From positions 186,001 to 250,000 of the forward strand of contig SMNH02000001.1 of assembly GCA_006383075.2 (NCBI GenBank): 64,000 nucleotides of DNA, in the 5' to 3' direction. Shown here one piece after another: positions 1-64,000 of this stretch. Position 1 is the first letter of the stretch. Every line of letters begins with the position of its first letter. The position numbers and the translations under genes were made by a program. Source of the stretch: Kordia sp. TARA_039_SRF (GTDB lineage Bacteria; Bacteroidota; Bacteroidia; Flavobacteriales; Flavobacteriaceae). The notes below the pieces were generated by a model, which saw only the letters and a list, made by a program, of their open reading frames with translations, searched no databases and was not told where the DNA came from.

Positions 1-1
1 A

Positions 2-1243
2 AACAATGGCGTAATCACAGTAGGTCCATTAGATGATGGAAATCTCTATTTAGTTGGAAACCCATACCTATCTGCGCTTGACGCAAACGAATTTATCAAC
101 GATAACCTAGCTAATGATGCTACATCAGGAACCATATTTTTATGGGAACATTGGGGCGGAGGCACACACAACCTTCTCGACTATCAAGGAGGATATGCTA
201 CCTACACACTAAGTGGAGGAACACCAGCACTATCGCATCCATCGGTAAGTCAAACAGGCTCAGGAACAAAAACACCGAGACGCTTCATTCCTGTTGGACA
301 AGGATTCTTTGTACAAGGTGACTCAAATGCTGGAAATGGTGTAACCACTACGGTAGAATTCAACAATTCGCAACGTGGAAACTCTGCAGGACTTGTTATC
401 GAAAACCCAGCCTCTATACTTTCGCTCTTTACAAGAGGAACAGCTGATGAAACGGGTGACACTGGAATGTTTGAAAACTCAGCAAACAGACCAGCATCCA
501 CGGATGAAACGATAACTACAGAATTTGATACAGAGCCTACACCAGCAAGTATTCGTGAAGACAAACGTCAAAAAATTCGTTTAGGATATAAAAACCCAGA
601 AGGATACCATCGTCAAATCTTGCTAACGTTTGATAGAAATGCAACGGACGGATTCGACTTAGGATATGAAGGAAAATCGATTGGAGTTGTTGAAAATGAT
701 ATGTACTGGGCGCTAGAAGGTGAAAAATATGTAATTCAGGCAGTTCCAAATATTTACAATGACAGAGTCGTGCCTCTAGGTTTGGTGTCAGAAACCAACG
801 GAGGTGGATTAATCAAGTTAGACGCTGTTGAAAATATTAGCGAAGACATTGGTATTTACATAAGAAATAATTACTCAGGAGCAACTCACAATTTGCGCGA
901 AAGCGATTTCCAAGTCACTATTCCTGTAGGAGAAACCAATGACAAATACTCACTAGTATTTAAGCCTGAAAGTGTATTAAGTACCAATGAAGCTATTTTG
1001 GAAGAAGGTATCATCATGTATACGGATACTAAAACAGAGGAATTGGTTATTACCAACAACACCAATTTCAAGCTTGAAAACATTGAAATGCACACCATTT
1101 TAGGACAGCAAATCAAAACCATCAACGAAGGAATTCAAGAAAATGTCATTCGAATTCCAATACACGATGTAGCCAGTGGTATTTATGTGATAAGTATATA
1201 TTCTGAAGCCGGAAAAATTAGTAAAAAACTAGTCATTCAATAA
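2..1243 (+). CDS. C-terminal part of a secreted T9SS type A sorting-domain protein (5' end outside the window)
   Basis: The frame is open from the first bases of the window to TAA at 1241-1243, so about 413 residues of a larger protein are seen and the start lies upstream. An internal ATG at 467 is not the start, because the reading frame continues without a break before it. The visible part has repeated Gly/Asn/Thr-rich stretches typical of surface proteins (for example YLVGNPYLSALDANEF near the beginning). The last ~75 residues form a type IX sorting domain: a beta-rich block with IEMHTILGQQIKTINEG, then a GIYVISIYSEAGKISKKLVIQ-like ending. Such proteins are exported by Sec, carried across the outer membrane by T9SS and anchored or released. 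The actual role is unknown because the N-terminal part is missing. Confidence 0.85.
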   Translation, partial: NNGVITVGPLDDGNLYLVGNPYLSALDANEFINDNLANDATSGTIFLWEHWGGGTHNLLDYQGGYATYTLSGGTPALSHPSVSQTGSGTKTPRRFIPVGQGFFVQGDSNAGNGVTTTVEFNNSQRGNSAGLVIENPASILSLFTRGTADETGDTGMFENSANRPASTDETITTEFDTEPTPASIREDKRQKIRLGYKNPEGYHRQILLTFDRNATDGFDLGYEGKSIGVVENDMYWALEGEKYVIQAVPNIYNDRVVPLGLVSETNGGGLIKLDAVENISEDIGIYIRNNYSGATHNLRESDFQVTIPVGETNDKYSLVFKPESVLSTNEAILEEGIIMYTDTKTEELVITNNTNFKLENIEMHTILGQQIKTINEGIQENVIRIPIHDVASGIYVISIYSEAGKISKKLVIQ

Positions 1244-1265
1244 TCAGAATCACACACAAACTAAA

Positions 1266-1296
1266 AGACCACTTGCAAACCAAGTGGTCTTTTTTT
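1266..1296 (+). terminator. Rho-independent terminator after the T9SS protein gene
   Basis: AGACCACTTG at 1266-1275 pairs perfectly with CAAGTGGTCT at 1281-1290 around a 5-nt loop. A run of T follows. It lies 22 bases after the stop codon and separates this gene from ileS. Confidence 0.9.
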
Positions 1297-1359
1297 ATTT
1301 AAACCATTACAATTCAATGAAATTCATTAATTTCGCAAATTCAATACAGAGCAGAAAAA

Positions 1360-4300
1360 ATGGCTAATAAATTTACAGAATATAAAGGGCTAAACTTGCC
1401 CGCAGTAGCAGAAGAAATACTCAACTATTGGGAAGAAGAAAATATCTTTGAAAAAAGTATCACTTCGCGTGAAGGTGCCGAATCTTTCGTATTTTTTGAA
1501 GGACCGCCATCCGCAAACGGATTGCCTGGAATTCATCACGTATTAGCTAGAGCCATTAAAGATATTTTTTGTCGTTACAAAACACTCAAAGGATATCAGG
1601 TAAAACGTAAAGCAGGTTGGGATACACACGGACTTCCGGTAGAACTTAAAGTAGAATCTGAACTCAATATCACGAAAGAAGATATCGGAAAAAAAGTATC
1701 TGTAGACGAATACAATGAAGCCTGCAAAGAAGCGGTAATGCGCTATACAGACATCTGGAATGATATGACCAGAAAAGCAGGTTATTGGGTAGATATGGAC
1801 AATCCATACATTACCTACAAGCCAAAATACATGGAAAGTGTATGGTGGTTGCTCAAACAAATCTATGACAAAGGATTGATGTACAAAGGCTACACCATCC
1901 AACCATACTCACCAAAAGCAGGAACTGGGCTAAGCTCGCACGAATTAAATCAGCCAGGAACCTATCAAGATGTAACGGATACTACGGTAGTAGCACAATT
2001 TAAAGCCATCAAAGAAACCTTGCCAGCAGCGTTGCAAAACGTAGATGGCGATATACATTTCTTAGCGTGGACGACAACTCCTTGGACGTTGCCGTCAAAC
2101 ACAGCATTAACCGTTGGGCCAAAAATAGATTATGTTGTAGTACAAACTTACAATCAATATACATTCGAGCCAATAAACGTTGTCGTAGCTAAAAGTTTAG
2201 TAGGGAAGCAATTCACAGGAAAATTCACGAAAGTAGAATCACAAGAAGAAGTAGCGGCCTACCAACAAGGCGATAAAAAAATACCATACTTCATCACTAG
2301 TGAACACAAAGGAAGTGATTTAGTTGGCATCAAATACGAGCAATTATTGACGTATGCATTACCATATGAAAATGCTGAAAATGCCTTTAGAATCATCTCA
2401 GGTGATTTCGTTACAACGGAAGACGGAACAGGAATCGTACACACGGCGCCAACATTTGGAGCAGACGATGCGAAAGTTGCCAAAGAAGCAACTCCAGAAA
2501 TTCCACCACTATTGGTAAAAGATGAAAACGACAACTTAGTACCATTGGTAGATTTACAAGGACGTTTCCGACCAGAATTGGGTGAATTCGGTGGGAAATA
2601 TGTAAAAAATGAATACTATGCCGATGGTGAAGCTCCTGAAAAATCGATTGATGTCGAATTAGCCATCAAACTAAAAACAGAAAATAAAGCCTTTAAGGTT
2701 GAAAAATACGTTCACAGTTATCCAAACTGCTGGCGTACCGACAAACCAATTTTATACTATCCGTTAGATTCGTGGTTTATCAAAATTACGGATGTAAAAG
2801 ATAGAATGTACGACCTAAACCAAACCATCAACTGGAAACCAAAATCAACTGGAGAAGGTCGTTTTGGAAACTGGATTGCAAGTGCAAACGATTGGAACTT
2901 ATCACGTTCACGTTATTGGGGAATTCCTTTGCCAATATGGCGTACGGAAGATGGTAAAGAAGAATTAATTGTAGGCTCGCTGGCAGAATTAAAAGCTGAA
3001 ATCCAAAAAGCCATCGATGCTGGTGTAGAAACCAACGATGTCTATGCCGATTTTGAAGTCGGGAATATGTCAGAGGAAAACTATAACAAAGTAGACTTAC
3101 ACAAACACATCGTAGATCAAATTACGTTGGTGTCGCCTTCTGGAAAGCCAATGAAGCGCGAAAGTGACTTAATTGACGTATGGTTCGATTCTGGTTCTAT
3201 GCCGTATGCGCAATGGCATTATCCGTTTGAAAACAAGGAATTAATAGACAACAACGAAAGCTATCCTGCAAACTTTATCGCCGAAGGTGTCGACCAAACG
3301 CGCGGATGGTTTTATACGCTTCACGCGATAGGAACGATGGTATTTGATTCGGTAGCGTATAAAAATGTAGTATCTAACGGTTTGGTGCTTGATAAAAATG
3401 GACAAAAAATGTCCAAACGTCTTGGAAATGCGGTAGATCCATTCACAACGCTTGATAAATACGGACCAGATGCTACGCGTTGGTATATGATTGCAAATGC
3501 CAATCCTTGGGACAACTTAAAATTTGACTTGGACGGAATTGCAGAAGTGCGTCGTAAATTCTTCGGAACGCTTTACAACACGTACTCGTTCTTCTGTTTA
3601 TATGCGAATATTGACAACTTTACCTATAGCGAAGACGAAATTCCAGTAGCAGAACGTCCAGAAATTGATCGTTGGATTCTTTCGGAGTTGCACACACTCA
3701 TCAAACTAGTTGATGAAAGTTATGCGGATTACGAACCGACAAAAGCTGCGAGAGCGATTTCAGAATTCGTTCAAGAAAACCTAAGTAACTGGTTTGTGCG
3801 TTTAAGCCGAAGAAGATACTGGAAAGGAGACTATCAACACGACAAAATATCGGCGTATCAAACATTATATACCTGTATGTTGACGGTTGCAAAATTGGGC
3901 GCACCAATTGCACCGTTCTACATGGATCGACTTTACAAAGATTTAACGCAGGCAACAAACAAAGAAAACTTTGAAAGTGTACATTTGGCAGAGTTTCCAA
4001 AATTCGATGAAACGTTCATTGACAAATCATTAGAGCGAAAAATGGAAAACGCGCAAACAATATCTTCCTTAGTATTATCGTTAAGAGCTAAAGAAAAGAT
4101 AAAAGTACGTCAGCCATTACAACGCATCATGATTCCTGTATTGGATGCACAAACGAAGGCAGAAATTATGGCTGTTGCCGAATTAATCAAATCGGAAGTA
4201 AACGTTAAAGAAATTGAATTGTTAGACGATGCTTCTGGCATATTAGTAAAGCAAATAAAGCCAAATTTTAAGCTCTTAGGACCTAAATTTGGAAAGGATA

Positions 4301-4767
4301 TGAAAGCCGCTGCGGCAGCAATTATGCAGTTCGGACAAGAGGAAATTGCAGAAATTGAAAAAACAGGAAAAATATCCGTAGAAATTAACGGAAAAAATAG
4401 TACATTAGACATAACAGAAGTAGAAATTACTTCGCAAGATATTGAAGGTTGGTTAGTAGCCAATTCGGGAGGAATAACGGTAGCGTTAGACGTGACCATC
4501 ACTGACGAGTTACGAAAAGAAGGAATCACAAGAGAACTGGTAAACAGAATTCAAAACGAGCGTAAAGATTCAGGATTTGAAGTCACCGATAAAATTCATG
4601 TAACGCTACAAAAAGATGAACAATTGGTAGCTGCTATCAATCATAATTTGGACTATTTAACAACAGAAACACTAACTGCCAAATTAGAATTTGTAGAACA
4701 GCTAGAAAATGGAACAGAAATTGCTTTCGATGACGTAAACACCGTATTGTTGATAAAAAAAGTATAG
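1360..4767 (+). CDS. ileS: Isoleucyl-tRNA synthetase, type 2-like, with swapped GXHH signature
   Basis: This cytoplasmic class I synthetase of 1135 residues charges tRNA-Ile. Visible blocks are the N-terminal catalytic signature at residues 53-60 (NGLPGIHH), the editing-domain TTTPWTLPSNT near 238-248, HTAPTFGADD near 363-372, and KMSKR at 683-687. The C-terminal region (ITDELRKEGITRELVNRIQ) is of the eukaryote-like type 2 kind, without a zinc-binding tail. The signature is unusual: the canonical HxGH is replaced by GIHH, with positions one and three exchanged. From established work on IleRS2, such GXHH enzymes are associated with very high mupirocin resistance; applying that here is inference. 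The gene is followed after 3 bases by the DksA-like gene, suggesting one transcript that ends at the hairpin at 5170. Confidence 0.97.
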   Translation: MANKFTEYKGLNLPAVAEEILNYWEEENIFEKSITSREGAESFVFFEGPPSANGLPGIHHVLARAIKDIFCRYKTLKGYQVKRKAGWDTHGLPVELKVESELNITKEDIGKKVSVDEYNEACKEAVMRYTDIWNDMTRKAGYWVDMDNPYITYKPKYMESVWWLLKQIYDKGLMYKGYTIQPYSPKAGTGLSSHELNQPGTYQDVTDTTVVAQFKAIKETLPAALQNVDGDIHFLAWTTTPWTLPSNTALTVGPKIDYVVVQTYNQYTFEPINVVVAKSLVGKQFTGKFTKVESQEEVAAYQQGDKKIPYFITSEHKGSDLVGIKYEQLLTYALPYENAENAFRIISGDFVTTEDGTGIVHTAPTFGADDAKVAKEATPEIPPLLVKDENDNLVPLVDLQGRFRPELGEFGGKYVKNEYYADGEAPEKSIDVELAIKLKTENKAFKVEKYVHSYPNCWRTDKPILYYPLDSWFIKITDVKDRMYDLNQTINWKPKSTGEGRFGNWIASANDWNLSRSRYWGIPLPIWRTEDGKEELIVGSLAELKAEIQKAIDAGVETNDVYADFEVGNMSEENYNKVDLHKHIVDQITLVSPSGKPMKRESDLIDVWFDSGSMPYAQWHYPFENKELIDNNESYPANFIAEGVDQTRGWFYTLHAIGTMVFDSVAYKNVVSNGLVLDKNGQKMSKRLGNAVDPFTTLDKYGPDATRWYMIANANPWDNLKFDLDGIAEVRRKFFGTLYNTYSFFCLYANIDNFTYSEDEIPVAERPEIDRWILSELHTLIKLVDESYADYEPTKAARAISEFVQENLSNWFVRLSRRRYWKGDYQHDKISAYQTLYTCMLTVAKLGAPIAPFYMDRLYKDLTQATNKENFESVHLAEFPKFDETFIDKSLERKMENAQTISSLVLSLRAKEKIKVRQPLQRIMIPVLDAQTKAEIMAVAELIKSEVNVKEIELLDDASGILVKQIKPNFKLLGPKFGKDMKAAAAAIMQFGQEEIAEIEKTGKISVEINGKNSTLDITEVEITSQDIEGWLVANSGGITVALDVTITDELRKEGITRELVNRIQNERKDSGFEVTDKIHVTLQKDEQLVAAINHNLDYLTTETLTAKLEFVEQLENGTEIAFDDVNTVLLIKKV

Positions 4768-4770
4768 ACC

Positions 4771-5151
4771 ATGGAAGATACTAAAATTAGATATTCAGAC
4801 AAGCAGCTTGCAGAATTCAAGAAGATTATTCAAGATAAAATTGATCAGGCTCAAAAAGATTTAGCACTGTTAAAAAGTGCGTATATGAACGACCACGACA
4901 ATGGAACGGATGATACTTCACCAACGTTTAAAGCGTTTGAAGAAGGCTCCACAACCATGTCGAAAGAGAAGAACATGCAATTGGCAATTCGTCAAGAGAA
5001 ATTTATCCGCGATTTAAAAAATGCCATCATTCGTATTGAAAACAAAACCTATGGTATTTGCAGAGTCACAGGTAAATTGATCAATCCTGAACGTCTAAAA
5101 TTAGTACCTCACGCTACACTAAGTATTGAAGCAAAAAACATGCAAAAATAA
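4771..5151 (+). CDS. TraR/DksA family protein with a reduced zinc finger
   Basis: The protein has 126 residues. The N-terminal ~70 residues are helical and charged, as in the DksA coiled coil. The C-terminal block YGICRVTGKLINPERLKLVP matches the DksA/TraR zinc-finger region. Family members act in the secondary channel of RNA polymerase and modulate transcription, often with ppGpp. Only one of the usual four zinc-ligand cysteines is present; the others are replaced (RVTGK where a second Cys would stand, and no Cys pair later). Reduced fingers of this kind are, as far as I recall, common in Bacteroidota, so the protein is probably functional without zinc. It starts 3 bases after ileS and is probably co-transcribed with it and lspA-proximal genes only up to the terminator that follows. 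Confidence 0.88.
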   Translation: MEDTKIRYSDKQLAEFKKIIQDKIDQAQKDLALLKSAYMNDHDNGTDDTSPTFKAFEEGSTTMSKEKNMQLAIRQEKFIRDLKNAIIRIENKTYGICRVTGKLINPERLKLVPHATLSIEAKNMQK

Positions 5152-5169
5152 ACTACATTTATATTTCAA

Positions 5170-5199
5170 AAAGAGCGCTCATTGGGCGCTCTTTTTATT
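5170..5199 (+). terminator. Terminator after the ileS-dksA-like pair
   Basis: AAAGAGCGC (5170-5178) pairs with GCGCTCTTT (5186-5194) around a 7-nt loop and is followed by T-rich sequence. It begins 18 bases after the stop codon. Confidence 0.88.
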
Positions 5200-5238
5200 T
5201 ATGAGTTGAGAAGTTTAGCTATTATTTTGAAATTTTAC

Positions 5239-5859
5239 ATGTACAAAATTCATTATATCTCATATCTTTTTTTATTGGTTTCGACAGTAAGCTATGCGCA
5301 AAAAACCACGCAGCAAGCGTTAAATGTCAACGATATTGAGGAAATTCGCATCAATACGAATAAAATATTTCAACTCAACATTTACAGTACGGACACAAAT
5401 ATTCTTCGTGTAGAAACACACATGGAAGGCGAATACTATCGCGACGTCAACGTGATTACGGCTACCAAAAACAAAAAACTACAACTCTCTTGCGAATTGG
5501 TAGAAGATTTTGTGTTGCCCAATGACAAACTCAGTGCGCATAAGGTTTTTGCCATAACGATGAACATTCACATTCCCCAAAAACTCAACGTACAGCTAGA
5601 AGGCGACGAAACCCAAGTATATGTAGAAGGAAGCTACAAAAAACTGTGGGCGGTATTAATTTCAGGAAATTTCAATATAAACGAACTCAACGCAGAAGCC
5701 ATCATTCAAACCAAAAAAGGGAACATTCACTATAACAAAAAGCCGTTACCTACGTTTGAAACAGCATCTGATCGACAAATTATATTCTACGAAAACGGAA
5801 AAAAAGTAGAATTAAAGGCAGACAATGGAAAGATTATATATTCTGCCAATAAAGAATAA
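5239..5859 (+). CDS. Secreted hypothetical protein, DUF4097-like beta-solenoid
   Basis: 206 residues from the ATG at 5239. A longer reading from 5182 would start inside the terminator hairpin, so I reject it. The N-terminus YKIHYISYLFLLVSTVSYAQ is a clean signal peptide ending in the AQ typical of flavobacterial exports, so the protein is periplasmic or surface-exposed. The rest alternates short hydrophobic strands (LNVQLEGDETQVYVEG, NFNINELNAEAIIQTKKG), as in DUF4097/auto-transporter adhesin head-like beta-helices. No catalytic residues can be named. It sits between the ileS unit and lspA on the same strand. The family assignment is by pattern only. Confidence 0.72.
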   Translation: MYKIHYISYLFLLVSTVSYAQKTTQQALNVNDIEEIRINTNKIFQLNIYSTDTNILRVETHMEGEYYRDVNVITATKNKKLQLSCELVEDFVLPNDKLSAHKVFAITMNIHIPQKLNVQLEGDETQVYVEGSYKKLWAVLISGNFNINELNAEAIIQTKKGNIHYNKKPLPTFETASDRQIIFYENGKKVELKADNGKIIYSANKE

Positions 5860-5867
5860 AATATTCT

Positions 5868-5875
5868 TATTTTTG
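5868..5875 (+). promoter_or_regulatory. Probable -7 element for lspA
   Basis: TATTTTTG fits the Bacteroidota -7 consensus TAnnTTTG and lies 26 bases before the lspA ATG. I see no clear TTG at the expected -33 distance, so the call is moderate. Confidence 0.5.
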
Positions 5876-5901
5876 CGAACTATTAGGGAAATATACCACA
5901 G

Positions 5902-6576
5902 ATGTCATTAAAAAAAGCCATTGGAATCATTGTTTTGATCTTACTCATTGATCAAATCAGTAAAATATACATCAAAACCAATTTCAAACTAGGCGAAAGC
6001 GTAGAAGTTTTTGGATGGTTTAAAATTCTATTTGTAGAAAACCGAGGCATGGCTTGGGGCGTGGAGTTGCCAGGAAGTTATGGAAAACTCTTCCTAACCT
6101 TATTCCGTTTATTTGCCATCACAGCCATTGGATATTGGTTATACGATGCGGTAAAGAAAAACAGCTCACGAATTCTCATTGTATCTATCGCGCTCATCTT
6201 TGCAGGTGCTTTTGGAAACATCATCGATTCGGTATTTTATGGAATACTTTTCAACGGAAGCGAAGGACAATTAGCAACCTTCTTACCAGAAGAAGGCGGT
6301 TATGCACCTGTATTTTACGGAAGAGTGGTAGATATGTTGCATTTTCCACTCATAGACACCACGTGGCCCGAATGGATGCCGTGGATTGGTGGTGACCGAT
6401 TGACCTTTTTCGATCCGGTATTCAACATCGCAGACTCAGCAATCACGGTTGGAGTTGCCTTATTAATTATCTTCAACAAAAAAGCATTTCCTAAAAAGAA
6501 AGCACAAGAAGTTACACAAAGAAAGAGAGAAGTTGTCAAAGAAGTGGTTGAGGTTACTTCAGAGGAAAAGGCATAA
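5902..6576 (+). CDS. lspA: Lipoprotein signal peptidase (signal peptidase II)
   Basis: This inner-membrane aspartyl protease cleaves prolipoprotein signal peptides before the lipid-modified cysteine. 224 residues, with four hydrophobic segments beginning with LKKAIGIIVLILLIDQISK. Conserved blocks are VENRGMAWG, GAFGNIIDSVFYG, VVDMLHF and FNIADSAITVG. The two catalytic aspartates are D144 (VVDM) and D178 (NIAD). The segment between GNIIDS and VVDM is longer than in E. coli, which is normal for Bacteroidota, and the C-terminus has a charged tail of ~25 residues. Several lipoproteins in this window (M23 peptidase, GH13 enzymes, DUF4214-like protein) are expected substrates. Confidence 0.96.
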   Translation: MSLKKAIGIIVLILLIDQISKIYIKTNFKLGESVEVFGWFKILFVENRGMAWGVELPGSYGKLFLTLFRLFAITAIGYWLYDAVKKNSSRILIVSIALIFAGAFGNIIDSVFYGILFNGSEGQLATFLPEEGGYAPVFYGRVVDMLHFPLIDTTWPEWMPWIGGDRLTFFDPVFNIADSAITVGVALLIIFNKKAFPKKKAQEVTQRKREVVKEVVEVTSEEKA

Positions 6577-6682
6577 TTTTTTACACTTTTATTTAGCGCA
6601 GTTTAAATTTTGTAAATAAGGAGGAATGATTTTTTGATTTCTTGACCGACTCTTAATATCAAATTTTTTTTGGAAACTATCT

Positions 6683-6830
6683 GACAATCTTCAGAAATAA
6701 TGAACGAAAAGCGAAATTGCGAAGCGTAGCTTCAAGCATGAAGCGCATGAGAGAATGGTGCGTAGCAATTTCCTATAGATTGTCTTGACTTTTTTGGTTC
6801 GTTTTTGTGTCAAGACAAAAATGAACGTTA
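6683..6830. repeat. Nested inverted-repeat element filling the lspA - cyclo-ligase gap
   Basis: The 300-base gap between lspA and the cyclo-ligase gene holds no ORF but several nested complementary arms: GACAATCT (6683-6690) with AGATTGTC (6777-6784), GAAATTGC (6713-6720) with GCAATTTC (6765-6772), and the small hairpin GAAGC/GCTTC (6721-6733). Beside this lies TTGTCTTGAC (6780-6789) with GTCAAGACAA (6809-6818), which shares bases with the outer arm, so two exclusive folds are possible. The pattern resembles dispersed palindromic elements that I recall from flavobacterial genomes. Transcript or mobile remnant cannot be decided here. Confidence 0.6.
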
Positions 6831-6876
6831 CTCAGATGAGCTGTGATTACACAAATTCCATTTAGAAATAAAATGA

Positions 6877-7440
6877 TTAAAACTCAAAAACCTTTTCAGG
6901 CGTTACACAAAAATCTAACGAAACATCGTTGGTGTCAATCTCAAATTCGGTAGTTTCTGGTGGAAAAAAAGAAAGCCCAATTGTAATCACATCGTCCTTA
7001 CATTCCGCTAAAAACCGATCGTAAAATCCTTTGCCATAACCAATGCGATTTCCTTTGGTATCATACGCCAACAAAGGCACAAAAACCACGTCAATTTTGT
7101 TGGAAGGCACTTCAATTCCGTCCACAGGTTCAGGAATATTATACGCGTTTTTTTTCAGCACTGTCGTATCTGTTAGCAAAAAATGTGTGAGCGAATTATC
7201 AGTAAAATTACTTTTGGAAAGAATAATATCTTTATCTTTTCCTGCGAGAATATTCAAAATAAATTCGGTATCCACTTCTTTCTGTTCGGCAATGGTCAGA
7301 AACAAATGATAATAACGTTTTTCCCATATAGGAAGTTGCAACAAATGATTGGCGATTGCAATGCTAAAATCGTCAATCTGTATATCAGAAAGCGCATTTC
7401 GCATAACTTTATATTGCTTCCGCAAGGCAGATTTTGACAT
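6877..7440 (-). CDS. 5-formyltetrahydrofolate cyclo-ligase family protein
   Basis: 187 residues from the ATG at 7440; an upstream TTG at 7446 would add only two residues. The enzyme converts 5-formyl-THF to 5,10-methenyl-THF using ATP in the cytoplasm. The N-terminal SALRKQYKVMRNALS block and the C-terminal VPLLAYDTKGNRIGYGKGFYDRFL block, with the family signature GNRIGYGKGFYDR, are clear. Length is as usual for the family. The gene is convergent with lspA and divergent from the Fic gene; its start lies 49 bases from the Fic promoter. Confidence 0.92.
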   Translation of the reverse strand: MSKSALRKQYKVMRNALSDIQIDDFSIAIANHLLQLPIWEKRYYHLFLTIAEQKEVDTEFILNILAGKDKDIILSKSNFTDNSLTHFLLTDTTVLKKNAYNIPEPVDGIEVPSNKIDVVFVPLLAYDTKGNRIGYGKGFYDRFLAECKDDVITIGLSFFPPETTEFEIDTNDVSLDFCVTPEKVFEF

Positions 7441-7488
7441 AATCAAAAAGGTTTCTGTAAAAATAAAAAATTGTACCTTAGTTACGCG

Positions 7489-7519
7489 TTTGTTTTTGGC
7501 AGAATTGCATGTAACTTTG
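7489..7519 (+). promoter_or_regulatory. Bacteroidota promoter for the Fic gene
   Basis: TTTG (7489-7492), a 19-base spacer, then TAACTTTG (7512-7519) match the -33/-7 consensus exactly. The Fic ATG follows 17 bases later, giving a very short leader. This also argues against the longer reading frame that begins with TTG at 7471. Confidence 0.8.
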
Positions 7520-7536
7520 TTAGCACGAATTGTTTT

Positions 7537-8862
7537 ATGGAAGAATTAAAAAAGGCGGTAGACCTTAAAAAAGAACTAGACTCATTACGACCTATTGATG
7601 CTGAAACTGAAGCAATCATCATGCAAAAATTTCGCTTAGATTGGAATTACCACTCCAATCATTTAGAAGGAAATACGCTGACATATGGAGAAACAAAAGC
7701 GTTATTACTTTTTAATATCACTGCACAAGGCAAACCACTCAAAGACCATATCGAAGTTACGGGACACAACGAAGCCATTAATTGGGTGTTGGATATGGTG
7801 AAAGGAGACCGTCCGTTAACAGAAAATTTTATTCGGCAAATTCACACGCTTTTACTCAAAAAACCGTATGAGGTTGATGCTATCACGCCAGAAGGCAAAC
7901 CAACCAAAAAGAAAGTGCATGTGGGTGAATACAAAAAAACACCCAATCACGTAAAAACAGTCACAGGAGAAATCTTCCGTTTTGCTACGCCAGAAGAAAC
8001 ACCTGCAAAAATGACGGATTTGCTCAATTGGTACAATGAAAAAATTGAAGATGAAGATGTAAATCCAATATTGCTAGCGGCAGAATTTCACTATAAATTT
8101 ATCCGAATTCATCCGTTTGATGATGGAAATGGTCGTACTGCACGTATCATTATGAATTTTGTATTGATGAAATATGGTTTTCCACCAACCATCATCAAAA
8201 CCCAAGACAAAGAAAATTACTTCGCCGCTTTGCGCCTAGCGGATGCTGGGAATATTGAAGCGTTTATCCATTACATTACACAAAACTTAGTGCATTCTTT
8301 AGAGTTAATGATTGCTGGCGCGAAAGGAGAAAACATTGAGGAAGAGGATGATATTGAAAAGGAGGTAGCTTTGTTAAAAAGTAAATTTGAAACAGTAAAT
8401 GAAAACAAATATATAACCAAAAATAATTCGATAACTAGAAAAATCATCTTAGAGCTTCTTTTTCCCTTAAGCAAGAAAATATTTTCAAATCAAGAAAAAC
8501 TATTTACTTCTTTTTATGAAGAATCAAGATTAATTTATACTATAGACTCAAGAACAGTGAATAATTTATTTGTTGACGATAAATTACATGAGGGTAGTAA
8601 TTATACTATTGAACATTATTTTTCATATTTAAAGATTATTGGATTTGAGAGGAGTTTTGTTACCTACTTAAAATTATCTTTAAAAAGGTCAAGTTATGAA
8701 TTAAATATTAATACTAGCAATGGATATGAATACGAAATTAATATACCCTATGGAGAATTTTTAATAAAAACACAAACTGATTTTATAATTCGAGAACTAG
8801 CGAATAATCATAGGAACTTTATTGAAAAAATTGTCAAGTTAAAGGAAAACTCAAAAAAATAA
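7537..8862 (+). CDS. Fic/DOC family protein (probable AMP-transferase) with N-terminal inhibitory motif
   Basis: 441 residues from the ATG at 7537, chosen because the promoter overlaps the longer frame. Fic enzymes usually transfer AMP from ATP to a target hydroxyl side chain. The catalytic loop HPFDDGNGR is at residues 192-200, with the invariant His at 192. An N-terminal motif S40-N-H-L-E44-G45 matches the inhibitory (S/T)xxxE(G/N) pattern, whose Glu normally blocks ATP binding (class II). Residues ~285-441 form a C-terminal extension that I do not recognise; it is Lys/Asn/Ile-rich and its DNA (8390-8860) is visibly more AT-rich than the Fic core, which may mean a separately acquired domain. 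The target is unknown. Confidence 0.9.
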   Translation: MEELKKAVDLKKELDSLRPIDAETEAIIMQKFRLDWNYHSNHLEGNTLTYGETKALLLFNITAQGKPLKDHIEVTGHNEAINWVLDMVKGDRPLTENFIRQIHTLLLKKPYEVDAITPEGKPTKKKVHVGEYKKTPNHVKTVTGEIFRFATPEETPAKMTDLLNWYNEKIEDEDVNPILLAAEFHYKFIRIHPFDDGNGRTARIIMNFVLMKYGFPPTIIKTQDKENYFAALRLADAGNIEAFIHYITQNLVHSLELMIAGAKGENIEEEDDIEKEVALLKSKFETVNENKYITKNNSITRKIILELLFPLSKKIFSNQEKLFTSFYEESRLIYTIDSRTVNNLFVDDKLHEGSNYTIEHYFSYLKIIGFERSFVTYLKLSLKRSSYELNINTSNGYEYEINIPYGEFLIKTQTDFIIRELANNHRNFIEKIVKLKENSKK

Positions 8863-8898
8863 ATTCCAGCAACCAAAAACAAACAACTACCAAAAAAA

Positions 8899-10701
8899 AT
8901 GACCGAATCCCTAGAAGTACAACTCAAAACACTACCTACCAATCCTGGTGTATATCAATACTACGATAAGGATGGGAAATTGTTGTATGTGGGAAAGGCA
9001 AAAAACCTAAAAAAACGTGTCACTTCGTATTTTACCAAGAAGCATGAATACGGAAAAACACGCGTGCTGGTCAAAAAAATTGCGAACATTAAACATATTG
9101 TGGTGGCTACGGAAACGGATGCGTTGTTACTGGAAAACAATCTCATCAAAAAATACCAACCGCGTTACAATGTGATGTTGAAAGATGACAAATCGTATCC
9201 TTGGATTTGCATCAAAAACGAACGTTTTCCACGCGTATTTCCAACACGAAAAATGATCAAAGACGGTTCGGAATATTTTGGTCCATATACCAGTATGAAA
9301 ACGGTTCGAACGCTCTTAGACCTAATCAAAGGACTCTATCCGTTGCGAACGTGCAATTACGATTTATCACACGAAAAAATAAACGCAGGCAAATATAAAG
9401 TCTGTCTCGAATATCACTTGGGCAATTGCATTGGTCCGTGCGAAGGCTATCAAACTGTACAAAGTTATGACGAGCAAATTGTCGCGATTCGAGAAATCAT
9501 CAAAGGAAACTTTAAAGATTCGCTGAATCAGTTCAAAACGCAAATGAAAGCACATGCCGAAGCCATGGAATTTGAGCAAGCGCAAAAAGTCAAAGAAAAA
9601 ATAGAAATTCTGGAAAACTATCAGGCAAAATCTACCATTGTCAATCCAAAAATCAACAATGTGGATGTCTTTTCTATCATTTCAGATGAAAGCTTCGGTT
9701 ATATCAACTTTCTGCAATTGTCGTTGGGTTCTATAGTACGTTCGCATACGCTGGAAATTAAGAAAAAACTGGACGAAACAGACAAAGAATTACTCGAATT
9801 GGCAATCACGGAAATTCACCAACGTTTCAAAACCAATTCCAAAGAAATCTATGTACCTTTTAAAGTCGAAGTTGGCGAAAATTTCAAAGTCACAGTTCCA
9901 AAATTAGGAGATAAAAAACGAATTCTAGACTTGTCGTTGCGAAACGCAAAATACTTCCGACAAGAACGATTTAAGCAGATAAAACTAACCGATCCAGACA
10001 AACACGTCAATCGTATCATGTCGCAAATGCAGAAAGATTTACGTCTTTCCGAAGAACCGCGACACATAGAATGTTTTGACAACTCCAACATTCAAGGAAC
10101 CAATCCTGTAGCGGCTTGCGTAGTATTTAAAAATGGAAAACCAAGCAAAAAAGAATACCGTCATTTCAACATCAAAACGGTTGAAGGTCCCGACGATTTT
10201 GCATCGATGGAAGAAGTGGTATATCGCAGATACAAACGTTTGCTAGACGAAGAAGAGCCACTGCCACAACTCATTGTCATTGACGGTGGAAAAGGACAAT
10301 TATCATCAGCACTTAAAAGTTTAGATGCCTTAGGATTGCGAGGAAAAATTGCCATCATCGGTATTGCAAAACGCTTGGAAGAAATTTATTATCCAGGTGA
10401 TTCCATTCCGTTGTATTTAGACAAAAAAAGCGAAACGCTCAAAATTATACAGCATTTGCGAAACGAAGCGCACCGATTCGGAATTACATTTCACCGTAAC
10501 AAACGAAGCAGTAGTGCACTCAATTCTGAACTGGAAACCATTCCTGGAATTGGCGAAAAAACCATTGTAGAACTCTTAAAAAAGTTCAAATCGGTCAAGC
10601 GAATTTCGGCAGCTTCTCAAGAAGAACTTGCGGCAGTTGTAGGAAACAGCAGAGCAAAAAAAATATACGATAACTTTCAAAAAAACAAGGCAACCTCATG
10701 A
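8899..10701 (+). CDS. uvrC: Excinuclease ABC subunit C
   Basis: 600 residues, full length. The nuclease subunit of nucleotide excision repair cuts on both sides of a UvrAB-marked lesion. Domains in order are GIY-YIG nuclease at ~15-95 (GVYQYYDKDGKLLYVGKAKN), a Cys-containing region near 155-185, the UVR motif at ~205-240 (FEQAQKVKEKIEILENY) for UvrB contact, the RNase H-like nuclease at ~380-530 (ECFDNSNIQGTNPVA, LIVIDGGKGQL), and C-terminal helix-hairpin-helix motifs (LETIPGIGEKTIVELLKKF). It overlaps the following patatin gene by 4 bases (ATGA), indicating translational coupling. Confidence 0.98.
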   Translation: MTESLEVQLKTLPTNPGVYQYYDKDGKLLYVGKAKNLKKRVTSYFTKKHEYGKTRVLVKKIANIKHIVVATETDALLLENNLIKKYQPRYNVMLKDDKSYPWICIKNERFPRVFPTRKMIKDGSEYFGPYTSMKTVRTLLDLIKGLYPLRTCNYDLSHEKINAGKYKVCLEYHLGNCIGPCEGYQTVQSYDEQIVAIREIIKGNFKDSLNQFKTQMKAHAEAMEFEQAQKVKEKIEILENYQAKSTIVNPKINNVDVFSIISDESFGYINFLQLSLGSIVRSHTLEIKKKLDETDKELLELAITEIHQRFKTNSKEIYVPFKVEVGENFKVTVPKLGDKKRILDLSLRNAKYFRQERFKQIKLTDPDKHVNRIMSQMQKDLRLSEEPRHIECFDNSNIQGTNPVAACVVFKNGKPSKKEYRHFNIKTVEGPDDFASMEEVVYRRYKRLLDEEEPLPQLIVIDGGKGQLSSALKSLDALGLRGKIAIIGIAKRLEEIYYPGDSIPLYLDKKSETLKIIQHLRNEAHRFGITFHRNKRSSSALNSELETIPGIGEKTIVELLKKFKSVKRISAASQEELAAVVGNSRAKKIYDNFQKNKATS

Positions 10702-12929
10702 AACAATGGATTTTCATTTGCATAGCATTTCTAAGCTGTATCACAATTTCTGCGCAAGAAACAAGAGAAACGCAAGAAAAGAAAGATGTCAAAGTCGGTT
10801 TGGTATTGAGTGGCGGCGGTGCAAAAGGATTGGCACATATTGGCGCACTCAAAATGATTGACAGTCTGGGAATTCGCGTTGATTATGTGGGAGGAACGAG
10901 TATGGGCGCAATTGTCGGTTCGTTGTACGCCTCAGGATATACAGGAAAACAAATCGATTCCATATTTCAAAAAACAAATTTTGATGTGTTAATTCAGGAT
11001 GAATTGCCACGCTCGGCGAAAACATTCTACGAAAAAGAAGATGCCGAACGTTATGCTATCACTTTGCCGTTTGATGATTTTAAAGTAAGTTTTCCATCGT
11101 CTATCTCCAAAGGGCAAAACGTATATAACAAACTAGCAGAATTGCTGTTACACGTAGAAAAAGTAGACGATTTTAGCAAACTTCCCATTCCGTTTCTCTG
11201 CATCGCTACCGATATTGAAAAAGGAGAACAAATCATACTAGAAAAAGGATATTTGCCAGATGCTATTACCGCAAGTGGTGCGTTTCCGTCACTTTTTGAA
11301 CCCATTCCAATGGGCGAACGCTTGCTAATTGATGGTGGCGTTACCAACAATTATCCTGTAGATGAAATAAAGGCAAAAGGCGTTGATATCATTATTGGAG
11401 TTGATGTGCAAGATGGTTTGGCGGATAGAGAAAAACTGCAATCGGCACCGAGTATTTTGACGCAAATCAATAATTTTCGTACGATAAATGACATGAAAAT
11501 TAAAAGTAAAAAAACCGATGTGTACATTCGTCCAAACATTGAAGGTTTTTCAGTAATTGCTTTTGACAAAGGTCGTGAATTGATTAACAGAGGTGAAATT
11601 GCAGGAAGAAAGCAATTAGCAGCGTTACAAGCCATTGCCGCGCAACAACAACAAAAACGGTCAATTGCTCCTGTAAAAGCCAAAGACTCTATTTCAATAA
11701 ATTACATTCACTTGCGTGGAACAGAAAACTTTCCGCGTTCGTATGTGCTTGGGAAACTCCGTTTTAAAACGCCAAAAAAAATACCGTTTAAAAAATTAAC
11801 GGAAGGTATTGGAAACTTAGCGGCAACAGGAAATTTTTCAGGAATTCGGTATCGAAGATTGAAAGATGAAAACGGTTCTGAAGACATCATTATCAACTTG
11901 AGAGAAAGACCGAGTACTACATTTTTGCGATTAGCGGCACATTACGATGATGTATATAAAACAGCGGGATTGATTAACGTAACCAAGAAAAAACTCTTCT
12001 TCAACAACGATGTGGCTTCGCTCGATTTTATCATCGGAGATAACATTCGGTACAACTTTGAATACTACATTGACAAAGGCTATTATTGGAGTATCGGAAT
12101 CAAATCGCGATTCAATACGTTTGAACGTGGTGTCAATTATGACCTGATTTCTGATGACACGTCCAATCCAAACCTAAACCGAATTGATGTAGAAGTTGCC
12201 GATTTTACCAATCAACTATACATTCAAACGGTTTTGCGTGAGGAATTTGTATTTGGTGTTGGCGCAGAACACAAGCGTTTGCGAATAGACTCCGAAACGA
12301 TTAGTGACGACAATCAAGATGAAACTATTTTTGAACGAAGTGATTTTCTCAGTTCGTTCGGATTTCTAAAACTTGATACCTACGACAACAAATATTTTCC
12401 GTCGGACGGATTGTTCTTTTCAGGAGACTTTCACTGGTATCTCTACTCTTCAGATTTCAACAAAAACTTTGAACCCTTCTCGCTGGCACGGGCAAAAATT
12501 GGCTATGCAACGCCTTTGTTTGGGAATGTTTCCCTTAACATCACTTCGGAAGGTGGTTTTAAAATTGGTGATACAAGCTTAAATTCGTTAGACTATGTTT
12601 TAGGTGGATTCGGAAACAATTTTATCAACAATTATATTTCCTTTTTAGGCTATGATTTTCTCAGTTTTGCGGGAGATAGTTTTGTAAAAGGAACCGTTAC
12701 ATTGGATTATAACTTTCTCTCTAAGCATCATCTAAATTTCACGGCAAACTATGCAAATGCAGGAAACAATATCTTTGATAATGGCGAATGGTTTACCAAA
12801 CCCGATTTTAACGGATATGCTTTCGGATATGGCTTTGAAACCTTCTTCGGACCATTGCAAGTCAAATATTCATGGACGCCCGATATTGAGGAAGATCAAC
12901 TCTATTTTAGTATCGGATTTTGGTTTTGA
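10698..12929 (+). CDS. Patatin-like phospholipase fused to a BamA/surface-antigen barrel
   Basis: 743 residues. A signal peptide (WIFICIAFLSCITISAQ) is followed by a patatin domain: glycine-rich oxyanion loop SGGGAKG at 38-44, nucleophile S68 in GTSMG, and catalytic D212 in DGGVTNN. After ~residue 330 a POTRA-like segment (INYIHLRGTENFPRSYVLGKL) leads into a 16-strand-type outer-membrane barrel ending in YSWTPDIEEDQLYFSIGFWF, with the terminal aromatic expected for Bam insertion. The architecture matches PlpD-like type Vd autotransporters and the related Bacteroidota family. The likely role is a surface or periplasmic lipase; the substrate is unknown. The start overlaps uvrC by 4 bases. Confidence 0.93.
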   Translation: MKQWIFICIAFLSCITISAQETRETQEKKDVKVGLVLSGGGAKGLAHIGALKMIDSLGIRVDYVGGTSMGAIVGSLYASGYTGKQIDSIFQKTNFDVLIQDELPRSAKTFYEKEDAERYAITLPFDDFKVSFPSSISKGQNVYNKLAELLLHVEKVDDFSKLPIPFLCIATDIEKGEQIILEKGYLPDAITASGAFPSLFEPIPMGERLLIDGGVTNNYPVDEIKAKGVDIIIGVDVQDGLADREKLQSAPSILTQINNFRTINDMKIKSKKTDVYIRPNIEGFSVIAFDKGRELINRGEIAGRKQLAALQAIAAQQQQKRSIAPVKAKDSISINYIHLRGTENFPRSYVLGKLRFKTPKKIPFKKLTEGIGNLAATGNFSGIRYRRLKDENGSEDIIINLRERPSTTFLRLAAHYDDVYKTAGLINVTKKKLFFNNDVASLDFIIGDNIRYNFEYYIDKGYYWSIGIKSRFNTFERGVNYDLISDDTSNPNLNRIDVEVADFTNQLYIQTVLREEFVFGVGAEHKRLRIDSETISDDNQDETIFERSDFLSSFGFLKLDTYDNKYFPSDGLFFSGDFHWYLYSSDFNKNFEPFSLARAKIGYATPLFGNVSLNITSEGGFKIGDTSLNSLDYVLGGFGNNFINNYISFLGYDFLSFAGDSFVKGTVTLDYNFLSKHHLNFTANYANAGNNIFDNGEWFTKPDFNGYAFGYGFETFFGPLQVKYSWTPDIEEDQLYFSIGFWF

Positions 12930-13116
12930 TGCGGAAAATTAAGCGCAAACCTGACATCAATCATTAAAAATCGCTAAATAATTACGATATTTGTGTCAAA
13001 TGATAAAAAATATCTGCTAAATTAGTAAGAGTGAAACCTTTTTGGAACGACTTATTAGCACATTTACACTATCTTATCAAGAGAAATCCTGAATAAGACA
13101 GCGTTATTTTTTTGCC

Positions 13117-13141
13117 AAATGTGACCTCTTTTTTCACATTT
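13117..13141. promoter_or_regulatory. Inverted repeat upstream of hmgA, possible operator
   Basis: AAATGTGA (13117-13124) and TCACATTT (13134-13141) are perfect 8-bp arms with a 9-base spacer, 48 bases before the hmgA ATG. The gap 12930-13188 otherwise shows no ORF. The arms resemble CRP half-sites, but the spacer is longer than the usual six bases. Control of tyrosine breakdown by this site is inference. Confidence 0.4.
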
Positions 13142-13188
13142 TTCTATATCTTATTACAACACTATAACGATTACAAAAAAATAACTAT

Positions 13189-14346
13189 ATGCCTTTTTAT
13201 CATAAATTAGGAAATATTCCACCAAAACGTCATACCATTTTTAGAAAGCCGAATGGCGATTTATACTATGAACAACTTTTTGGAACCATCGGTTTTGACG
13301 GAATGTCTACCAATAGCTATCACGAACACCGACCAACGCAAGTCAAGGAAATACGCAAGCAGTACAGCGTAGTCCCTAAAATTGCAAAAGCAAATAATAT
13401 GCAGTCGTATCGCTTCCGCGGATTTCAAGTGCCGCCCGAAGCAGACTATTTGGAAAGCAGAAAAGTGGTATTAACCAACAGCGATTGCCACATCATTTTA
13501 GCAGCGCCACAAGAATCTACGCGTGATTATTTTTATAAAAACACCGACGCGGACGAATTAATTTTTATCCATAAAGGAACAGGAAAACTCCGCACAATGC
13601 TCGGAAATCTCGATTTTAAATACGGAGATTATCTCTTAATTCCACGCGGAGTCATCTACAAACTTGATTTTGATACAAACGACAACCGATTGTTCATTGT
13701 AGAATCGCGAAGACCGATTTACACACCAAAACGCTATCGAAATTGGTTTGGACAATTATTAGAACATTCGCCTTTTTGCGAACGAGACATTAGAAGACCA
13801 TACGAACTGGAAACCAACGATGAAAAAGGTGATTTCCTTATCAAAGTAAAAAAGCAAGGCGACATTTTTGAAATGATTTACGCAACGCATCCGTTTGATG
13901 TGGTGGGTTATGACGGTTACAACTATCCGTATGCGTTTTCCATTCACGATTTTGAACCAATTACAGGACGCATTCACCAACCGCCACCAGTGCATCAAAC
14001 CTTCGAAACAGACGCATTCGTCGTTTGTTCGTTTGTGCCAAGACTCTACGATTATCATCCAGATGCAATTCCAGCACCGTACAATCACAGTAATATTGAC
14101 AGTGATGAGGTATTGTATTATGTGGATGGCGATTTTATGAGTAGAAACGATATTGACGCGGGACACATTTCATTGCATCCAGCAGGAATTCCGCACGGAC
14201 CGCATCCTGGCGCTGTAGAACGCAGTATTGGGCAAACCGAAACAGAAGAACTGGCAGTCATGGTAGATACTTTCAAGCCTTTACAAGTAACCGAAGAAGC
14301 CATGAAAATTGCCGATGAAGATTATTATAAATCTTGGTTAGAATAA
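13189..14346 (+). CDS. hmgA: Homogentisate 1,2-dioxygenase, short bacterial form
   Basis: 385 residues. This cytoplasmic iron enzyme opens the homogentisate ring to maleylacetoacetate in tyrosine/phenylalanine breakdown. It has the double-cupin fold of the family: a first region with HKGTGKLRTMLGNLDFKYGD near 128-145 and the second with PYNHSNIDSDEVLYYVDGDF. Likely iron ligands are H300, E307 and one of H330/H336/H339 (HPAGIPHGPHPG). It is shorter than the Pseudomonas-type enzyme (~430-450) and belongs to the form common in Bacteroidota. hppD, which makes its substrate, follows 118 bases later on the same strand. Confidence 0.92.
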   Translation: MPFYHKLGNIPPKRHTIFRKPNGDLYYEQLFGTIGFDGMSTNSYHEHRPTQVKEIRKQYSVVPKIAKANNMQSYRFRGFQVPPEADYLESRKVVLTNSDCHIILAAPQESTRDYFYKNTDADELIFIHKGTGKLRTMLGNLDFKYGDYLLIPRGVIYKLDFDTNDNRLFIVESRRPIYTPKRYRNWFGQLLEHSPFCERDIRRPYELETNDEKGDFLIKVKKQGDIFEMIYATHPFDVVGYDGYNYPYAFSIHDFEPITGRIHQPPPVHQTFETDAFVVCSFVPRLYDYHPDAIPAPYNHSNIDSDEVLYYVDGDFMSRNDIDAGHISLHPAGIPHGPHPGAVERSIGQTETEELAVMVDTFKPLQVTEEAMKIADEDYYKSWLE

Positions 14347-14352
14347 TCGGTC

Positions 14353-14403
14353 ATGAAACAACAAACAACAACTATTGCAACGCATATTCGTGCCATGTGG
14401 TAA
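14353..14403 (+). CDS. Possible 16-residue ORF between hmgA and hppD
   Basis: ATG at 14353 opens a 16-codon frame, MKQQTTTIATHIRAMW, ending at TAA 14401-14403. It begins 6 bases after hmgA stops and ends 61 bases before hppD starts. No homology can be judged at this size. It could be a leader peptide affecting hppD expression or a chance frame. Confidence 0.25.
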   Translation: MKQQTTTIATHIRAMW

Positions 14404-14464
14404 ATAGTACAACTATTTCAAAACATATAAAAACGAATTAGTAATGCATTAAAAAAACAACAAA

Positions 14465-15628
14465 ATGGCAACAGAAATTAAAAACTTACGAGATTTACAA
14501 AATACAGAATACGGACTCAAAAAACTATTCCAAGAAGCTGAAGACTTTCTTCCGCTTTTAGGAACAGATTATGTAGAATTATATGTGGGGAATGCCAAAC
14601 AATCGGCACATTTCTATAAAACCGCTTTTGGGTTTCAATCAGAAGCCTATGCAGGGTTGGAAACAGGATTGAAAGATAGAGTTTCGTATGTCCTCAAGCA
14701 AGATAAAATTCGCTTAGTATTAACAACGCCACTAAATAAAGGAGGCGAAATCAATGAGCATATCAATTTACATGGTGATGGCGTAAAAGTAGTGGCGCTT
14801 TGGGTAGAAGATGCCACAAAAGCCTTTGAGGAAACGACCAAAAGAGGCGCAAAACCATACATGGAGCCTACAAAAGAAGAAGATGAACACGGTTATGTTG
14901 TTCGCTCTGGAATTTACACGTACGGAGAAACAGTGCACCTTTTTGTAGAACGAAAAAACTACAACGGAATCTTTCTGCCAGGCTATAAAAAGTGGGAATC
15001 ACACTATAATCCAGCACCAGTTGGATTAAAATTTATCGACCACATGGTTGGAAACGTAGATTGGGGCGAAATGAAAGATTGGTGTGAATTTTATGATAAA
15101 GTAATGGGCTTTGCACAAATTATTTCCTTTACGGATGATGATATTTCTACGGATTATACTGCGCTGATGAGTAAAGTGATGAGTAACGGAAACGGTCGAA
15201 TCAAATTTCCAATCAATGAGCCAGCGGAAGGAAAAAAGAAGTCACAAATTGAAGAGTATTTAGATTTTTACAACGGTCCAGGCGTACAGCACATCGCCGT
15301 TGCCACAGATAATATTATTGAAACCGTATCGCAAATGCGCGAACGTGGTGTGGAATTTTTATATGTTCCAGATACCTATTATGATGATTTATTAGAACGC
15401 GTTGGCGATATTGATGAAGATGTAGAAGAACTCAAAAAACACGGAATCTTAATTGACCGTGATGAAGAAGGCTACTTATTACAGTTGTTTACCAAAACTA
15501 TTGTGGACAGACCAACAATGTTCTTTGAAATCATTCAACGAAAAGGCGCACAATCATTTGGCGTAGGAAACTTTAAAGCACTCTTTGAAGCTATTGAAAG
15601 AGAGCAAGCCGCACGCGGAACATTGTAA
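14465..15628 (+). CDS. hppD: 4-hydroxyphenylpyruvate dioxygenase
   Basis: 387 residues, typical length. It converts 4-hydroxyphenylpyruvate to homogentisate in the cytoplasm with Fe(II). Two vicinal-oxygen-chelate domains are seen: ~35-170 (DYVELYVGNAKQSAHFYKTA) and ~185-365. The facial triad is readable as H193 (FIDHMVGN), H276 (GVQHIAVA) and E355 (FFEIIQR), followed by the family's C-terminal block FGVGNFKALFEAIEREQ. It sits between hmgA and the tryptophan dioxygenase gene in a clear aromatic catabolism unit. Confidence 0.97.
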   Translation: MATEIKNLRDLQNTEYGLKKLFQEAEDFLPLLGTDYVELYVGNAKQSAHFYKTAFGFQSEAYAGLETGLKDRVSYVLKQDKIRLVLTTPLNKGGEINEHINLHGDGVKVVALWVEDATKAFEETTKRGAKPYMEPTKEEDEHGYVVRSGIYTYGETVHLFVERKNYNGIFLPGYKKWESHYNPAPVGLKFIDHMVGNVDWGEMKDWCEFYDKVMGFAQIISFTDDDISTDYTALMSKVMSNGNGRIKFPINEPAEGKKKSQIEEYLDFYNGPGVQHIAVATDNIIETVSQMRERGVEFLYVPDTYYDDLLERVGDIDEDVEELKKHGILIDRDEEGYLLQLFTKTIVDRPTMFFEIIQRKGAQSFGVGNFKALFEAIEREQAARGTL

Positions 15629-15660
15629 ATTGAAACAAATAAGATAACATCATTGTCAAA

Positions 15661-15721
15661 TCGAGCGCAGTCGAGATTCTTAAAAAGCATCTTGAAAATA
15701 GTATTTCTCGACTGTGCTCGA
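15661..15721. repeat. Inverted pair of a dispersed TCGAGCGCAGTCGAGA repeat
   Basis: TCGAGCGCAGTCGAGA at 15661-15676 is complementary, except for one base (G:T), to TCTCGACTGTGCTCGA at 15706-15721. It fills most of the hppD - tryptophan dioxygenase gap and can fold as a 16-bp stem. This core recurs between genes in many flavobacterial genomes to my knowledge; a degenerate copy appears near 57590-57625. Confidence 0.75.
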
Positions 15722-15774
15722 AAAGACAAACGTAATTTCAATATTCAAGCTTTTCTCTCCCTAAAAACAACAAC

Positions 15775-16719
15775 ATGACTAGAGAAGAATTACTCGCTGC
15801 CATAGACAAAAAATACTTGGATATGGGGCAAGATCCTGACGTACACCTTTCGGGATTATTACATGCGGAACCCATGAAATACTGGGATTTCATTCAAGTA
15901 GATGCACTCTTAGGATTGCAAACACAGCGTACGCAATTGCCTGACGAAATGGTATTTATCATGTATCATCAGGTAAACGAATTGGTGTTTAAGATGATTT
16001 TGTGGGAAATGCAACAAATAGCACATACCGAAAACATTCTCCCAGAAAAATTTGTCATGCATTTAATGCGTATCAGTCGTTATTTTGACTTGTTATCAAA
16101 TTCATTTGAAATTATGGGCGACGGTATGGAAGTGGAACAATACATGAAATTCCGCGATACTTTAACGCCCGCCAGCGGTTTTCAATCGGGACAATACCGA
16201 AAAATCGAAATTGCTTCTACCGAACTTATCAATTTAATCGATTACAGATTCCGAGAAACGATTGACCGCGAAACGCCGTACGAACATGCGTATAACAATA
16301 TGTATTGGCAAGTAGCTGGAAACGACCATAAAACAGGAAAACGAAGCAAATTAATGGTCAATTTTGATGAGAAATATAAAAAGGAACTCATTGCTTGGAT
16401 GAAAGAATACAACACGATTAATTTGTGGACAAAATTCAAGCAGTTGCCAGAAGCCTATCAACAAAATACAGCATTAATCAATGCGATGCGTCATTACGAC
16501 CATACGGTAAATATCAGTTGGGTAATGCATCATTATCACGCGGCGGCAAAATATATCAATTCTGAAAAAGGCAATCCAAAAGCAACTGGCGGAAGCGATT
16601 GGCAGAAGTATATGCATCCAAAATATCAAAAAAGAATCTTTTTTCCAGCACTTTGGAGCGAAGAAGAACTCAAAAACTGGGGAATTACCAACTTAGAAGG
16701 CTATAAAATCTTAAAATAA
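15775..16719 (+). CDS. kynA: Tryptophan 2,3-dioxygenase family protein (copy 1)
   Basis: 314 residues. A heme enzyme that opens the indole ring of tryptophan to N-formylkynurenine. Family blocks are FIMYHQVNELVFKMILWEMQ near 62-81, SGFQSGQYRKIE near 138-149, and WVMHHYHAAAKYI followed by KATGGSDW. The axial heme ligand should be H253, four residues after W249, as in other members. Its position right after hmgA and hppD fits aromatic amino acid catabolism. A clear paralogue lies at 22444-23409. Confidence 0.9.
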   Translation: MTREELLAAIDKKYLDMGQDPDVHLSGLLHAEPMKYWDFIQVDALLGLQTQRTQLPDEMVFIMYHQVNELVFKMILWEMQQIAHTENILPEKFVMHLMRISRYFDLLSNSFEIMGDGMEVEQYMKFRDTLTPASGFQSGQYRKIEIASTELINLIDYRFRETIDRETPYEHAYNNMYWQVAGNDHKTGKRSKLMVNFDEKYKKELIAWMKEYNTINLWTKFKQLPEAYQQNTALINAMRHYDHTVNISWVMHHYHAAAKYINSEKGNPKATGGSDWQKYMHPKYQKRIFFPALWSEEELKNWGITNLEGYKILK

Positions 16720-16858
16720 ACCAAAAAACCGAAACAAGGAAAAGTTAAAAATCATAAATTATTATCAGTAAAATAAAGCATTCATTGAAAACTTTTTAAA
16801 AACCATCGATGAAATGCGTTTCTGGTTGCAAAAATTGTGTTAAAGTCAACTACTGTGC

Positions 16859-16888
16859 TTGCATAACATAATTCTCGTTTTATATTTG
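16859..16888 (+). promoter_or_regulatory. Promoter of small RNA copy 1
   Basis: TTG (16859-16861), 19 bases, TATATTTG (16881-16888). This is an exact match to the Bacteroidota consensus and identical in layout to the promoter at 17141-17170. Confidence 0.85.
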
Positions 16889-16890
16889 CA

Positions 16891-17003
16891 GTGCAAAAGC
16901 GAGTGGTTTCCTTTTGCAACTTTAAGAAGAGAGATTTTCATAATTTAAAGTTTTGGTTGGTTAATAAATAAAAAAAGCTCGATTGAACAATCGGGCTTTT
17001 TTA
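16891..17003 (+). ncRNA. Small RNA, tandem copy 1
   Basis: A ~110-nt transcript is predicted between the promoter and a terminator. It has no ATG frame. The 5' hairpin is TGCAAAAG (16892-16899) with CTTTTGCA (16911-16918) around an 11-nt loop. A second stem pairs ACTTTAA (16919-16925) with TTAAAGT (16945-16951), then comes GGTTGGTTAA and the terminator stem GCTCGATT/AATCGGGC (16977-16996) with a T run. About 73 bases from the first hairpin to GGTTGGTTAA are identical in copy 2. I do not recognise the family; Rfam Flavo-1 is one candidate to test. Confidence 0.8.
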
Positions 17004-17140
17004 TTGCCTCATTTTCAGGGAGAAACGATAAAATTTTGAAGAATTTTCAAAAAATAAAATCATTTACTGAAAACTCAGCAATGAAAAAGAATAAACAGCA
17101 ATATACTACATAAAAATACTGTTAAAGTAAAATGCTATGC

Positions 17141-17170
17141 TTGCATAATAAAAAGTCTGTTCTATATTTG
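17141..17170 (+). promoter_or_regulatory. Promoter of small RNA copy 2
   Basis: TTG (17141-17143), 19 bases, TATATTTG (17163-17170). The spacer sequence differs from copy 1 while both boxes are kept. Confidence 0.85.
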
Positions 17171-17172
17171 CA

Positions 17173-17290
17173 ATGCAAAAGCGAGTGGTTTCCTTTTGCA
17201 ACTTTAAGAAGAGAGATTTTCATAATTTAAAGTTTTGGTTGGTTAAAAAAAAGAGAAAGCTCAATCGTATGATTGGGCTTCTTTTTTTTC
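17173..17290 (+). ncRNA. Small RNA, tandem copy 2
   Basis: Same architecture as the copy 280 bases upstream: TGCAAAAG (17174-17181) with CTTTTGCA (17193-17200), ACTTTAA (17201-17207) with TTAAAGT (17227-17233), and terminator AAGCTCAATC/GATTGGGCTT (17257-17280) followed by eight T. In the terminator two base pairs differ from copy 1 by paired changes (G-C to A-T and T-A to C-G), so the structure is kept while the sequence drifts. The core is unchanged, so the core sequence itself is likely to be functional. Confidence 0.8.
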
Positions 17291-17333
17291 TGATTATCAA
17301 CATGTTACTCTTTTAAAGAAATAATCACGACAT

Positions 17334-17366
17334 TAAAAAAAGACTGCCACATACGGACAGTCTTTT
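17334..17366 (-). terminator. Terminator of the Cys-rich peptide gene
   Basis: Read on the minus strand, AAAAGACTG (17358-17366 side) pairs with CAGTCTTTT (17338-17346 side) around an 11-nt loop and runs into a T tract. It lies 30 bases after the peptide stop and faces the small RNA genes. Confidence 0.8.
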
Positions 17367-17395
17367 ACAATCATTCAATCTTCGTTATACATTCA

Positions 17396-17641
17396 TTATA
17401 CAGGCAACTGAATTGTTGGACAAATAAATGTAGGTTCAGAACCTGAACCACAAGTATTTGTTGCGCAATCGCACGTGTTTGCACAAGTTTGTACACAAGT
17501 ATTGGCACATGTTGCCGCTTCTGTAGGACAACACGAATGTCCGTGACACGTATGCGTGCCGCCACCTTTTACTGCATCTTGTGTGAGTTGAGAAACAGTT
17601 GATTTGTTAATTCCCAACTTTTGAATTTTTCGTTTTTTCAT
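17396..17641 (-). CDS. GG-leader RiPP-type peptide precursor with Cys-rich core (peptide A)
   Basis: 81 residues. The N-terminal KKRKIQKLGINKSTVSQL...VKGG is the leader pattern of the CFB-type GG peptides that databases often call class I lanthipeptides. The core after GGG holds ten cysteines, six of them preceded by Thr (for example ANTCVQTCANTC), which would suit thioether rings or disulfide/metal binding. No LanB, LanC, radical SAM or peptidase-ABC gene is in the window, so maturation would have to be encoded elsewhere. The 5' side carries the stem-loop element at 17661-17697. The gene follows the DUF4214-like lipoprotein gene by 84 bases on the same strand. Confidence 0.8.
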   Translation of the reverse strand: MKKRKIQKLGINKSTVSQLTQDAVKGGGTHTCHGHSCCPTEAATCANTCVQTCANTCDCATNTCGSGSEPTFICPTIQLPV

Positions 17642-17660
17642 GATGATAATTTTTAAAATA

Positions 17661-17697
17661 TTCCTACTCTAATAAAAGCTTTTCGGATGCCGCTTTT
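17661..17697 (-). promoter_or_regulatory. Conserved leader element, copy A (upstream of peptide A)
   Basis: On the minus strand: stem AAAAGC/GCTTTT around loop GGCATCCGAAAA (17680-17691), then AGAGTAGGAA (17661-17670), 20 bases before the ATG. Loop and tail are shared with elements at 18356, 44612 and 46880, while the stem sequence varies with pairing kept. A weak -7-like TACTTTTT (17728-17735) would place the element about 20 nt into a transcript. Confidence 0.6.
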
Positions 17698-17725
17698 TGT
17701 TTTTTGATGTGATGATGACGCGGTG

Positions 17726-18331
17726 TTAAAAAGTACATTGATTGGCAGCATTGCTACATTCGGTAGAAATTCCGGCCAAGCGTCTTTCAAACTCTGGAGA
17801 ACTTCCAATAGCTCTTGCTACGTAGTTTAATCCTCTAGCGCGTAATTGATTTGTCCAGTACGTTCCGCCATTCACATCTGGTTCACGCAATAGCAAACCT
17901 TGATATGCGATGTATACTTTTTTGTCAATTTGATAACTTGTTAAATTATTTCTGTTTAAAAAATGGTGATAACGTGAATTCCATCGTTGACTTGCTTCTG
18001 GCGAAGAAATAAATCCGACTGCAACACCTTCAAAACCTTGCGAATTAAAAATATTTGTCCAATAGCCAACTACACCAGCATTTTCAGGACAACGTTCTAA
18101 ATAGGATAAATATGCCAGGCGAACAACACAATGCACGTCGATGGACGGATTTGGAATGTTTGGTGGAATAAAGTCTGGATCAAGCGGAATTCGTTTGCTT
18201 GTAATTGTTTCCATTTCTGGATTATCTTCTGTAGCAATGTCTTCTGATTGACAACCAATGAAGCATAATGATACAATAAGTAATGAAAGTGCAATCACTA
18301 AATGACGTGATGTAAATATGAATTTTTTCAT
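17726..18331 (-). CDS. Lipoprotein with DUF4214-like repeats
   Basis: 201 residues. A lipoprotein signal peptide ends at LCFIGC, with the lipid-bearing cysteine at about residue 27, so the protein is membrane-anchored. Two related helical units follow: AYLSYLERCPENAGVVGYWTNIF...ISSPEASQRW and AYQGLLLREPDVNGGTYWTNQL...IGSSPEFERR. These match the DUF4214 pattern found in surface-layer and secreted proteins, where its function is not known. Four other cysteines are present, two near the C-terminus (STECSNAANQC). It has its own strong promoter and the conserved leader element, and it is followed by peptide A, so a common role is possible but not shown. Confidence 0.75.
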   Translation of the reverse strand: MKKFIFTSRHLVIALSLLIVSLCFIGCQSEDIATEDNPEMETITSKRIPLDPDFIPPNIPNPSIDVHCVVRLAYLSYLERCPENAGVVGYWTNIFNSQGFEGVAVGFISSPEASQRWNSRYHHFLNRNNLTSYQIDKKVYIAYQGLLLREPDVNGGTYWTNQLRARGLNYVARAIGSSPEFERRLAGISTECSNAANQCTF

Positions 18332-18355
18332 GATAATTGATGAATTTGTAATTAG

Positions 18356-18390
18356 TTCCTACTCTGTTATGGTTTTTCGGATACGACCTG
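18356..18390 (-). promoter_or_regulatory. Conserved leader element, copy D (upstream of the DUF4214-like gene)
   Basis: On the minus strand: short stem GGT/ACC around loop CGTATCCGAAAA (18374-18385), then AGAGTAGGAA (18356-18365), 24 bases before the ATG. Because the promoter lies at 18409-18440, the element is inside the expected 5' UTR, starting ~15 nt from the transcription start. Confidence 0.6.
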
Positions 18391-18408
18391 TCTCGATCAA
18401 GAACAAAT

Positions 18409-18440
18409 CAAAGTTAGGTAGCGGTTTTGCTGGAAACAAA
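18409..18440 (-). promoter_or_regulatory. Promoter of the DUF4214-like lipoprotein gene
   Basis: Minus-strand TTTG (18437-18440), 20 bases, TAACTTTG (18409-18416). This is a full consensus match and the best support that the leader elements are transcribed. Confidence 0.75.
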
Positions 18441-18521
18441 CGAAGTATTTTCAGATTTATAAAATTGAAGAAATCGTAAAAAAGAGCATAAAAAAAACGC
18501 CTGTTGTGAAAGTCTAAATTC

Positions 18522-18601
18522 CGTCAAACCGAACTTGATTCGGTTTCTCATAACAGTGAGAAATCAAAATGATAAGATTCTGAATCAAGTTCAGAATGAC
18601 G
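18522..18601. repeat. Imperfect palindromic repeat with GAACTTGATTC arms
   Basis: CGTCAAACCGAACTTGATTC (from 18522) is mirrored by GAATCAAGTTCAGAATGACG (to 18601). Further partial pairing outside (CGCCTGTT near 18499, AACAGACGC near 18620) extends the palindrome. The same design occurs at 51432-51565 and as a fragment at 60040-60053. The gap 18332-18651 otherwise holds only the promoter and leader of the lipoprotein gene. Confidence 0.7.
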
Positions 18602-18651
18602 TTGGATACACTTTTTAAAAACAGACGCTAGGTATTCAATCAAAAAACTAT

Positions 18652-19488
18652 TTAATTCTTCAAAAATGGTTTGGTATAGCTTTTTCCGCCACGTTTCAGT
18701 TGATAAAAATATCTTCCTTTCTGCAACTGCGAAATATCTAATACATACTGTGCTTTTTTGTTTTCAAGTTTTGCGTTTAATGTGTGTTGACTCAATTCAT
18801 TTCCATTATCATCAAACAGTGTCACTTCAATCGGCAATAGTTTGGTTTTTTTTGAGGTTTCAATAATTGTTGGAAATTGAAAAATAAGCTGATTAGCACT
18901 TGGATTTGGATACGTACGAAACATATTTCCATGTCGCGCTGCTTGATCAAAAGTAACAGTTCTAATGATAAAGGTAAAAGGAGGAAATGGAATAAAATTA
19001 TAATTGTTGCTATTGTAATCTTGTTGCGAATCGTATTTTACCAAGTTCATTTTTATTTCGTAATCAGCATCGCCAAGAGCAGTATCATCTAATATTTTAA
19101 AAGGATACTCTTCTAGCGCTTTTACGGTATTTCTTGTTTTGGTTTTACGTGCAGGCGGAATCAAAACAGGAACGGTAACTCCTTTTACAAACGTTCTGTC
19201 AAATCCGTTAGGCGCTATTTTGTAAATGATGTACTGAATACCAAAATAGCCAGCAAAATCTAACTCAGAGCGATAATCAAGAGAAATTTTAAACGTGATG
19301 GGAATGCCTGAATTCATGTCGTATGACGACTTCCCTGGACTCAACACATATTGTATGTCTTGAATGTCATCAGCAATTAAAAATCGAATGTCAGCTGTAT
19401 TTTCTACAGTAGTGTTGGTAACTTGTGCGGTAGTGCTCAAACAAAAAAACAGTAAGAGCGCGGTACGTGTGAAATGTTTTAAATTCAT
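18652..19488 (-). CDS. Secreted T9SS type A sorting-domain protein, function unknown
   Basis: 278 residues. A signal peptide (HFTRTALLLFFCLSTTAQ) is followed by ~170 residues of beta-rich sequence without recognisable catalytic motifs. The C-terminal ~85 residues, from FRTYPNPSANQLIFQFP through LFDDNGNELSQH to GRYFYQLKRGGKSYTKPFLKN, are a type IX sorting domain. The mature protein is therefore probably on the cell surface or released. The adult part is short for a T9SS substrate. It lies directly downstream of the TPR-AraC regulator gene; a 13-bp palindrome TACTTTCAAAGTA (19514-19526) and ATATTTATAAAT (19564-19575) lie in the 105 bases upstream of its start. Confidence 0.8.
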   Translation of the reverse strand: MNLKHFTRTALLLFFCLSTTAQVTNTTVENTADIRFLIADDIQDIQYVLSPGKSSYDMNSGIPITFKISLDYRSELDFAGYFGIQYIIYKIAPNGFDRTFVKGVTVPVLIPPARKTKTRNTVKALEEYPFKILDDTALGDADYEIKMNLVKYDSQQDYNSNNYNFIPFPPFTFIIRTVTFDQAARHGNMFRTYPNPSANQLIFQFPTIIETSKKTKLLPIEVTLFDDNGNELSQHTLNAKLENKKAQYVLDISQLQKGRYFYQLKRGGKSYTKPFLKN

Positions 19489-19593
19489 AACAATAAAAGT
19501 TTTAAGTTATACGTACTTTCAAAGTATGAATATTTCAATGTTTGCTACAACAGAAGCGTGTTCATATTTATAAATTTAAACAAAATAAGCTAC

Positions 19594-21354
19594 CTAACTG
19601 TCAATTTTTTTGATATAGTACGAAGGATTTAAGCCTGTTTTGTTTTTAAACTCCTTGATAAATGTTGTGGCGCTTTTATAACCGATTTCTTTGGAAATGG
19701 CATGAATGGTATACGAACGAAACACTGCATCTTCTTTCAATCGAACCAACACATAATCAATTCGGAGTTTGTTTACATATTGACTAAAACTTTGTTTTTT
19801 AACTGTGTTTAACGCTTTTGATAAATAGCTCGTATTCGTGTTGAGAAGTTTAGCGGTATTATGCAAACTGGCATCTTCCGAAAGATAAAAATAGGTGGCT
19901 TCCAAAGCACTCAATTCTTCCAAAATAGCTTGTGACTTTTCATCTTCCACAGCAGAAGTTGTAATTTCTTTTTGAGGTTTTTTAGATGTTTTGGTAGAAA
20001 TATCGTCGATGATGGCTAAAAACTTTTGCTCTTTCAGTTTGGCTTTTCTGTAAAAAAATAAAAATGCTAGTAATAGTAAGGAAACCAATACAATTGAAAT
20101 AACGGTAATGACTTTTTTATCGGCTAAATTTTCGGTGTTTTCATTCGTTAACTTTTCATTTTCTAATTCGTAGGCTTTCATATCATCTTCATACAATAAA
20201 TCTTTAGCAGCGAGTTGCTTTTCAGTCAATTTTTTGATGATATTTTGCGATTCACGTAAATAGAAAAGCTCTTTTTCTTTTTGTTGCTGAATTTTTGAAA
20301 TTTCAATCGCCAACGCATACATCTCTTCAATTCTATCCGTGTAGGTGTCTTCACCAGCACGTTTAAAAATATCATCTAATAAGCGAATTGCTTCGTCGTA
20401 TTGTTTCAATTTGGCTAAATTCTGCGCAATGTAAAAATCGGTAATGTATAAGTTATTTTGCAATCCGGCTTCTTTCAATACTTTTTTCCCTTCTCGCAAA
20501 AATCCCAACGATTTAAAATATTCACCTTTTTCATAATACACTTTCCCTAAATTCACATTAAAACGACTTTTAAAAATCTCAAAATCATTTTCTTCGGCAA
20601 TTACAACACCTTTTGTGTAGGTTGCTTCGGCTTCTTCAAAACGTTTCAATTCGGCAAGACATAACACTTTTCCCAAAAGTGAACTTAATAGCGTAGCCGT
20701 ATCTTGAACAGAAAGCGGTTGCTCTTTTGTATCAAGAATTGCCAAAATGGAATTATAACTATCGAGTGCATTTTCATATCTATTTAGCTTGGCGCGAATG
20801 TTCGCAATATTCGTCAAACAAATAATTTCATACGATGTATTTTGGGTATCTGTAGAAAATTCTTTGGCAATCAAATAGGGTTTTAAAGCTTCATCGTACG
20901 CGCCCAAAACATACCAACTGCTTCCCAACAACACATTGCTGCTAATACTGTTAATGGTATCTTTCATGCGTTCGGCAATGCGCGCAGAGATGTAAGAGCG
21001 TTTTAAAGCTTCTTTATAATTGGGCTGATAAAAAGAAATATACGCCATTTGAAAATTGGCAAAAAACTGTATGCTATCATCGGCGGCTTTTCTACCTCTT
21101 TCCAAATATAATTGACAATACGCCAAACCAGAAACCGTATCTTGTTCAATAGCAAACGTGTTTTGAATCATTTCTTCAACAGCGTCCAAAGTGTTTGAAG
21201 TGGTAATAAACATGCGCTTTTCTTCAGAAACTAAAGTGCCTTTTATGGCATAGTTTTCCTGTGCCATTGAAACATAAGAAAACAGGACACAAAAAAGACG
21301 AATGTATTGTGTTTTAGTCAACATATATGGTAGCGTGCAAACAAAATGCTTCAT
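19594..21354 (-). CDS. Membrane TPR protein with C-terminal AraC-type DNA-binding domain (copy 1)
   Basis: 586 residues; ATGs at 21354 and 21324 both fit, the second giving a more regular signal peptide (TKTQYIRLFCVLFSYVSMAQ). The order is signal peptide, periplasmic helical repeats at ~60-370 with TPR spacing (for example NLAKLKQYDEAIRLLDDIF), one transmembrane segment (VISIVLVSLLLLAFLFFYRKA), a linker, and an AraC helix-turn-helix domain at ~490-586 (IHAISKEIGYKSATTFIKEF, KTGLNPSYYIKK). This is the flavobacterial design in which a one-protein sensor spans the inner membrane and binds DNA on the inside. A paralogue of the same layout is at 42461-44272. Neighbouring genes are secreted or peptide products. 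Confidence 0.88.
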   Translation of the reverse strand: MKHFVCTLPYMLTKTQYIRLFCVLFSYVSMAQENYAIKGTLVSEEKRMFITTSNTLDAVEEMIQNTFAIEQDTVSGLAYCQLYLERGRKAADDSIQFFANFQMAYISFYQPNYKEALKRSYISARIAERMKDTINSISSNVLLGSSWYVLGAYDEALKPYLIAKEFSTDTQNTSYEIICLTNIANIRAKLNRYENALDSYNSILAILDTKEQPLSVQDTATLLSSLLGKVLCLAELKRFEEAEATYTKGVVIAEENDFEIFKSRFNVNLGKVYYEKGEYFKSLGFLREGKKVLKEAGLQNNLYITDFYIAQNLAKLKQYDEAIRLLDDIFKRAGEDTYTDRIEEMYALAIEISKIQQQKEKELFYLRESQNIIKKLTEKQLAAKDLLYEDDMKAYELENEKLTNENTENLADKKVITVISIVLVSLLLLAFLFFYRKAKLKEQKFLAIIDDISTKTSKKPQKEITTSAVEDEKSQAILEELSALEATYFYLSEDASLHNTAKLLNTNTSYLSKALNTVKKQSFSQYVNKLRIDYVLVRLKEDAVFRSYTIHAISKEIGYKSATTFIKEFKNKTGLNPSYYIKKIDS

Positions 21355-21618
21355 TGTAATGTAGGTTTGTAAGAAGTAGGCTTATAAGCGCATCAGAAAT
21401 ATACAATATAAAATTGAATACAAAAGATGTGTCGTGGCTTAATTTTAATCGTTACAATGTAGTATGAAATCTTAAACTATCGTAAAGTAAAAAGTTACTA
21501 AAAGAAGCTTTTACAATAGTGCTACTAAGGTGAAACTATATTTTTTGGAATAGTAATTGTAATGCTAACATAAATTAACAAAATGGTAATAACTATTTTA
21601 GTATTTTTACAAACCTTT

Positions 21619-22404
21619 ATGTCAAAAATGAAACGTATACTTACTATATTCTGCCTACTTACATGCTTTCTATCGCAAGCGCAACAAAAAGACGCCGCCT
21701 TTGAAACAGGCGAGTGGTTCAAATTCCGTATTCACTACGGATTCATCAACGCGAGCTATGCGACCTTGGAAGTAAAAGACGATTACCTAAATGGAAAAAG
21801 CGTCTATCATGTAGTAGGAAAAGGAAAAACAACAGGATTTGCCAGCATCTTTTTTAAAGTAGACGACAATTACGAAAGTTACTTTGACAAAGACACAGGG
21901 AAACCATACAAGTTTATTCGTCAAATTGATGAAGGCGGACATACCAAAGACATAGAAATAGATTTCAATCATAAAAAAGAAAAAGCGCTTGTCAACAATA
22001 AAAAGCACAAAACAAAAGAAGAAATCGACATTGAAAAGAATGTACAAGACATGGTTTCGGCTTTTTATTATTTGCGAAACAACTATGACGTTTCTTCCAT
22101 TAAAGAAGGTGATGAAGTTGTGTTGAATATGTTTTTTGACAAAGAAAACTTCAAATTCAAATTGAAATTCTTAGGAAGAGAAACGATGCGTACCAAATTT
22201 GGAAAAGTTCCATGTCTCAAATTTCGCCCGTATGTACAAGCAGGACGCGTATTTAAAGAAAGTGAAAGCTTAACTTTGTGGGTTTCGGATGATGACAACA
22301 AAATTCCAATTCGCATCAAAGCAAAATTAGTGGTTGGCTCACTAAAAGCAGATTTAGATGCGTTTAAAGGATTAAAACATCCTTTCAAAATACTTGTTGA
22401 CTAA
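21619..22404 (+). CDS. DUF3108 family secreted protein
   Basis: 261 residues from the ATG at 21619 (another at 21628; the frame reads further upstream but the signal peptide KRILTIFCLLTCFLSQAQ sets the start here). The mature part has the DUF3108 pattern: EWFKFRIHYGFINASYATLEV, GKGKTTGFASIFFKVDDNYESYFD, RQIDEGGHTKDIEIDFN and a final block with LKFRPYVQAGRVFKESESLTLWVSDDDNKIPIRIKAKL. DUF3108 proteins are beta-rich periplasmic proteins of unknown function. It is first in a four-gene + strand run with the dioxygenase paralogue, an M23 peptidase and pgi, with gaps of 39, -4 and 6 bases. Confidence 0.85.
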   Translation: MSKMKRILTIFCLLTCFLSQAQQKDAAFETGEWFKFRIHYGFINASYATLEVKDDYLNGKSVYHVVGKGKTTGFASIFFKVDDNYESYFDKDTGKPYKFIRQIDEGGHTKDIEIDFNHKKEKALVNNKKHKTKEEIDIEKNVQDMVSAFYYLRNNYDVSSIKEGDEVVLNMFFDKENFKFKLKFLGRETMRTKFGKVPCLKFRPYVQAGRVFKESESLTLWVSDDDNKIPIRIKAKLVVGSLKADLDAFKGLKHPFKILVD

Positions 22405-22443
22405 TTATTCCATCGAGCAACAAAAGCTTAAATAACACAACAG

Positions 22444-23409
22444 ATGAAAATTTCTCCTGAAATTGCAGCACGAATTGAAAAACTAGAACGAAAATATACC
22501 AATTCTGGGCAAGATTTGGGCTCTTATCTCGACGGATTACTACATCAACGCTATCTTACCTATTGGGAATACATTCACTTAGACACGTTGTTGAGTCTGC
22601 AAATTCCGCGTACGTTTTTTCCAGATGAAGAAATATTCATCATGTATCATCAAATTACGGAATTGTACTTTAAGCTCATCATTCACGAGCAAAAACAAAT
22701 CATTGATGACAAAGGACAAACGGCAGAATTTTTCACACAGCGCATTCACCGAATCAACAATTACTTTAAGGCACTCATTTCCTCGTTTGAAATCATGATT
22801 AATGGTATGGAGCGAGAACAATTTCTCAACTACCGAATGTCTTTATTGCCTGCGAGCGGATTTCAATCGGCACAATATCGCATGATTGAGTTGTACGCTA
22901 CACCCATGGAAAACTTGGTGCATTATACCGTACGCGATCAATTTTCATCAAAAGACAGTTTGGACGACCTTTACGAAAATATTTACTGGAAAAAAGGCGC
23001 TACTGATAGCAAAACAGGCGAAAAAACACTCACACTCAAACAATTTGAATACCGTTATACGCCGCGTTTTATGCGTATTGCGAATGAAGTACAACAAAGT
23101 ACCATATACCATCGTTATTTAGCTTTGCCTGAAGAAGTAAGGAAAAATAAAAATCTAATCGAAGCCTTAAAAAAGCTCGATTTGAATGCAAATGTCAATT
23201 GGCCACTCATGCACATGGGTTCTGCATATCGTTATTTACGACGCGAAAATTCAGCTATTGAAGCCACTGGTGGTACCAATTGGAGAGAATACTTGCCTCC
23301 AAGTTTTCAAAAAGTGATCTTTTTTCCCGAAATTTGGAGCGAAAATGAAAAAAATGAATGGGGAAAAGAATGGGTAGACCATATTTTCAACACAGAAAGG
23401 AAACAATGA
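22444..23409 (+). CDS. Tryptophan 2,3-dioxygenase family protein (copy 2)
   Basis: 321 residues and clearly homologous to the copy at 15775 along its whole length: GSYLDGLLHQRYLTYWEYIH, EIFIMYHQITELYFKLIIHE, LLPASGFQSAQYRMIE, EATGGTNWREYLPPSFQKVIFFPEIW. The presumed heme ligand H257, four residues after W253, is kept, so heme binding is likely. Unlike copy 1 it does not lie with aromatic catabolism genes but between a DUF3108 gene and an M23 peptidase gene whose ATG overlaps its stop. It may have the same activity or act on another indole; sequence alone does not decide. Confidence 0.85.
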   Translation: MKISPEIAARIEKLERKYTNSGQDLGSYLDGLLHQRYLTYWEYIHLDTLLSLQIPRTFFPDEEIFIMYHQITELYFKLIIHEQKQIIDDKGQTAEFFTQRIHRINNYFKALISSFEIMINGMEREQFLNYRMSLLPASGFQSAQYRMIELYATPMENLVHYTVRDQFSSKDSLDDLYENIYWKKGATDSKTGEKTLTLKQFEYRYTPRFMRIANEVQQSTIYHRYLALPEEVRKNKNLIEALKKLDLNANVNWPLMHMGSAYRYLRRENSAIEATGGTNWREYLPPSFQKVIFFPEIWSENEKNEWGKEWVDHIFNTERKQ

Positions 23410-24683
23410 GAATAGGGAAATTTGTATTGCTCACACTAGTGTCTATAGGCTTTTACGCGTGTGGCGAAGAAAAAAAAGAAGTAAAAAAAACTGTAGAAAT
23501 TGAAGCACCAGCTCCTGATCCAATGGAGTTTGGATTCAACCTTAATGACTATGTGGTTATTAAAGATACGGTGCGAAAAGGAGATAGTTTTGGTGAAATA
23601 CTACAAAAAAATAACATCGGCTACTCTAAAATTTTTCAAATTGCTGAAAAAACAAAAGATACTTTTGACATTCGAAAACTAGTAGCAGGAAAACCATATA
23701 CCCTACTTTGCACGAAAGATGATTCATTGCAACGACCAGAATGTTTTATTTATCAAGAAAATAGTGTTGACTATGTCGTGATAAATTTTAAAGATTCTAT
23801 CAATGCATACACAGAAAGTAAGCCTGTAAAAATTGTAGAAAAGGAGGCTTCGGGCGTTATCATGAGTTCATTGTCGGCTTCGTTGGACGAAGCTGGGTTG
23901 AGTCAGCGTTTGGCGTATGACATGTCAGATATTTACGCGTGGACAATTGACTTTTTTAGACTGCAAAAAGGCGATGAATTTAAATTAATTTACACTGAAA
24001 AATATATAAACGATACCACTTTCGTGGGAATTGACAATATAAAAGCGGCATATTTTAAACATAACGGAGAACCGTTTTACGCATTTGAGTTTGAAACTGA
24101 CAGCATCAAGCAAATTATCGATTACTACGATGAAAATGCTAAAAACTTACGTCGTGCTTTCCTAAAAGCGCCCGTGCGTTACAAACAAGTACGTATCTCA
24201 TCGCGTTACAACTTACGAAGACGCATCAAACTATACGGAAATCGTATTCGTCCACACAAAGGAACCGACTTTGCAGCACCAATTGGCACACCTATTATCT
24301 CTACAGCCAATGGTGTTGTGGTAGAATCTGCCCGAAGAGGCGGCAACGGAAATTATGTCAAAGTAAAACACAACAGTACATACACCACGCAATATTTGCA
24401 CATGAAAAAACGAAAAGTAAAAGTGGGCGAATTTGTAAAACAAGGAGACGTAATTGGTTGGGTTGGAATGACAGGAAACACTTCTGGACCACACGTGTGT
24501 TATCGTTTTTGGAAAAACGGTCGTCAAGTTGATCCATTCAAACAAAAACTACCAGACGCCGATCCGATTAATCCAACATTAAAAGAATCGTATTTAAAAT
24601 ACATTGCGCCATTAAAAACACAAATTGATGGCATTGAAATACAGCTTCCACAAGAAGAAGCTCCCATAACTGCAATAAACTAA
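23406..24683 (+). CDS. M23-type peptidoglycan endopeptidase lipoprotein with HxC in place of HxH
   Basis: 425 residues; the ATG at 23406 overlaps the previous stop and starts a lipoprotein signal peptide ending FYAC. A LysM-/OapA-like central region (VIKDTVRKGDSFGEILQKNN) precedes the M23 domain at ~275-385. Zinc ligands visible are H284 and D288 (PHKGTDF), a catalytic-region His in QYLHMKK, and H363; the second His of the usual HxH is Cys365 (GPHVCYRF). Cys can bind zinc, and I recall the same variant in other Bacteroidota, but activity is not certain. The role would be cell wall remodelling at the membrane. Confidence 0.9.
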   Translation: MRIGKFVLLTLVSIGFYACGEEKKEVKKTVEIEAPAPDPMEFGFNLNDYVVIKDTVRKGDSFGEILQKNNIGYSKIFQIAEKTKDTFDIRKLVAGKPYTLLCTKDDSLQRPECFIYQENSVDYVVINFKDSINAYTESKPVKIVEKEASGVIMSSLSASLDEAGLSQRLAYDMSDIYAWTIDFFRLQKGDEFKLIYTEKYINDTTFVGIDNIKAAYFKHNGEPFYAFEFETDSIKQIIDYYDENAKNLRRAFLKAPVRYKQVRISSRYNLRRRIKLYGNRIRPHKGTDFAAPIGTPIISTANGVVVESARRGGNGNYVKVKHNSTYTTQYLHMKKRKVKVGEFVKQGDVIGWVGMTGNTSGPHVCYRFWKNGRQVDPFKQKLPDADPINPTLKESYLKYIAPLKTQIDGIEIQLPQEEAPITAIN

Positions 24684-24689
24684 GAAATC

Positions 24690-26333
24690 ATGTTAACAAA
24701 CATAAACCCTACAGAAACTGAAGCTTGGAAAAAACTTCAGGAGCATTTCTATGCAACGAAATCGTTTGCGATAAAAGACTATTTTTCAACAGATTCAGAA
24801 AGAGCCAATCGTTTTTCTATTCAGTGGAAAGACTTTTATGTGGATTATTCTAAGAATAAAATCTCACCAGAAACAATGGAACTACTCTTGGCATTGGCTG
24901 ATGAGGTGCATCTTAAAGAAAACATTGAAAAATATTTCGGTGGTGACATCATTAATGAAACCGAAGGAAGAGCCGTATTGCACACAGCCTTACGCGAAAA
25001 AGAAACGGGCGAAGTTTTTGTAAATGGTAAAAATGTAATTCCTGAAGTATACAAAGTCAAGCAACAAATCAGAGAATTCTCAGAAGCGGTTATTTCGGGT
25101 ACAAAAACAGGGTACACAGGAAAAGCGTTTACAGATATTGTAAATATTGGAATTGGCGGTTCTGACTTAGGACCTGTGATGGTGACAGAAGCGTTACAAT
25201 ATTATAAAAACCATTTGAATGTACATTTTGTGTCAAATGTAGATGGCGATCATGTGCAGGAAGTCATCAAAAACCTTAATCCAGAAACAACGTTATTTGT
25301 GATTGTTTCCAAATCGTTCACAACGCAAGAAACCTTAACAAACGCATTGACGATTCGCAAATGGTTTTTGACACATGCAAACGAAGAAGCCATTGAGCAA
25401 CACTTTGTAGCTGTATCGACCAACTTGGAAAAAATCAACGAATTTGGAATTGCATCAAAAAATGTATTTCCAATGCGCGATTGGGTTGGTGGACGTTTTT
25501 CTTTATGGAGTGCAGTTGGTTTGTCCATTGCTTTGTCCATAGGTTATGACAACTTTGACAAATTACAAGCTGGAGCACATGCGATGGATACACACTTTAG
25601 AACTACAGATTTTAATCAAAACATTCCTGTAGTTTTGGCATTGTTAAGCGTTTGGTATAATAATTTTTACGGCGCTGAAAGTGAAGCCATCATTCCATAT
25701 ACACAATACTTACACCAATTTGCTGCGTATTTGCAACAAGGAATCATGGAAAGTAATGGTAAAAGTGTCGATAGAGGTGGAAATCGTGTCAACTACCAAA
25801 CAGGAACTTTAATTTGGGGCGAACCTGGTACCAACTCACAACATGCCTTCTTTCAACTCATTCATCAAGGAACCAAGTTGATTCCTGCTGATTTTATTGG
25901 CTATGTAGAATCTTTACACGGAAACAATGAGCATCACGATAAATTAATGGCAAACTTCTTTGCACAAACAGAAGCCTTACTTAACGGAAAAACAGAAGCT
26001 GAAGTAGTGGAAGAACTTTCAGCTAAAGGAATGGATGCTTCCCAAATAGAAAAATTACTTCCATTCAAAATATTTGAAGGCAACAAGCCAACCAATACTA
26101 TTTTAATTGACAAACTTACGCCAGAAAGCTTAGGTTCTTTAATAGCCTTATATGAACACAAAATATTTGTGCAAGGTGTTATTTGGAATATCTTTAGTTA
26201 TGATCAGTGGGGCGTTGAACTTGGAAAACAACTCGCCACAAAAATTTTAACAGACATCCACAGCGAAGAAATTACAAAACATGACGCGTCAACTACAAAT
26301 CTTTTAAAACACTTCAAAAAAAGTAAAAAATAA
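24690..26333 (+). CDS. pgi: Glucose-6-phosphate isomerase
   Basis: 547 residues, normal length. It interconverts glucose-6-phosphate and fructose-6-phosphate in the cytoplasm. Family signatures are [65 protein letters not shown] and the C-terminal [11 protein letters not shown]. It begins 6 bases after the peptidase gene, so it is the last gene of that run. Its product lies directly downstream of the maltose phosphorylase/mutase route encoded at the right end of the window. Confidence 0.97.
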
Positions 26334-26399
26334 CTGTTAATAATTCGGTTTATATCTTAATTAACTGTAAAACAACTAAATAGGTTAAAAATGTATTTT

Positions 26400-26424
26400 T
26401 GTTAAAATGTTAAAACATTTAACA
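26400..26424. promoter_or_regulatory. Inverted repeat upstream of TonB receptor 1
   Basis: TGTTAAAATGTT (26400-26411) and AACATTTAACA (26414-26424) form a near-perfect inverted repeat 66 bases before the ATG. TTTTTG at 26458-26463 could belong to the -7 box. A regulator-binding role is inference. Confidence 0.4.
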
Positions 26425-26489
26425 TTCGCTTAATATATGCATGCACAATAAATACGATTTTTGCGGCATTAAATAAACTAATAAAACTT

Positions 26490-29231
26490 ATGAAAACGTT
26501 TAACAATGTATTTTTAGCAGTAGCGATGTTTTTTATAACATCTGTTGCTTTTTCCCAAGGGACAATTACTGGTAAAGTAACTGACGATGCTGGACCATTA
26601 CCAGGAGCAAACATCGTTCAGAAAGGAACATCTAATGGAGTTTCTACAAATTTCAACGGAGAATTCACATTAAATGTAACGGCTTCTGCTGGAACTATTG
26701 AAATTTCTTATGTTGGATTTACCACAAAATCAATTCCATTTAATCTCAATGGAGGAAAACAAGATTTAGGGACAATTACCTTAGTTGCAGACAATTCATT
26801 AGATGAAGTTGTTATTGTTGGTGTAGTTGATATCGCTAAAGAACGTGAAACACCTGTTGCAGTATCTACAATCAAAGCAGAGGAAATTGTTGAAAGATTA
26901 GGAAACCAAGAACTTCCAGAATTATTAAACGCTACGCCTTCTGTATATGCTACAAAGTCTGGTGGTGGTTTTGGGGATTCAAGAATTAACATTCGTGGAT
27001 TTGACCAAGTAAACACTGCTGTATTAGTAAACGGTGTACCAGTAAATGATATGGAGAATGGAGCTGTATATTGGAGTAACTGGACAGGGTTAGCTGATGT
27101 AGCTTCTGCAATCCAAGTGCAAAGAGGGTTGGGTTCTTCTAAACTAGCAATTTCTTCTGTAGGAGGTACATTGAACATTGTAACAAAAACAACAGACAGA
27201 AACGAAGGTGGATTTGTAGGAACTACATTAGGTAACGATAATTACTTAAAAACAATCGCTTCGTACTCTACTGGTAGAATGGAAAATGGTTTTGCCTTTA
27301 CAGGATTATTCAGCAGAACAGCTGGAGATGGTTACATCAATGGAACTGCTTTTGAAGGTTATAACTATTTCTTAGGATTTGGGTGGACTGACGAAGACAG
27401 AACACACGACCTTCAATTTACTGTGACTGGTGCGCCACAGGTACACAACCAAAGAACGACAAGTTTCTTTAATGCGGCAACCATTGCACAATATTTACAA
27501 TATGGTGATAAGTACAACTTTAACCATGGTACATTAAATGGTGAGGAGTTTAACTGGAGAAGAAACTTTTATCACAAGCCAGTATTGTCATTAAACTGGG
27601 ATTGGAATATCTCTGATCAAACGAAATTATCATCTGTAGCATACGCTTCATTTGGTCGTGGTGGAGGAACTGGAGATATTGGAAGATTACCAGGATTCAA
27701 CTTTGCCTCTAGCTCAATTTTTAGAAATCAGCAAACTGGAGAAGTATTGTGGGATAGAATTGTTCAATACAACAGTGGACAAGCGGTAACATTCTCTGAT
27801 GGAAACGTATACCAAAGAACAGATGAAGAAAACGGACAATTCATCAATGATAGTAGAGATAATGGTTTATCAAGAAGAGCTTCAATTAACTCTCACAACT
27901 GGTTTGGATTGTTGGCAAACTTAAATACACAATTAAACGAAAACTTAACATTAGACGTAGGTGTAGATGCAAGAACTTACAAAGGATTCCACTACAGAAG
28001 ATTGGATAACCTATTAGGAGCAGATGCATATAGAGATAATGACGATGTAAACAATCCTGATAGAATATTAACAAACACCTACTCTTCTGATTTTGGTTCA
28101 ATCGTAAATGTATTTAAAGATATCGATGATGAAGATAAAATTGACTATTACAATATAGGATATGTACGTTGGTTAGGGATTTTTGGTCAATTAGAATATA
28201 AAAAGGATGATATTTCTGCATTTGTACAATTCTCTGGTTCTAACCAAGGATTTAGTAGAGAAGATTTATTCTTAGTAACACCTGCAGAAGGACAACGAAC
28301 AGACTGGGAGAACATCTTAGGAGGAACTATCAAAGGTGGATTGAACTACAACATCGATGAAAATCATAACGTATTTGGTAACGTTGGATACTATTCAAAG
28401 CAACCTTTATTTGATGCAGTATATCTAAACAATACAAATGAGTTGAATTCTGACTACAGAAATGAAAAAGTATTCGGTGCAGAATTAGGATATGGATACA
28501 AGTCTGAAAAGTTAAACGTAAACCTGAACTTATATAGAACTTCTTGGAAAGACAGATATATCAATCTTACAGGAACATTTGATGTAAACAATACACCAAT
28601 GGATTCTAGTGATGATGTACAAGGGGTAACTAACTTAGTAGGTTTAGAGCAAATTCACTCAGGAGTTGAATTAGAGTTTACATACCGTCCATTAGACTTC
28701 TTAACGTTCAATGGAATGGCATCTGTCGGTAACTGGAAATACGCAGGAACAGTATCTGGACCAGCTTTTAATGTAAACGATGCGAACGAAGTAGTTGGTC
28801 AAAATACATTATACTTAGACGATGTTAAAGTTGGTAACTCTGCACAAACAACCATGCGTTTAGCTGCCATTGTAGAGCCAGTTGAAAACTTAAAGTTTGA
28901 CATCGCTTGGTTTAGAGCTGATGATTTATATGCTGACATCAACGCAGAAGATTTTGATGAAGCCGATAACAGAGGTTCATTACAATTACCTGCGTACAAT
29001 TTATTTGATGGAGGAATGTCTTTCAAATGGTTAGTTGGAGAAGAAAAAGATAAAACAATCAACTTCCGATTAAATATCAATAACTTGTTCAACACAACTT
29101 ACATCGCAGAATCACAAACAAACATTTTTGCAAATCCAGGGGATGATACTTACGATGGTATCAACACTGCTAATAAAGCATTCTTTGGATTTGGAAGAAC
29201 TTGGAACTTTAGTATTCGTTACGATTTCTAA
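26490..29231 (+). CDS. TonB-dependent receptor 1 (carboxypeptidase-like N-domain)
   Basis: 913 residues. Signal peptide (VFLAVAMFFITSVAFSQ), carboxypeptidase-regulatory-like beta domain at ~23-105 (GTITGKVTDDAGPLPGANI), TonB-box-like SLDEVVIVG near 107-115, plug domain at ~125-240 (RINIRGFD, VQRGLGSSKLAISSVGGTLNIVTK), then a 22-strand barrel ending FGFGRTWNFSIRYDF. Such receptors import large ligands across the outer membrane using TonB energy. There is no SusD partner gene beside it, so it is not a standard polysaccharide system; ligand unknown. The protein is nearly the same as receptor 2 at 30519 except in barrel loops. A strong terminator follows. Confidence 0.93.
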   Translation: MKTFNNVFLAVAMFFITSVAFSQGTITGKVTDDAGPLPGANIVQKGTSNGVSTNFNGEFTLNVTASAGTIEISYVGFTTKSIPFNLNGGKQDLGTITLVADNSLDEVVIVGVVDIAKERETPVAVSTIKAEEIVERLGNQELPELLNATPSVYATKSGGGFGDSRINIRGFDQVNTAVLVNGVPVNDMENGAVYWSNWTGLADVASAIQVQRGLGSSKLAISSVGGTLNIVTKTTDRNEGGFVGTTLGNDNYLKTIASYSTGRMENGFAFTGLFSRTAGDGYINGTAFEGYNYFLGFGWTDEDRTHDLQFTVTGAPQVHNQRTTSFFNAATIAQYLQYGDKYNFNHGTLNGEEFNWRRNFYHKPVLSLNWDWNISDQTKLSSVAYASFGRGGGTGDIGRLPGFNFASSSIFRNQQTGEVLWDRIVQYNSGQAVTFSDGNVYQRTDEENGQFINDSRDNGLSRRASINSHNWFGLLANLNTQLNENLTLDVGVDARTYKGFHYRRLDNLLGADAYRDNDDVNNPDRILTNTYSSDFGSIVNVFKDIDDEDKIDYYNIGYVRWLGIFGQLEYKKDDISAFVQFSGSNQGFSREDLFLVTPAEGQRTDWENILGGTIKGGLNYNIDENHNVFGNVGYYSKQPLFDAVYLNNTNELNSDYRNEKVFGAELGYGYKSEKLNVNLNLYRTSWKDRYINLTGTFDVNNTPMDSSDDVQGVTNLVGLEQIHSGVELEFTYRPLDFLTFNGMASVGNWKYAGTVSGPAFNVNDANEVVGQNTLYLDDVKVGNSAQTTMRLAAIVEPVENLKFDIAWFRADDLYADINAEDFDEADNRGSLQLPAYNLFDGGMSFKWLVGEEKDKTINFRLNINNLFNTTYIAESQTNIFANPGDDTYDGINTANKAFFGFGRTWNFSIRYDF

Positions 29232-29261
29232 GAAAAGAATTAAAAATCAACACATAAAATC

Positions 29262-29297
29262 AAAGCCGCTTCAAAATTTTGAAGCGGCTTTTTTTAA
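29262..29297 (+). terminator. Terminator after TonB receptor 1
   Basis: AAAGCCGCTTCAAAA (29262-29276) and TTTTGAAGCGGCTTT (29277-29291) are a perfect 15-bp palindrome followed by T residues. It can also stop minus-strand transcription from the adjacent peptide gene. Confidence 0.9.
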
Positions 29298-29318
29298 TGA
29301 AAATTTATATTTTAAGTA

Positions 29319-29513
29319 TCAAGTAGACCAAGTAGAATCACATCCATTTGTAGAATAATCATAATCATTGCATCTTACATATCTTTCTAAGTAAGGATCC
29401 CATTCACAGGTTTTACCAGAAGCTCCACCTTTCACTTTTTCTAAGTCTAATTCTAAAAGTTGGGAAACTTTAGTTTTGTTTAATTTTAAATGCTTTGTTT
29501 CTTTCTTTTTCAT
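29319..29513 (-). CDS. GG-leader RiPP-type peptide precursor (peptide B)
   Basis: 64 residues. The leader KKKETKHLKLNKTKVSQLLEL...KVKGG matches the same family as peptide A. The core of 34 residues has three cysteines (KTCEWDP, VRCNDYDY, NGCDSTWST) and is rich in Tyr, Asp and Trp. It lies between the two duplicated TonB receptor genes, and its start is 61 bases from the divergent nucleotidyltransferase start, so the pair could share a control region. No modification enzyme of a known RiPP class is adjacent. Confidence 0.75.
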   Translation of the reverse strand: MKKKETKHLKLNKTKVSQLLELDLEKVKGGASGKTCEWDPYLERYVRCNDYDYSTNGCDSTWST

Positions 29514-29574
29514 GATATAACTAAATTTTAATTAATAATCCTTTTCTTTGAATAAAAGTAAGTTAAGTATTTTA

Positions 29575-30318
29575 ATGGACAAGCGTATTTATAATTATAT
29601 TAACACTTGGAAAACTCAAAAAAATGTTATTGGGATATTAGTCTGTGGAAGCCATGCCACTAAACTCAGTAGACCAGACTCTGATGTTGATTTGAGAATT
29701 CTTTATTCTGAAAACCAGGAAAACAGTCGAAAAAAAGGAGTAAAAACCTTTGAAAACCTATCATTTTCGTATTTAACAGGTACCGTTAGAGATTATCTAA
29801 CAACTCTTCATAATCAGTTTTTTAGGCAATCTAAGTTTGAAGCACGAATGTTTGCCTTAGGAGTCATACTTTTCGATTCAGAAGATGAGTTAAAAAAACT
29901 TTCGAAAAAAGCAAATTCACTATTAGAGTTAGCTTATGAAGCTCCCTCAGAAAATTTACTGCTATTAAAGAAATACATGCTTTCCAATCACTATAACTTT
30001 TTCATTAAGCTACACAAAGACGCTCCATTGTGGAAATATCATTACTTTCAGTTTATAGACCATATATTTAAAGCTTACAGTTTTTTCATAGGTTTTGAAA
30101 CACCTTCTGTTGAAAAACTGAATAGAGTATTGTTTGATGATACTTACAATAAAGTCAATAATTTTGAAGAATATCCAGATAGTACTTTTTTAGAACTATG
30201 GCAGAAGGCCATCAATAGCGAAACAGAAAAATTCATAATACATGTAGAATTACTTTATGCACATGTGCAAAAAAAATGGGGACAATTCAATCCAAATGAT
30301 TTTGAAGCTTACATCTAA
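29575..30318 (+). CDS. Nucleotidyltransferase-fold protein
   Basis: 247 residues from the ATG at 29575; the longer frame begins with TTG at 29548. The N-terminal Pol-beta-type fold shows the GS motif (G25-S26 in VCGSHAT) and the metal-binding D37-x-D39 (SDVDLRIL), so transfer of a nucleotide is plausible. The C-terminal ~150 residues are helical, aromatic and not recognised; antibiotic nucleotidyltransferases and MNT-type antitoxin/toxin pairs share this sort of layout, but no HEPN partner is next to it. Divergent from peptide B and inserted between two near-identical receptor genes, it looks like accessory material. Confidence 0.7.
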   Translation: MDKRIYNYINTWKTQKNVIGILVCGSHATKLSRPDSDVDLRILYSENQENSRKKGVKTFENLSFSYLTGTVRDYLTTLHNQFFRQSKFEARMFALGVILFDSEDELKKLSKKANSLLELAYEAPSENLLLLKKYMLSNHYNFFIKLHKDAPLWKYHYFQFIDHIFKAYSFFIGFETPSVEKLNRVLFDDTYNKVNNFEEYPDSTFLELWQKAINSETEKFIIHVELLYAHVQKKWGQFNPNDFEAYI

Positions 30319-30482
30319 CAGATTAACAACTAGAGAATTCTATAAATCCTTCACCTGTAAAAGCTTAATAATAAAATAACACAATCTTTTGTAATAATAA
30401 CTTTTTTATTCAGTCTCGTTAATTTGTTAAAAAAAACTTAATTACTATGAAGTAAAGTGTAAAATTTAAATATAAAACTTAG

Positions 30483-30490
30483 TACATTTG
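30483..30490 (+). promoter_or_regulatory. Probable -7 element for TonB receptor 2
   Basis: TACATTTG fits TAnnTTTG and lies 28 bases before the ATG. No clear -33 TTG is visible. The rest of the gap 30319-30518 shows nothing else. Confidence 0.5.
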
Positions 30491-30518
30491 CACGACTTTA
30501 TAAACTTATATTAGTACA

Positions 30519-33272
30519 ATGAAAAAAACTTACAATGTATTTTTAGCAGTAGCGATGTTTTTTATTACATCGGTTGCCTTTTCACAAGGAACCATTACTG
30601 GTAAAGTAGTAGATGAAGCGGGACCGTTGCCTGGTGCAAGTGTTCTAGTAAAGGGAACAACTAACGGAACTTCCACAAATTTTAATGGAGAATTCACGTT
30701 GAACGTATCAACTTCGACAGGAACTGTTGAAATTTCGTATGTAGGATTTGCTACGAAATCAATTCAATTCAACGTTTCTGGAGGAACACAAAACTTAGGA
30801 TCCATTACACTTAATGCTGATAACTCTTTAGACGAAGTAGTTATTGTAGGTGTGGTTGATATTGCAAAAGAACGAGAAACTCCTGTAGCCGTTTCTACTA
30901 TTAAAGCACAAGAAATAGTAGAACGCTTAGGAAACCAAGAACTTCCTGAGTTACTAAATGCAACACCTTCTGTATATGCTACAAAATCAGGTGGTGGATT
31001 TGGAGATTCAAGAATTAACATTCGTGGATTTGATCAAAGAAACACAGCCGTATTGGTAAATGGTGTTCCTGTGAACGACATGGAAAATGGAGCTGTTTAC
31101 TGGAGTAACTGGACAGGTTTAGCAGACGTAGCTTCTGCCATTCAAGTACAAAGAGGTTTAGGTTCTTCTAAATTAGCCATCTCTTCAGTTGGTGGAACGT
31201 TAAACATTGTAACAAAAACTACCGACAGAAACGAAGGTGGATTTGTGGCAACAACAGTAGGTAACGATAACTACCTTAAAACTATCGCTTCGTATTCTAC
31301 AGGAAGAATGGAGAATGGTTTTGCCTTTACAGGATTGTTTAGCAGAGTTGCAGGTGACGGATATATTGACGGAACTGCGTTTGAAGGATATAACTACTTC
31401 TTAGGTTTTGGTTGGTCAAACGAAAAAAGAACACACGATATTCAGTTTACTTTAACAGGTGCGCCACAAGTACACAACCAAAGAACAACAAGCTTCTTTA
31501 ACGCTGCAACATTGGCTCAATATTTACAATACGGAGACAAGTACAACTACAACAACGGTACGTTAAACGGAGAAGAGTTTAACTGGAGAAGAAACTTTTA
31601 TCACAAGCCAGTATTATCATTAAACTGGGATTGGAATATCTCTGACAAAACAAAATTATCATCGGTTGCGTATGCGTCTTTCGGTCGTGGTGGTGGAACT
31701 GGTGACATTGGTCGTGGTAGAACCGGTGGCGGAAGTTCAGCTTTTGCTTCTGACTTAGCTTTTAGAGATGCTGCTACTGGATTGGTGAAGTTTGACGAAA
31801 TCACACAGTGGAATGCTGGACAAGCAACATCCTTTACAGGAACTGGTGACAATGACATTTTATTAAATCAGCCAGATGCAAACGGAAATAACTTTGTACA
31901 GGCAAGAAGCAACGGTATTGTTCGTAGAGCTTCTATCAACTCGCACAACTGGTTTGGGTTGTTAGCAAACTTAAACACACAATTAAACGACAACTTAACT
32001 TTAGATATCGGATTTGATGCAAGAACCTACAAAGGTTTCCACTACAGACGTTTGGACAATCTTTTAGGAGCAGATGGTTATGTTGATAATGGAAACGTAA
32101 ACAATCCAAACATTGCATTGACAAACACGTATTCGTCTGATTTTTCTTCTATCGTAAATGCATTTAAAGACATTGATAACGAAGACAAAATTGACTATTA
32201 CAACATCGGATATGTACGTTGGTTAGGAATCTTTGGTCAATTAGAATACAAAAAAGATGATATCTCTGCATTCGTACAATTCTCAGGTGCAAATCAAGGA
32301 TACAGTAGAGAAGATTTATTCTTACTAACGCCAGCTGAAGGACAGCGCACAGATTGGGAAAACATCTTAGGAGGAACTATCAAAGGTGGATTGAACTACA
32401 ACATCAACGAAAACCACAATGTGTTTGCCAATGCAGGATATTACTCAAAGCAACCATTATTTGATGCAGTATATTTGAACAATACCAACGAATTGAACGA
32501 AGACATTCGTAACGAAAAAGTATTTGGTGTTGAACTTGGATATGGTTATCAATCTGAAAAATTATCAGCAAACCTTAACTTATACAGAACTTCTTGGAAA
32601 GACAGATTCCAAACTATCTTTGGTACATTCCCTGATCCAGACGATCCAATGGAAACAGTACAAGGACGTACAAACGTAGTAGGAATTGAGCAAGTACACA
32701 TGGGAGTTGAGTTAGAAACAACCTATCGCCCACTAGATTTCTTAACTTTCAGAGGAATGTTATCTGTTGGTAATTGGGAATATGGTGGAACTGTTTCAGG
32801 TCCTGCTTTCGATACTAACGACCAAAACCGTGTAGTTGGAGAAAATACGTTGTTCTTAGACAATGTAAAGGTTGGAAACGCAGCACAAACTACCATGCGT
32901 TTGGCAGGAATTGTTGAACCAATTGAAAACTTAAAGTTCGACATTGCTTGGTTTAGAGCGGACAACTTATATGCTGATATTAGAGCAGAAGACTTTGATG
33001 TAGCAGATAACAGAGGTTCTTTACAATTGCCAGCTTACAACTTATTTGACGGAGGAATCTCGTATCGTTGGTTGGTTGGAAAAGAAAAGCAAGACAGAAT
33101 CAATTTCAGATTAAACGTCAATAACTTGTTCAATACAACGTACATCGTAGAATCACAAACAAACATTTTTGCAGATCCAGGAGATGATACGTTTGACGGA
33201 ATCAACACAGCTAACAAAGCATTCTTTGGTTTCGGTAGAACATGGAACTTTAGTGTACGTTACACATTCTAA
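30519..33272 (+). CDS. TonB-dependent receptor 2, near-duplicate of receptor 1
   Basis: 917 residues with the same order as receptor 1: signal peptide (VFLAVAMFFITSVAFSQ), carboxypeptidase-like domain (GTITGKVVDEAGPLPGASV), SLDEVVIVG, plug with DSRINIRGFD, and a barrel ending FGFGRTWNFSVRYTF. The plug and most of the barrel read almost identically; the main differences are around residues 400-445 (GRGRTGGGSSAFASDLAF in this copy) and in loops near 690-710. The loops differ while strands are kept, so the two copies may take different ligands. Followed by the terminator at 33302. Confidence 0.93.
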   Translation: MKKTYNVFLAVAMFFITSVAFSQGTITGKVVDEAGPLPGASVLVKGTTNGTSTNFNGEFTLNVSTSTGTVEISYVGFATKSIQFNVSGGTQNLGSITLNADNSLDEVVIVGVVDIAKERETPVAVSTIKAQEIVERLGNQELPELLNATPSVYATKSGGGFGDSRINIRGFDQRNTAVLVNGVPVNDMENGAVYWSNWTGLADVASAIQVQRGLGSSKLAISSVGGTLNIVTKTTDRNEGGFVATTVGNDNYLKTIASYSTGRMENGFAFTGLFSRVAGDGYIDGTAFEGYNYFLGFGWSNEKRTHDIQFTLTGAPQVHNQRTTSFFNAATLAQYLQYGDKYNYNNGTLNGEEFNWRRNFYHKPVLSLNWDWNISDKTKLSSVAYASFGRGGGTGDIGRGRTGGGSSAFASDLAFRDAATGLVKFDEITQWNAGQATSFTGTGDNDILLNQPDANGNNFVQARSNGIVRRASINSHNWFGLLANLNTQLNDNLTLDIGFDARTYKGFHYRRLDNLLGADGYVDNGNVNNPNIALTNTYSSDFSSIVNAFKDIDNEDKIDYYNIGYVRWLGIFGQLEYKKDDISAFVQFSGANQGYSREDLFLLTPAEGQRTDWENILGGTIKGGLNYNINENHNVFANAGYYSKQPLFDAVYLNNTNELNEDIRNEKVFGVELGYGYQSEKLSANLNLYRTSWKDRFQTIFGTFPDPDDPMETVQGRTNVVGIEQVHMGVELETTYRPLDFLTFRGMLSVGNWEYGGTVSGPAFDTNDQNRVVGENTLFLDNVKVGNAAQTTMRLAGIVEPIENLKFDIAWFRADNLYADIRAEDFDVADNRGSLQLPAYNLFDGGISYRWLVGKEKQDRINFRLNVNNLFNTTYIVESQTNIFADPGDDTFDGINTANKAFFGFGRTWNFSVRYTF

Positions 33273-33301
33273 TTTTTAGAGCAATACATATAAATACAGA
33301 G

Positions 33302-33327
33302 AGCCTGCATTTTGCAGGCTTTTTTTA
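33302..33327 (+). terminator. Terminator after TonB receptor 2
   Basis: AGCCTGCA (33302-33309) pairs with TGCAGGCT (33313-33320), followed by seven T. Confidence 0.9.
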
Positions 33328-33408
33328 TGTGCTAACGAAATAGTATTGCAAATAAAAAAAATCAACTCATACGCATGTTTAACTTCATAACACATTCAAA
33401 AAAATAAG

Positions 33409-33416
33409 TACCTTTG
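33409..33416 (+). promoter_or_regulatory. Probable -7 element for the small membrane protein gene
   Basis: TACCTTTG fits TAnnTTTG and lies 22 bases before the ATG at 33439. Confidence 0.5.
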
Positions 33417-33438
33417 TGTATCAACTAAAAATCAACTC

Positions 33439-33879
33439 ATGTACGACGCAATTAAAACTCTACACTCATACTTTGCCTATTTTGTATTATTGATGTTAAT
33501 CGTGGCAGTAGCCAATGCAATTATAGGATTTACAACTAACAAAAAATTTACAGCCAAAGACTTACGCATTTCATTATTTGCGCTCATCTTTACACATTTA
33601 CAACTTGTAGTAGGAATCATTCTCTATTTTGTTTCTTTAAAAGGATTTAACATGATTCAACAAAACGGAATGAAACTAGACAGTGCCTCACGCTTATTAG
33701 CTTTAGAACATCCTTTGGTAGGAATTTTGGCGATAGTTTTCATCACAATTGGTTGGTCCAAACACAAAAAGCAAGAAACCGCTAAAAGAGCCTTTGGAAA
33801 AATAGCGCTTTTCTACGGAATCGGATTGTTATTAATCCTTTCAAGATTACCATGGAAAGAGTGGTGGAATCTGTATTAA
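33439..33879 (+). CDS. Conserved four-helix membrane protein
   Basis: 146 residues with four transmembrane segments: YFAYFVLLMLIVAVANAIIG, ALIFTHLQLVVGIILYFVSL, HPLVGILAIVFITIGW and ALFYGIGLLLILSRL. Histidines lie at helix ends (THLQLV, LEHPLVG, HSYFAY), which would suit heme, and similar flavobacterial proteins are sometimes labelled cytochrome b; I cannot confirm heme binding. It stands alone, with a promoter in front and the terminator at 33928 behind. Confidence 0.75.
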   Translation: MYDAIKTLHSYFAYFVLLMLIVAVANAIIGFTTNKKFTAKDLRISLFALIFTHLQLVVGIILYFVSLKGFNMIQQNGMKLDSASRLLALEHPLVGILAIVFITIGWSKHKKQETAKRAFGKIALFYGIGLLLILSRLPWKEWWNLY

Positions 33880-33927
33880 AAGATTGAAACAGTTTAAAAT
33901 CACAACAAAGATTATATTCAAACAAAA

Positions 33928-33958
33928 AATCCTTATCAATTACGATAAGGATTTTTTT
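33928..33958 (+). terminator. Terminator after the small membrane protein gene
   Basis: AATCCTTATC (33928-33937) and GATAAGGATT (33944-33953) with a 6-nt loop, followed by T residues. Confidence 0.88.
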
Positions 33959-34066
33959 ATTTCGTCATTCCCGCAAAGGCGAAAAGTAATTTTCAAATAA
34001 ACATCGAGCAAAGCGATGATGCACAATAATGCTGCGCAAGCAGAAAACAATTGGAGAAATCAACTA

Positions 34067-34110
34067 ATTTTCAAATTAAAGACATTTTCAAATTAAAGAC
34101 ATTTTCAAAT
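34067..34110. repeat. Short tandem repeat, 17-bp unit
   Basis: ATTTTCAAATTAAAGAC occurs at 34067-34083 and 34084-34100, with a third partial copy to 34110. The surrounding gap 33880-34164 also has a fragment of a GTCATTCC-type dispersed repeat at 33965-33985 and no gene. Confidence 0.8.
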
Positions 34111-34164
34111 CTTCAAATTAAAAATTGCTACATTGGTACATCAAACAATTGTTACATTAAAACA

Positions 34165-35211
34165 TTATTCTGCTTCTTTAATCAAATGTACATACACAGG
34201 AAAATGGTCACTGTAACCACCTGTATAGGTTCCATTGGCAAAACTTCTAAACGGATAGCCTTTATAGCGTCCACGTTTGTTAGATAAATAGGTCTTGTTG
34301 TAAATTCCAGCTTTATAATAACGATATTCTGAAAAATCTTTCTCTAACAACGGTGCAGACATCACAATTTGATCAAACAAATTCCAGCCGTCTCTGTAGG
34401 CAAGTGTTCCACTTCCGTTACGCGCCATGCCTTCCATTGGATTGAACAAGTCCTTTCCTTTGACGTCATCACGATTTTCCTTTGCTTTCAACACTTCTTT
34501 CAGGCTTACATTAAAAGGATCATCGTTTAAATCGCCCATGGTAAAAATCTTAGCATTCTTATCAACATTTTGAAGTGAATCGATAATGCGTTTGTTCAAT
34601 TCGGCAGCCTTTACACGTTTTGGTCTGCTTCGCGCTTCTCCACCACTACGTGATGGCCAGTGATTAACGATGATGTGTATTTCGTCACCATCTAATACTC
34701 CAGAAACCAACAATTGGTCTCTTGTGTATACGCGTCGGTCGCCATCATAAATATACAAAGGATGTTTTGAAAAGCTGTGTGGTTGAAAAATACCTTGCTT
34801 ATAGAGCAATCCAACATCAATACCTCGTTTGTCAGGCGAATCGAAGTGGATAATGGCATAATCTTCATCTTTCAATTTAGGGTCTTTAATCAAATCTTCC
34901 AACACTTGTCTATTTTCTACTTCGGCAACGCCCAAAATTGCTGGTGATGTTCTAGAAACATCGTAACCAATATCAGAAATTACGCGAGCAAGTTTTGAAA
35001 TTTTGTCTTCATAAATCTTTGAGCGATCACTTTGAATTTCCATAATTGGACTCTTCTCGTCATCTTTCAGCGGATCATTAATCGTATCAAACAAGTTTTC
35101 TACATTATAAAAAGCGATGGTTTGTACTCTATACTGCTTCTTTTTTTGTGCCCAAGTATGGGTAAATGCAAGCAAAAAAGCCAGTATTACTAGGGATTTA
35201 AGGTTTTTCAT
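34165..35211 (-). CDS. Secreted endonuclease/exonuclease/phosphatase-family protein
   Basis: 348 residues. Signal peptide (LKSLVILAFLLAFTHTWAQ), then the EEP (DNase I-like) fold: IAFYNVENLFDT near 31-42, metal-binding Glu in GVAEVENRQVLE near 97-108, VNHWPSRSGGEARSRPKR, MGDLNDDPFN, and the final SDHFPVYVHL. The substrate may be nucleic acid or a phosphodiester outside the inner membrane. It is divergent from TonB receptor 3, whose operon includes a DUF5689-type lipoprotein; together these suggest capture of nucleic acids or organic phosphate, which is inference. A -7-like TACTTTTG lies at 35258-35265 on this strand. Confidence 0.9.
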   Translation of the reverse strand: MKNLKSLVILAFLLAFTHTWAQKKKQYRVQTIAFYNVENLFDTINDPLKDDEKSPIMEIQSDRSKIYEDKISKLARVISDIGYDVSRTSPAILGVAEVENRQVLEDLIKDPKLKDEDYAIIHFDSPDKRGIDVGLLYKQGIFQPHSFSKHPLYIYDGDRRVYTRDQLLVSGVLDGDEIHIIVNHWPSRSGGEARSRPKRVKAAELNKRIIDSLQNVDKNAKIFTMGDLNDDPFNVSLKEVLKAKENRDDVKGKDLFNPMEGMARNGSGTLAYRDGWNLFDQIVMSAPLLEKDFSEYRYYKAGIYNKTYLSNKRGRYKGYPFRSFANGTYTGGYSDHFPVYVHLIKEAE

Positions 35212-35285
35212 TTATTGAATGTTATGTTATCTTAAACAATCTATACAAAAGATAGACCAAAAGTAGTTATTAATTATAAAAAATG

Positions 35286-35293
35286 TACATTTG
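35286..35293 (+). promoter_or_regulatory. Probable -7 element for TonB receptor 3
   Basis: TACATTTG, identical to the box before receptor 2, lies 56 bases before the ATG at 35350. The divergent nuclease gene has its own -7-like box 21 bases to the left. Confidence 0.5.
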
Positions 35294-35349
35294 CGCGTCG
35301 TTATTAAAGATTTTTTAAACTCGAATAATAATTAATTGCAAATTACAGT

Positions 35350-38190
35350 ATGAAAAAACTTATTTTCTTATTTGGATTGCTATCAGTTTGGTTTGTCAGC
35401 GGACAAAACTCAATTACGGGAATCGTACTTGATGCCAATACAGATGACGCACTCCAAAATGTTACAGTTTCAGTTGCAGGAAATAACAACATAGAAGTTG
35501 TTACGGATGCATCAGGAACTTTTAAGTTAACAAATGTTGCGGCAGGTACAGTGGATGTAGTATTCACAAAAGATGGGTATTCAATTTTAAGAATGCCAGT
35601 TACCATTGCCGATGGTCAAGCAATTGACTTAGGAACAGTGTTGTTAAAAAAATTCATTCAAGAAGATGTAACCCTTATTACATTAACAGATGATGAATTG
35701 AATGACGATTCAACAGCAGCAGACAACATCTCAGGATTACTACAATCGTCAAGAGATGTATTTTTACGTACCGCAGCTTTTGAATTTGGTCAAACGTTCT
35801 TTAGAGTTAGAGGATTAGACTCCGAAAACGGAACCGTACTTATTAACGGTATTGAAATGAACAAATCCTTCAACGGAAGACCACAATGGAGTAACTGGGG
35901 AGGATTGAATGATGTAGTAAGAAACCAAACATTAACAAATGGTTTAAGTGCTTCTGATTATACTTTTGGAGGTATCTTAGGAACTACAAACATCAATACA
36001 AGAGCTTCTCAATACAGAGAAGGCGGAAGAGTAACGTATTCATCTTCAGACAGAAGTTATACGAACAGAATTATGGCAACCTATTCTTCTGGATTACTTG
36101 AAAATGGATGGGCATATACAATCTCAGCAGGAAGAAGATGGGGAGAAGAAGGATTTAACGACGCTACTTTCTACGACGCAAATTCTTTATTCGTTTCAGT
36201 TGAAAAACAATTAAACGACAAGCACAGTCTTAACTTTACAGGAATTTACGCGCCAAACAGAAGAGGTTTATCTTCTGCAAATACGCAAGAAGTATACGAT
36301 TTAAAAGGAATTCGCTACAACGAATTTTGGGGATACCAAGATGGAGAAAAGCGTAACTCAAGAGTACGTAGAGTAGTAGAACCTATTTTAATGTTGAATC
36401 ATTACTGGGATATCTCAGAAAACACAACCTTAAATACCAACGTTGCGTATCAATTTGGTGAACAAGGAAGAAGTCGTTTAGACTTTGGAGGAACGGACAT
36501 TGACCCAGGAAGTGGTTTCCCAATTGGAAACGCTGCAAACCCTAGTCCGACGTACTACCAAAAATTACCAAGTTATTTCCGTAGAAATTTCCCAGACAAT
36601 CCATTATTAGCTTTTCAAGCGCAAGAAGCGTTTGTGAATGACGGACAAATTGACTGGCAATCATTATACATTGCCAACCAAAACAACTTAGTGGCTGGTG
36701 GAAATGCTATCAATATTGTATACGAAGACAGAACGGACGACAGACAGTTTACGGCTAACTCAATCTTAAACACCGTAATTAATGATAACATCACTGTAAA
36801 CGGAAGTGTAAACTTTACGTCATTAGTTTCTGAAAACTTTGCTGAACTTACAGACTTATTAGGAGCTCGCGCTTATTTAGATGTTGATCCTTTTGCAAGT
36901 GATTTGGTTAATAATCCAGGTGCAGTACAAAATGATATAAACAATCCAAATCGTTTAATAACAGAAGGAGATCGTTTCCGTTACAATTTCGAAATTCGTT
37001 CCAATACTATTGGAGGTTTTGCACAAGCGCAATTCAAATACAAAAAAGTAGATTTCTTCTTAGCAGGTAGCGTTAAAAACACAACCTATCAGCGTGAAGG
37101 ATTGTATAGAAACGGTGGTTTCCCAGATAATTCATTCGGTAAAGGAGAAAAATTATCATTTACAGGATTTGGAGCAAAAGGTGGATTGACCTACAAGTTA
37201 ACAGGTCGTCACTTATTTGATTTCAATGCTGGATATGTAACTAGAGCACCATCTATCCGTAACACGTTTTCAAACTCAAGAGAAAACAACAACATAGTGC
37301 CAGGCATTACAGAAGAAAAAATCACATCGTTTGATGCAAGTTATATCTACAGATCGCCAATCATAAAAGCGAGATTAACTGGATATTACACAAAAATGGA
37401 AGACGCGAACGAAATCTCGTTTTTCTATGCAGATGGAGTTTTTGCAAGTTTTGATGGACAAAATGCCAATACGAACCTTAATGGTCAGGCTTTTATTCAA
37501 GAAGTTTTACAAGGAGTTGACAAAAGACACATTGGTGGAGAATTAGGAATTGAAGCACAAGTAACATCTACTATTAAATTGAAAGGTGTAGCTTCTGTAG
37601 GTCAATTTACGTATGATAACAATCCTAACTTATATATTTCTTCTGAAAACTTTGCAGAAATTACAAGTGAAGCAGGACGAGGTGTTGTTCCTTTAGGACA
37701 AACCAACTTAAAAGATTATAAAGTTGCGGGTGGTCCACAACGAGCATTTTCTTTAGGATTTGAATATAGAGATCCAGATTACTGGTGGTTTGGAGCTTCA
37801 AGTAACTTCTTCTCAAATGCGTATATTGACATAAGCCCATTACAAAGAAGTAGCAACTTCTACACTGACTTTACCGATGGTCAAGTTTTCAATGATTACG
37901 ATCCAGAATTGGCGCGTGAATTGCTAAGACAAGAGCAATTTGACGATTATATGCTAGTAAACCTTATCGGGGGAAAATCTTGGAAGTTTGGTGATTATTA
38001 TGTAGGTTTCTTTGCAAGTATCAACAACGTATTTGACAAAGAATACAAAACTGGAGGTTTTGAGCAAGGACGTAATGCCAACTTCAGAGAATTAAGAGAC
38101 GATTCTGCCCTTGAAACAAGAGTATTTGGAAACAGATACTGGTATGGTAGAGGAAGAACCTATTTCTTAAACGTATATTTTAGATTCTAA
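35350..38190 (+). CDS. TonB-dependent receptor 3
   Basis: 946 residues. Signal peptide (KKLIFLFGLLSVWFVSGQ), carboxypeptidase-like domain (NSITGIVLDANTDDALQNV), plug (FRVRGLDSENGTVLINGIEM, NWGGLNDVVRNQ) and a barrel ending RGRTYFLNVYFRF. It belongs to a different branch from receptors 1 and 2, with no recognisable TonB box of the DEVVIVG type. A surface lipoprotein gene follows after 60 bases, and a secreted EEP nuclease gene is divergent, a combination that I recall as recurrent in Flavobacteriia. Confidence 0.93.
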   Translation: MKKLIFLFGLLSVWFVSGQNSITGIVLDANTDDALQNVTVSVAGNNNIEVVTDASGTFKLTNVAAGTVDVVFTKDGYSILRMPVTIADGQAIDLGTVLLKKFIQEDVTLITLTDDELNDDSTAADNISGLLQSSRDVFLRTAAFEFGQTFFRVRGLDSENGTVLINGIEMNKSFNGRPQWSNWGGLNDVVRNQTLTNGLSASDYTFGGILGTTNINTRASQYREGGRVTYSSSDRSYTNRIMATYSSGLLENGWAYTISAGRRWGEEGFNDATFYDANSLFVSVEKQLNDKHSLNFTGIYAPNRRGLSSANTQEVYDLKGIRYNEFWGYQDGEKRNSRVRRVVEPILMLNHYWDISENTTLNTNVAYQFGEQGRSRLDFGGTDIDPGSGFPIGNAANPSPTYYQKLPSYFRRNFPDNPLLAFQAQEAFVNDGQIDWQSLYIANQNNLVAGGNAINIVYEDRTDDRQFTANSILNTVINDNITVNGSVNFTSLVSENFAELTDLLGARAYLDVDPFASDLVNNPGAVQNDINNPNRLITEGDRFRYNFEIRSNTIGGFAQAQFKYKKVDFFLAGSVKNTTYQREGLYRNGGFPDNSFGKGEKLSFTGFGAKGGLTYKLTGRHLFDFNAGYVTRAPSIRNTFSNSRENNNIVPGITEEKITSFDASYIYRSPIIKARLTGYYTKMEDANEISFFYADGVFASFDGQNANTNLNGQAFIQEVLQGVDKRHIGGELGIEAQVTSTIKLKGVASVGQFTYDNNPNLYISSENFAEITSEAGRGVVPLGQTNLKDYKVAGGPQRAFSLGFEYRDPDYWWFGASSNFFSNAYIDISPLQRSSNFYTDFTDGQVFNDYDPELARELLRQEQFDDYMLVNLIGGKSWKFGDYYVGFFASINNVFDKEYKTGGFEQGRNANFRELRDDSALETRVFGNRYWYGRGRTYFLNVYFRF

Positions 38191-38250
38191 AACAAACAAA
38201 AAATAAAGATTGCGTATCTTTAAGATATGCAGAAAAATAAAAGTAAAAAG

Positions 38251-39663
38251 ATGAAAGCAAATAAAATTTTTAGTTTAATAGCTGTCTTAGGAATTATGGG
38301 CGCAGTTATTACTTCTTGTGTTCAAGACGATGAATTTGCAATTCCTAACGGAACAACGGCAGTTGATCCTGGATTAACAGCAAACGCTACTTTCCAAAAT
38401 ATGGTAGCAAGATACCAACAAGCAGTATCTAACGGAGATAATATTGCTACAATTGCACTAGATGAAGAAGAAATCATCATTGAAGGATATGTAGTATCTA
38501 GTGACCAAGCTGGAAACTTCTTTGAAGAATTGGTAATTCAAAACAAAAGAGACGCGTCAAACCCAGATTCAGACCCGAGATTAGGTTTCCGTGTTGACAT
38601 CAACCAATCTGCATTATTCAATACGTATGAATTTGGTAGAAAAGTATATATCAAAATGAATGGTTTAGCTATTGGTGTTGAAAACGGTGTGTATGCAATT
38701 GGAAAGCCAAATGGAAACGATATCGATCAAATTCAACCATTTGAATTGGATGACTTTGTAGTACGTGGTACACAAGTAGCCGAAATTACACCAAAAGAAA
38801 CAACAATTGCTGAATTGACAGAAGCGGATGAGAACACATTCATTCAATTAACAGATGTTCAATTTGTAAGAAACGATTTAGGATTAACATATGCTGGAGA
38901 AGCTTCCGATAGCTTTGACGGATTCAGAACTATTGAAGAATGTGCAGATACTGGTGGAAGTATTGCATTACAAACAAGTACGTTTGCAGACTTTAAATCA
39001 TTAACAATTGATGAAAACAGAGGAAGCATTCAAGGAGTATTTACAAGAGATTTTGGAGATGATGCAAATGTTTTAGTAATCAATACATTAGCAGATGTAG
39101 ATTTTACAGATGCTGTACGTTGCGATCCAAACCTTTTAGAGTGTGAAGGACCAGTTTCTTCTGCGGTAACTGTATTTAACCAAGATTTTGAAACTATCAC
39201 AAATGAAGCACAATTAGATGCTTTAGGATGGACAAACGTAAACGTATCAGGTGGTTCTGAGCGTTTTGAAGATGGTTCTTTCGGTGGAGACAGATACATG
39301 ATTATCTCTGCTTTCGGAACAGGAGAAAACCCGTTAGAAGCATGGTTGGTAACGCCAGCAATCAACTTAGACGGAACAACGCAAGAAGAATTAACATTCA
39401 ATGTTTCTGCAAACTTTGAAACAGGTCAAATTTTACAAGCGTTTATTACAGAAGACTTTACAGGTGACCCAACAACTACTGAGTGGACGTTGTTAGATGC
39501 TAACATTCCAATTGGACCTAGCGGATTTGGAAGCTTTGTGCCTTCAAATATTAACATCTCTTGTTTAAGCGGTGATGTACACGTAGCATTCAAATACTTA
39601 GGTGCTGCTGGTGGTGCAGAAACAAGATACCATATTGACGATATCAAAGTAACAGGAATGTAA
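38251..39663 (+). CDS. DUF5689-type surface lipoprotein with C-terminal choice-of-anchor-like domain
   Basis: 470 residues from the ATG at 38251 (an in-frame ATG at 38227 is possible). Lipoprotein signal KIFSLIAVLGIMGAVITSC. The N-terminal half (IIIEGYVVSSDQAGNFFEEL, FGRKVYIKMNGLAIG, VQFV) follows the OB-like DUF5689 pattern. The C-terminal half (FNQDFETITNEAQLDALGWTN ... YHIDDIKVTGM) is a jelly-roll like the choice-of-anchor J domains. It probably forms the lid or binding partner of receptor 3, as SusD does for SusC, though it is not a SusD. A terminator follows. Confidence 0.82.
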   Translation: MKANKIFSLIAVLGIMGAVITSCVQDDEFAIPNGTTAVDPGLTANATFQNMVARYQQAVSNGDNIATIALDEEEIIIEGYVVSSDQAGNFFEELVIQNKRDASNPDSDPRLGFRVDINQSALFNTYEFGRKVYIKMNGLAIGVENGVYAIGKPNGNDIDQIQPFELDDFVVRGTQVAEITPKETTIAELTEADENTFIQLTDVQFVRNDLGLTYAGEASDSFDGFRTIEECADTGGSIALQTSTFADFKSLTIDENRGSIQGVFTRDFGDDANVLVINTLADVDFTDAVRCDPNLLECEGPVSSAVTVFNQDFETITNEAQLDALGWTNVNVSGGSERFEDGSFGGDRYMIISAFGTGENPLEAWLVTPAINLDGTTQEELTFNVSANFETGQILQAFITEDFTGDPTTTEWTLLDANIPIGPSGFGSFVPSNINISCLSGDVHVAFKYLGAAGGAETRYHIDDIKVTGM

Positions 39664-39696
39664 GATTCTAGTTATTACATAACATATATCATAGAA

Positions 39697-39726
39697 AAAG
39701 AGTGCTGTTTACAGCGCTCTTTTTTG
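39697..39726. terminator. Bidirectional terminator between the lipoprotein gene and the prolyl oligopeptidase gene
   Basis: AAAGAGTGCTG (39697-39707) pairs with CAGCGCTCTTT (39712-39722), one G:T pair, with A and T runs on both sides. Confidence 0.85.
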
Positions 39727-39898
39727 TTTATAGTATTGAGATATGATTACTGAGAAGCTTCAAAAGCTATAAAGTGTAATGGCAGAATGTGCTAGTTTCT
39801 TTTTCTGTATGTAAGTTTAAAATTCAATTGTAGAAACGCCGAAAAACAAAAAACGAACAACCAGCAACCCAAAACCGAACACCCAACACCTAAAAAGA

Positions 39899-42061
39899 TT
39901 ACTCCACCTGATACTTCTCACTTCCCGTTTGCCATAATGCAAACGAAATAATATCTGCCAATTCTTCGCGCTTGCTCTTCTGTGTTCTGTCAAAACCGTG
40001 ACCTTCCGAAAAATTTACAGACAATAAAATTGGGTTATCAGAACTTGTAGCTGCTTGTAAACGTGCGGCAAACTTTGCAGGTTGCCAAGCCGCGACTCTC
40101 GAATCATTAATGCCCGAAGTCAAAAACATTGCAGGATACGCTACATTATTCTCAATATGATGATAGGCGTCCATAGCATACAGCGCTTCAAATCCGAGCG
40201 AATCCTTTACGGTGCCAAATTCCTTTACATTATTCTGCCCGTTGGGCGCAATTTCAGAGCGTAACGTATTCAACAATCCAACTCTAATAATCACGGCAGC
40301 ATACAAATCTGGGCGTTCGGTAACGGCACGTCCAATAGTGACTCCGCCAGCGCTTCCGCCCCAAACGGCAAACTTTTCTGATGAAGTATAGCCTTCATCA
40401 ATCAAAAATTCGGTACACGCTATAAAATCCTTCCACGAATTGGGTTTGGTCGTTTTATAGCCTGCTTTGTGCCATTGCTCGCCTTTTTCGCCACCACCAC
40501 GAACATGCGCTACCGCATAAATACCACCTTCGCCAAGCCAGTACAGCAAATACGGATACAGCATAGGCGTATTAATCCAATTATAACAACCATAGCCATT
40601 CAACAGCATACGATTGTTACCATTTTTCCGCATTCCTTTTTTGTAAATGATAGATAGTGGCACTTGTACACCGTCGTGAGAAGTGATTTCTATCTCTTCT
40701 ACTACGACATCTTGCAATTCTGGATAACTTACTACAGACGTCACATTTTCAGTCGTAAACTGGCTCTTTTCGGCTTCATACCGATATCTGTGTCTGTGAC
40801 TCGTCCAACCTTCCGTTTCTACCCACAAATCAGGGAATTCAGTTCCGATACTTGATAAGGAAATACTGCCCGAAGCTTTGGGCAAAACGATGTTTTCAAT
40901 ATTGTTGTCGCGTAATTGATATAAATTCGCTAACACGCCATTTTTGGTAGTGGTAAAAAACAATCCGTTTGAGGTAATAGTAAAATCTTTTAAAATTTTA
41001 TCGCTATAGGCGGGAACAATCTCAGTAGGTTTGTCAAAATTCAAACTGTCTAGTGAAGTTTTATAAATGCCAAAATTGGAAGCTTTTTGTGCGCTTAAAA
41101 AATAAATATCATTCTGATAGGGCAGAAACTTTTCTACCTTGTGCTTCTTTTTAAAAAGCGGTTTCCACGTCACTTTTTCCTTTCCCAATTCAGAAATAGG
41201 CGCATAGTAATAATCTTTAAAACCGATGCCGCCAACACGTCCAAACATATAATTTGGATGTTGTCCAAACATATTGACAATTGGAAAATCTTCAGGATTT
41301 AATTCAAGTTCAGGATGTGTTTTTCGGGAAAAAAGTATGTGTAAGTCTTTCGGGTTGCTTCCTAAACGATACAAAACGGTAGCGGTATCTAAAATATAGT
41401 TGGAAGACGTCGTATCAATATCTGGAATGTGTAAGTAGGTAAATCCGGAATTGTCAGCCAACCAATGAATTCCGCCCAATTCTGACGGCCAGCAATGGTC
41501 TATTACTTCTTTATGAAACGTTTTGGAAGGTACATCATAAATGACAATTTCTGAGAATTCTTCATCATTTTTGGTAAAGCCAATCGCTATTTTTTGGCCG
41601 TTCCAGCTTGGCTGAAAATAATTGATGATATACGTGTTTTTGGTATCTGATTTATAATCTTGAGAATTGAAAATAGCAGTTTCTTCACCGTCAATTCCTT
41701 TTTTAAAATACAACACATTGGCTTCGTGGTTTTCTGCATATTTCAGATAATAATACGCATCTGACGAAAGCACTTTTACATCAAAAACAGCATCAGCACG
41801 CATTTTATCATAGGTTTCAATTTTTTCTAACAGTTGTTGGCGTCCTGAAATTTTTTTAAGGGTTTCTTTTGTGTGAGCATCCTGTGTTTTCAACCACGAA
41901 AGCACTGCAGCATCTTTTACATTTTCTAAATATCGATAGGGATCTTCAACAGTAGTTGAAAAATAGGTATTTTGTATAGATAATTGATTAGCATCTTTAT
42001 CGGTGATACATTGCGTTAGCCATACTAAGGATAAAAAATAATATATAAATTGTGATTTCAT
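39899..42061 (-). CDS. Prolyl oligopeptidase family serine peptidase (S9A)
   Basis: 720 residues. The N-terminus (FIYYFLSLVWLTQC) looks like a lipoprotein signal with a slightly unusual box (LTQC). A seven-bladed propeller region (~80-420) is followed by the alpha/beta-hydrolase domain. The catalytic triad is S570 (GGSAGG), D653 (INDSRV) and H688 (EGHGFD). Family enzymes cut short proline-containing peptides; export suggests scavenging of oligopeptides in the periplasm. The gene lies 95 bases downstream of the peptide C gene on the same strand, so a peptide-processing link is conceivable but unproven. Confidence 0.92.
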   Translation of the reverse strand: MKSQFIYYFLSLVWLTQCITDKDANQLSIQNTYFSTTVEDPYRYLENVKDAAVLSWLKTQDAHTKETLKKISGRQQLLEKIETYDKMRADAVFDVKVLSSDAYYYLKYAENHEANVLYFKKGIDGEETAIFNSQDYKSDTKNTYIINYFQPSWNGQKIAIGFTKNDEEFSEIVIYDVPSKTFHKEVIDHCWPSELGGIHWLADNSGFTYLHIPDIDTTSSNYILDTATVLYRLGSNPKDLHILFSRKTHPELELNPEDFPIVNMFGQHPNYMFGRVGGIGFKDYYYAPISELGKEKVTWKPLFKKKHKVEKFLPYQNDIYFLSAQKASNFGIYKTSLDSLNFDKPTEIVPAYSDKILKDFTITSNGLFFTTTKNGVLANLYQLRDNNIENIVLPKASGSISLSSIGTEFPDLWVETEGWTSHRHRYRYEAEKSQFTTENVTSVVSYPELQDVVVEEIEITSHDGVQVPLSIIYKKGMRKNGNNRMLLNGYGCYNWINTPMLYPYLLYWLGEGGIYAVAHVRGGGEKGEQWHKAGYKTTKPNSWKDFIACTEFLIDEGYTSSEKFAVWGGSAGGVTIGRAVTERPDLYAAVIIRVGLLNTLRSEIAPNGQNNVKEFGTVKDSLGFEALYAMDAYHHIENNVAYPAMFLTSGINDSRVAAWQPAKFAARLQAATSSDNPILLSVNFSEGHGFDRTQKSKREELADIISFALWQTGSEKYQVE

Positions 42062-42156
42062 AAGCTGGTAGGGATGCTATAAAAAGTGTAAAATGCTACA
42101 ACAGACTATTAAAAAATAACTGAAATAGCACTTTACGTATATAGAGAAATATAAAA

Positions 42157-42333
42157 CTATCCTTGTGTGTCGATAGTATCTCCTCCACAATCGTATGTAC
42201 ACGTGTCTTGTGATGGGCAATTCTCAGTTTCTTCAGGAATGGATCCTCCATATAAGCTATGGATGTCTCCAACTTTAGCGATTTTTAATTTTGATAAATT
42301 CAATTTTCCTAAGTTTCTTTTGTTCATTTTCAT
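42157..42333 (-). CDS. GG-leader RiPP-type peptide precursor (peptide C)
   Basis: 58 residues, from ATG (complement of 42331-42333) to TAG (complement of 42157-42159). The leader KMNKRNLGKLNLSKLKIAKV...LYGG matches the family of peptides A and B. The 28-residue core has three cysteines (ENCPSQDTCTYDCGG) and acidic and Thr residues. A 28-bp perfect palindrome lies 65 bases upstream of its start and a TPR-AraC regulator gene lies directly upstream on the same strand. A -7-like TAATTTAG occurs at 42361-42368. No modification enzyme is adjacent. Confidence 0.75.
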   Translation of the reverse strand: MKMNKRNLGKLNLSKLKIAKVGDIHSLYGGSIPEETENCPSQDTCTYDCGGDTIDTQG

Positions 42334-42397
42334 GGTTAATTATGTTTTCTGGTTACGGTGCTAAATTATGGCAAAACTCACACCTATTATAATGAAG

Positions 42398-42425
42398 TAT
42401 CGTGATATTTATAAATATCACGATA
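42398..42425. promoter_or_regulatory. 28-bp perfect palindrome between peptide C and the TPR-AraC gene
   Basis: Each 14-base arm reads TATCGTGATATTTA; the two arms are fully complementary without a spacer. The core GTGATATTTATAAA recurs twice upstream of the 44706 operon. It lies ~30 bases upstream of the -7-like box of peptide C and 36 bases after the stop of the regulator gene, so it could be an operator; as RNA it would make only an AT-rich hairpin without a T tract. Confidence 0.65.
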
Positions 42426-42460
42426 AAAAATATTTTGTAAAAACTTGTAAATCAGAAAGT

Positions 42461-44272
42461 TTAGTCTATTTTTTGATTTTCAAGCTGTTTTAAGAAGTAC
42501 GACGGATTTATGCCGGTTTTTTTGTGAAAAGCGATAGAAAATGACTGTGCATTGTTGAATCCAACCTCTAAAGCGATGGCCTTAATCGTGTATGATCGGA
42601 AACGTTTATCTTCTTTCAATCGAGTAATGGCATAATCGATTCGTATCTCATTCATATACTTCGCAAAGTTCATTCCTTTGGTCACATTAATGATTTTTGA
42701 GAGATACGTACTATTTGTGTCTAGCTCTTTTGCCAGTTTGGTAAGCGTATAATTTTTCTTAGTGAAGCGATGTGTGTCTTCAAACTTTTCTAACTTTTGT
42801 AAAATAGCATCTACAATATCTTGCGGCAAACCAATAGATTCTTCTTGCGAAGCAGCAAGTTTGGTTTTCTCTTCTGTAGTAGCTTCTTTGGGAGCGGTTT
42901 TTTCCTTTTCTTTTTGAATTTTTTTCTGCTCGTAATCTTCCATCAACGCCGCAAAACGTTTTTTGTACACTTTATTTCTTCTAAAAAAGTATATAATGAA
43001 CGCCAATAAGATGACGGAAATAATAATCAACGCAATGACAACTCTTTGTGAAAAAAAGTTTTCATCCTGCAATTGATTGATGAGTTCTTCCTTTTCACTC
43101 AGCAGTTCTTCTTTTTCAGAAATCATCAAAGGAGTTTCGTATTTCTGAACAATCTCTTTCCCCAAGTTTTGGTATTGTTCCGTCATAATATCATCTACAG
43201 CTAACAATTTTTCAATCGTGGCAAGTCGCGCTTCCGCATTATTAGACGCTTTATATTCTGTATTTAAAAACTCGTAGGCTTCTTTTGCCTGAAAAATAAC
43301 TTTGGGTTTTTGTTCATAAATAGAATCTACCTTTACTAAATACGCAATACCTTCTGTGTTCTTTTTTTGTGCTTTTAAACATTGATACACATATAAATAA
43401 TTAGAACACAAGGCTTTTTCATTGTTCGACAAAAACTGTGTGGCTTTCAACAAACTATCAATTGCAGGCGTATAGTTTTCTTTGTAATACGACATTACGC
43501 CGTAAGACGTTAAAAAGAAAGGATACAAATATTGATTGTGATGTTGCAAACTGGCTTTGATACCGCGTTGGTGTACCACTTCGGCAGAATCCAACACTTT
43601 ATTCTTATTATAAGAATCTGCCAACGCCAGTAAAGATTTCAAATACTGCTCAGGATCTTTCTTCTCGTATGCGTTCTTTCGGATGAATTCAATATTCTCC
43701 TCAAAAATCCGTAAGGCTTCTGCGCGTTCTTCGGGTTCTTTGCTCACATTTTTAAGCAAACCAATATAATGTTTGATGGAAATTTGCTGTGCAATATTAT
43801 TGGTTTTCAAAGCCAACGTATTTGCCAAAGCAAAATTGGTCAACGCATCGTTGTATTTTGACTGATAGTATAATTGAATTCCTTTTAATAAATATCCTTT
43901 AGCAAGATAGTTTTCCAGTTTGCTATCTTTTGTCAGTGAGATAATACTATCTGTATATGAAATCGCTGTTGGTGAATGACTATAGTGGCTGACGAATAAT
44001 TCATAAGCTGTACTAATTTCGGCAATGTCATTAGCTTCTTTTGCTTTCGCGAGATAGTTGGTAGCAATTTCTAGTGCTTTTTCAGGACTTTTAGAAGCAT
44101 AGAAATCTGATTTCATATCTTCAAATGAGCCAGCATCTAGCTGAGAAAATGCAGAAGAAGTGTAGAAAAACAACAATAAAATGACACAAAATTGTGCTAA
44201 ACATATCTTTTTACACAAAAGAGCACGCTGAACAGCCCTAAAAAAGGTTGGTAAGTAGGTCGGTTTTTTCAC
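42461..44272 (-). CDS. Membrane TPR protein with C-terminal AraC-type DNA-binding domain (copy 2)
   Basis: 603 residues, same plan as the protein at 19594: N-terminal hydrophobic export segment (CLAQFCVILLLFFYTSSAFSQ), TPR-like helices ~60-370 (for example GIQLYYQSKYNDALTNFALA), a transmembrane segment (VVIALIIISVILLAFIIYFF), a charged linker with E/K runs, and an AraC helix-turn-helix domain at ~505-603 (IKAIALEVGFNNAQSFSIAF, KTGINPSYFLKQLE). It likely senses a periplasmic signal through the TPR part and regulates DNA on the inside. It sits between peptide C and the divergent HTTM operon, both preceded by copies of GATATTTATAAA, the best candidates for its binding sites. Confidence 0.88.
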   Translation of the reverse strand: MKKPTYLPTFFRAVQRALLCKKICLAQFCVILLLFFYTSSAFSQLDAGSFEDMKSDFYASKSPEKALEIATNYLAKAKEANDIAEISTAYELFVSHYSHSPTAISYTDSIISLTKDSKLENYLAKGYLLKGIQLYYQSKYNDALTNFALANTLALKTNNIAQQISIKHYIGLLKNVSKEPEERAEALRIFEENIEFIRKNAYEKKDPEQYLKSLLALADSYNKNKVLDSAEVVHQRGIKASLQHHNQYLYPFFLTSYGVMSYYKENYTPAIDSLLKATQFLSNNEKALCSNYLYVYQCLKAQKKNTEGIAYLVKVDSIYEQKPKVIFQAKEAYEFLNTEYKASNNAEARLATIEKLLAVDDIMTEQYQNLGKEIVQKYETPLMISEKEELLSEKEELINQLQDENFFSQRVVIALIIISVILLAFIIYFFRRNKVYKKRFAALMEDYEQKKIQKEKEKTAPKEATTEEKTKLAASQEESIGLPQDIVDAILQKLEKFEDTHRFTKKNYTLTKLAKELDTNSTYLSKIINVTKGMNFAKYMNEIRIDYAITRLKEDKRFRSYTIKAIALEVGFNNAQSFSIAFHKKTGINPSYFLKQLENQKID

Positions 44273-44501
44273 TTTTTCTTCAGGTTTTGTCTTTAGTTGG
44301 ACTTTTTACGTACGAAAAACAAAAGTTTTCACGCTAAAATCTATCAAATTTAAAAGTAAAAACGCACAAAACCATCCGAAAAGACAAAATATTCAAAGAT
44401 TATAATTCTTTACAAGGATAAAAACCACGCTTTTACGCGAAAAAAACAGCAGTTATTGCTGAGGTAAGCACTCACAAGACTTCCCACCAAAAAACGACAC
44501 A

Positions 44502-44538
44502 TGATATTTATAAATCTGTAGCGTGATATTTATAAACG
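44502..44538. promoter_or_regulatory. Two direct copies of TGATATTTATAAA, 22 bp apart
   Basis: TGATATTTATAAAT starts at 44502 and GTGATATTTATAAACG at 44523; the common 13-mers start at 44502 and 44524, two helical turns apart. They match half of the palindrome at 42398. A weak -33/-7 pair (TTTG 44557-44560, TATTTAGC 44577-44584) follows immediately, the layout expected for an activator. Confidence 0.6.
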
Positions 44539-44611
44539 TCAGCAGTAACCACTTGATTTGCAGTAAATAAAGCCATTATTTAGCACTGTGATTCTGTTGC
44601 AACAATCATAT

Positions 44612-44656
44612 AGGCGGAAACTGAAAAGCCTTTAAATTTTAAAAAAAGAGTAAGTA
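44612..44656 (+). promoter_or_regulatory. Conserved leader element, copy E (upstream of 44706 gene)
   Basis: Stem AGGC/GCCT around loop GGAAACTGAAAA (44616-44627), then AGAGTAAGTA (44647-44656), 50 bases before the ATG. Shares loop pattern and tail with the copies at 17661, 18356 and 46880. The gap 44273-44705 otherwise holds only the operator repeats and AT-rich sequence. Confidence 0.6.
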
Positions 44657-44705
44657 TCAAAATCAAATTATTTAAAACAAATTATAACTATTAAAATTTT
44701 TAATT

Positions 44706-45086
44706 ATGAAAACTAAAATCTTTTTACCAGTACTAGCAATGTTAAGCTTAATGTTATTTTCTTTTACAACAACTACACAAGAAGGTTCTGTAAGACAATT
44801 AGCTGATGGAAACTACCTTTTAGATAATGTATTATTAGAAGACCAAGACTTGTTTAGAATTGATGAAATGACAGAGCGTATTAGCTTTAGTGGAGAAATT
44901 AACGAAGAAACTGCTGCTCGTGGAATTTGGATTTTCCGTAACAAAACGCATGATGACAATAAGTTTACACAAAAGACTTTCATCGGATCAAGCGCACATG
45001 AACTTATGAATGCAGAAGATGTTCAAGTTGCTGAGCAATTTAGAGGAGAATTGGACGAAATGATGCACAGATACATGAACAGATAA
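44706..45086 (+). CDS. Small secreted protein, first gene of the HTTM operon
   Basis: 126 residues. Signal peptide KTKIFLPVLAMLSLMLFSFT is almost the same as that of the protein at 46957, so the two are paralogous at least in their 5' parts. The mature part is acidic, has no cysteine and no obvious motif (RQLADGNYLLDNVLLEDQD, FSGEINEETAARGIWIF). The next gene starts 21 bases later. By position it would be the exported substrate of the two following proteins, as SdpC is for SdpA/SdpB, but it lacks the Cys pair and hydrophobic hairpin of SdpC, so no homology is claimed. Confidence 0.7.
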   Translation: MKTKIFLPVLAMLSLMLFSFTTTTQEGSVRQLADGNYLLDNVLLEDQDLFRIDEMTERISFSGEINEETAARGIWIFRNKTHDDNKFTQKTFIGSSAHELMNAEDVQVAEQFRGELDEMMHRYMNR

Positions 45087-45107
45087 ACAATACAAATGTT
45101 TAGTATC

Positions 45108-45692
45108 ATGAATCCGTTCAAAAATACCTTTGTGTGTATTACGTTAGTTTCAATTCAATTGTTCAGCATCATCACCGTCAATGTTGAAGGTTTGTTGGGC
45201 GACTACGAAATGATGTCTGACAAAGAAGACACACAGGTAGAAAAGGATGTAAAAATAGGGTCTGCTTTACGTAGCAGCCCTATTTTTAAAACCTATGCCA
45301 ATTACACAGGAACCGACACAAGTTATGGTTTCTTCTCACCAAATGTAGGAAGCGAATTTGTACTATCGTTTGCAGTTTTAGACTCTGACGGAAAGTTACT
45401 CGGAGAACACCAAACTCCAACAAGCTTACAACAAAAAGAAAGCAAAGTACGCTTCAACCTCTGTACATTTCCTATGATGGACAAAATTATGATGGAAGAA
45501 CCAAACGAACTATTTGATGATTATTTTGAAGTAATGATGCATCAAATAGCAGAAAACATCAAAAAGTCGTATAAAACAGGATATAAAGTTGTTTCTGAAA
45601 TTTACATTCACCAACCAGCAACCATTGAACAAACGTTGGAAGGAAAAACAGAAAAACTCATCCTATTAGAACGCTACACATTTCGATTTTAA
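45108..45692 (+). CDS. SdpA-like / DUF5819-like membrane-anchored protein, tentative
   Basis: 194 residues from the ATG at 45108 (ATG at 45096 also in frame, four residues longer). One N-terminal hydrophobic segment (FVCITLVSIQLFSIITVNV), then a soluble domain whose first block YTGTDTSYGFFSPNV (66-80) resembles the aromatic 'W/YGFF-x-P/T-N' motif seen in proteins encoded beside HTTM membrane proteins, including SdpA. The remainder (RFNLCTFPMMDKIMMEEPNELFDDYFEVMMH) is acidic with many Met. It lies 21 bases from both neighbours. The assignment rests on operon position and one motif. Confidence 0.6.
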   Translation: MNPFKNTFVCITLVSIQLFSIITVNVEGLLGDYEMMSDKEDTQVEKDVKIGSALRSSPIFKTYANYTGTDTSYGFFSPNVGSEFVLSFAVLDSDGKLLGEHQTPTSLQQKESKVRFNLCTFPMMDKIMMEEPNELFDDYFEVMMHQIAENIKKSYKTGYKVVSEIYIHQPATIEQTLEGKTEKLILLERYTFRF

Positions 45693-45713
45693 AAAATACC
45701 ATAACCACAAGCC

Positions 45714-46688
45714 ATGAACATCTCACGCAAAACCATCGCATCAAAAATACAGTTGTTTTTCTTTCAAGAAGACAATACCAAAGGCACATTTATTGCTTTT
45801 TTCAGAATAGGGACGAGTGTTTTTATCTTAATTCACCTGTTGAGTATTATTCTTGATTTTACCAAACTATTCGGTAAATATGGCATTATACCGTATGATA
45901 TTCGAGAGTTTATACTGCCAGAAGAAATGGTGTCTTTTACGCAAATCATTACCTTTTTTGAAGGCTATGGAATACCCGAAGGCATCACAATTACCTGTCT
46001 TCTCACACTATTCATAGTATCCGTAATTGCGTTAATGATAGGATTTTGCACACGATTTTCAGCACTTACAACACTCATCCTGTACAAATCAATTTACGCA
46101 GGAACTTACATTTACGGAATTGACGGATTTGTGGTAACGTCGTTATTTTATCTTGTAATTTTCCCTTCAGGATACTATTTATCCGTAGACAATCTTCTTT
46201 TCAAAAAAAGAAGTCGCAAAAACTTAAACGCAACACTCTTTAAACGCTTATTACAAATCAACGTATGCTTGGTGTATTTCTTTGCAGGAATATCGAAAGC
46301 GACAGGAATTACATGGTGGAATGGTGAAGCCATGTGGAAGTCGATCAACTTATGGAGTGCCAACAACGTTTTTAATTTTGACTTTACTTGGCTTGCCGAA
46401 AACTCATACATACTTGTCATATTAGGTTGGGGCGTATTAGCAATTGAAATCCTCTATCCAGTTTTTATCTGGAGCAAAAAAACTAGAAAATTTTGGTTAA
46501 TGGGAACCTTGCTCATGCACATTGGTATCGGAATTCTGTTAGAACTATACTTCTTTGCTGCCTTTATGATGTTTTGGAACATCACCGCATTTTACATAGA
46601 CAAACCAATTGATATAAAACAATTAGTGGCAGGATTTACCTTTTCCAAACCGAAACCAAAAATTTCACAAGTGCCTGTTGAAGTGTAG
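45714..46688 (+). CDS. HTTM-domain membrane protein (SdpB/vitamin K-dependent carboxylase-like)
   Basis: 324 residues with about seven to eight transmembrane segments (for example FFRIGTSVFILIHLLSIIL, GVLAIEILYPVFIW, LLMHIGIGILLELYFFAAF). The core LLQINVCLVYFFAGISKATGITWWNGEAMW at ~178-207 is the diagnostic HTTM block with its Lys and Trp-Trp. HTTM proteins include gamma-glutamyl carboxylase and the Bacillus SdpB, which matures the SdpC toxin; the length is close to that of SdpB (~323). The three-gene unit small secreted protein - membrane-anchored protein - HTTM protein parallels sdp operons. Activity on the 44706 product is inference. Confidence 0.85.
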   Translation: MNISRKTIASKIQLFFFQEDNTKGTFIAFFRIGTSVFILIHLLSIILDFTKLFGKYGIIPYDIREFILPEEMVSFTQIITFFEGYGIPEGITITCLLTLFIVSVIALMIGFCTRFSALTTLILYKSIYAGTYIYGIDGFVVTSLFYLVIFPSGYYLSVDNLLFKKRSRKNLNATLFKRLLQINVCLVYFFAGISKATGITWWNGEAMWKSINLWSANNVFNFDFTWLAENSYILVILGWGVLAIEILYPVFIWSKKTRKFWLMGTLLMHIGIGILLELYFFAAFMMFWNITAFYIDKPIDIKQLVAGFTFSKPKPKISQVPVEV

Positions 46689-46814
46689 CATATAAACAAT
46701 TCGGTGTATTGCATTACAAAACTGGAGTCAACCCTTCAGTTTCAACAATCAAAAAATAAAAAACTCAAATAGTAGTATGTAAGCAACTGCCCATATACAC
46801 TATGGATAACCAAG

Positions 46815-46842
46815 AATATCACCTCTTTTACTCAGAGTGATA
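46815..46842. promoter_or_regulatory. Degenerate half-sites upstream of the 46957 gene
   Basis: AATATCAC (46815-46822) and GTGATA (46837-46842) are pieces of the palindrome at 42398. TATATTGA (46850-46857) just after could be a weak -7 box. The gap 46689-46956 holds no other gene. Confidence 0.3.
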
Positions 46843-46879
46843 CAGACACTATATTGATCAAAAACAAAGAAAACCATAC

Positions 46880-46922
46880 AGGCGGAAACTGAAAAGCCTT
46901 AATATTTAAAATAGAGTAGGTA
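46880..46922 (+). promoter_or_regulatory. Conserved leader element, copy F (upstream of the 46957 gene)
   Basis: Stem AGGC/GCCT around loop GGAAACTGAAAA (46884-46895), then AGAGTAGGTA (46913-46922), 34 bases before the ATG. The 20-base stem-loop is identical to copy E. Confidence 0.6.
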
Positions 46923-46956
46923 CCAAAAACAAATAATAACCAATAAATCTTTAATT

Positions 46957-47445
46957 ATGAAAACAAAAATCTTTTTACCAGTAGTAGCGATGTTTTGCTT
47001 AATGCTAACATCTTTTACAGCACAAGCAAATTCCAAAGTTGACTCTACAGCGGAAAATACTTCTTACCATCAAGAAGTACAAAACACAGAAAATGCAATC
47101 TTTACTGACACCGTAGCAAATGCAAATGAACTAGACTCAGAAGATGCGCTTAGAATTAGAATTACTATTAGATTTAGAAGAATAGAAATAGTAATTGAGA
47201 TTGGCTTCTTTAGCATGGATGGTGGTTCAGGTGATGTAGAAGCTTTAGAAAACAGCCAATTAGATGGAAATATTGAAGGAAACAATTTAATAGTGAATGG
47301 CTTCGAAGGTGTAGATGGATCAATTATAGAGGTGTCTGAAAATCAGCCTTTTGAAACAGAAACAGGAGTCGTTGAGATTTTGCCAGGAGTTTATGAAATT
47401 AATGAAGGTAGAGCTGTTTTTAACGTACATCAAATGGGAGAGTAA
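46957..47445 (+). CDS. Small secreted protein, paralogue of the 44706 product
   Basis: 162 residues. Signal peptide KTKIFLPVVAMFCLMLTSFTAQA matches that of the 44706 protein nearly residue for residue, and the upstream element is shared too. The mature parts differ: here an acidic N-part, then an alternating basic/hydrophobic stretch (LRIRITIRFRRIEIVIEIGF, ~67-86) followed by a Gly/Ser/Asp-rich segment and a beta-rich end. This charged amphipathic strand could insert in membranes or form a beta structure; function unknown. A long-stem terminator-like hairpin follows at 47469. Confidence 0.65.
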   Translation: MKTKIFLPVVAMFCLMLTSFTAQANSKVDSTAENTSYHQEVQNTENAIFTDTVANANELDSEDALRIRITIRFRRIEIVIEIGFFSMDGGSGDVEALENSQLDGNIEGNNLIVNGFEGVDGSIIEVSENQPFETETGVVEILPGVYEINEGRAVFNVHQMGE

Positions 47446-47468
47446 TACATAGCTCTCTACTATTCAAT

Positions 47469-47551
47469 AATAAAGCTAGATACTCTGAATTTGAAGTAAA
47501 GACTTTCAATCATATTGTATCTCAAACTAGAAGTATCTGGCTTTATTTTTC
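47469..47551 (+). terminator. Long-stem terminator-like hairpin
   Basis: AATAAAGCTAGATACT (47469-47484) pairs with AGTATCTGGCTTTATT (47532-47547), 16 bp with one G:T, followed by TTTT. The loop of 47 nt is unusually long. The remaining gap to 47740 shows nothing. Confidence 0.6.
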
Positions 47552-47739
47552 TATAAAATCTTGTAAACAAAGTAAAAAATAGAAGCCAATAAATAAGCTA
47601 GCAGAATCAACTTAATAAAAAGTCAGTGCTGAACAACAAAAAATAGCAAACGCTCTTTTTCGAGGTTTTGCATGCCAAATTCTAGCTAAAAAAAGAATTC
47701 AACAAATAGAAAAAACACAAAAAAATAACACGATTCCAC

Positions 47740-50409
47740 ATGAAAAAAAGTATGCTCATATTATACTTTTTGCTATTCGCTGCTACAACCATGGCGCAAA
47801 ACATCGCCTTTGAAATAAAAGGTGCGGTTAGCGGCGTAATGGATAGCATTCCGTTGGAATCTGCCACGATATATCTACAAAACAACAAAGACAATTCGCT
47901 GATAAAATACACAACTTCCAATCGTAAAGGCGAATTTACACTGAGCGGAAACACAGCCTACAAAGAAGCCACGCTGTTTGTGTCGTATGTTGGAAGTAAA
48001 ACCTTTTCCAAGAAAATTTCACTGCAATCTAAAATCAGCCTAAAACCTATTTATTTAGAAAATAGTTCTATGCTCGATGCCGTGATGATTGAATCTACTT
48101 TACCAGTGACCATCAAACAAGACACGCTCGAATTTGACCCAAAATCATTCAAAACCAAACGAAATGCAAGTGTGGAAGATTTCATCAAAAAACTTCCAGG
48201 CGTTCAAGTCGATTTTGATGGAAACATCACCGTTAACGGCGTGCGCGTGAATAAAATATTGGTCAACGGACGCCCTTTTTTCCCCAACGATCCTACGATG
48301 GCAACACAAAATTTGACCAAAGAAATCATTGAAAAATTGCAAATTACCGACTCCAAATCAAACTCAGAAATCTTCACAGGAGAAATGGCAAGCGGCGATG
48401 CAAAAACCATCAATTTGGTCATCAAAGAAGAAAACAACAAAGGTGCTTTTGGAAAACTTTCCGCGGGTATGGGCGATACTGGTCGTTATGAATTGGCAGG
48501 AAATTACAATCGCTTTAACAATCAGCGGAATCTCAGTTTTATGGGAACAGGCAACAACATCAATGCGCCCAATGTGGGTTTTGGAACGAAAGGAATCCGG
48601 ACTTCACAAAAAATGGGTGTTTCTTACAATGAAGACTTAGGGAAATTCAGCTCATTATCGGTAAATTACATGTATGCAGATGCAGAACTCGAAAACAGAA
48701 AAACTCAATTTACTGAATACATTGTCCCCGAAGCTCCGTACTTTTCAAATCTCAGCAATCGTTCTATTACGGAAAACCGAAGTCATAATATTGACCTAGA
48801 ATATCAAACGCTTTTAGGAGAAACTTTTCACCTGAATTTGCAATCAAGTTTTGCCAGTTTGCCCAGCGAAAGTAATTACAATAGCAATGCTGAAACTTTT
48901 GACGAATTTGATGAATTGATTAACACTTCAACAGTTAATTCTACGGATAAAGTCGCTCAAAAAGAATTTCGAAACACACTACATCTCACCAAAAAAATAG
49001 GCGAGCAAGGAGCTTTTGTAAAGCTTACGCTGAATCAAAATTTACGAAATCTTGATAGCGATGCCTTTGTGGCGTCCGAATTGTTATTTCTCAACTCAAA
49101 CTCAGATGATATCCTGCGAAATCAATTCACAGATACAGATGATATGAATCTTAGTTTTGACACAGGAATCACGTTTAGAGTTCCCATTTTTAAGAAAAAA
49201 ATCTTTGTCGATGTCAACTACAATTATTTCTCTCAAAAAGACGAAAGTGATAAAGCCGTTTTTGACTTCAACAGCAATCAGCAAACGTTTAGCGACTTTA
49301 ACAATATGTTGAGTTCGGACTTTACCAACCGAAATATCGCCTCTGTTCCGAGCGTGAAATTTAACTATAGAAACAAAAAAATAAATGCCTTTTTCAACCT
49401 TGATTACACGTTTAGAACTTTAGAAAATGAAGACCAATTGCGACCCGAACTCAATATAAAACGGAGCTTTGATATTTTTACCTATTCTGGAGGATTTCGC
49501 TATCGTGTCAATCGACGTTCGGTGTTCAATGCTGGCGTGCAATTAAGCAACATGATTCCGTCGTTATCACAACTGCAAACCTTTACCGATGTTACAGATC
49601 CGTTGAATATTGTACGAGGAAATCCAAACCTGCAACCGCAAAATCGCTATGCGTTTCATGTAGATTACCGCACGAATAATTTTAAAAAAGGATACGGACT
49701 TTTTGGGAAACTAAAAATGACCTTAGACAACAATCGTGTTGTGTCTAGGTATACGATTAATGACGATTTGGTACGTGAAACGACTTTTGTCAATATTGAC
49801 GGAAATTACAATTATTACGGCTATGTGGATGTGTACAAACAATTAAAATTGAGTGAATCAAGCGCTATGCGAATACGCTTGAACGGTTCTGTAAATCATA
49901 GCAAACGCATTAATTTCAACAACGATATTCGGTACGATGTCAAAACCACGATGTACACGCCGTCTCTTGGTGTGGATTTTGAGTGGCAACAATACTTTGA
50001 TATCAACGCAGATTACAATCTCAACTTTTCGCAAACGCGTTATTCTTTAGACGGTTTCAACGATGAGGAAATTACCATGCACGAGTTGAATTTATTTTCA
50101 GAAATACAAATTTTTGAGCGATTGTATTGGGAAAACAGGGTTAGATACCTCTACAATCCGAACGTTTCGGGCGATTTTGACAACTATGCTTGGTCGTGGA
50201 ATAGTGGAGTTTCATACAGTTTTTGGGACGATACAGCTAGCGTATCACTTCGAATGTACGATGTGCTCGATCAAAATATAAACACACGACGTATTGTGAC
50301 AACCGACTTTATTCAAAACACGCAAAGTCTCGTATTACAACGTTTCTTTATGCTTACGTTTGATTGGCGATTCAATTCGTTAAAGAAAAAACTACCCAAA
50401 CCCAAGTGA
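47740..50409 (+). CDS. Outer-membrane beta-barrel protein (TonB receptor-like, OMP_b-brl_3 type)
   Basis: 889 residues. Signal peptide (SMLILYFLLFAATTMAQ), a carboxypeptidase-like domain at ~22-105 (GAVSGVMDSIPLESATIYLQ), a plug-like part with FIKKLPGVQVDFDGNITVNGVRVNKILVNG near 148-178, then a large barrel ending in FMLTFDWRF and a short basic tail. This family is related to TonB receptors but lacks a classic TonB box; members are often of unknown substrate. Downstream of the two small secreted proteins on the same strand, it could export, import or display a product of that block, though it is 294 bases away behind a terminator-like hairpin. Confidence 0.88.
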   Translation: MKKSMLILYFLLFAATTMAQNIAFEIKGAVSGVMDSIPLESATIYLQNNKDNSLIKYTTSNRKGEFTLSGNTAYKEATLFVSYVGSKTFSKKISLQSKISLKPIYLENSSMLDAVMIESTLPVTIKQDTLEFDPKSFKTKRNASVEDFIKKLPGVQVDFDGNITVNGVRVNKILVNGRPFFPNDPTMATQNLTKEIIEKLQITDSKSNSEIFTGEMASGDAKTINLVIKEENNKGAFGKLSAGMGDTGRYELAGNYNRFNNQRNLSFMGTGNNINAPNVGFGTKGIRTSQKMGVSYNEDLGKFSSLSVNYMYADAELENRKTQFTEYIVPEAPYFSNLSNRSITENRSHNIDLEYQTLLGETFHLNLQSSFASLPSESNYNSNAETFDEFDELINTSTVNSTDKVAQKEFRNTLHLTKKIGEQGAFVKLTLNQNLRNLDSDAFVASELLFLNSNSDDILRNQFTDTDDMNLSFDTGITFRVPIFKKKIFVDVNYNYFSQKDESDKAVFDFNSNQQTFSDFNNMLSSDFTNRNIASVPSVKFNYRNKKINAFFNLDYTFRTLENEDQLRPELNIKRSFDIFTYSGGFRYRVNRRSVFNAGVQLSNMIPSLSQLQTFTDVTDPLNIVRGNPNLQPQNRYAFHVDYRTNNFKKGYGLFGKLKMTLDNNRVVSRYTINDDLVRETTFVNIDGNYNYYGYVDVYKQLKLSESSAMRIRLNGSVNHSKRINFNNDIRYDVKTTMYTPSLGVDFEWQQYFDINADYNLNFSQTRYSLDGFNDEEITMHELNLFSEIQIFERLYWENRVRYLYNPNVSGDFDNYAWSWNSGVSYSFWDDTASVSLRMYDVLDQNINTRRIVTTDFIQNTQSLVLQRFFMLTFDWRFNSLKKKLPKPK

Positions 50410-50420
50410 TTGATTAACGA

Positions 50421-50960
50421 TTACTTCAACTTATCTGCAAACAGCTTGCGAAGTTTTGTTAGCTTGGGCGTAATCACATAACTGCAATAACCTTGCTGTG
50501 TGTGTTGTCTGTAATAATTTTGATGTTCAGCTTCGGCCTTATAAAAAGTTTCTGCCGCAGCTAATTCGGTTACAATTGGATCATCATAATATTCAGAAAG
50601 CTCATTGATAACAGCTTCCGCTGTTTGCTTTTGTTCTTCATCATGATAAAAAATAGCCGAACGATACTGCGTGCCGACATCCGCACCTTGACGATTCAAC
50701 GTGGTAGGATCGTGTGTTGCCATAAAAATGATTAAAATTTCTTTAAAAGAAATCACAGTAGTATCAAACGTCAACTGAATTGCTTCTGCATGCCCTGTTA
50801 GTCCAGAGCAAACTTCTCTATAAGTTGGTGTTCCAGGAACAGTTCCGCCAATATATCCAGACACTATCGTTTCGACACCTTTTACTTCCTGAAAAACGGC
50901 TTCTGTACACCAAAAACAACCGCCAGCAATGGTAGCTGTTTGTATATTTTTTTGTTCCAT
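50421..50960 (-). CDS. msrA: Peptide-methionine (S)-S-oxide reductase
   Basis: 179 residues from the ATG at 50960; the frame continues nine residues upstream, but the motif position favours this start. It reduces methionine-S-sulfoxide in proteins. The active site GCFWCTE has the catalytic C15. Further family blocks are SGYIGGTVPGTPTYREVCSGLTGHAEA, DPTTLNRQGADVGTQYRS and AEAEHQNYYRQH; a resolving Cys is present in GYCSYVI. It is convergent with the barrel gene, 11 bases apart. Confidence 0.97.
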   Translation of the reverse strand: MEQKNIQTATIAGGCFWCTEAVFQEVKGVETIVSGYIGGTVPGTPTYREVCSGLTGHAEAIQLTFDTTVISFKEILIIFMATHDPTTLNRQGADVGTQYRSAIFYHDEEQKQTAEAVINELSEYYDDPIVTELAAAETFYKAEAEHQNYYRQHTQQGYCSYVITPKLTKLRKLFADKLK

Positions 50961-51218
50961 GAGGTTTTCTTTTTCAAACAAGAACACAAAGATACTGATA
51001 AAACTTTTTTCAATACGCTAAATAACACCACTGAAAATGACGAAAAGCTGTTATTTATGTACTGTTTTGTAGCCTTTTTTCTAGCCTAAAAGAAACAAAA
51101 ATAAAAAAAATTAACAGTAATTTGTCAGCAGTATTTACATTCATCTACAAAAACTATTCATTCATCGAAGTATTCTAAGTTATTGTCTAATATATAGGGT
51201 TTTGTGGAATAGAGGTGT

Positions 51219-51357
51219 TATATTTGGACTTAACTTTTTTTCATGGTTAAAGTAATTTATTGGTTATAAATTATTTCCCTTATTACCCTAAGACCCCAAA
51301 TAAGTATAACCAATTTTTGGTAAGAGAAAAGAGCCTTCGTAAGAAGGCTCTTTTTGT
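51219..51357 (+). ncRNA. Candidate orphan small transcript with terminator
   Basis: In the 605-base gap 50961-51592, TATATTTG (51219-51226) fits the -7 box and a strong hairpin AGAGCCTTC/GAAGGCTCT (51330-51351) with T tract lies ~100 bases later. In between there is only an 8-codon frame and no gene. The -33 box is poor (TTTTG only 14 bases upstream), so the promoter is doubtful. The hairpin could instead serve minus-strand transcripts. Confidence 0.35.
51328..51357. terminator. Strong hairpin terminator in the msrA - GH13 gap
   Basis: AGAGCCTTC (51330-51338), loop GTAA, GAAGGCTCT (51343-51351), with T-rich sequence on the + side and GAAAA on the other, so it can work in both directions. Confidence 0.75.
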
Positions 51358-51431
51358 TGTTTATATGTTTGCTTTTGCGAGATGAAATCTCACCTTATGT
51401 TGTTACAATTTGAAAAAATCATACAACTAAA

Positions 51432-51565
51432 AAAACTGTTTTAAAAAAGCTTTTTTCAGTTACGTCATGCTGAACTTGATTCAGCATCCCATCAAACTTT
51501 ACAATTGTTATGGGAAACCGAATCAAGTTCGGCTTGACGCGTTTTGAGCTTTCTAAAACAGTTTT
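51432..51565. repeat. 134-bp nested palindromic element (MITE-like)
   Basis: Outer arms AAAACTGTTTTA (51432-51443) and TAAAACAGTTTT (51554-51565) are exact complements. Inner arms CGTCATGCTGAACTTGATTC (from 51463) and GAATCAAGTTCGGCTTGACG (to 51540) match imperfectly, with CCCAT/ATGGG closing the loop. Same family as 18522-18601. It lies just downstream of the GH13 stop. No ORF inside. Confidence 0.75.
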
Positions 51566-51592
51566 ATATAAAATTTTTACAACAAGAATGGC

Positions 51593-53035
51593 TTACTCCG
51601 CAATCAAAATCACATACTGCCACGGTTGTAACGCCACATCTTGTCCTTCTCTAAATAGTACAGTTCCATCCGTAAGATAATCGGTGAAACTTCCTGTCAA
51701 GTCAATTTTGGTGATGACAGCTTCGTCCGATAAGTTTCCGATGTAATACACTTTTTTACCTTCTTTTTCACGTTTAAATGCCAATACTTTATCAGCTTCG
51801 CTTGTGGTTAGTTTCGTGTACGAAGCTGCATTTTTTCCACCGTGTAAAGCAACATTGGTGTTTTTAAGTGTTCCCAATTTGGCTAACAACGGCCACATTT
51901 CGCCTTTTTCTTTCGGAATTTCATCTTTTTCGAAAAACTTCAAACGATGTTTCATATCGTATTCCTGTCCCGAATATACCAATGGCATTCCTGGCGCAGC
52001 GTAAATCAACGCAGTAAAAGCTGGACTCGCTTCGCCCATACGCTCTTCAATAGTACCATTCCAAGAGTTTTCATCGTGATTGGTGACGAAATTCATTAAA
52101 ATATCATCTGCTTCATACAAGGAATCAATTTGCTGCATGCGTGCATCCCATTTGGCAACTGTTGCTTCTCCTTGCGCTACATGATTCATTACATGATGTG
52201 TGTCCCAACCATACGCCATATCAAATAAATTTCCTTTCATCAATTCAGGTTCCCAAGCTTCTGCTAGCATAAAAAGATTTTTCGTTGCACGCAATTGCGG
52301 AATCGCTTCTTCCCAAAAATCTGTCGGAACCGAACCTGCTACATCACAACGGAAACCGTCAACACCTTCTTCTGCAATCCAATATTGCATGTCTTTTATC
52401 ATTTCTTTGCGTAGTTCTTTGTTGTCGTAATTCAAATCGGCAACATCTGCCCAACCTACAGGTGTTCCGTCTTCGTTTAATGGGTCAGTAATTTCACCTT
52501 TGTCATTTTTGGTGTAGAATTCAGGATTGGTTTTTATCCACGTATGATCCCAACCTGTGTGATTTGGAACCCAATCCAAAATCACGTAAATACCGTTGTC
52601 GTGTGCTGTTTTTACCAATTCTCTAAAATCTTCAATCGTTCCAAATTCTGGATTGATTTTGGTAAAATCAGACACTGCGTAGTAACTTCCTAAATATTTT
52701 TTGCGTTCTTCTTCGTCTTCAATTTCGCTGGCAAACTTATCGCCTGTAGCTTTTCGTTTGGTTTCTGAAATTGGGAAAATTGGCATTAACCAAATTACTT
52801 TTACGCCCAATTGCTTCAGTTGTGGAATGTCTTTCGTAAATGCGTCAAACGAACCTTCTTTGGAGTATTGACGAATGTTAGCTTCGTAAATAACAGCGCT
52901 TTCCATCATATCAGCAGAAACCGCTGCGATGGTCGTTTCTTTTTCTTCTTTTGGTGTGGTATCAGCTTCTTTCTTTTTCGTTTCGCACGAGAAAAGAAAT
53001 ACTACTGACATACAGAGTAGACTTAGTTTTTTCAT
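51593..53035 (-). CDS. GH13 alpha-amylase-family lipoprotein
   Basis: 480 residues. Lipoprotein signal LSLLCMSVVFLFSC. The (beta/alpha)8 catalytic motifs are present: DWVPNHTG, nucleophile D231 (GFRCDVAG), acid/base E259 (LAEAWEP) and D321 (TNHDENSW). The enzyme should cleave alpha-1,4 glucans or oligosaccharides in the periplasm or on the surface. It is last in a run with GH31 (18 bases) and the esterase protein, within the maltose/starch cluster. The N-terminal residues 20-40 are a Lys/Glu/Thr-rich spacer. Confidence 0.93.
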   Translation of the reverse strand: MKKLSLLCMSVVFLFSCETKKKEADTTPKEEKETTIAAVSADMMESAVIYEANIRQYSKEGSFDAFTKDIPQLKQLGVKVIWLMPIFPISETKRKATGDKFASEIEDEEERKKYLGSYYAVSDFTKINPEFGTIEDFRELVKTAHDNGIYVILDWVPNHTGWDHTWIKTNPEFYTKNDKGEITDPLNEDGTPVGWADVADLNYDNKELRKEMIKDMQYWIAEEGVDGFRCDVAGSVPTDFWEEAIPQLRATKNLFMLAEAWEPELMKGNLFDMAYGWDTHHVMNHVAQGEATVAKWDARMQQIDSLYEADDILMNFVTNHDENSWNGTIEERMGEASPAFTALIYAAPGMPLVYSGQEYDMKHRLKFFEKDEIPKEKGEMWPLLAKLGTLKNTNVALHGGKNAASYTKLTTSEADKVLAFKREKEGKKVYYIGNLSDEAVITKIDLTGSFTDYLTDGTVLFREGQDVALQPWQYVILIAE

Positions 53036-53053
53036 TGGTATTTGTGTTAATTT

Positions 53054-55438
53054 CTATAGTTTAATCGTAATTTCACGTTCTTTTTTGGTATTCCAAGTTA
53101 CCGTAAAACGAACCGTTTTTTGTGTGGCATTCCAGTCAAATTTTACACGTCTGCCACGGAATTTTATTTTTCTAGGTTTTTTATCGATGTTGTGAACAAT
53201 CACGTCAATTTCTTTGGTTGTGGCTGAAAAGTTTTCGCCAATTTCTGCTTCTAGTTCAATCTCTAAGCGATTGTTTTCAAATTCACTTTCAAACTCTAAC
53301 AATTCATACATCCCTTTTTCAAACGCATTTTTAGTTTCGCCATCATCATTATACAGCATGCGTTCACTTTCGACAATAGTTTCATCGTGATAGTAATGCA
53401 ATTCCAAACGATTGGCGTTGTAATCTGCCGTAGTTTGCATTGGTTTCGCCATCGGAATAAACGCACCACCACGAACGTAAGTAGGAATGGAATTTTCTTT
53501 AGTTTTTATAATTTTCGTGCGTCCGCCCGCAATTTTTTCTCCAGTGTAAAAATTGAACCACGCATTACCTTTTGGAAAGTAGATTTCTTTGGTGTCTACG
53601 CTATCTTTCATAATTGGCGTCACTAAAAAATCATGTCCCCACAAATAGGTGGAAGCATTGGTATATAATTTTTTGTTATCGGTTTCTTCAAAAAACAACG
53701 GACGCATGAGAGGCGTACCTTTTTGGTTGTTTTCAAAAGCCAACGTGTAATTGTATGGTAATAATTTATAGCGTAATTGAATGGCTTGTTTGGCTAATTT
53801 TTTCGCTCTTGCGGAACGAAATACAGGCTCACTCGGTACTTCTTCTTGCGCATGCGGTCTGTAAATTGGTTGAAACACGCCGTATTGCAACCATCGGATG
53901 TATAAATTATCATTCAAATTGGCGCCTGCAAAACCGCCCAAATCAGAGTGCATATAACTCAAACCTTGCATACTCATCTGCAACGCAATTTCAGGCTGTG
54001 ATTGTAATCCGCCCCAAGTTCTATTCACATCGCCTGACCATGGAATCAATCCATAACGCTGCGAACCTGAATAGCCAGCGCGCATCAAAATAAACGGTCG
54101 CACATTTGAGAAATCGCGTGCGTAACCTTCATAGACCAATCGCGCCCAATCATGTCCGTAAATATTGTGTACTTCATTGGCAGTTCCTGTATGGTGGATG
54201 AGTTTTTCAGGATGTACTTCGGGTTCGCCCAAATCGCCCCAAACACCTGCAACGCCTAGTTCTGCTAATTCTTTGTAAATATTCCAAAACCACGCTTCGC
54301 CTTTTGGATTGTAAATATCAATCAAGCCCGTATTTCCAAAATAGAAATCGAATTTGAATGGATTTCCGATTGAATCTTTTGCCAAAATTCCCAAATTAGA
54401 CGCTTCATACCAACGTTTAGACGTTGTTAAAATAAACGGTTCGGTGATAAAAACCGTTTTTACACCTTTGTCGTTCAAATTTTGAGTCATTTGTTTGACA
54501 TTCGGAAAAGAGTCTTTGTACACTTGCAGATTTCCCATCGTACCTTTGATATCTTTTCCAAACCAATACAAGTCCAGAATAATAGCATCCACAGGAATTT
54601 GTTCTTCTTTAAATTTTGCAATGGTAGCTTCAGTTTCTGCTTGCGAATGATAGCCAAATCGGCTCGAAAAATTTCCCAATGCCCAACGTGGTGGTAAGGG
54701 TTGTTTTCCTGTCAAATTAGTGTAGTTGTCTAAAACCGCTTCCCAAGAATCGCCCGCAATCACTTGATAGGTTTTACGTCCCGAAATGGTTTCGTAGGTT
54801 AGCGTGTTGTCTTTCTTGCTGTCCAAATCTAAATAACCGATGGGCGCGTTGTCAAAATGCAACATGTATTTGTTGGACGAGAGGACTATCGGCATGGTAT
54901 AATTCATCAATTCTGAATGCGTTTCGTATCCGTAATGCGCTCGATTGTATAGTTTTAAGCGATTTCCGCGACGATTCATGCCTAACGCACGCGCACCGCC
55001 ACCGTATAATATTTCATTATCTGTCAAATTGAACTGAATTGCTTCTCCGTCAGGAAGTTTTTGGTAGCCGTTTTTTTCAGAGATAATTGGTTTTCCTTTG
55101 TATTTGTATGAGATTTGAAACGGCGATTTTTGTATGTGCACCGAAATTCCGTCAGAGATTAAATCGACGGAAGTGTCAGACTCTTTAACCGACGATATTT
55201 TCTGAATATTTTTTAAAATAACGGCATGACTTTTTGAGGTAATTTTTTGTCCTTTCGGGAGAAATGTTGTGCCGACCATATCATCACTTATAAAGCGAAT
55301 ATAATAGCGTCCGTCTGAGACATCAATGGCGTGTACATTGACACTTTCACTATATTGAATGAACTTTCGTTCTGCATTCTGCGCCAGCGAGAACGAAAAC
55401 CAAAGACAAGATATGAATAGAATATTACGTATTTTCAT
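53054..55438 (-). CDS. GH31 family alpha-glucosidase
   Basis: 794 residues. Signal peptide (IRNILFISCLWFSFSLAQ), N-terminal beta domain, then the GH31 barrel with nucleophile D402 (VWGDLGEPE) and acid/base D470 (WSGDVNRTW), and C-terminal beta domains including a DUF5110-like part. It releases glucose from the non-reducing end of maltooligosaccharides, presumably in the periplasm. Spacing of 2 bases to the upstream esterase gene and 18 to the downstream GH13 gene indicates one operon. Confidence 0.95.
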   Translation of the reverse strand: MKIRNILFISCLWFSFSLAQNAERKFIQYSESVNVHAIDVSDGRYYIRFISDDMVGTTFLPKGQKITSKSHAVILKNIQKISSVKESDTSVDLISDGISVHIQKSPFQISYKYKGKPIISEKNGYQKLPDGEAIQFNLTDNEILYGGGARALGMNRRGNRLKLYNRAHYGYETHSELMNYTMPIVLSSNKYMLHFDNAPIGYLDLDSKKDNTLTYETISGRKTYQVIAGDSWEAVLDNYTNLTGKQPLPPRWALGNFSSRFGYHSQAETEATIAKFKEEQIPVDAIILDLYWFGKDIKGTMGNLQVYKDSFPNVKQMTQNLNDKGVKTVFITEPFILTTSKRWYEASNLGILAKDSIGNPFKFDFYFGNTGLIDIYNPKGEAWFWNIYKELAELGVAGVWGDLGEPEVHPEKLIHHTGTANEVHNIYGHDWARLVYEGYARDFSNVRPFILMRAGYSGSQRYGLIPWSGDVNRTWGGLQSQPEIALQMSMQGLSYMHSDLGGFAGANLNDNLYIRWLQYGVFQPIYRPHAQEEVPSEPVFRSARAKKLAKQAIQLRYKLLPYNYTLAFENNQKGTPLMRPLFFEETDNKKLYTNASTYLWGHDFLVTPIMKDSVDTKEIYFPKGNAWFNFYTGEKIAGGRTKIIKTKENSIPTYVRGGAFIPMAKPMQTTADYNANRLELHYYHDETIVESERMLYNDDGETKNAFEKGMYELLEFESEFENNRLEIELEAEIGENFSATTKEIDVIVHNIDKKPRKIKFRGRRVKFDWNATQKTVRFTVTWNTKKEREITIKL

Positions 55439-55440
55439 TA

Positions 55441-57561
55441 CTATTTATTTAAAAATAATTTTTGATAATCGGTCTCAAGTGCCCATTTTGGGTCTAAAAA
55501 CAAAAACATAAACGGAATGTGCAATCGTTTTTGCCAAGAGTTTTCGGAATGATCAGCTCCTTCAAACTTTTTATTTAAAAAATTTATACTACCGTCACGA
55601 TATCCTTTTTTCTTAAAAATAACATCCACTTTTGGTGCGTATTGTGGATAGTGTTGATCTAGCGTTTCGGTGCCGTAATCAAAATAGAAACGATGTGTAT
55701 TTGGCGATGGTACATTGGCATCCATATAGGCAAAAAAGGCATCCGGAAGTGGATTGTTTTCCATTGGTCGCGCACCAACCCAATGTGTAGAAATACACGC
55801 TGCGGCACTAAAAACTTCTGGATATTCACACATTGCATACATCGAAATCAAGCCGCCCATACTTGAACCAGCAACGAACGTATGTTCGCGTTCGGTTTTT
55901 ACGGAATAGGTTGCGTCGATATACGGTTTTACTTCTTCCACCAAGAATTTTAAATAGTTGTCTGCATTAAATTGTAGTGAAAAATTGTTCTTTTCTGCTT
56001 CTTCCCGAAATTTCTTCTGAACAGCTGCATCCAAGTAGTCAAATGCTTTTTGTGGATAGTAGTCCTGCCAGCGAATTTCAGAGATATTCCATGGCGATAC
56101 GACAATGAAATCTCTCACTGTTCCTTCGCGCATTAGTTTTGTGGCAACTTCGTCTACTTTCCATTCTTGTTTGTTCCACGTAGTAGAGGCATCGTATAGC
56201 ATTTGCCCGTCGTGCATGTACAATACATTGTATTTTTTGTCTGATGAATAGTTTTCAGGCAACCAAACATCTAAGTTTCTAGGCACAATATAGTTGGATG
56301 GAAAATCGACAACACGCATCAGTTTTCCAGCGTACAGTTTTGCGGTGGTTACTTCTGTTGTTTCAATTTTTTCGCTTGGTTGTTTTTTTACATCTTCAGA
56401 AAATAGAAAAAGTAGCGCATCTTTAAGTTCACTTCGCCAAAAAACTTCACTGTGCACACCTTCGGGAGAAAGTACGGCTGCATAGTTTTCGTTTGGAAAA
56501 TTATTTTTCTCTAAGAGTTTGATCATCTTATCCAGATTTTCAACCATGTCATCACCTTCTTTTTCGCCCATTAAGTAATATAATTTTGAGTTTTTGGCTT
56601 TCGCCAGATGGTTTTTCGTGAATGAAAAAAGCTCTTCTGAAAACCAAAACGAAGGTGAGAAGATACCTGCTTTTCCAAACACATCTGGATGCGCAAATGC
56701 GGCGTAATGTGAAATCAATCCGCCCATAGAACTTCCCATAATTGCGGTGTTTTGAGCGTCTTTTTTAGTTCTGTAGGTTGCGTCAATAGCTGGTTTTAGT
56801 GTTTTTGCGATGAATTCGACATATTCTTTTCCTTTCGGTGTTCCGTAACGGTCATTTTCCCAAGCGGTATATTCTTGCATACGTTCTTCACTGTTGTCAA
56901 TAGCCACTACAATGACATCCAAACCGTGTGAGTTGTGTAGTTTGTTCAATGTTTCATCCACTTCCCATTCGCCTGAATACGAGGTCGCTTTGTCAAATAC
57001 ATTTTGTCCGTCGTGCATGTACACTACAGGATAGGATTCTTTTGAATTTTCATAATTCGGCGGCAAATACACCATGATTTTCCGTGTGGTGTTGAGTTGC
57101 GGCATTTCAAAAGCTTCTGCAAAAGTGGTGACGTTTGGTTGTTTGGTAGAAACCGTTTTGTTGTTACTGCCATCGGACCACGCACCAATGGAAACTTGAA
57201 TCATTTCCGGATGTTCTTTGAAAGTATAGGTTCGGTTTTCAATATTTTGCTGTTGCGCGTCGAGTTCGACTGTTTCCCAACTTCCTAGGGTAAATTTGAA
57301 ATTGATAGTTTCCCGATGGTTTGGAAGCGTTATTTTGTAGTACGTACTGTCCTTTTTTTCTAGTTTCAACTTAGGTCGTCCGCCAGACCAACCTTCAAAG
57401 TCACCCGAAATGTAGATGTCTTTAGAAAAATCATGATTCGCAGGCAAATTGGTCACAACAAACGTCACAGATTTTTTGCCGTCTGTATTGTCGTCTTTCT
57501 TTTGTCCTTTGCAGGAGAAGAAAAGGAGAATAATTATAAGTAAAGTTGGTTTTAATTTCAT
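55441..57561 (-). CDS. Lipoprotein with glycogen-binding-like domain and two tandem esterase domains
   Basis: 706 residues. Lipoprotein signal KPTLLIIILLFFSC. Residues ~30-130 resemble a CBM20/CBM48 starch-binding fold (ISGDFEGWSGGRPKLKLEKK, FKFTLGSWETVE). Two complete esterase D-like alpha/beta hydrolases follow: ~140-385 (YPVVYMHDGQNVFD, nucleophile in GSSMGGLISHYAAF, His in GVHSEVFW) and ~410-700 (YNVLYMHDGQMLYD, GSSMGGLISMYAMC, His in GADHSENSW). The near-identical motifs point to internal duplication. In a starch operon it might remove acyl groups from glucans; that is inference. Confidence 0.88.
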   Translation of the reverse strand: MKLKPTLLIIILLFFSCKGQKKDDNTDGKKSVTFVVTNLPANHDFSKDIYISGDFEGWSGGRPKLKLEKKDSTYYKITLPNHRETINFKFTLGSWETVELDAQQQNIENRTYTFKEHPEMIQVSIGAWSDGSNNKTVSTKQPNVTTFAEAFEMPQLNTTRKIMVYLPPNYENSKESYPVVYMHDGQNVFDKATSYSGEWEVDETLNKLHNSHGLDVIVVAIDNSEERMQEYTAWENDRYGTPKGKEYVEFIAKTLKPAIDATYRTKKDAQNTAIMGSSMGGLISHYAAFAHPDVFGKAGIFSPSFWFSEELFSFTKNHLAKAKNSKLYYLMGEKEGDDMVENLDKMIKLLEKNNFPNENYAAVLSPEGVHSEVFWRSELKDALLFLFSEDVKKQPSEKIETTEVTTAKLYAGKLMRVVDFPSNYIVPRNLDVWLPENYSSDKKYNVLYMHDGQMLYDASTTWNKQEWKVDEVATKLMREGTVRDFIVVSPWNISEIRWQDYYPQKAFDYLDAAVQKKFREEAEKNNFSLQFNADNYLKFLVEEVKPYIDATYSVKTEREHTFVAGSSMGGLISMYAMCEYPEVFSAAACISTHWVGARPMENNPLPDAFFAYMDANVPSPNTHRFYFDYGTETLDQHYPQYAPKVDVIFKKKGYRDGSINFLNKKFEGADHSENSWQKRLHIPFMFLFLDPKWALETDYQKLFLNK

Positions 57562-57589
57562 AAAATATTTAACTATTAAAGTATCTCTA

Positions 57590-57750
57590 GAGCTACGCTC
57601 GGTATCTACGATAATGCTCGATATGACAATTTTATTTTTAGATTAGTATTGAGACACATTACTTATAGATTCCTGCCTACGCAGGAATGACAGCTGATTT
57701 CAAAAAAATCTCACTACTCACTACCTTTACACTGAGCTTGTCGAAGTGAA
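57590..57750. repeat. Cluster of dispersed-repeat fragments
   Basis: The 192-base gap contains a degenerate GCTCGATATGACA fragment (57615-57630), GATTCCTGCCTACGCAGGAATGAC (57668-57691, exact reverse complement of 59985-60008), and CACTGAGCTTGTCGAAGTG (57730-57748, one mismatch from the reverse complement of 59780-59798). No gene is seen. Confidence 0.8.
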
Positions 57751-57753
57751 CAT

Positions 57754-59673
57754 CTAATCCAACTTCGTTGTCAAAATAATACTTCCTTTTTCTTTGAATT
57801 CCATGTCATCGCCCCACGTCATTTGCTCGCCTGTGATTACATTTTTGAGTGTTTTTCCTTTGAGATTCATTTCCGCATAGCGTTTTAAATCTATTGTAAT
57901 AGGTTGCTCATTTTTGTTAATGATGTGTACAATAGTTTCGTCACCTGATGTTCTGAACAAGAAATATGTTCCTAAGAACGGCGCAAAATGCACTGTTTTT
58001 CCTTCGTGAATGGTGTTGTTATTTTTGCGGAAATTCAATAGCTTTTTGAGATAAGTTTGCATGTCTTTTTGCTCATCCGTCAAACCTTCTCCTGTAAAGG
58101 CGTTTGTTGAATCACCTTGCCAGCCGCCTGGAAAATCTGTTCGTATCAATCCATGGTCGCCAGGTTTTTCAAAGTCGTTCATCAAAATTTCTGTTCCGTA
58201 ATAGATTTGTGGAATTCTCGGCAACATCAATTGATAACTCAGCGCCATTTTTGTATTGGCAATATCTCCTTTGAGCTGTGTAAAGATGCGACTCATATCG
58301 TGATTGTCTGGAAAAATCATCACATCTTTTGGTTTGGCATAGTAAAAATCGTTTGCCAAGCCTTCATAAATTTTTACCAATCCTTTGTCCCAAGCTTCTT
58401 CTTCGTTCAATGCTTGAACCGTATTGCTTTGCATCGCAAAATCCATGGTTGAGGTGAGATTGCTTTGGTAGCTGTCTTTATTTTTTGCGCCTTTTTGCCA
58501 ATAGCCAATTAGTAGCGGATTGTAACTCCATTCTTCGCCCACAATGGAAAAGTTAGGATATTCCGTCATAATCGCGCCTGCCCAATTGCTCATAAATTCT
58601 TTGTCAGGATACGGATAGGTATCTTGGCGAATTCCGCTCAAACCTAAGGATTCAATCCACCAAATACTGTTTTGAATGATGTAGTTTGCCATGTATGGAT
58701 TGCGCTGATTCAAATCGGGCATTGTGGACACAAACCAACCGTTGCTCATGCCTTTTTTGTCGCTTTGCGAAGCATAGATATCTTGGTTTGTTGTACGTCT
58801 GTGATTGGAAAAGGTTGTTTTTTCGCCATTTTCAAAGTTTTTTTGATAGTTTACCCAATCGCTGAATGGCAAATCTTTCATCCACCAATGCTCCAAACCA
58901 CAATGATTGGCAACTTGATCCATGATTAGTTTCATACCACGTTCGCTTGCTTTATCTGCCAATTCTTTGTATTCGTCAAACGTTCCGAATCGTGGATCGA
59001 CTTGGTAGTAATCGGTGATGGCATATCCGTGATATGAACCGCTTTTCATGTCGTTGGTGAGTAATGGACAGGACCAAATTGCGGTAAATCCTAAGTCGTC
59101 AATGTAGTTTAAGTGCGTTGTAATTCCTTTGATATCGCCACCATGTCGTGCATAATCATCATCGCGATTGATAGTAGTTTCGTTCATGTTGTCAAACACA
59201 TCATTTTCAGGTATTGCATTTGCGAATCGGTCTGGCGTAATGAGATAGATAGCGTCAGAGCTATCAAATCCGATGTAGTCGTCGGCAGCTTTTGTGCGTT
59301 CTTTAAGTTCGTAGGTTTGCGTGAGTGTTTCTCCGTTTTCTTGTTTGAATTTGATATTGAATTTGCTGGCTGTTGCCTTCGCGATATCCAAATCAATGAA
59401 AAGATAGTTAGGACTGTCACCTTTTTGTACTTTTTCTATTGCGATGTTGCTGTTTGCAATGCTTGGCGTCGCTTTGGCGATGTTTGGATGTTTGACTAAG
59501 AGTTGGAGTTTGGTGTTTTTAAAACCTGTCCACCAATGTGGCGGTTCTACACGTTCAAGGTCGTTTTTGACTTCTGTTACAGGTTCAGATGAAGTGTTGA
59601 CGGTTGTTTTTTCTTCGGATTGTTTGCATGAGAAACAACTTATGAGTGTGAGGAGTATGAGTAGTTTTTTCAT
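57754..59673 (-). CDS. GH13 alpha-amylase/neopullulanase-like lipoprotein
   Basis: 639 residues. Lipoprotein signal KKLLILLTLISCFSC. An N-terminal beta domain (~40-125, cyclomaltodextrinase-N-like) precedes the GH13 barrel: MDQVANHCG, nucleophile D351 (GIRQDTYP), acid/base E380 (SIVGEEW), D459 (FPDNHDMSR), and a C-terminal beta domain. It would cut maltodextrins or pullulan-like glucans, in the role of SusA/neopullulanase of Bacteroides. Gaps of 192 and 572 bases full of repeats separate it from its neighbours, so it may have its own promoter. Confidence 0.94.
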   Translation of the reverse strand: MKKLLILLTLISCFSCKQSEEKTTVNTSSEPVTEVKNDLERVEPPHWWTGFKNTKLQLLVKHPNIAKATPSIANSNIAIEKVQKGDSPNYLFIDLDIAKATASKFNIKFKQENGETLTQTYELKERTKAADDYIGFDSSDAIYLITPDRFANAIPENDVFDNMNETTINRDDDYARHGGDIKGITTHLNYIDDLGFTAIWSCPLLTNDMKSGSYHGYAITDYYQVDPRFGTFDEYKELADKASERGMKLIMDQVANHCGLEHWWMKDLPFSDWVNYQKNFENGEKTTFSNHRRTTNQDIYASQSDKKGMSNGWFVSTMPDLNQRNPYMANYIIQNSIWWIESLGLSGIRQDTYPYPDKEFMSNWAGAIMTEYPNFSIVGEEWSYNPLLIGYWQKGAKNKDSYQSNLTSTMDFAMQSNTVQALNEEEAWDKGLVKIYEGLANDFYYAKPKDVMIFPDNHDMSRIFTQLKGDIANTKMALSYQLMLPRIPQIYYGTEILMNDFEKPGDHGLIRTDFPGGWQGDSTNAFTGEGLTDEQKDMQTYLKKLLNFRKNNNTIHEGKTVHFAPFLGTYFLFRTSGDETIVHIINKNEQPITIDLKRYAEMNLKGKTLKNVITGEQMTWGDDMEFKEKGSIILTTKLD

Positions 59674-59750
59674 CTGATTGGTTTTTTTATATGGTATTGA
59701 GATGTGAGTATTGAGAATTGAGATGCTTTTGTTTGATTGCTTTGTATTTT

Positions 59751-59822
59751 AAAGTACTTCTCGATATTATTTTTGAGTACACTTCGACAGGCTCAGTGTG
59801 CTCAAAAATCACTCGAAGTGAC
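59751..59822. repeat. Palindromic dispersed repeat with AAAGTACTTCTCGATA
   Basis: ATTTTTGAGTACAC pairs with GTGTGCTCAAAAAT across the CACTTCGACAGGCTCAGTG segment (59780-59798). AAAGTACTTCTCGATA at 59751-59766 recurs at 59918-59933. Confidence 0.75.
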
Positions 59823-59917
59823 GGTTTGTTAATGTAGCAATTTGATAATTTGAAAATGTACCAATGTTGGTATTGCTTCAATCACAAATATTGCTATGAT
59901 TTATGCTTCTTGATTTC

Positions 59918-59967
59918 AAAGTACTTCTCGATACTATTTTCTTTCAGAAAATCACTCGAAGTGACGT
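59918..59967. repeat. Second copy of the AAAGTACTTCTCGATA repeat
   Basis: AAAGTACTTCTCGATA (59918-59933), then ATTTTC...GAAAAT and CACTCGAAGTGACG (to 59966), a shorter palindrome of the same design as the element 170 bases to the left. Confidence 0.75.
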
Positions 59968-59984
59968 TTAGGTTTTTGCACAAT

Positions 59985-60070
59985 GTCATTCCTGCGTAGG
60001 CAGGAATCCATAGAATATCCTAGTGGATTCCGCAAAGATACTGAATCAAGTTCAGCACATGGTGCGGAAT
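59985..60070. repeat. Two further dispersed repeat pieces
   Basis: GTCATTCCTGCGTAGGCAGG (from 59985) is part of an exact inverted copy of 57668-57691. ATTCCGCA (60027-60034) and TGCGGAAT (60063-60070) enclose CTGAATCAAGTTCAGCA, the core of the 18522/51432 family. Confidence 0.75.
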
Positions 60071-60158
60071 GACATTTAGAATAAAAATCTCAATACTAAC
60101 ATCTCAATTCTCACCACTATATTCACTATATTTGGTATGAAACGTTATCGTTTCTAAT

Positions 60159-60238
60159 TTAGCCCTGATTGCAGTGGCATCCTTTTTTTGCTTTGATAAG
60201 TGGCAAAAAAAGATACAACGGAAAGCAGGAAATAGCTT
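60159..60238. repeat. Structured element downstream of the GH65 gene
   Basis: TTTTTTTGC (60183-60191) pairs with GCAAAAAAA (60203-60211). Outside are TTAGCCCTGATTGCAGTGG (60159-60177) and GAAAGCAGGAAATAGCT (60221-60237), with CCTG/CAGG complementarity. I recall very similar sequences dispersed after genes in flavobacteria; it may be a 3' processing or terminator element of the minus-strand GH65 transcript. The rest of gap 59674-60245 is repeats, with no gene. Confidence 0.55.
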
Positions 60239-60245
60239 CTTATAT

Positions 60246-62552
60246 TCAAACCGTTACCAAATCGTTTGGCGAAACGGCTACTTTTTTCCCATCGACCAAA
60301 ATCACTAAATCGTCGCCTTTTTCTAGCTCGAAAGCGGTTCCGTTTTGTGTGACGTTGATTTTGAGAATGTGATTTCTATAGTTTACTTTGAACGAATACG
60401 CGTTCCATTGCTCAGGAATACGCGGTTCAAAGGAAAGCGTGTCGTTTTTCATACGCATGCCACCAAAACCTTCTACAATGCTCATCCAAGTTCCTGCCAT
60501 AGAGGTGATGTGTAAACCTTCTTCCACTTCTTTGTTGTAATCGTCCAAATCGAGTCGCGAAGTTCTTAGGTAGAACGTGTACGCCATGTCCATTTTGTCC
60601 AGTTTTGCTGCTTGAATGCTGTGAACGCAAGGAGAAAGCGACGATTCGTGCACTGTAAATGGTTCGTAGAAATTGAAGTGCTTTTCTAATTCCTCTTGTG
60701 TAAAATGGTCTTCAAAAAAGTAGAAACCTTGTAAAGTATCTGCTTGTTTGATGTATGGCGAACGTAGAATTCTGTCCCAACTCCATTTTTGGTTGATTGG
60801 TCGCTGCGAATTGTCTAAATCGGCAACGCTGACCAAGTCTTTATCCAAGAAACCATCTTGTTGTAAGTACACGCCGTACTGCTCACTGTATGGGAAATAC
60901 ATATTGTTAGCAACTTCCATCCACGAAGAGATTTCTTGTTCGGATAAACGAACTTTTTGCATGATACGTTCGTAATCTGCTGTGTATTCTTGCTTTACTT
61001 TTTCAATGTGTTCGTTAGCAAATTTGATGCACCATTGCGCAATATAGTTGGTATACCAGTTGTTGTTGACGTTGTTTTCGTATTCGTTTGGTCCTGTAAC
61101 GCCCAAAATAACGTATTTGTTTTTTGCCGTAGAGAAGCTTGCTCTTTGATGCCAAAAACGCGCGATTCCAATCATGACTTCCAAGCCCATTTCTGGAATG
61201 TAGCTGTAGTCGCCTGTGTAACGCGTGTAGTTGTAGATGGCAAAAGCAATGGCTCCGTTTCGGTGAATTTCTTCAAAGGTGATTTCCCACTCGTTGTGAC
61301 ATTCTTCTCCGTTCATGGTTACCATTGGATAGAGTGCTGCGCCATTGTTGAACCCGAGTTTTTGTGCGTTTTCAATCGCTTTTTCTAAGTGATTGTAACG
61401 GTATTGCAACAGATTTCGCGCTACTTGCTGGTCTTTCGTCGTCATGTAAAACGGAATGCAATAGGCTTCTGTATCCCAATAGGTACTTCCTCCGTATTTT
61501 TCGCCTGTAAATCCTTTTGGTCCAATGTTGAGTCGTGAATCTTTTCCTAAATAAGTTTGATTCAGTTGAAAGATGTTGAAACGAATTCCTTGTTGTGCTT
61601 TTACATCACCTTCAATGGTAATGTCTGCCATTTCCCAAATTTTAGCCCATGCTTCTTTTTGGTTTTCTAGCAATGCTTCAAATCCTAATGAGGTAGCATT
61701 GTGCAAGGCTTTTTTAGCAGCTGTAATGAGTTCGTCTTTATCGTGATTCATGCACACGGTGTATCCACCAAATTTGTGAATGGTCAACGTTTCGTTGGCT
61801 TTTACTTGTTGTGTATAGTGGAATGCTATTTCTGTAGCTTTTTCAGAAACTTTTGTTGGTAGCTGTAGCTTTTTACCATTTAAAAACAATTCATTTTGCA
61901 TGAAGGTACACGCATGAAACTCCGTTTTAAATGTTTTAGCAACGATAAATGCTTGGTTGTTTTCTTCTTTGACTTGAAGAGTTTCCCAGAATTTTTCTTC
62001 CCAATTGGCATCTTCATTTTTGATTCCAGCATCCAAATACGGCGTAAATTTAATCGTAGCATCGCTGTTGAGTGGTTTTACGCTATACGCGATAGCACCA
62101 ACTTCGTCAATGTTTAAGCTTAAAAATCGTTTGGCAGATACTTCAATTTCGATATCATTTTTTAAAGTTGCGACAAAAGAACGCTCGTACCAACCTTCTT
62201 TCATGTTGAGTTCGCGGCGGAAATTGGCTACTTTTTTACACGTAAATAAATCCAGCGTTTCATCGTTGATTTGTACGTTGATACCAATCCAGCTTGGTGC
62301 GTTGAGTACTTTGGCGAAGTATTCTGGATAGCCATTTTTCCACCAACCTACTTTTGTTTTGTCTGGATAATATACTCCAGCAATATAACTTCCTTGAAAA
62401 GTAGGTCCGGAATAGTATTCTTCAAAATTAGCTCGTTGTCCCATGGCACCGTTTCCGATGCTAAAGAGACTTTCGGAAGATTTGACGCTTTCCGTATCAA
62501 ATCCTTCTTCGATAATCGACCAGTTGTCTGGTTGTATATAATTCTGATTCAT
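60246..62552 (-). CDS. GH65 family glycoside phosphorylase, probable maltose phosphorylase
   Basis: 768 residues. There is no signal peptide, so it is cytoplasmic. The catalytic acid is E490 in TGPNEYENN, and NGEECHNEWEITFEE plus GGSTYWDTEAYCIPFY are family blocks. Maltose phosphorylase splits maltose with phosphate to glucose and beta-glucose-1-phosphate. The gene for beta-phosphoglucomutase directly upstream in the operon supports this specificity, because that enzyme uses the beta anomer. Trehalose or kojibiose phosphorylases are the alternatives in GH65. Confidence 0.93.
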   Translation of the reverse strand: MNQNYIQPDNWSIIEEGFDTESVKSSESLFSIGNGAMGQRANFEEYYSGPTFQGSYIAGVYYPDKTKVGWWKNGYPEYFAKVLNAPSWIGINVQINDETLDLFTCKKVANFRRELNMKEGWYERSFVATLKNDIEIEVSAKRFLSLNIDEVGAIAYSVKPLNSDATIKFTPYLDAGIKNEDANWEEKFWETLQVKEENNQAFIVAKTFKTEFHACTFMQNELFLNGKKLQLPTKVSEKATEIAFHYTQQVKANETLTIHKFGGYTVCMNHDKDELITAAKKALHNATSLGFEALLENQKEAWAKIWEMADITIEGDVKAQQGIRFNIFQLNQTYLGKDSRLNIGPKGFTGEKYGGSTYWDTEAYCIPFYMTTKDQQVARNLLQYRYNHLEKAIENAQKLGFNNGAALYPMVTMNGEECHNEWEITFEEIHRNGAIAFAIYNYTRYTGDYSYIPEMGLEVMIGIARFWHQRASFSTAKNKYVILGVTGPNEYENNVNNNWYTNYIAQWCIKFANEHIEKVKQEYTADYERIMQKVRLSEQEISSWMEVANNMYFPYSEQYGVYLQQDGFLDKDLVSVADLDNSQRPINQKWSWDRILRSPYIKQADTLQGFYFFEDHFTQEELEKHFNFYEPFTVHESSLSPCVHSIQAAKLDKMDMAYTFYLRTSRLDLDDYNKEVEEGLHITSMAGTWMSIVEGFGGMRMKNDTLSFEPRIPEQWNAYSFKVNYRNHILKINVTQNGTAFELEKGDDLVILVDGKKVAVSPNDLVTV

Positions 62553-62581
62553 TTCTTATTGGGTGTTTGGTTTTGGGTTTT

Positions 62582-62600
62582 CACTTCGATAAACTCAGTG
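62582..62600. repeat. Fragment of the CACTTCGACAGGCTCAGTG repeat
   Basis: CACTTCGATAAACTCAGTG in the GH65 - pgmB gap differs from the copy at 59780 at three positions. The gap (103 bases) holds nothing else. Confidence 0.6.
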
Positions 62601-62655
62601 TGGCAGGTTTTGGGTGTTGCTTACAACTTATCCCTAATCCTTAGTCCCTAATCCC

Positions 62656-63312
62656 TCATCTTTTTATTAATTCTTCTATAAAACTTGTTTGTATTTCGGT
62701 AAAATCTTTGAAAACATAATCAGCGTGTCCCAACGTTTCTTCAGAACCGATTCCGATAGAAATCATTTCTGCGGTGTTGGCAGCGGTGACACCTGCTACG
62801 GAGTCTTCAAATACAATACAGTTTTTGGGTGCGATTTTTAGTTTTTTGGCAGCAATGAGAAATACTTCTGGGTCTGGTTTTGCTTTGCTCACGTCATTTC
62901 CGTCTACAATAGCTTCAAACACATTAAATAGTCCTACTTTTTGTAGAATTTTGCGTGCATTTTTACTGGCAGAACCCAATGCAATTCCTTGCTGTATTTC
63001 TTGTAAATAGTTTAGTGTTTTAGGGACATCTGGCAGAATTTCTCCAGCGTCCATTTGTGCGATGTGTGATAAATAGTTATCATTTTTCTCCGCCATGTAT
63101 TTCATGAACTCTTCTTCAGAGAGCGTCACATTTCCCCAGCCAAGAATAATTTCAAGGGAGCGTACTCTGCTAACACCTTTGAGTTGTTCATTTTGTTCGA
63201 GCGTGATGTCAAAACCTAGCTCGTTGGCAAGTTGTTTCCAAGCGAGGTAATGGTATTTAGCAGTATCTACAATGACACCATCTAAATCGAATATAAATCC
63301 TTTTTTATTCAT
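62656..63312 (-). CDS. pgmB: Beta-phosphoglucomutase
   Basis: 218 residues, HAD superfamily with small cap domain. The nucleophile D9 and acid/base D11 are in FIFDLDGVIVD; other motifs are LGSASKNARKIL, KPDPEVFL and IVFEDSVAGVTAA. It converts beta-glucose-1-phosphate to glucose-6-phosphate, linking the GH65 enzyme to glycolysis (pgi). The cap residues around LKGVSRVRSLE match beta-PGM rather than general phosphatases. It starts 8 bases after the transporter gene ends, so they are co-transcribed. Confidence 0.95.
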   Translation of the reverse strand: MNKKGFIFDLDGVIVDTAKYHYLAWKQLANELGFDITLEQNEQLKGVSRVRSLEIILGWGNVTLSEEEFMKYMAEKNDNYLSHIAQMDAGEILPDVPKTLNYLQEIQQGIALGSASKNARKILQKVGLFNVFEAIVDGNDVSKAKPDPEVFLIAAKKLKIAPKNCIVFEDSVAGVTAANTAEMISIGIGSEETLGHADYVFKDFTEIQTSFIEELIKR

Positions 63313-63320
63313 TCGTACGT

Positions 63321-64000
63321 TTATGATTCTTCTTCAGTTTGGTAACTAATAGCATTTTTGTCTGTAATTAAGAAATTACAAAGTCCCGCAATAATCAAAC
63401 TCACTCCCGCGAGTATCATTGCGTTAATGGCACCTTCTCCAAATAATCCAGAAATAAAGTTGATTCCGCCCAAAGCGGCAATAATTTGAGGAATTACAAT
63501 AAACATATTGAAGATTCCCATGATGACGCCCATTTTTTTAGGATCAACGGAACTTGATAGCATAGCATACGGCATGGAGAGAATGCTTCCCCAAGCAAAT
63601 CCAATAAGCACAAAGCTTGCAATCAAATATTCAGGAGACGGCACAAAATACATCAAGATAAATCCGATTCCTCCCATAATTAGTGAAGCCATGTGTACAT
63701 ATTTTCGATTGATTCTTCTTCGAGAAGTGTATACTACAAGAATGAGCGCAAATAACATAGACGATAAACCGTATGTTCCCATGTATGAACCAACTAGGTT
63801 GGACGATTTTTGGAACTTGTCATTGTTTACCCAATACCATGTTTTTTGGTCTTCAAATGAATCTGTAATGGTGTTTAAGTAACTTGCCCTTTCTGTAGGC
63901 TCTGGAATTGCGTAATATGCTGCTTCATATTTCTTACCCAAAGCCAAATCTTTTACAAGCGTATCTTTGATAGCATTTTTTATTAGTAAACTATCAGCTT
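63321..64000 (-). CDS. MFS sugar transporter, C-terminal part (5' end outside the window)
   Basis: The frame stays open to the right edge of the window, so only the last ~225 residues are present; an internal TTG at 63947 is not the start. Five transmembrane segments are seen, for example SSMLFALILVVYT, ASLIMGGIGFILMYFV, YLIASFVLIGFAWGSILSMP and IMGIFNMFIVIPQIIAALGG. WGSILSMPYAMLSSSVDPKKMGVIMGIFN resembles the SLC45/sucrose-maltose type MFS proteins of Bacteroidota. Encoded ahead of pgmB and GH65, it most likely brings maltose into the cytoplasm. Confidence 0.88.
   Translation of the reverse strand, partial: ADSLLIKNAIKDTLVKDLALGKKYEAAYYAIPEPTERASYLNTITDSFEDQKTWYWVNNDKFQKSSNLVGSYMGTYGLSSMLFALILVVYTSRRRINRKYVHMASLIMGGIGFILMYFVPSPEYLIASFVLIGFAWGSILSMPYAMLSSSVDPKKMGVIMGIFNMFIVIPQIIAALGGINFISGLFGEGAINAMILAGVSLIIAGLCNFLITDKNAISYQTEEES

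Follow-up and report, generated by a model that had tools for sequence, protein, structure and literature searches.

DUF805b (RF02914) RNA elements in Kordia carry a covarying pseudoknot at a near-constant distance from start codons

Four repeated leaders in a 64,000-nt stretch of the genome of Kordia sp. TARA_039_SRF (the window) are matches to the Rfam family DUF805b (RF02914, clan CL00115), and the two motifs by which they had been noticed, a stem-loop and the string AGAGTARGWA, are the two strands of one pseudoknot. We consider it probable (roughly 0.6) that this RNA acts cistron by cistron on translation initiation or message protection, via a putative binder. A sequence-only reading of the same DNA had described a cis-acting, structure-conserved RNA before peptide and secreted-protein genes, and this stands, with many further copies; it had also seen a promoter-proximal leader of no described flavobacterial family, and neither part is supported. 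The family is not undescribed, since cmscan against Rfam returned RF02914 for all four places. The window copies share with DUF805b the hairpin, the loop and the tail, the cis-regulatory Rfam type, and the occurrence in Bacteroidota. In the cmscan output only the 4-bp hairpin of the model is marked, and relative to it the loop-tail pseudoknot is added here, together with a bulged-G reading, the spacing to the start codon, and the expansion in the genus. The features of the window are as follows.

17661..17696, minus strand: DUF805b element copy 1 (46.1 bits, over the Rfam gathering score)
17685..17687, minus strand: copy 1, 5' strand of the pseudoknot, UCC, in the hairpin loop (sequence and pairing rule)
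17662..17664, minus strand: copy 1, 3' strand of the pseudoknot, GGA, in the tail (sequence and pairing rule)
17665..17668, minus strand: copy 1, AGUA, proposed bulged-G (sarcin-ricin) module with GAA at 17682-17684 (from conservation, with presumed geometry)
17396..17641, minus strand: copy 1 target gene, 81-aa Cys-rich peptide with GG at residues 26-27 (no Pfam match at E<=0.01)
18356..18390, minus strand: DUF805b element copy 2, outermost stem pair broken (36.8 bits)
17726..18331, minus strand: copy 2 target gene, putative lipoprotein of 201 aa that contains DUF4214 (PF13946, E 2.4e-10), its lipoprotein signal judged by eye
18409..18440, minus strand: promoter-like sequence (TTTG ... TAACTTTG), 18 nt before copy 2 (judged from sequence alone)
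44611..44656, plus strand: DUF805b element copy 3, long linker, ACU/AGU pseudoknot (27.7 bits, below cut-off)
44706..45086, plus strand: copy 3 target gene, 126-aa protein, signal-like N-terminus, weakly like DUF6520 (E 0.0027, below Pfam cut-off)
46879..46922, plus strand: DUF805b element copy 4, ACU/GGU pseudoknot (33.7 bits, below cut-off)
46957..47445, plus strand: copy 4 target gene, 162-aa protein, signal-like N-terminus, weakly like DUF6520 (E 0.0018, below Pfam cut-off)

The four leaders lie where they had been reported, and are the only exact matches to AGAGTARGWA in the window. This string alone is at chance level when one mismatch is allowed (12 matches in the window vs 11.6 expected), whereas hairpin and tail combined, as scored by RF02914, are far above chance. 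Both minus copies pass the gathering score of at least 35.6 bits, with window E-values of 6e-10 (copy 1) and 8.8e-7 (copy 2). The plus copies remain below it, with genome E-values of 1.7e-7 (copy 4) and 1.7e-5 (copy 3), and we regard them as homologous, sub-threshold members. All four align to positions 1-35 of the 35 in the model, have the 4-bp hairpin, the 12-nt loop ending in GAAAA and the tail AGAGUARG, and precede a protein-coding gene on the same strand. The original description of DUF805b is reportedly that of Weinberg et al. 2017. Our literature search found no paper on a function of DUF805b or RF02914; one paper includes RF02914 among its training families. DUF805b thus looks like an orphan RNA family.

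Pairing between loop and tail was counted on 183 rows, of which two are duplicates, leaving 181 places: the 33 copies of the window's genome, 78 of the 317 other same-genus matches (347 with 30 of its own), nearly all from the top of the list, and 70 of the 80 matches in other genera, the ten omitted being weak. Both choices favour good copies. One row lacking GAAAA stands outside the pairing counts. The triplet that precedes GAAAA in the loop and the one that follows AGAGTA are paired at all three positions in 160 of 173 distinct copies, the pairing being broken in 13, as compared with a mean of 65 and a maximum of 88 in 2000 shuffles. In register, 97% of the cells are paired, vs 16-57% when one strand is slid by -5 to -1, +1 or +2. 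The sequence-only reading had noticed stems that change and stay paired. An alignment of 58 copies from other genera was built from 72 rows, of which 10 were omitted because their loop length did not fit, because they lacked GAAAA or GTA, or because they were too short; identical rows were merged. In it the hairpin and knot helices both change by compensatory pairs, the knot helix is 99.4% paired with two-sided changes at all three pairs, and the covariation of the whole structure is 0.766 vs 0.202 in shuffles, none of 500 being as high. A second set, selected by pattern, has the free third knot pair standard in 96 of 111 rows. Three of the 118 rows of this set have a 32-mer in common with rows of the main set; leaving them out gives 94/109 (shuffles: mean 42, maximum 59). 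By eye, two pattern-scan loci (L206 and L271) each contain two knots back to back. A weak match of 15.4 bits (G000:C3:56532, locus L034) was dropped, as it lacks the hairpin and, judged by eye, seems to fall within a coding sequence.

The letters around the knot helix are nearly invariant, with AGTA in place in 178 of the 181 places and GAAAA in 180. The Y-R pair that flanks GAA and AGUA is standard in 58/58 rows of the alignment, which were preselected for GAAAA and GTA, so that the conservation of these letters in that alignment is partly by construction. The sarcin-ricin module has the consensus GAA/AGUA with a flanking Y-R pair. Compared at the level of sequence, DUF805b appears to have the same pair of strands, with AGUA facing GAA beside a Watson-Crick or wobble pair on the Y-R side, and we infer that they read like such a bulged-G (loop E) module, which is discussed in PMC8450098. 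In DUF805b the module would sit within the pseudoknot, in an mRNA leader. For the glutamine riboswitch, PMC12510878 describes a loop E as part of a pseudoknotted junction.

Further copies upstream of genes are plentiful: the genome of the window has 33 RF02914 matches at E<0.01, 23 of them over the cut-off. DUF805b is expanded in this genus, with 11-46 copies in each of 10/10 same-genus genomes vs 0-5 in 49 genomes of other genera. All 14 control genomes give RF02914 matches at E up to 10, none over the cut-off and none at E<=1e-4. Copy numbers from the search of the whole phylum are lower bounds (17 candidates scored per genome), and play no part in the expansion claim. The pattern scan also matched records titled Spirulina, Erysipelotrichaceae and Chlorobiota; these are chance, mislabelled or transferred.

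The fixed reference of the element is the start codon, not the promoter. In 165 of the 181 places (167 of the 183 rows) an ATG follows at 15-30 nt, vs a mean of 8.6/183 and a maximum of 20 for random anchors in the same loci (200 draws). The pattern-selected set gives 90/111, or 88/109 without the overlapping rows. Among the 16 places without an ATG frame at this distance, two have an ATG at 1 or 3 nt from the end of the element. In the window the distances are 19, 24, 49 and 34 nt for copies 1 to 4, roughly the 20-50 nt of the earlier reading, but the plus copies 3 and 4, whose linkers are longer, are outliers of the family. Position between cistrons is also recurrent. We found 12 tandem element-gene-element pairs in the fetched loci, with 9-113 nt between the stop codon and the next element, and at most 34 nt in 9 of them.

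At some positions the start context of the targets differs from that of other genes. An A at -3 is found in 88% of 109 genus targets, vs 52% of 84 control ORFs, whose starts were assigned by a rule that may lower this value, and 31% of 29 window genes. An A at -12 is found in 76%, vs 55% in both, whereas A at -6 is not raised (51% vs 42% and 55%). In the own-genome targets, T at -16 (33% vs 32% and 24%) and A at -13 (61% vs 54% and 62%) are close to the controls. In Flavobacterium johnsoniae, initiation is tuned by positions of this kind, according to PMC6847099. These data bear on a possible, if rather doubtful, alternative, in which the knot stabilises the mRNA by keeping nucleases from its 5' end or from the processing sites that separate cistrons, and leaves initiation untouched. 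Elements behind stop codons within tandem pairs suit this role, and compact knots can block exonucleases, but stability alone needs neither the near-constant distance to the ATG nor the start context.

The targets are mainly peptide precursors, lipoproteins and secreted proteins, in classes assigned by a crude rule (which puts L001 under 'other' and L011 under 'Sec/TM') that gives a rough picture. In the window, the Cys-rich GG peptide and the putative DUF4214 lipoprotein were recovered as first read, and the two proteins taken for small secreted ones have the signal-like N-termini and weak DUF6520 likeness listed above. We scanned for domains the 33 own targets and 77 hand-picked ones of the 134 non-identical others. 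The namesake DUF805 is absent from the 33 own targets at E<=0.001 and present in 3 of the 77; to our knowledge, a downstream DUF805 gene is not required for membership in RF02914. RF02913, considered as a sibling DUF805 motif family, is pemK and has no match here. The variety of targets (leader peptides, DUF805, PixA, DUF2589, an aminotransferase) reveals no evident common pathway, which counts against a riboswitch that would sense a metabolite or second messenger through the knot and switch the gene behind it, and so does the lack of an expression platform evident by eye. The stretch from tail to ATG is A/T-rich with few G, so the GC-rich knot strands find little partner before the ATG. Despite the compact pseudoknot with its conserved core, the many targets per genome, which could suit a second messenger, and the back-to-back knots of L206 and L271, an arrangement known for some riboswitches, we consider this explanation unlikely. 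The PreQ1-I riboswitch has a similar size (~35 nt) and the same hairpin-plus-tail topology, but differs in consensus and targets, and Rfam scans gave no PreQ1-I match in the window (gathering) or in two element regions (E up to 1).

At 18409-18440 the promoter-like sequence is indeed present, but the claim that weaker boxes put the other three copies at a similar distance is not confirmed: copy 1 follows the stop codon of the gene before it at a distance of 29 nt, and the 250 nt ahead of each of 111 genus copies show no enrichment of TAnnTTTG (25 matches vs 43 on the opposite strand). In the own genome such a box lies within 300 nt of 7 of the 33 copies, at scattered distances of 18-273 nt, and we therefore reject a promoter-proximal leader. 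K-mer counts gave no general upstream DNA motif, only words shared by small groups of loci, e.g. TTACGTAA and GTTGCAAC. An element that acts as DNA, for instance a transcription factor site or promoter part, could draw on these words and on the one promoter-like sequence, but is very improbable given the compensatory changes in both helices, the unenriched box, and the nine arrays with an element 9-34 nt behind a stop codon.

In the reading that we prefer, action on initiation or message protection through a binder, each element folds its 4-bp hairpin and pairs the loop triplet with the one behind AGAGUA into a compact pseudoknot of 35-46 nt, in which GAA and AGUA, probably as a bulged-G module, would stiffen the knot and present a recognition surface. 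The 3' edge of the knot lies ~20 nt upstream of the start codon, on the border of the initiation region, in single genes and internal cistrons alike. The knot most likely acts on the mRNA, cistron by cistron, through a putative factor, which may be a protein or the ribosome's own small subunit. Once bound, this factor would set translation initiation, by activation or repression, or protect the messages of genes whose start contexts are strong. This genome has no RRM protein (PF00076) at E<=0.001, so that RRM, the only RNA-binding family tested, can be discounted as the binder. The Flavo-1 RNA of the same window (60157-60236) was discarded as an sRNA partner, no UACUCU or UUUUCGG being seen in it by eye. 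A bolder version, which we offer tentatively, is that DUF805b is a translation-initiation module of Bacteroidota, whose bulged-G pseudoknot at the edge of the ribosome landing site would recruit the 30S subunit or a dedicated, predicted RNA-binding protein to high-output genes whose products are exported peptides and surface proteins, one genus having a regulon of up to 46 genes.

Shine-Dalgarno pairing is hardly used in Bacteroidota. If DUF805b acts on initiation, it would provide genome-wide control of translation in a phylum largely without Shine-Dalgarno signals. The data make the family testable, with a defined and swappable knot, a nearly constant spacing to the start codon, and a genus with tens of copies in one genome; with so many copies in one genome, removal or pull-down of the binder should therefore show in many proteins at once.

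The sequence-only reading had described a stem-loop with an AGAGTARGWA leader, and all four of its copies are present. Its claim that they belong to no described family is wrong, as they match RF02914, the DUF805b RNA (Rfam type cis-regulatory, clan CL00115), for which the family cut-off is 35.6 bits:

17661-17696, minus strand, DUF805b copy, 46.1 bits, over the cut-off
18356-18390, minus strand, DUF805b copy, 36.8 bits, over the cut-off
46879-46922, plus strand, DUF805b copy, 33.7 bits, under the cut-off (genome E 1.7e-7)
44611-44656, plus strand, DUF805b copy, 27.7 bits, under the cut-off (genome E 1.7e-5)

The linkers of the last two copies are, respectively, 9 and 11 nt longer than in the RF02914 model. 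The original observation is correct, and concerns an RNA family that is already known but whose function is unexplained. A second Rfam small RNA of the window, Flavo-1 (RF01705), lies at 60157-60236 (+, 76.7 bits).

The genome of the window (4.59 Mb, 27 contigs) has 46 RF02914 matches at E up to 10, of which 33 have E<0.01 and 23 are over the cut-off. The 14 control genomes also have matches at E up to 10, but none over the cut-off. At equal search depth (E up to 1e-4), all 10 same-genus genomes have matches, 11-46 each, and the 49 genomes from other genera of the family and order have 0-5, with at least one in 32. A draw of Bacteroidota gave a match in 106 of 395 genomes, alongside 0 of the 14 controls. 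The matches listed by a pattern scan of named genomes include Chryseobacterium, Flavobacterium, Aquimarina, Tenacibaculum, Pedobacter, Chitinophaga, Bacteroides, Phocaeicola and others, as well as three whose record titles read Spirulina, Erysipelotrichaceae and Chlorobiota.

The letters WCY of the loop consensus NGNAWCYGAAAA and RGW of the tail AGAGTARGWA are reverse complements. The loop triplet before GAAAA thereby forms a pseudoknot (hereafter the knot) with the tail triplet after AGAGTA, the window's copies having UCC/GGA twice, ACU/AGU and ACU/GGU. Our main set has 183 rows (33 from the window's genome, 78 from other same-genus genomes, 72 from other genera), or 181 places without two duplicates. 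All three knot positions pair in 160 of 173 distinct copies, against a mean of 65 and a maximum of 88 in 2000 tail shuffles. Here, as in the other shuffle tests below, the independence of the rows is overstated, because these are related by descent and paralogy. Slid registers retain this relatedness, yet still fail to pair (97% of cells paired in register, 16-57% out of register). The triplet combinations include TCC/GGA, GCC/GGC, ACC/GGT, GCT/AGC and TCT/AGA, and further CCC/GGG, CTC/GAG, TTC/GAA and GTC/GAC. In an alignment of 58 distinct copies from other genera, pairing in the knot helix reaches 99.4%, with two-sided changes at each of its three pairs; the hairpin also covaries, and whole-structure covariation is 0.766 versus 0.202 +/- 0.021 in shuffles (0/500 as high). 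The number of further pair types in these copies, 21, is not above shuffles (19.4; 112/500 as high).

A pattern with CC and GG fixed and the third knot pair left free gave a second set. The expected stem partner is present in 111 of its 118 usable matches, and in these the free pair is standard in 96 (shuffles: mean 43, max 57), as it is in 6 of the 7 matches lacking that partner. Three of the 118 rows share a 32-mer with the main set; without such overlaps the pair is standard in 94/109 (mean 42, max 59). By eye, two loci of the pattern scan, L206 (near 1901-1920, minus strand) and L271, have back-to-back knots, and both knots of a pair have complementary triplets of their own; searching the main set's 181 places with a simple pattern gave no such pair. 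The knot may already be known to science.

GAAAA occurs in 180 of the 181 places and AGTA in its expected place in 178 (one of the 3 exceptions is a match cut short), letters that the covariance model used to find the copies itself favours. Beside the knot helix, GAA follows a Y-R pair on one strand and AGUA precedes the pair on the other. We take this, by its consensus, to be the sarcin-ricin or bulged-G strand pair, a reading of sequence that, if true, would account for the near-invariance of both motifs. This module is treated in PMC8450098, and a loop E has been reported in the pseudoknotted junction of the glutamine riboswitch (PMC12510878).

The place of the element before genes is nearly fixed. 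An ATG opening a frame of at least 38 codons lies 15-30 nt downstream in 165 of 181 places; 8 others have no ATG frame within 120 nt and 8 fall outside the range. The window's plus-strand copies are outside it, with ATG at 34 and 49 nt. Random anchors in the same loci have such an ATG in, on average, 8.6 of 183 cases (max 20), and the second set has one in 90/111 (88/109 without 32-mer overlap). The distance to the ATG is less spread from the tail (SD 4.1 nt) than from the hairpin (5.4 nt; n=169).

The stretch between is A/T-rich with little G, and the knot stands before better-than-usual starts, in a contrast that may be inflated since control starts were set by rule: 88% of the 109 genus targets (82% of the 33 in the window's genome) have A at -3, versus 52% of 84 same-locus frames and 31% of 29 element-free window genes. 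At -12, A reaches 76% in both target groups versus 55% in both controls. T at -16 is found in 60% of genus targets versus 32% of control frames and 24% of window genes, with only 33% in the window's genome; A at -13 is found in 75%, with 61% in that genome, like window genes (62%). At -6, A shows no clear difference (51% versus 42% and 55%). In Flavobacterium johnsoniae, which lacks Shine-Dalgarno sequences, initiation is tuned by A at -3 and by adenines further upstream, near -12, and the mRNA has little structure from -20 to +20 (PMC6847099), which would place the knot's end at about the start of the initiation region. The start context of DUF805b appears to lean to high-output genes.

DUF805b is an RNA whose knot covaries and which sits at a near-constant distance before start codons, inside arrays as well; it would act on initiation, or on mRNA protection, via a binder. 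Control of mRNA stability by the knot is a serious rival. A masking riboswitch is less likely because the knot lies outside the initiation region in most copies and, judged by base composition, the stretch up to the ATG offers little pairing for its GC-rich strands. An element tied to promoters, as the sequence-only reading had it and as a promoter-like sequence 18 nt upstream of the copy at 18356 would fit, is rejected: the 250-nt stretches upstream of 111 genus copies hold 25 TAnnTTTG boxes versus 43 on the opposite strand, a count that may include promoters of divergent genes, and elements occur inside arrays.

The fetched loci hold 12 distinct element-gene-element arrays (second gene unrecognised in one), with gaps from stop codon to next element of 9, 11, 13, 14, 15, 19, 23, 29, 34, 53, 66 and 113 nt. 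The window's minus-strand pair is one: the lipoprotein gene at 17726-18331 stops 29 nt before the element serving the peptide gene at 17396-17641, so a full promoter for the latter would have to extend into the lipoprotein gene. The unit of DUF805b action appears to be the cistron.

Several same-genus loci share a stretch like TTAGCACTGT..GATT.GTTGCAACAATCA that runs right up to the element (window 44540-44611; upstream of L007, L039, L044, L120 and L122), and other groups share AATTACGTAATGA or GTAGCTAC; these are possibly promoters or factor sites. An inverted repeat, TTCTGAACTTGATTCAGAA, at 18544-18596, between a secretion-tail-domain gene and the copy at 18356, has an Rfam match at chance level only. 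AraC-type regulator genes lie near both clusters, at 19594-21354 (-), also with TPR repeats, and 42461-44272 (-).

Few of the 33 targets in the window's genome have known domains (DUF2589, class V aminotransferase, DUF4214, carboxypeptidase regulatory-like, DUF1842, YadA head); peptide leaders are lanthipeptide (2), rSAM-modified RiPP (1) and CCPGW bacteriocin-like (1). A crude rule classes them as 11 small GG/GA leader peptides, 7 lipoproteins, 7 Sec-like N-termini and 8 others. Among 77 other targets, hand-picked out of 134, we found DUF805 in 3, PixA, Bacteroidetes ribosomal peptide, DUF6520 and beta-barrels in 2 each, additional RiPP and bacteriocin-like leaders, and more besides. Peptides and exported proteins are the common thread, though there are clear exceptions. 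By eye, a small secreted protein with a FVERGVEFLIFPDGSFDFNT-like stretch is a recurrent downstream gene product in several of the family's genera (L019, L048, L054, L057, L063, L064, L108).

The original description of DUF805b is presumably that of Weinberg et al. 2017. In the literature searched, no paper names "DUF805 RNA" or "DUF805b"; RF02914 is named in a list of families for machine learning (PMC7682815), and a transcriptome study of F. psychrophilum confirmed 5 Rfam cis-regulatory RNAs, DUF805b not being named in the excerpts of that study (PMC9723704). What is added here is the genus-level expansion of DUF805b and a sharpened anatomy, with which its function becomes testable.
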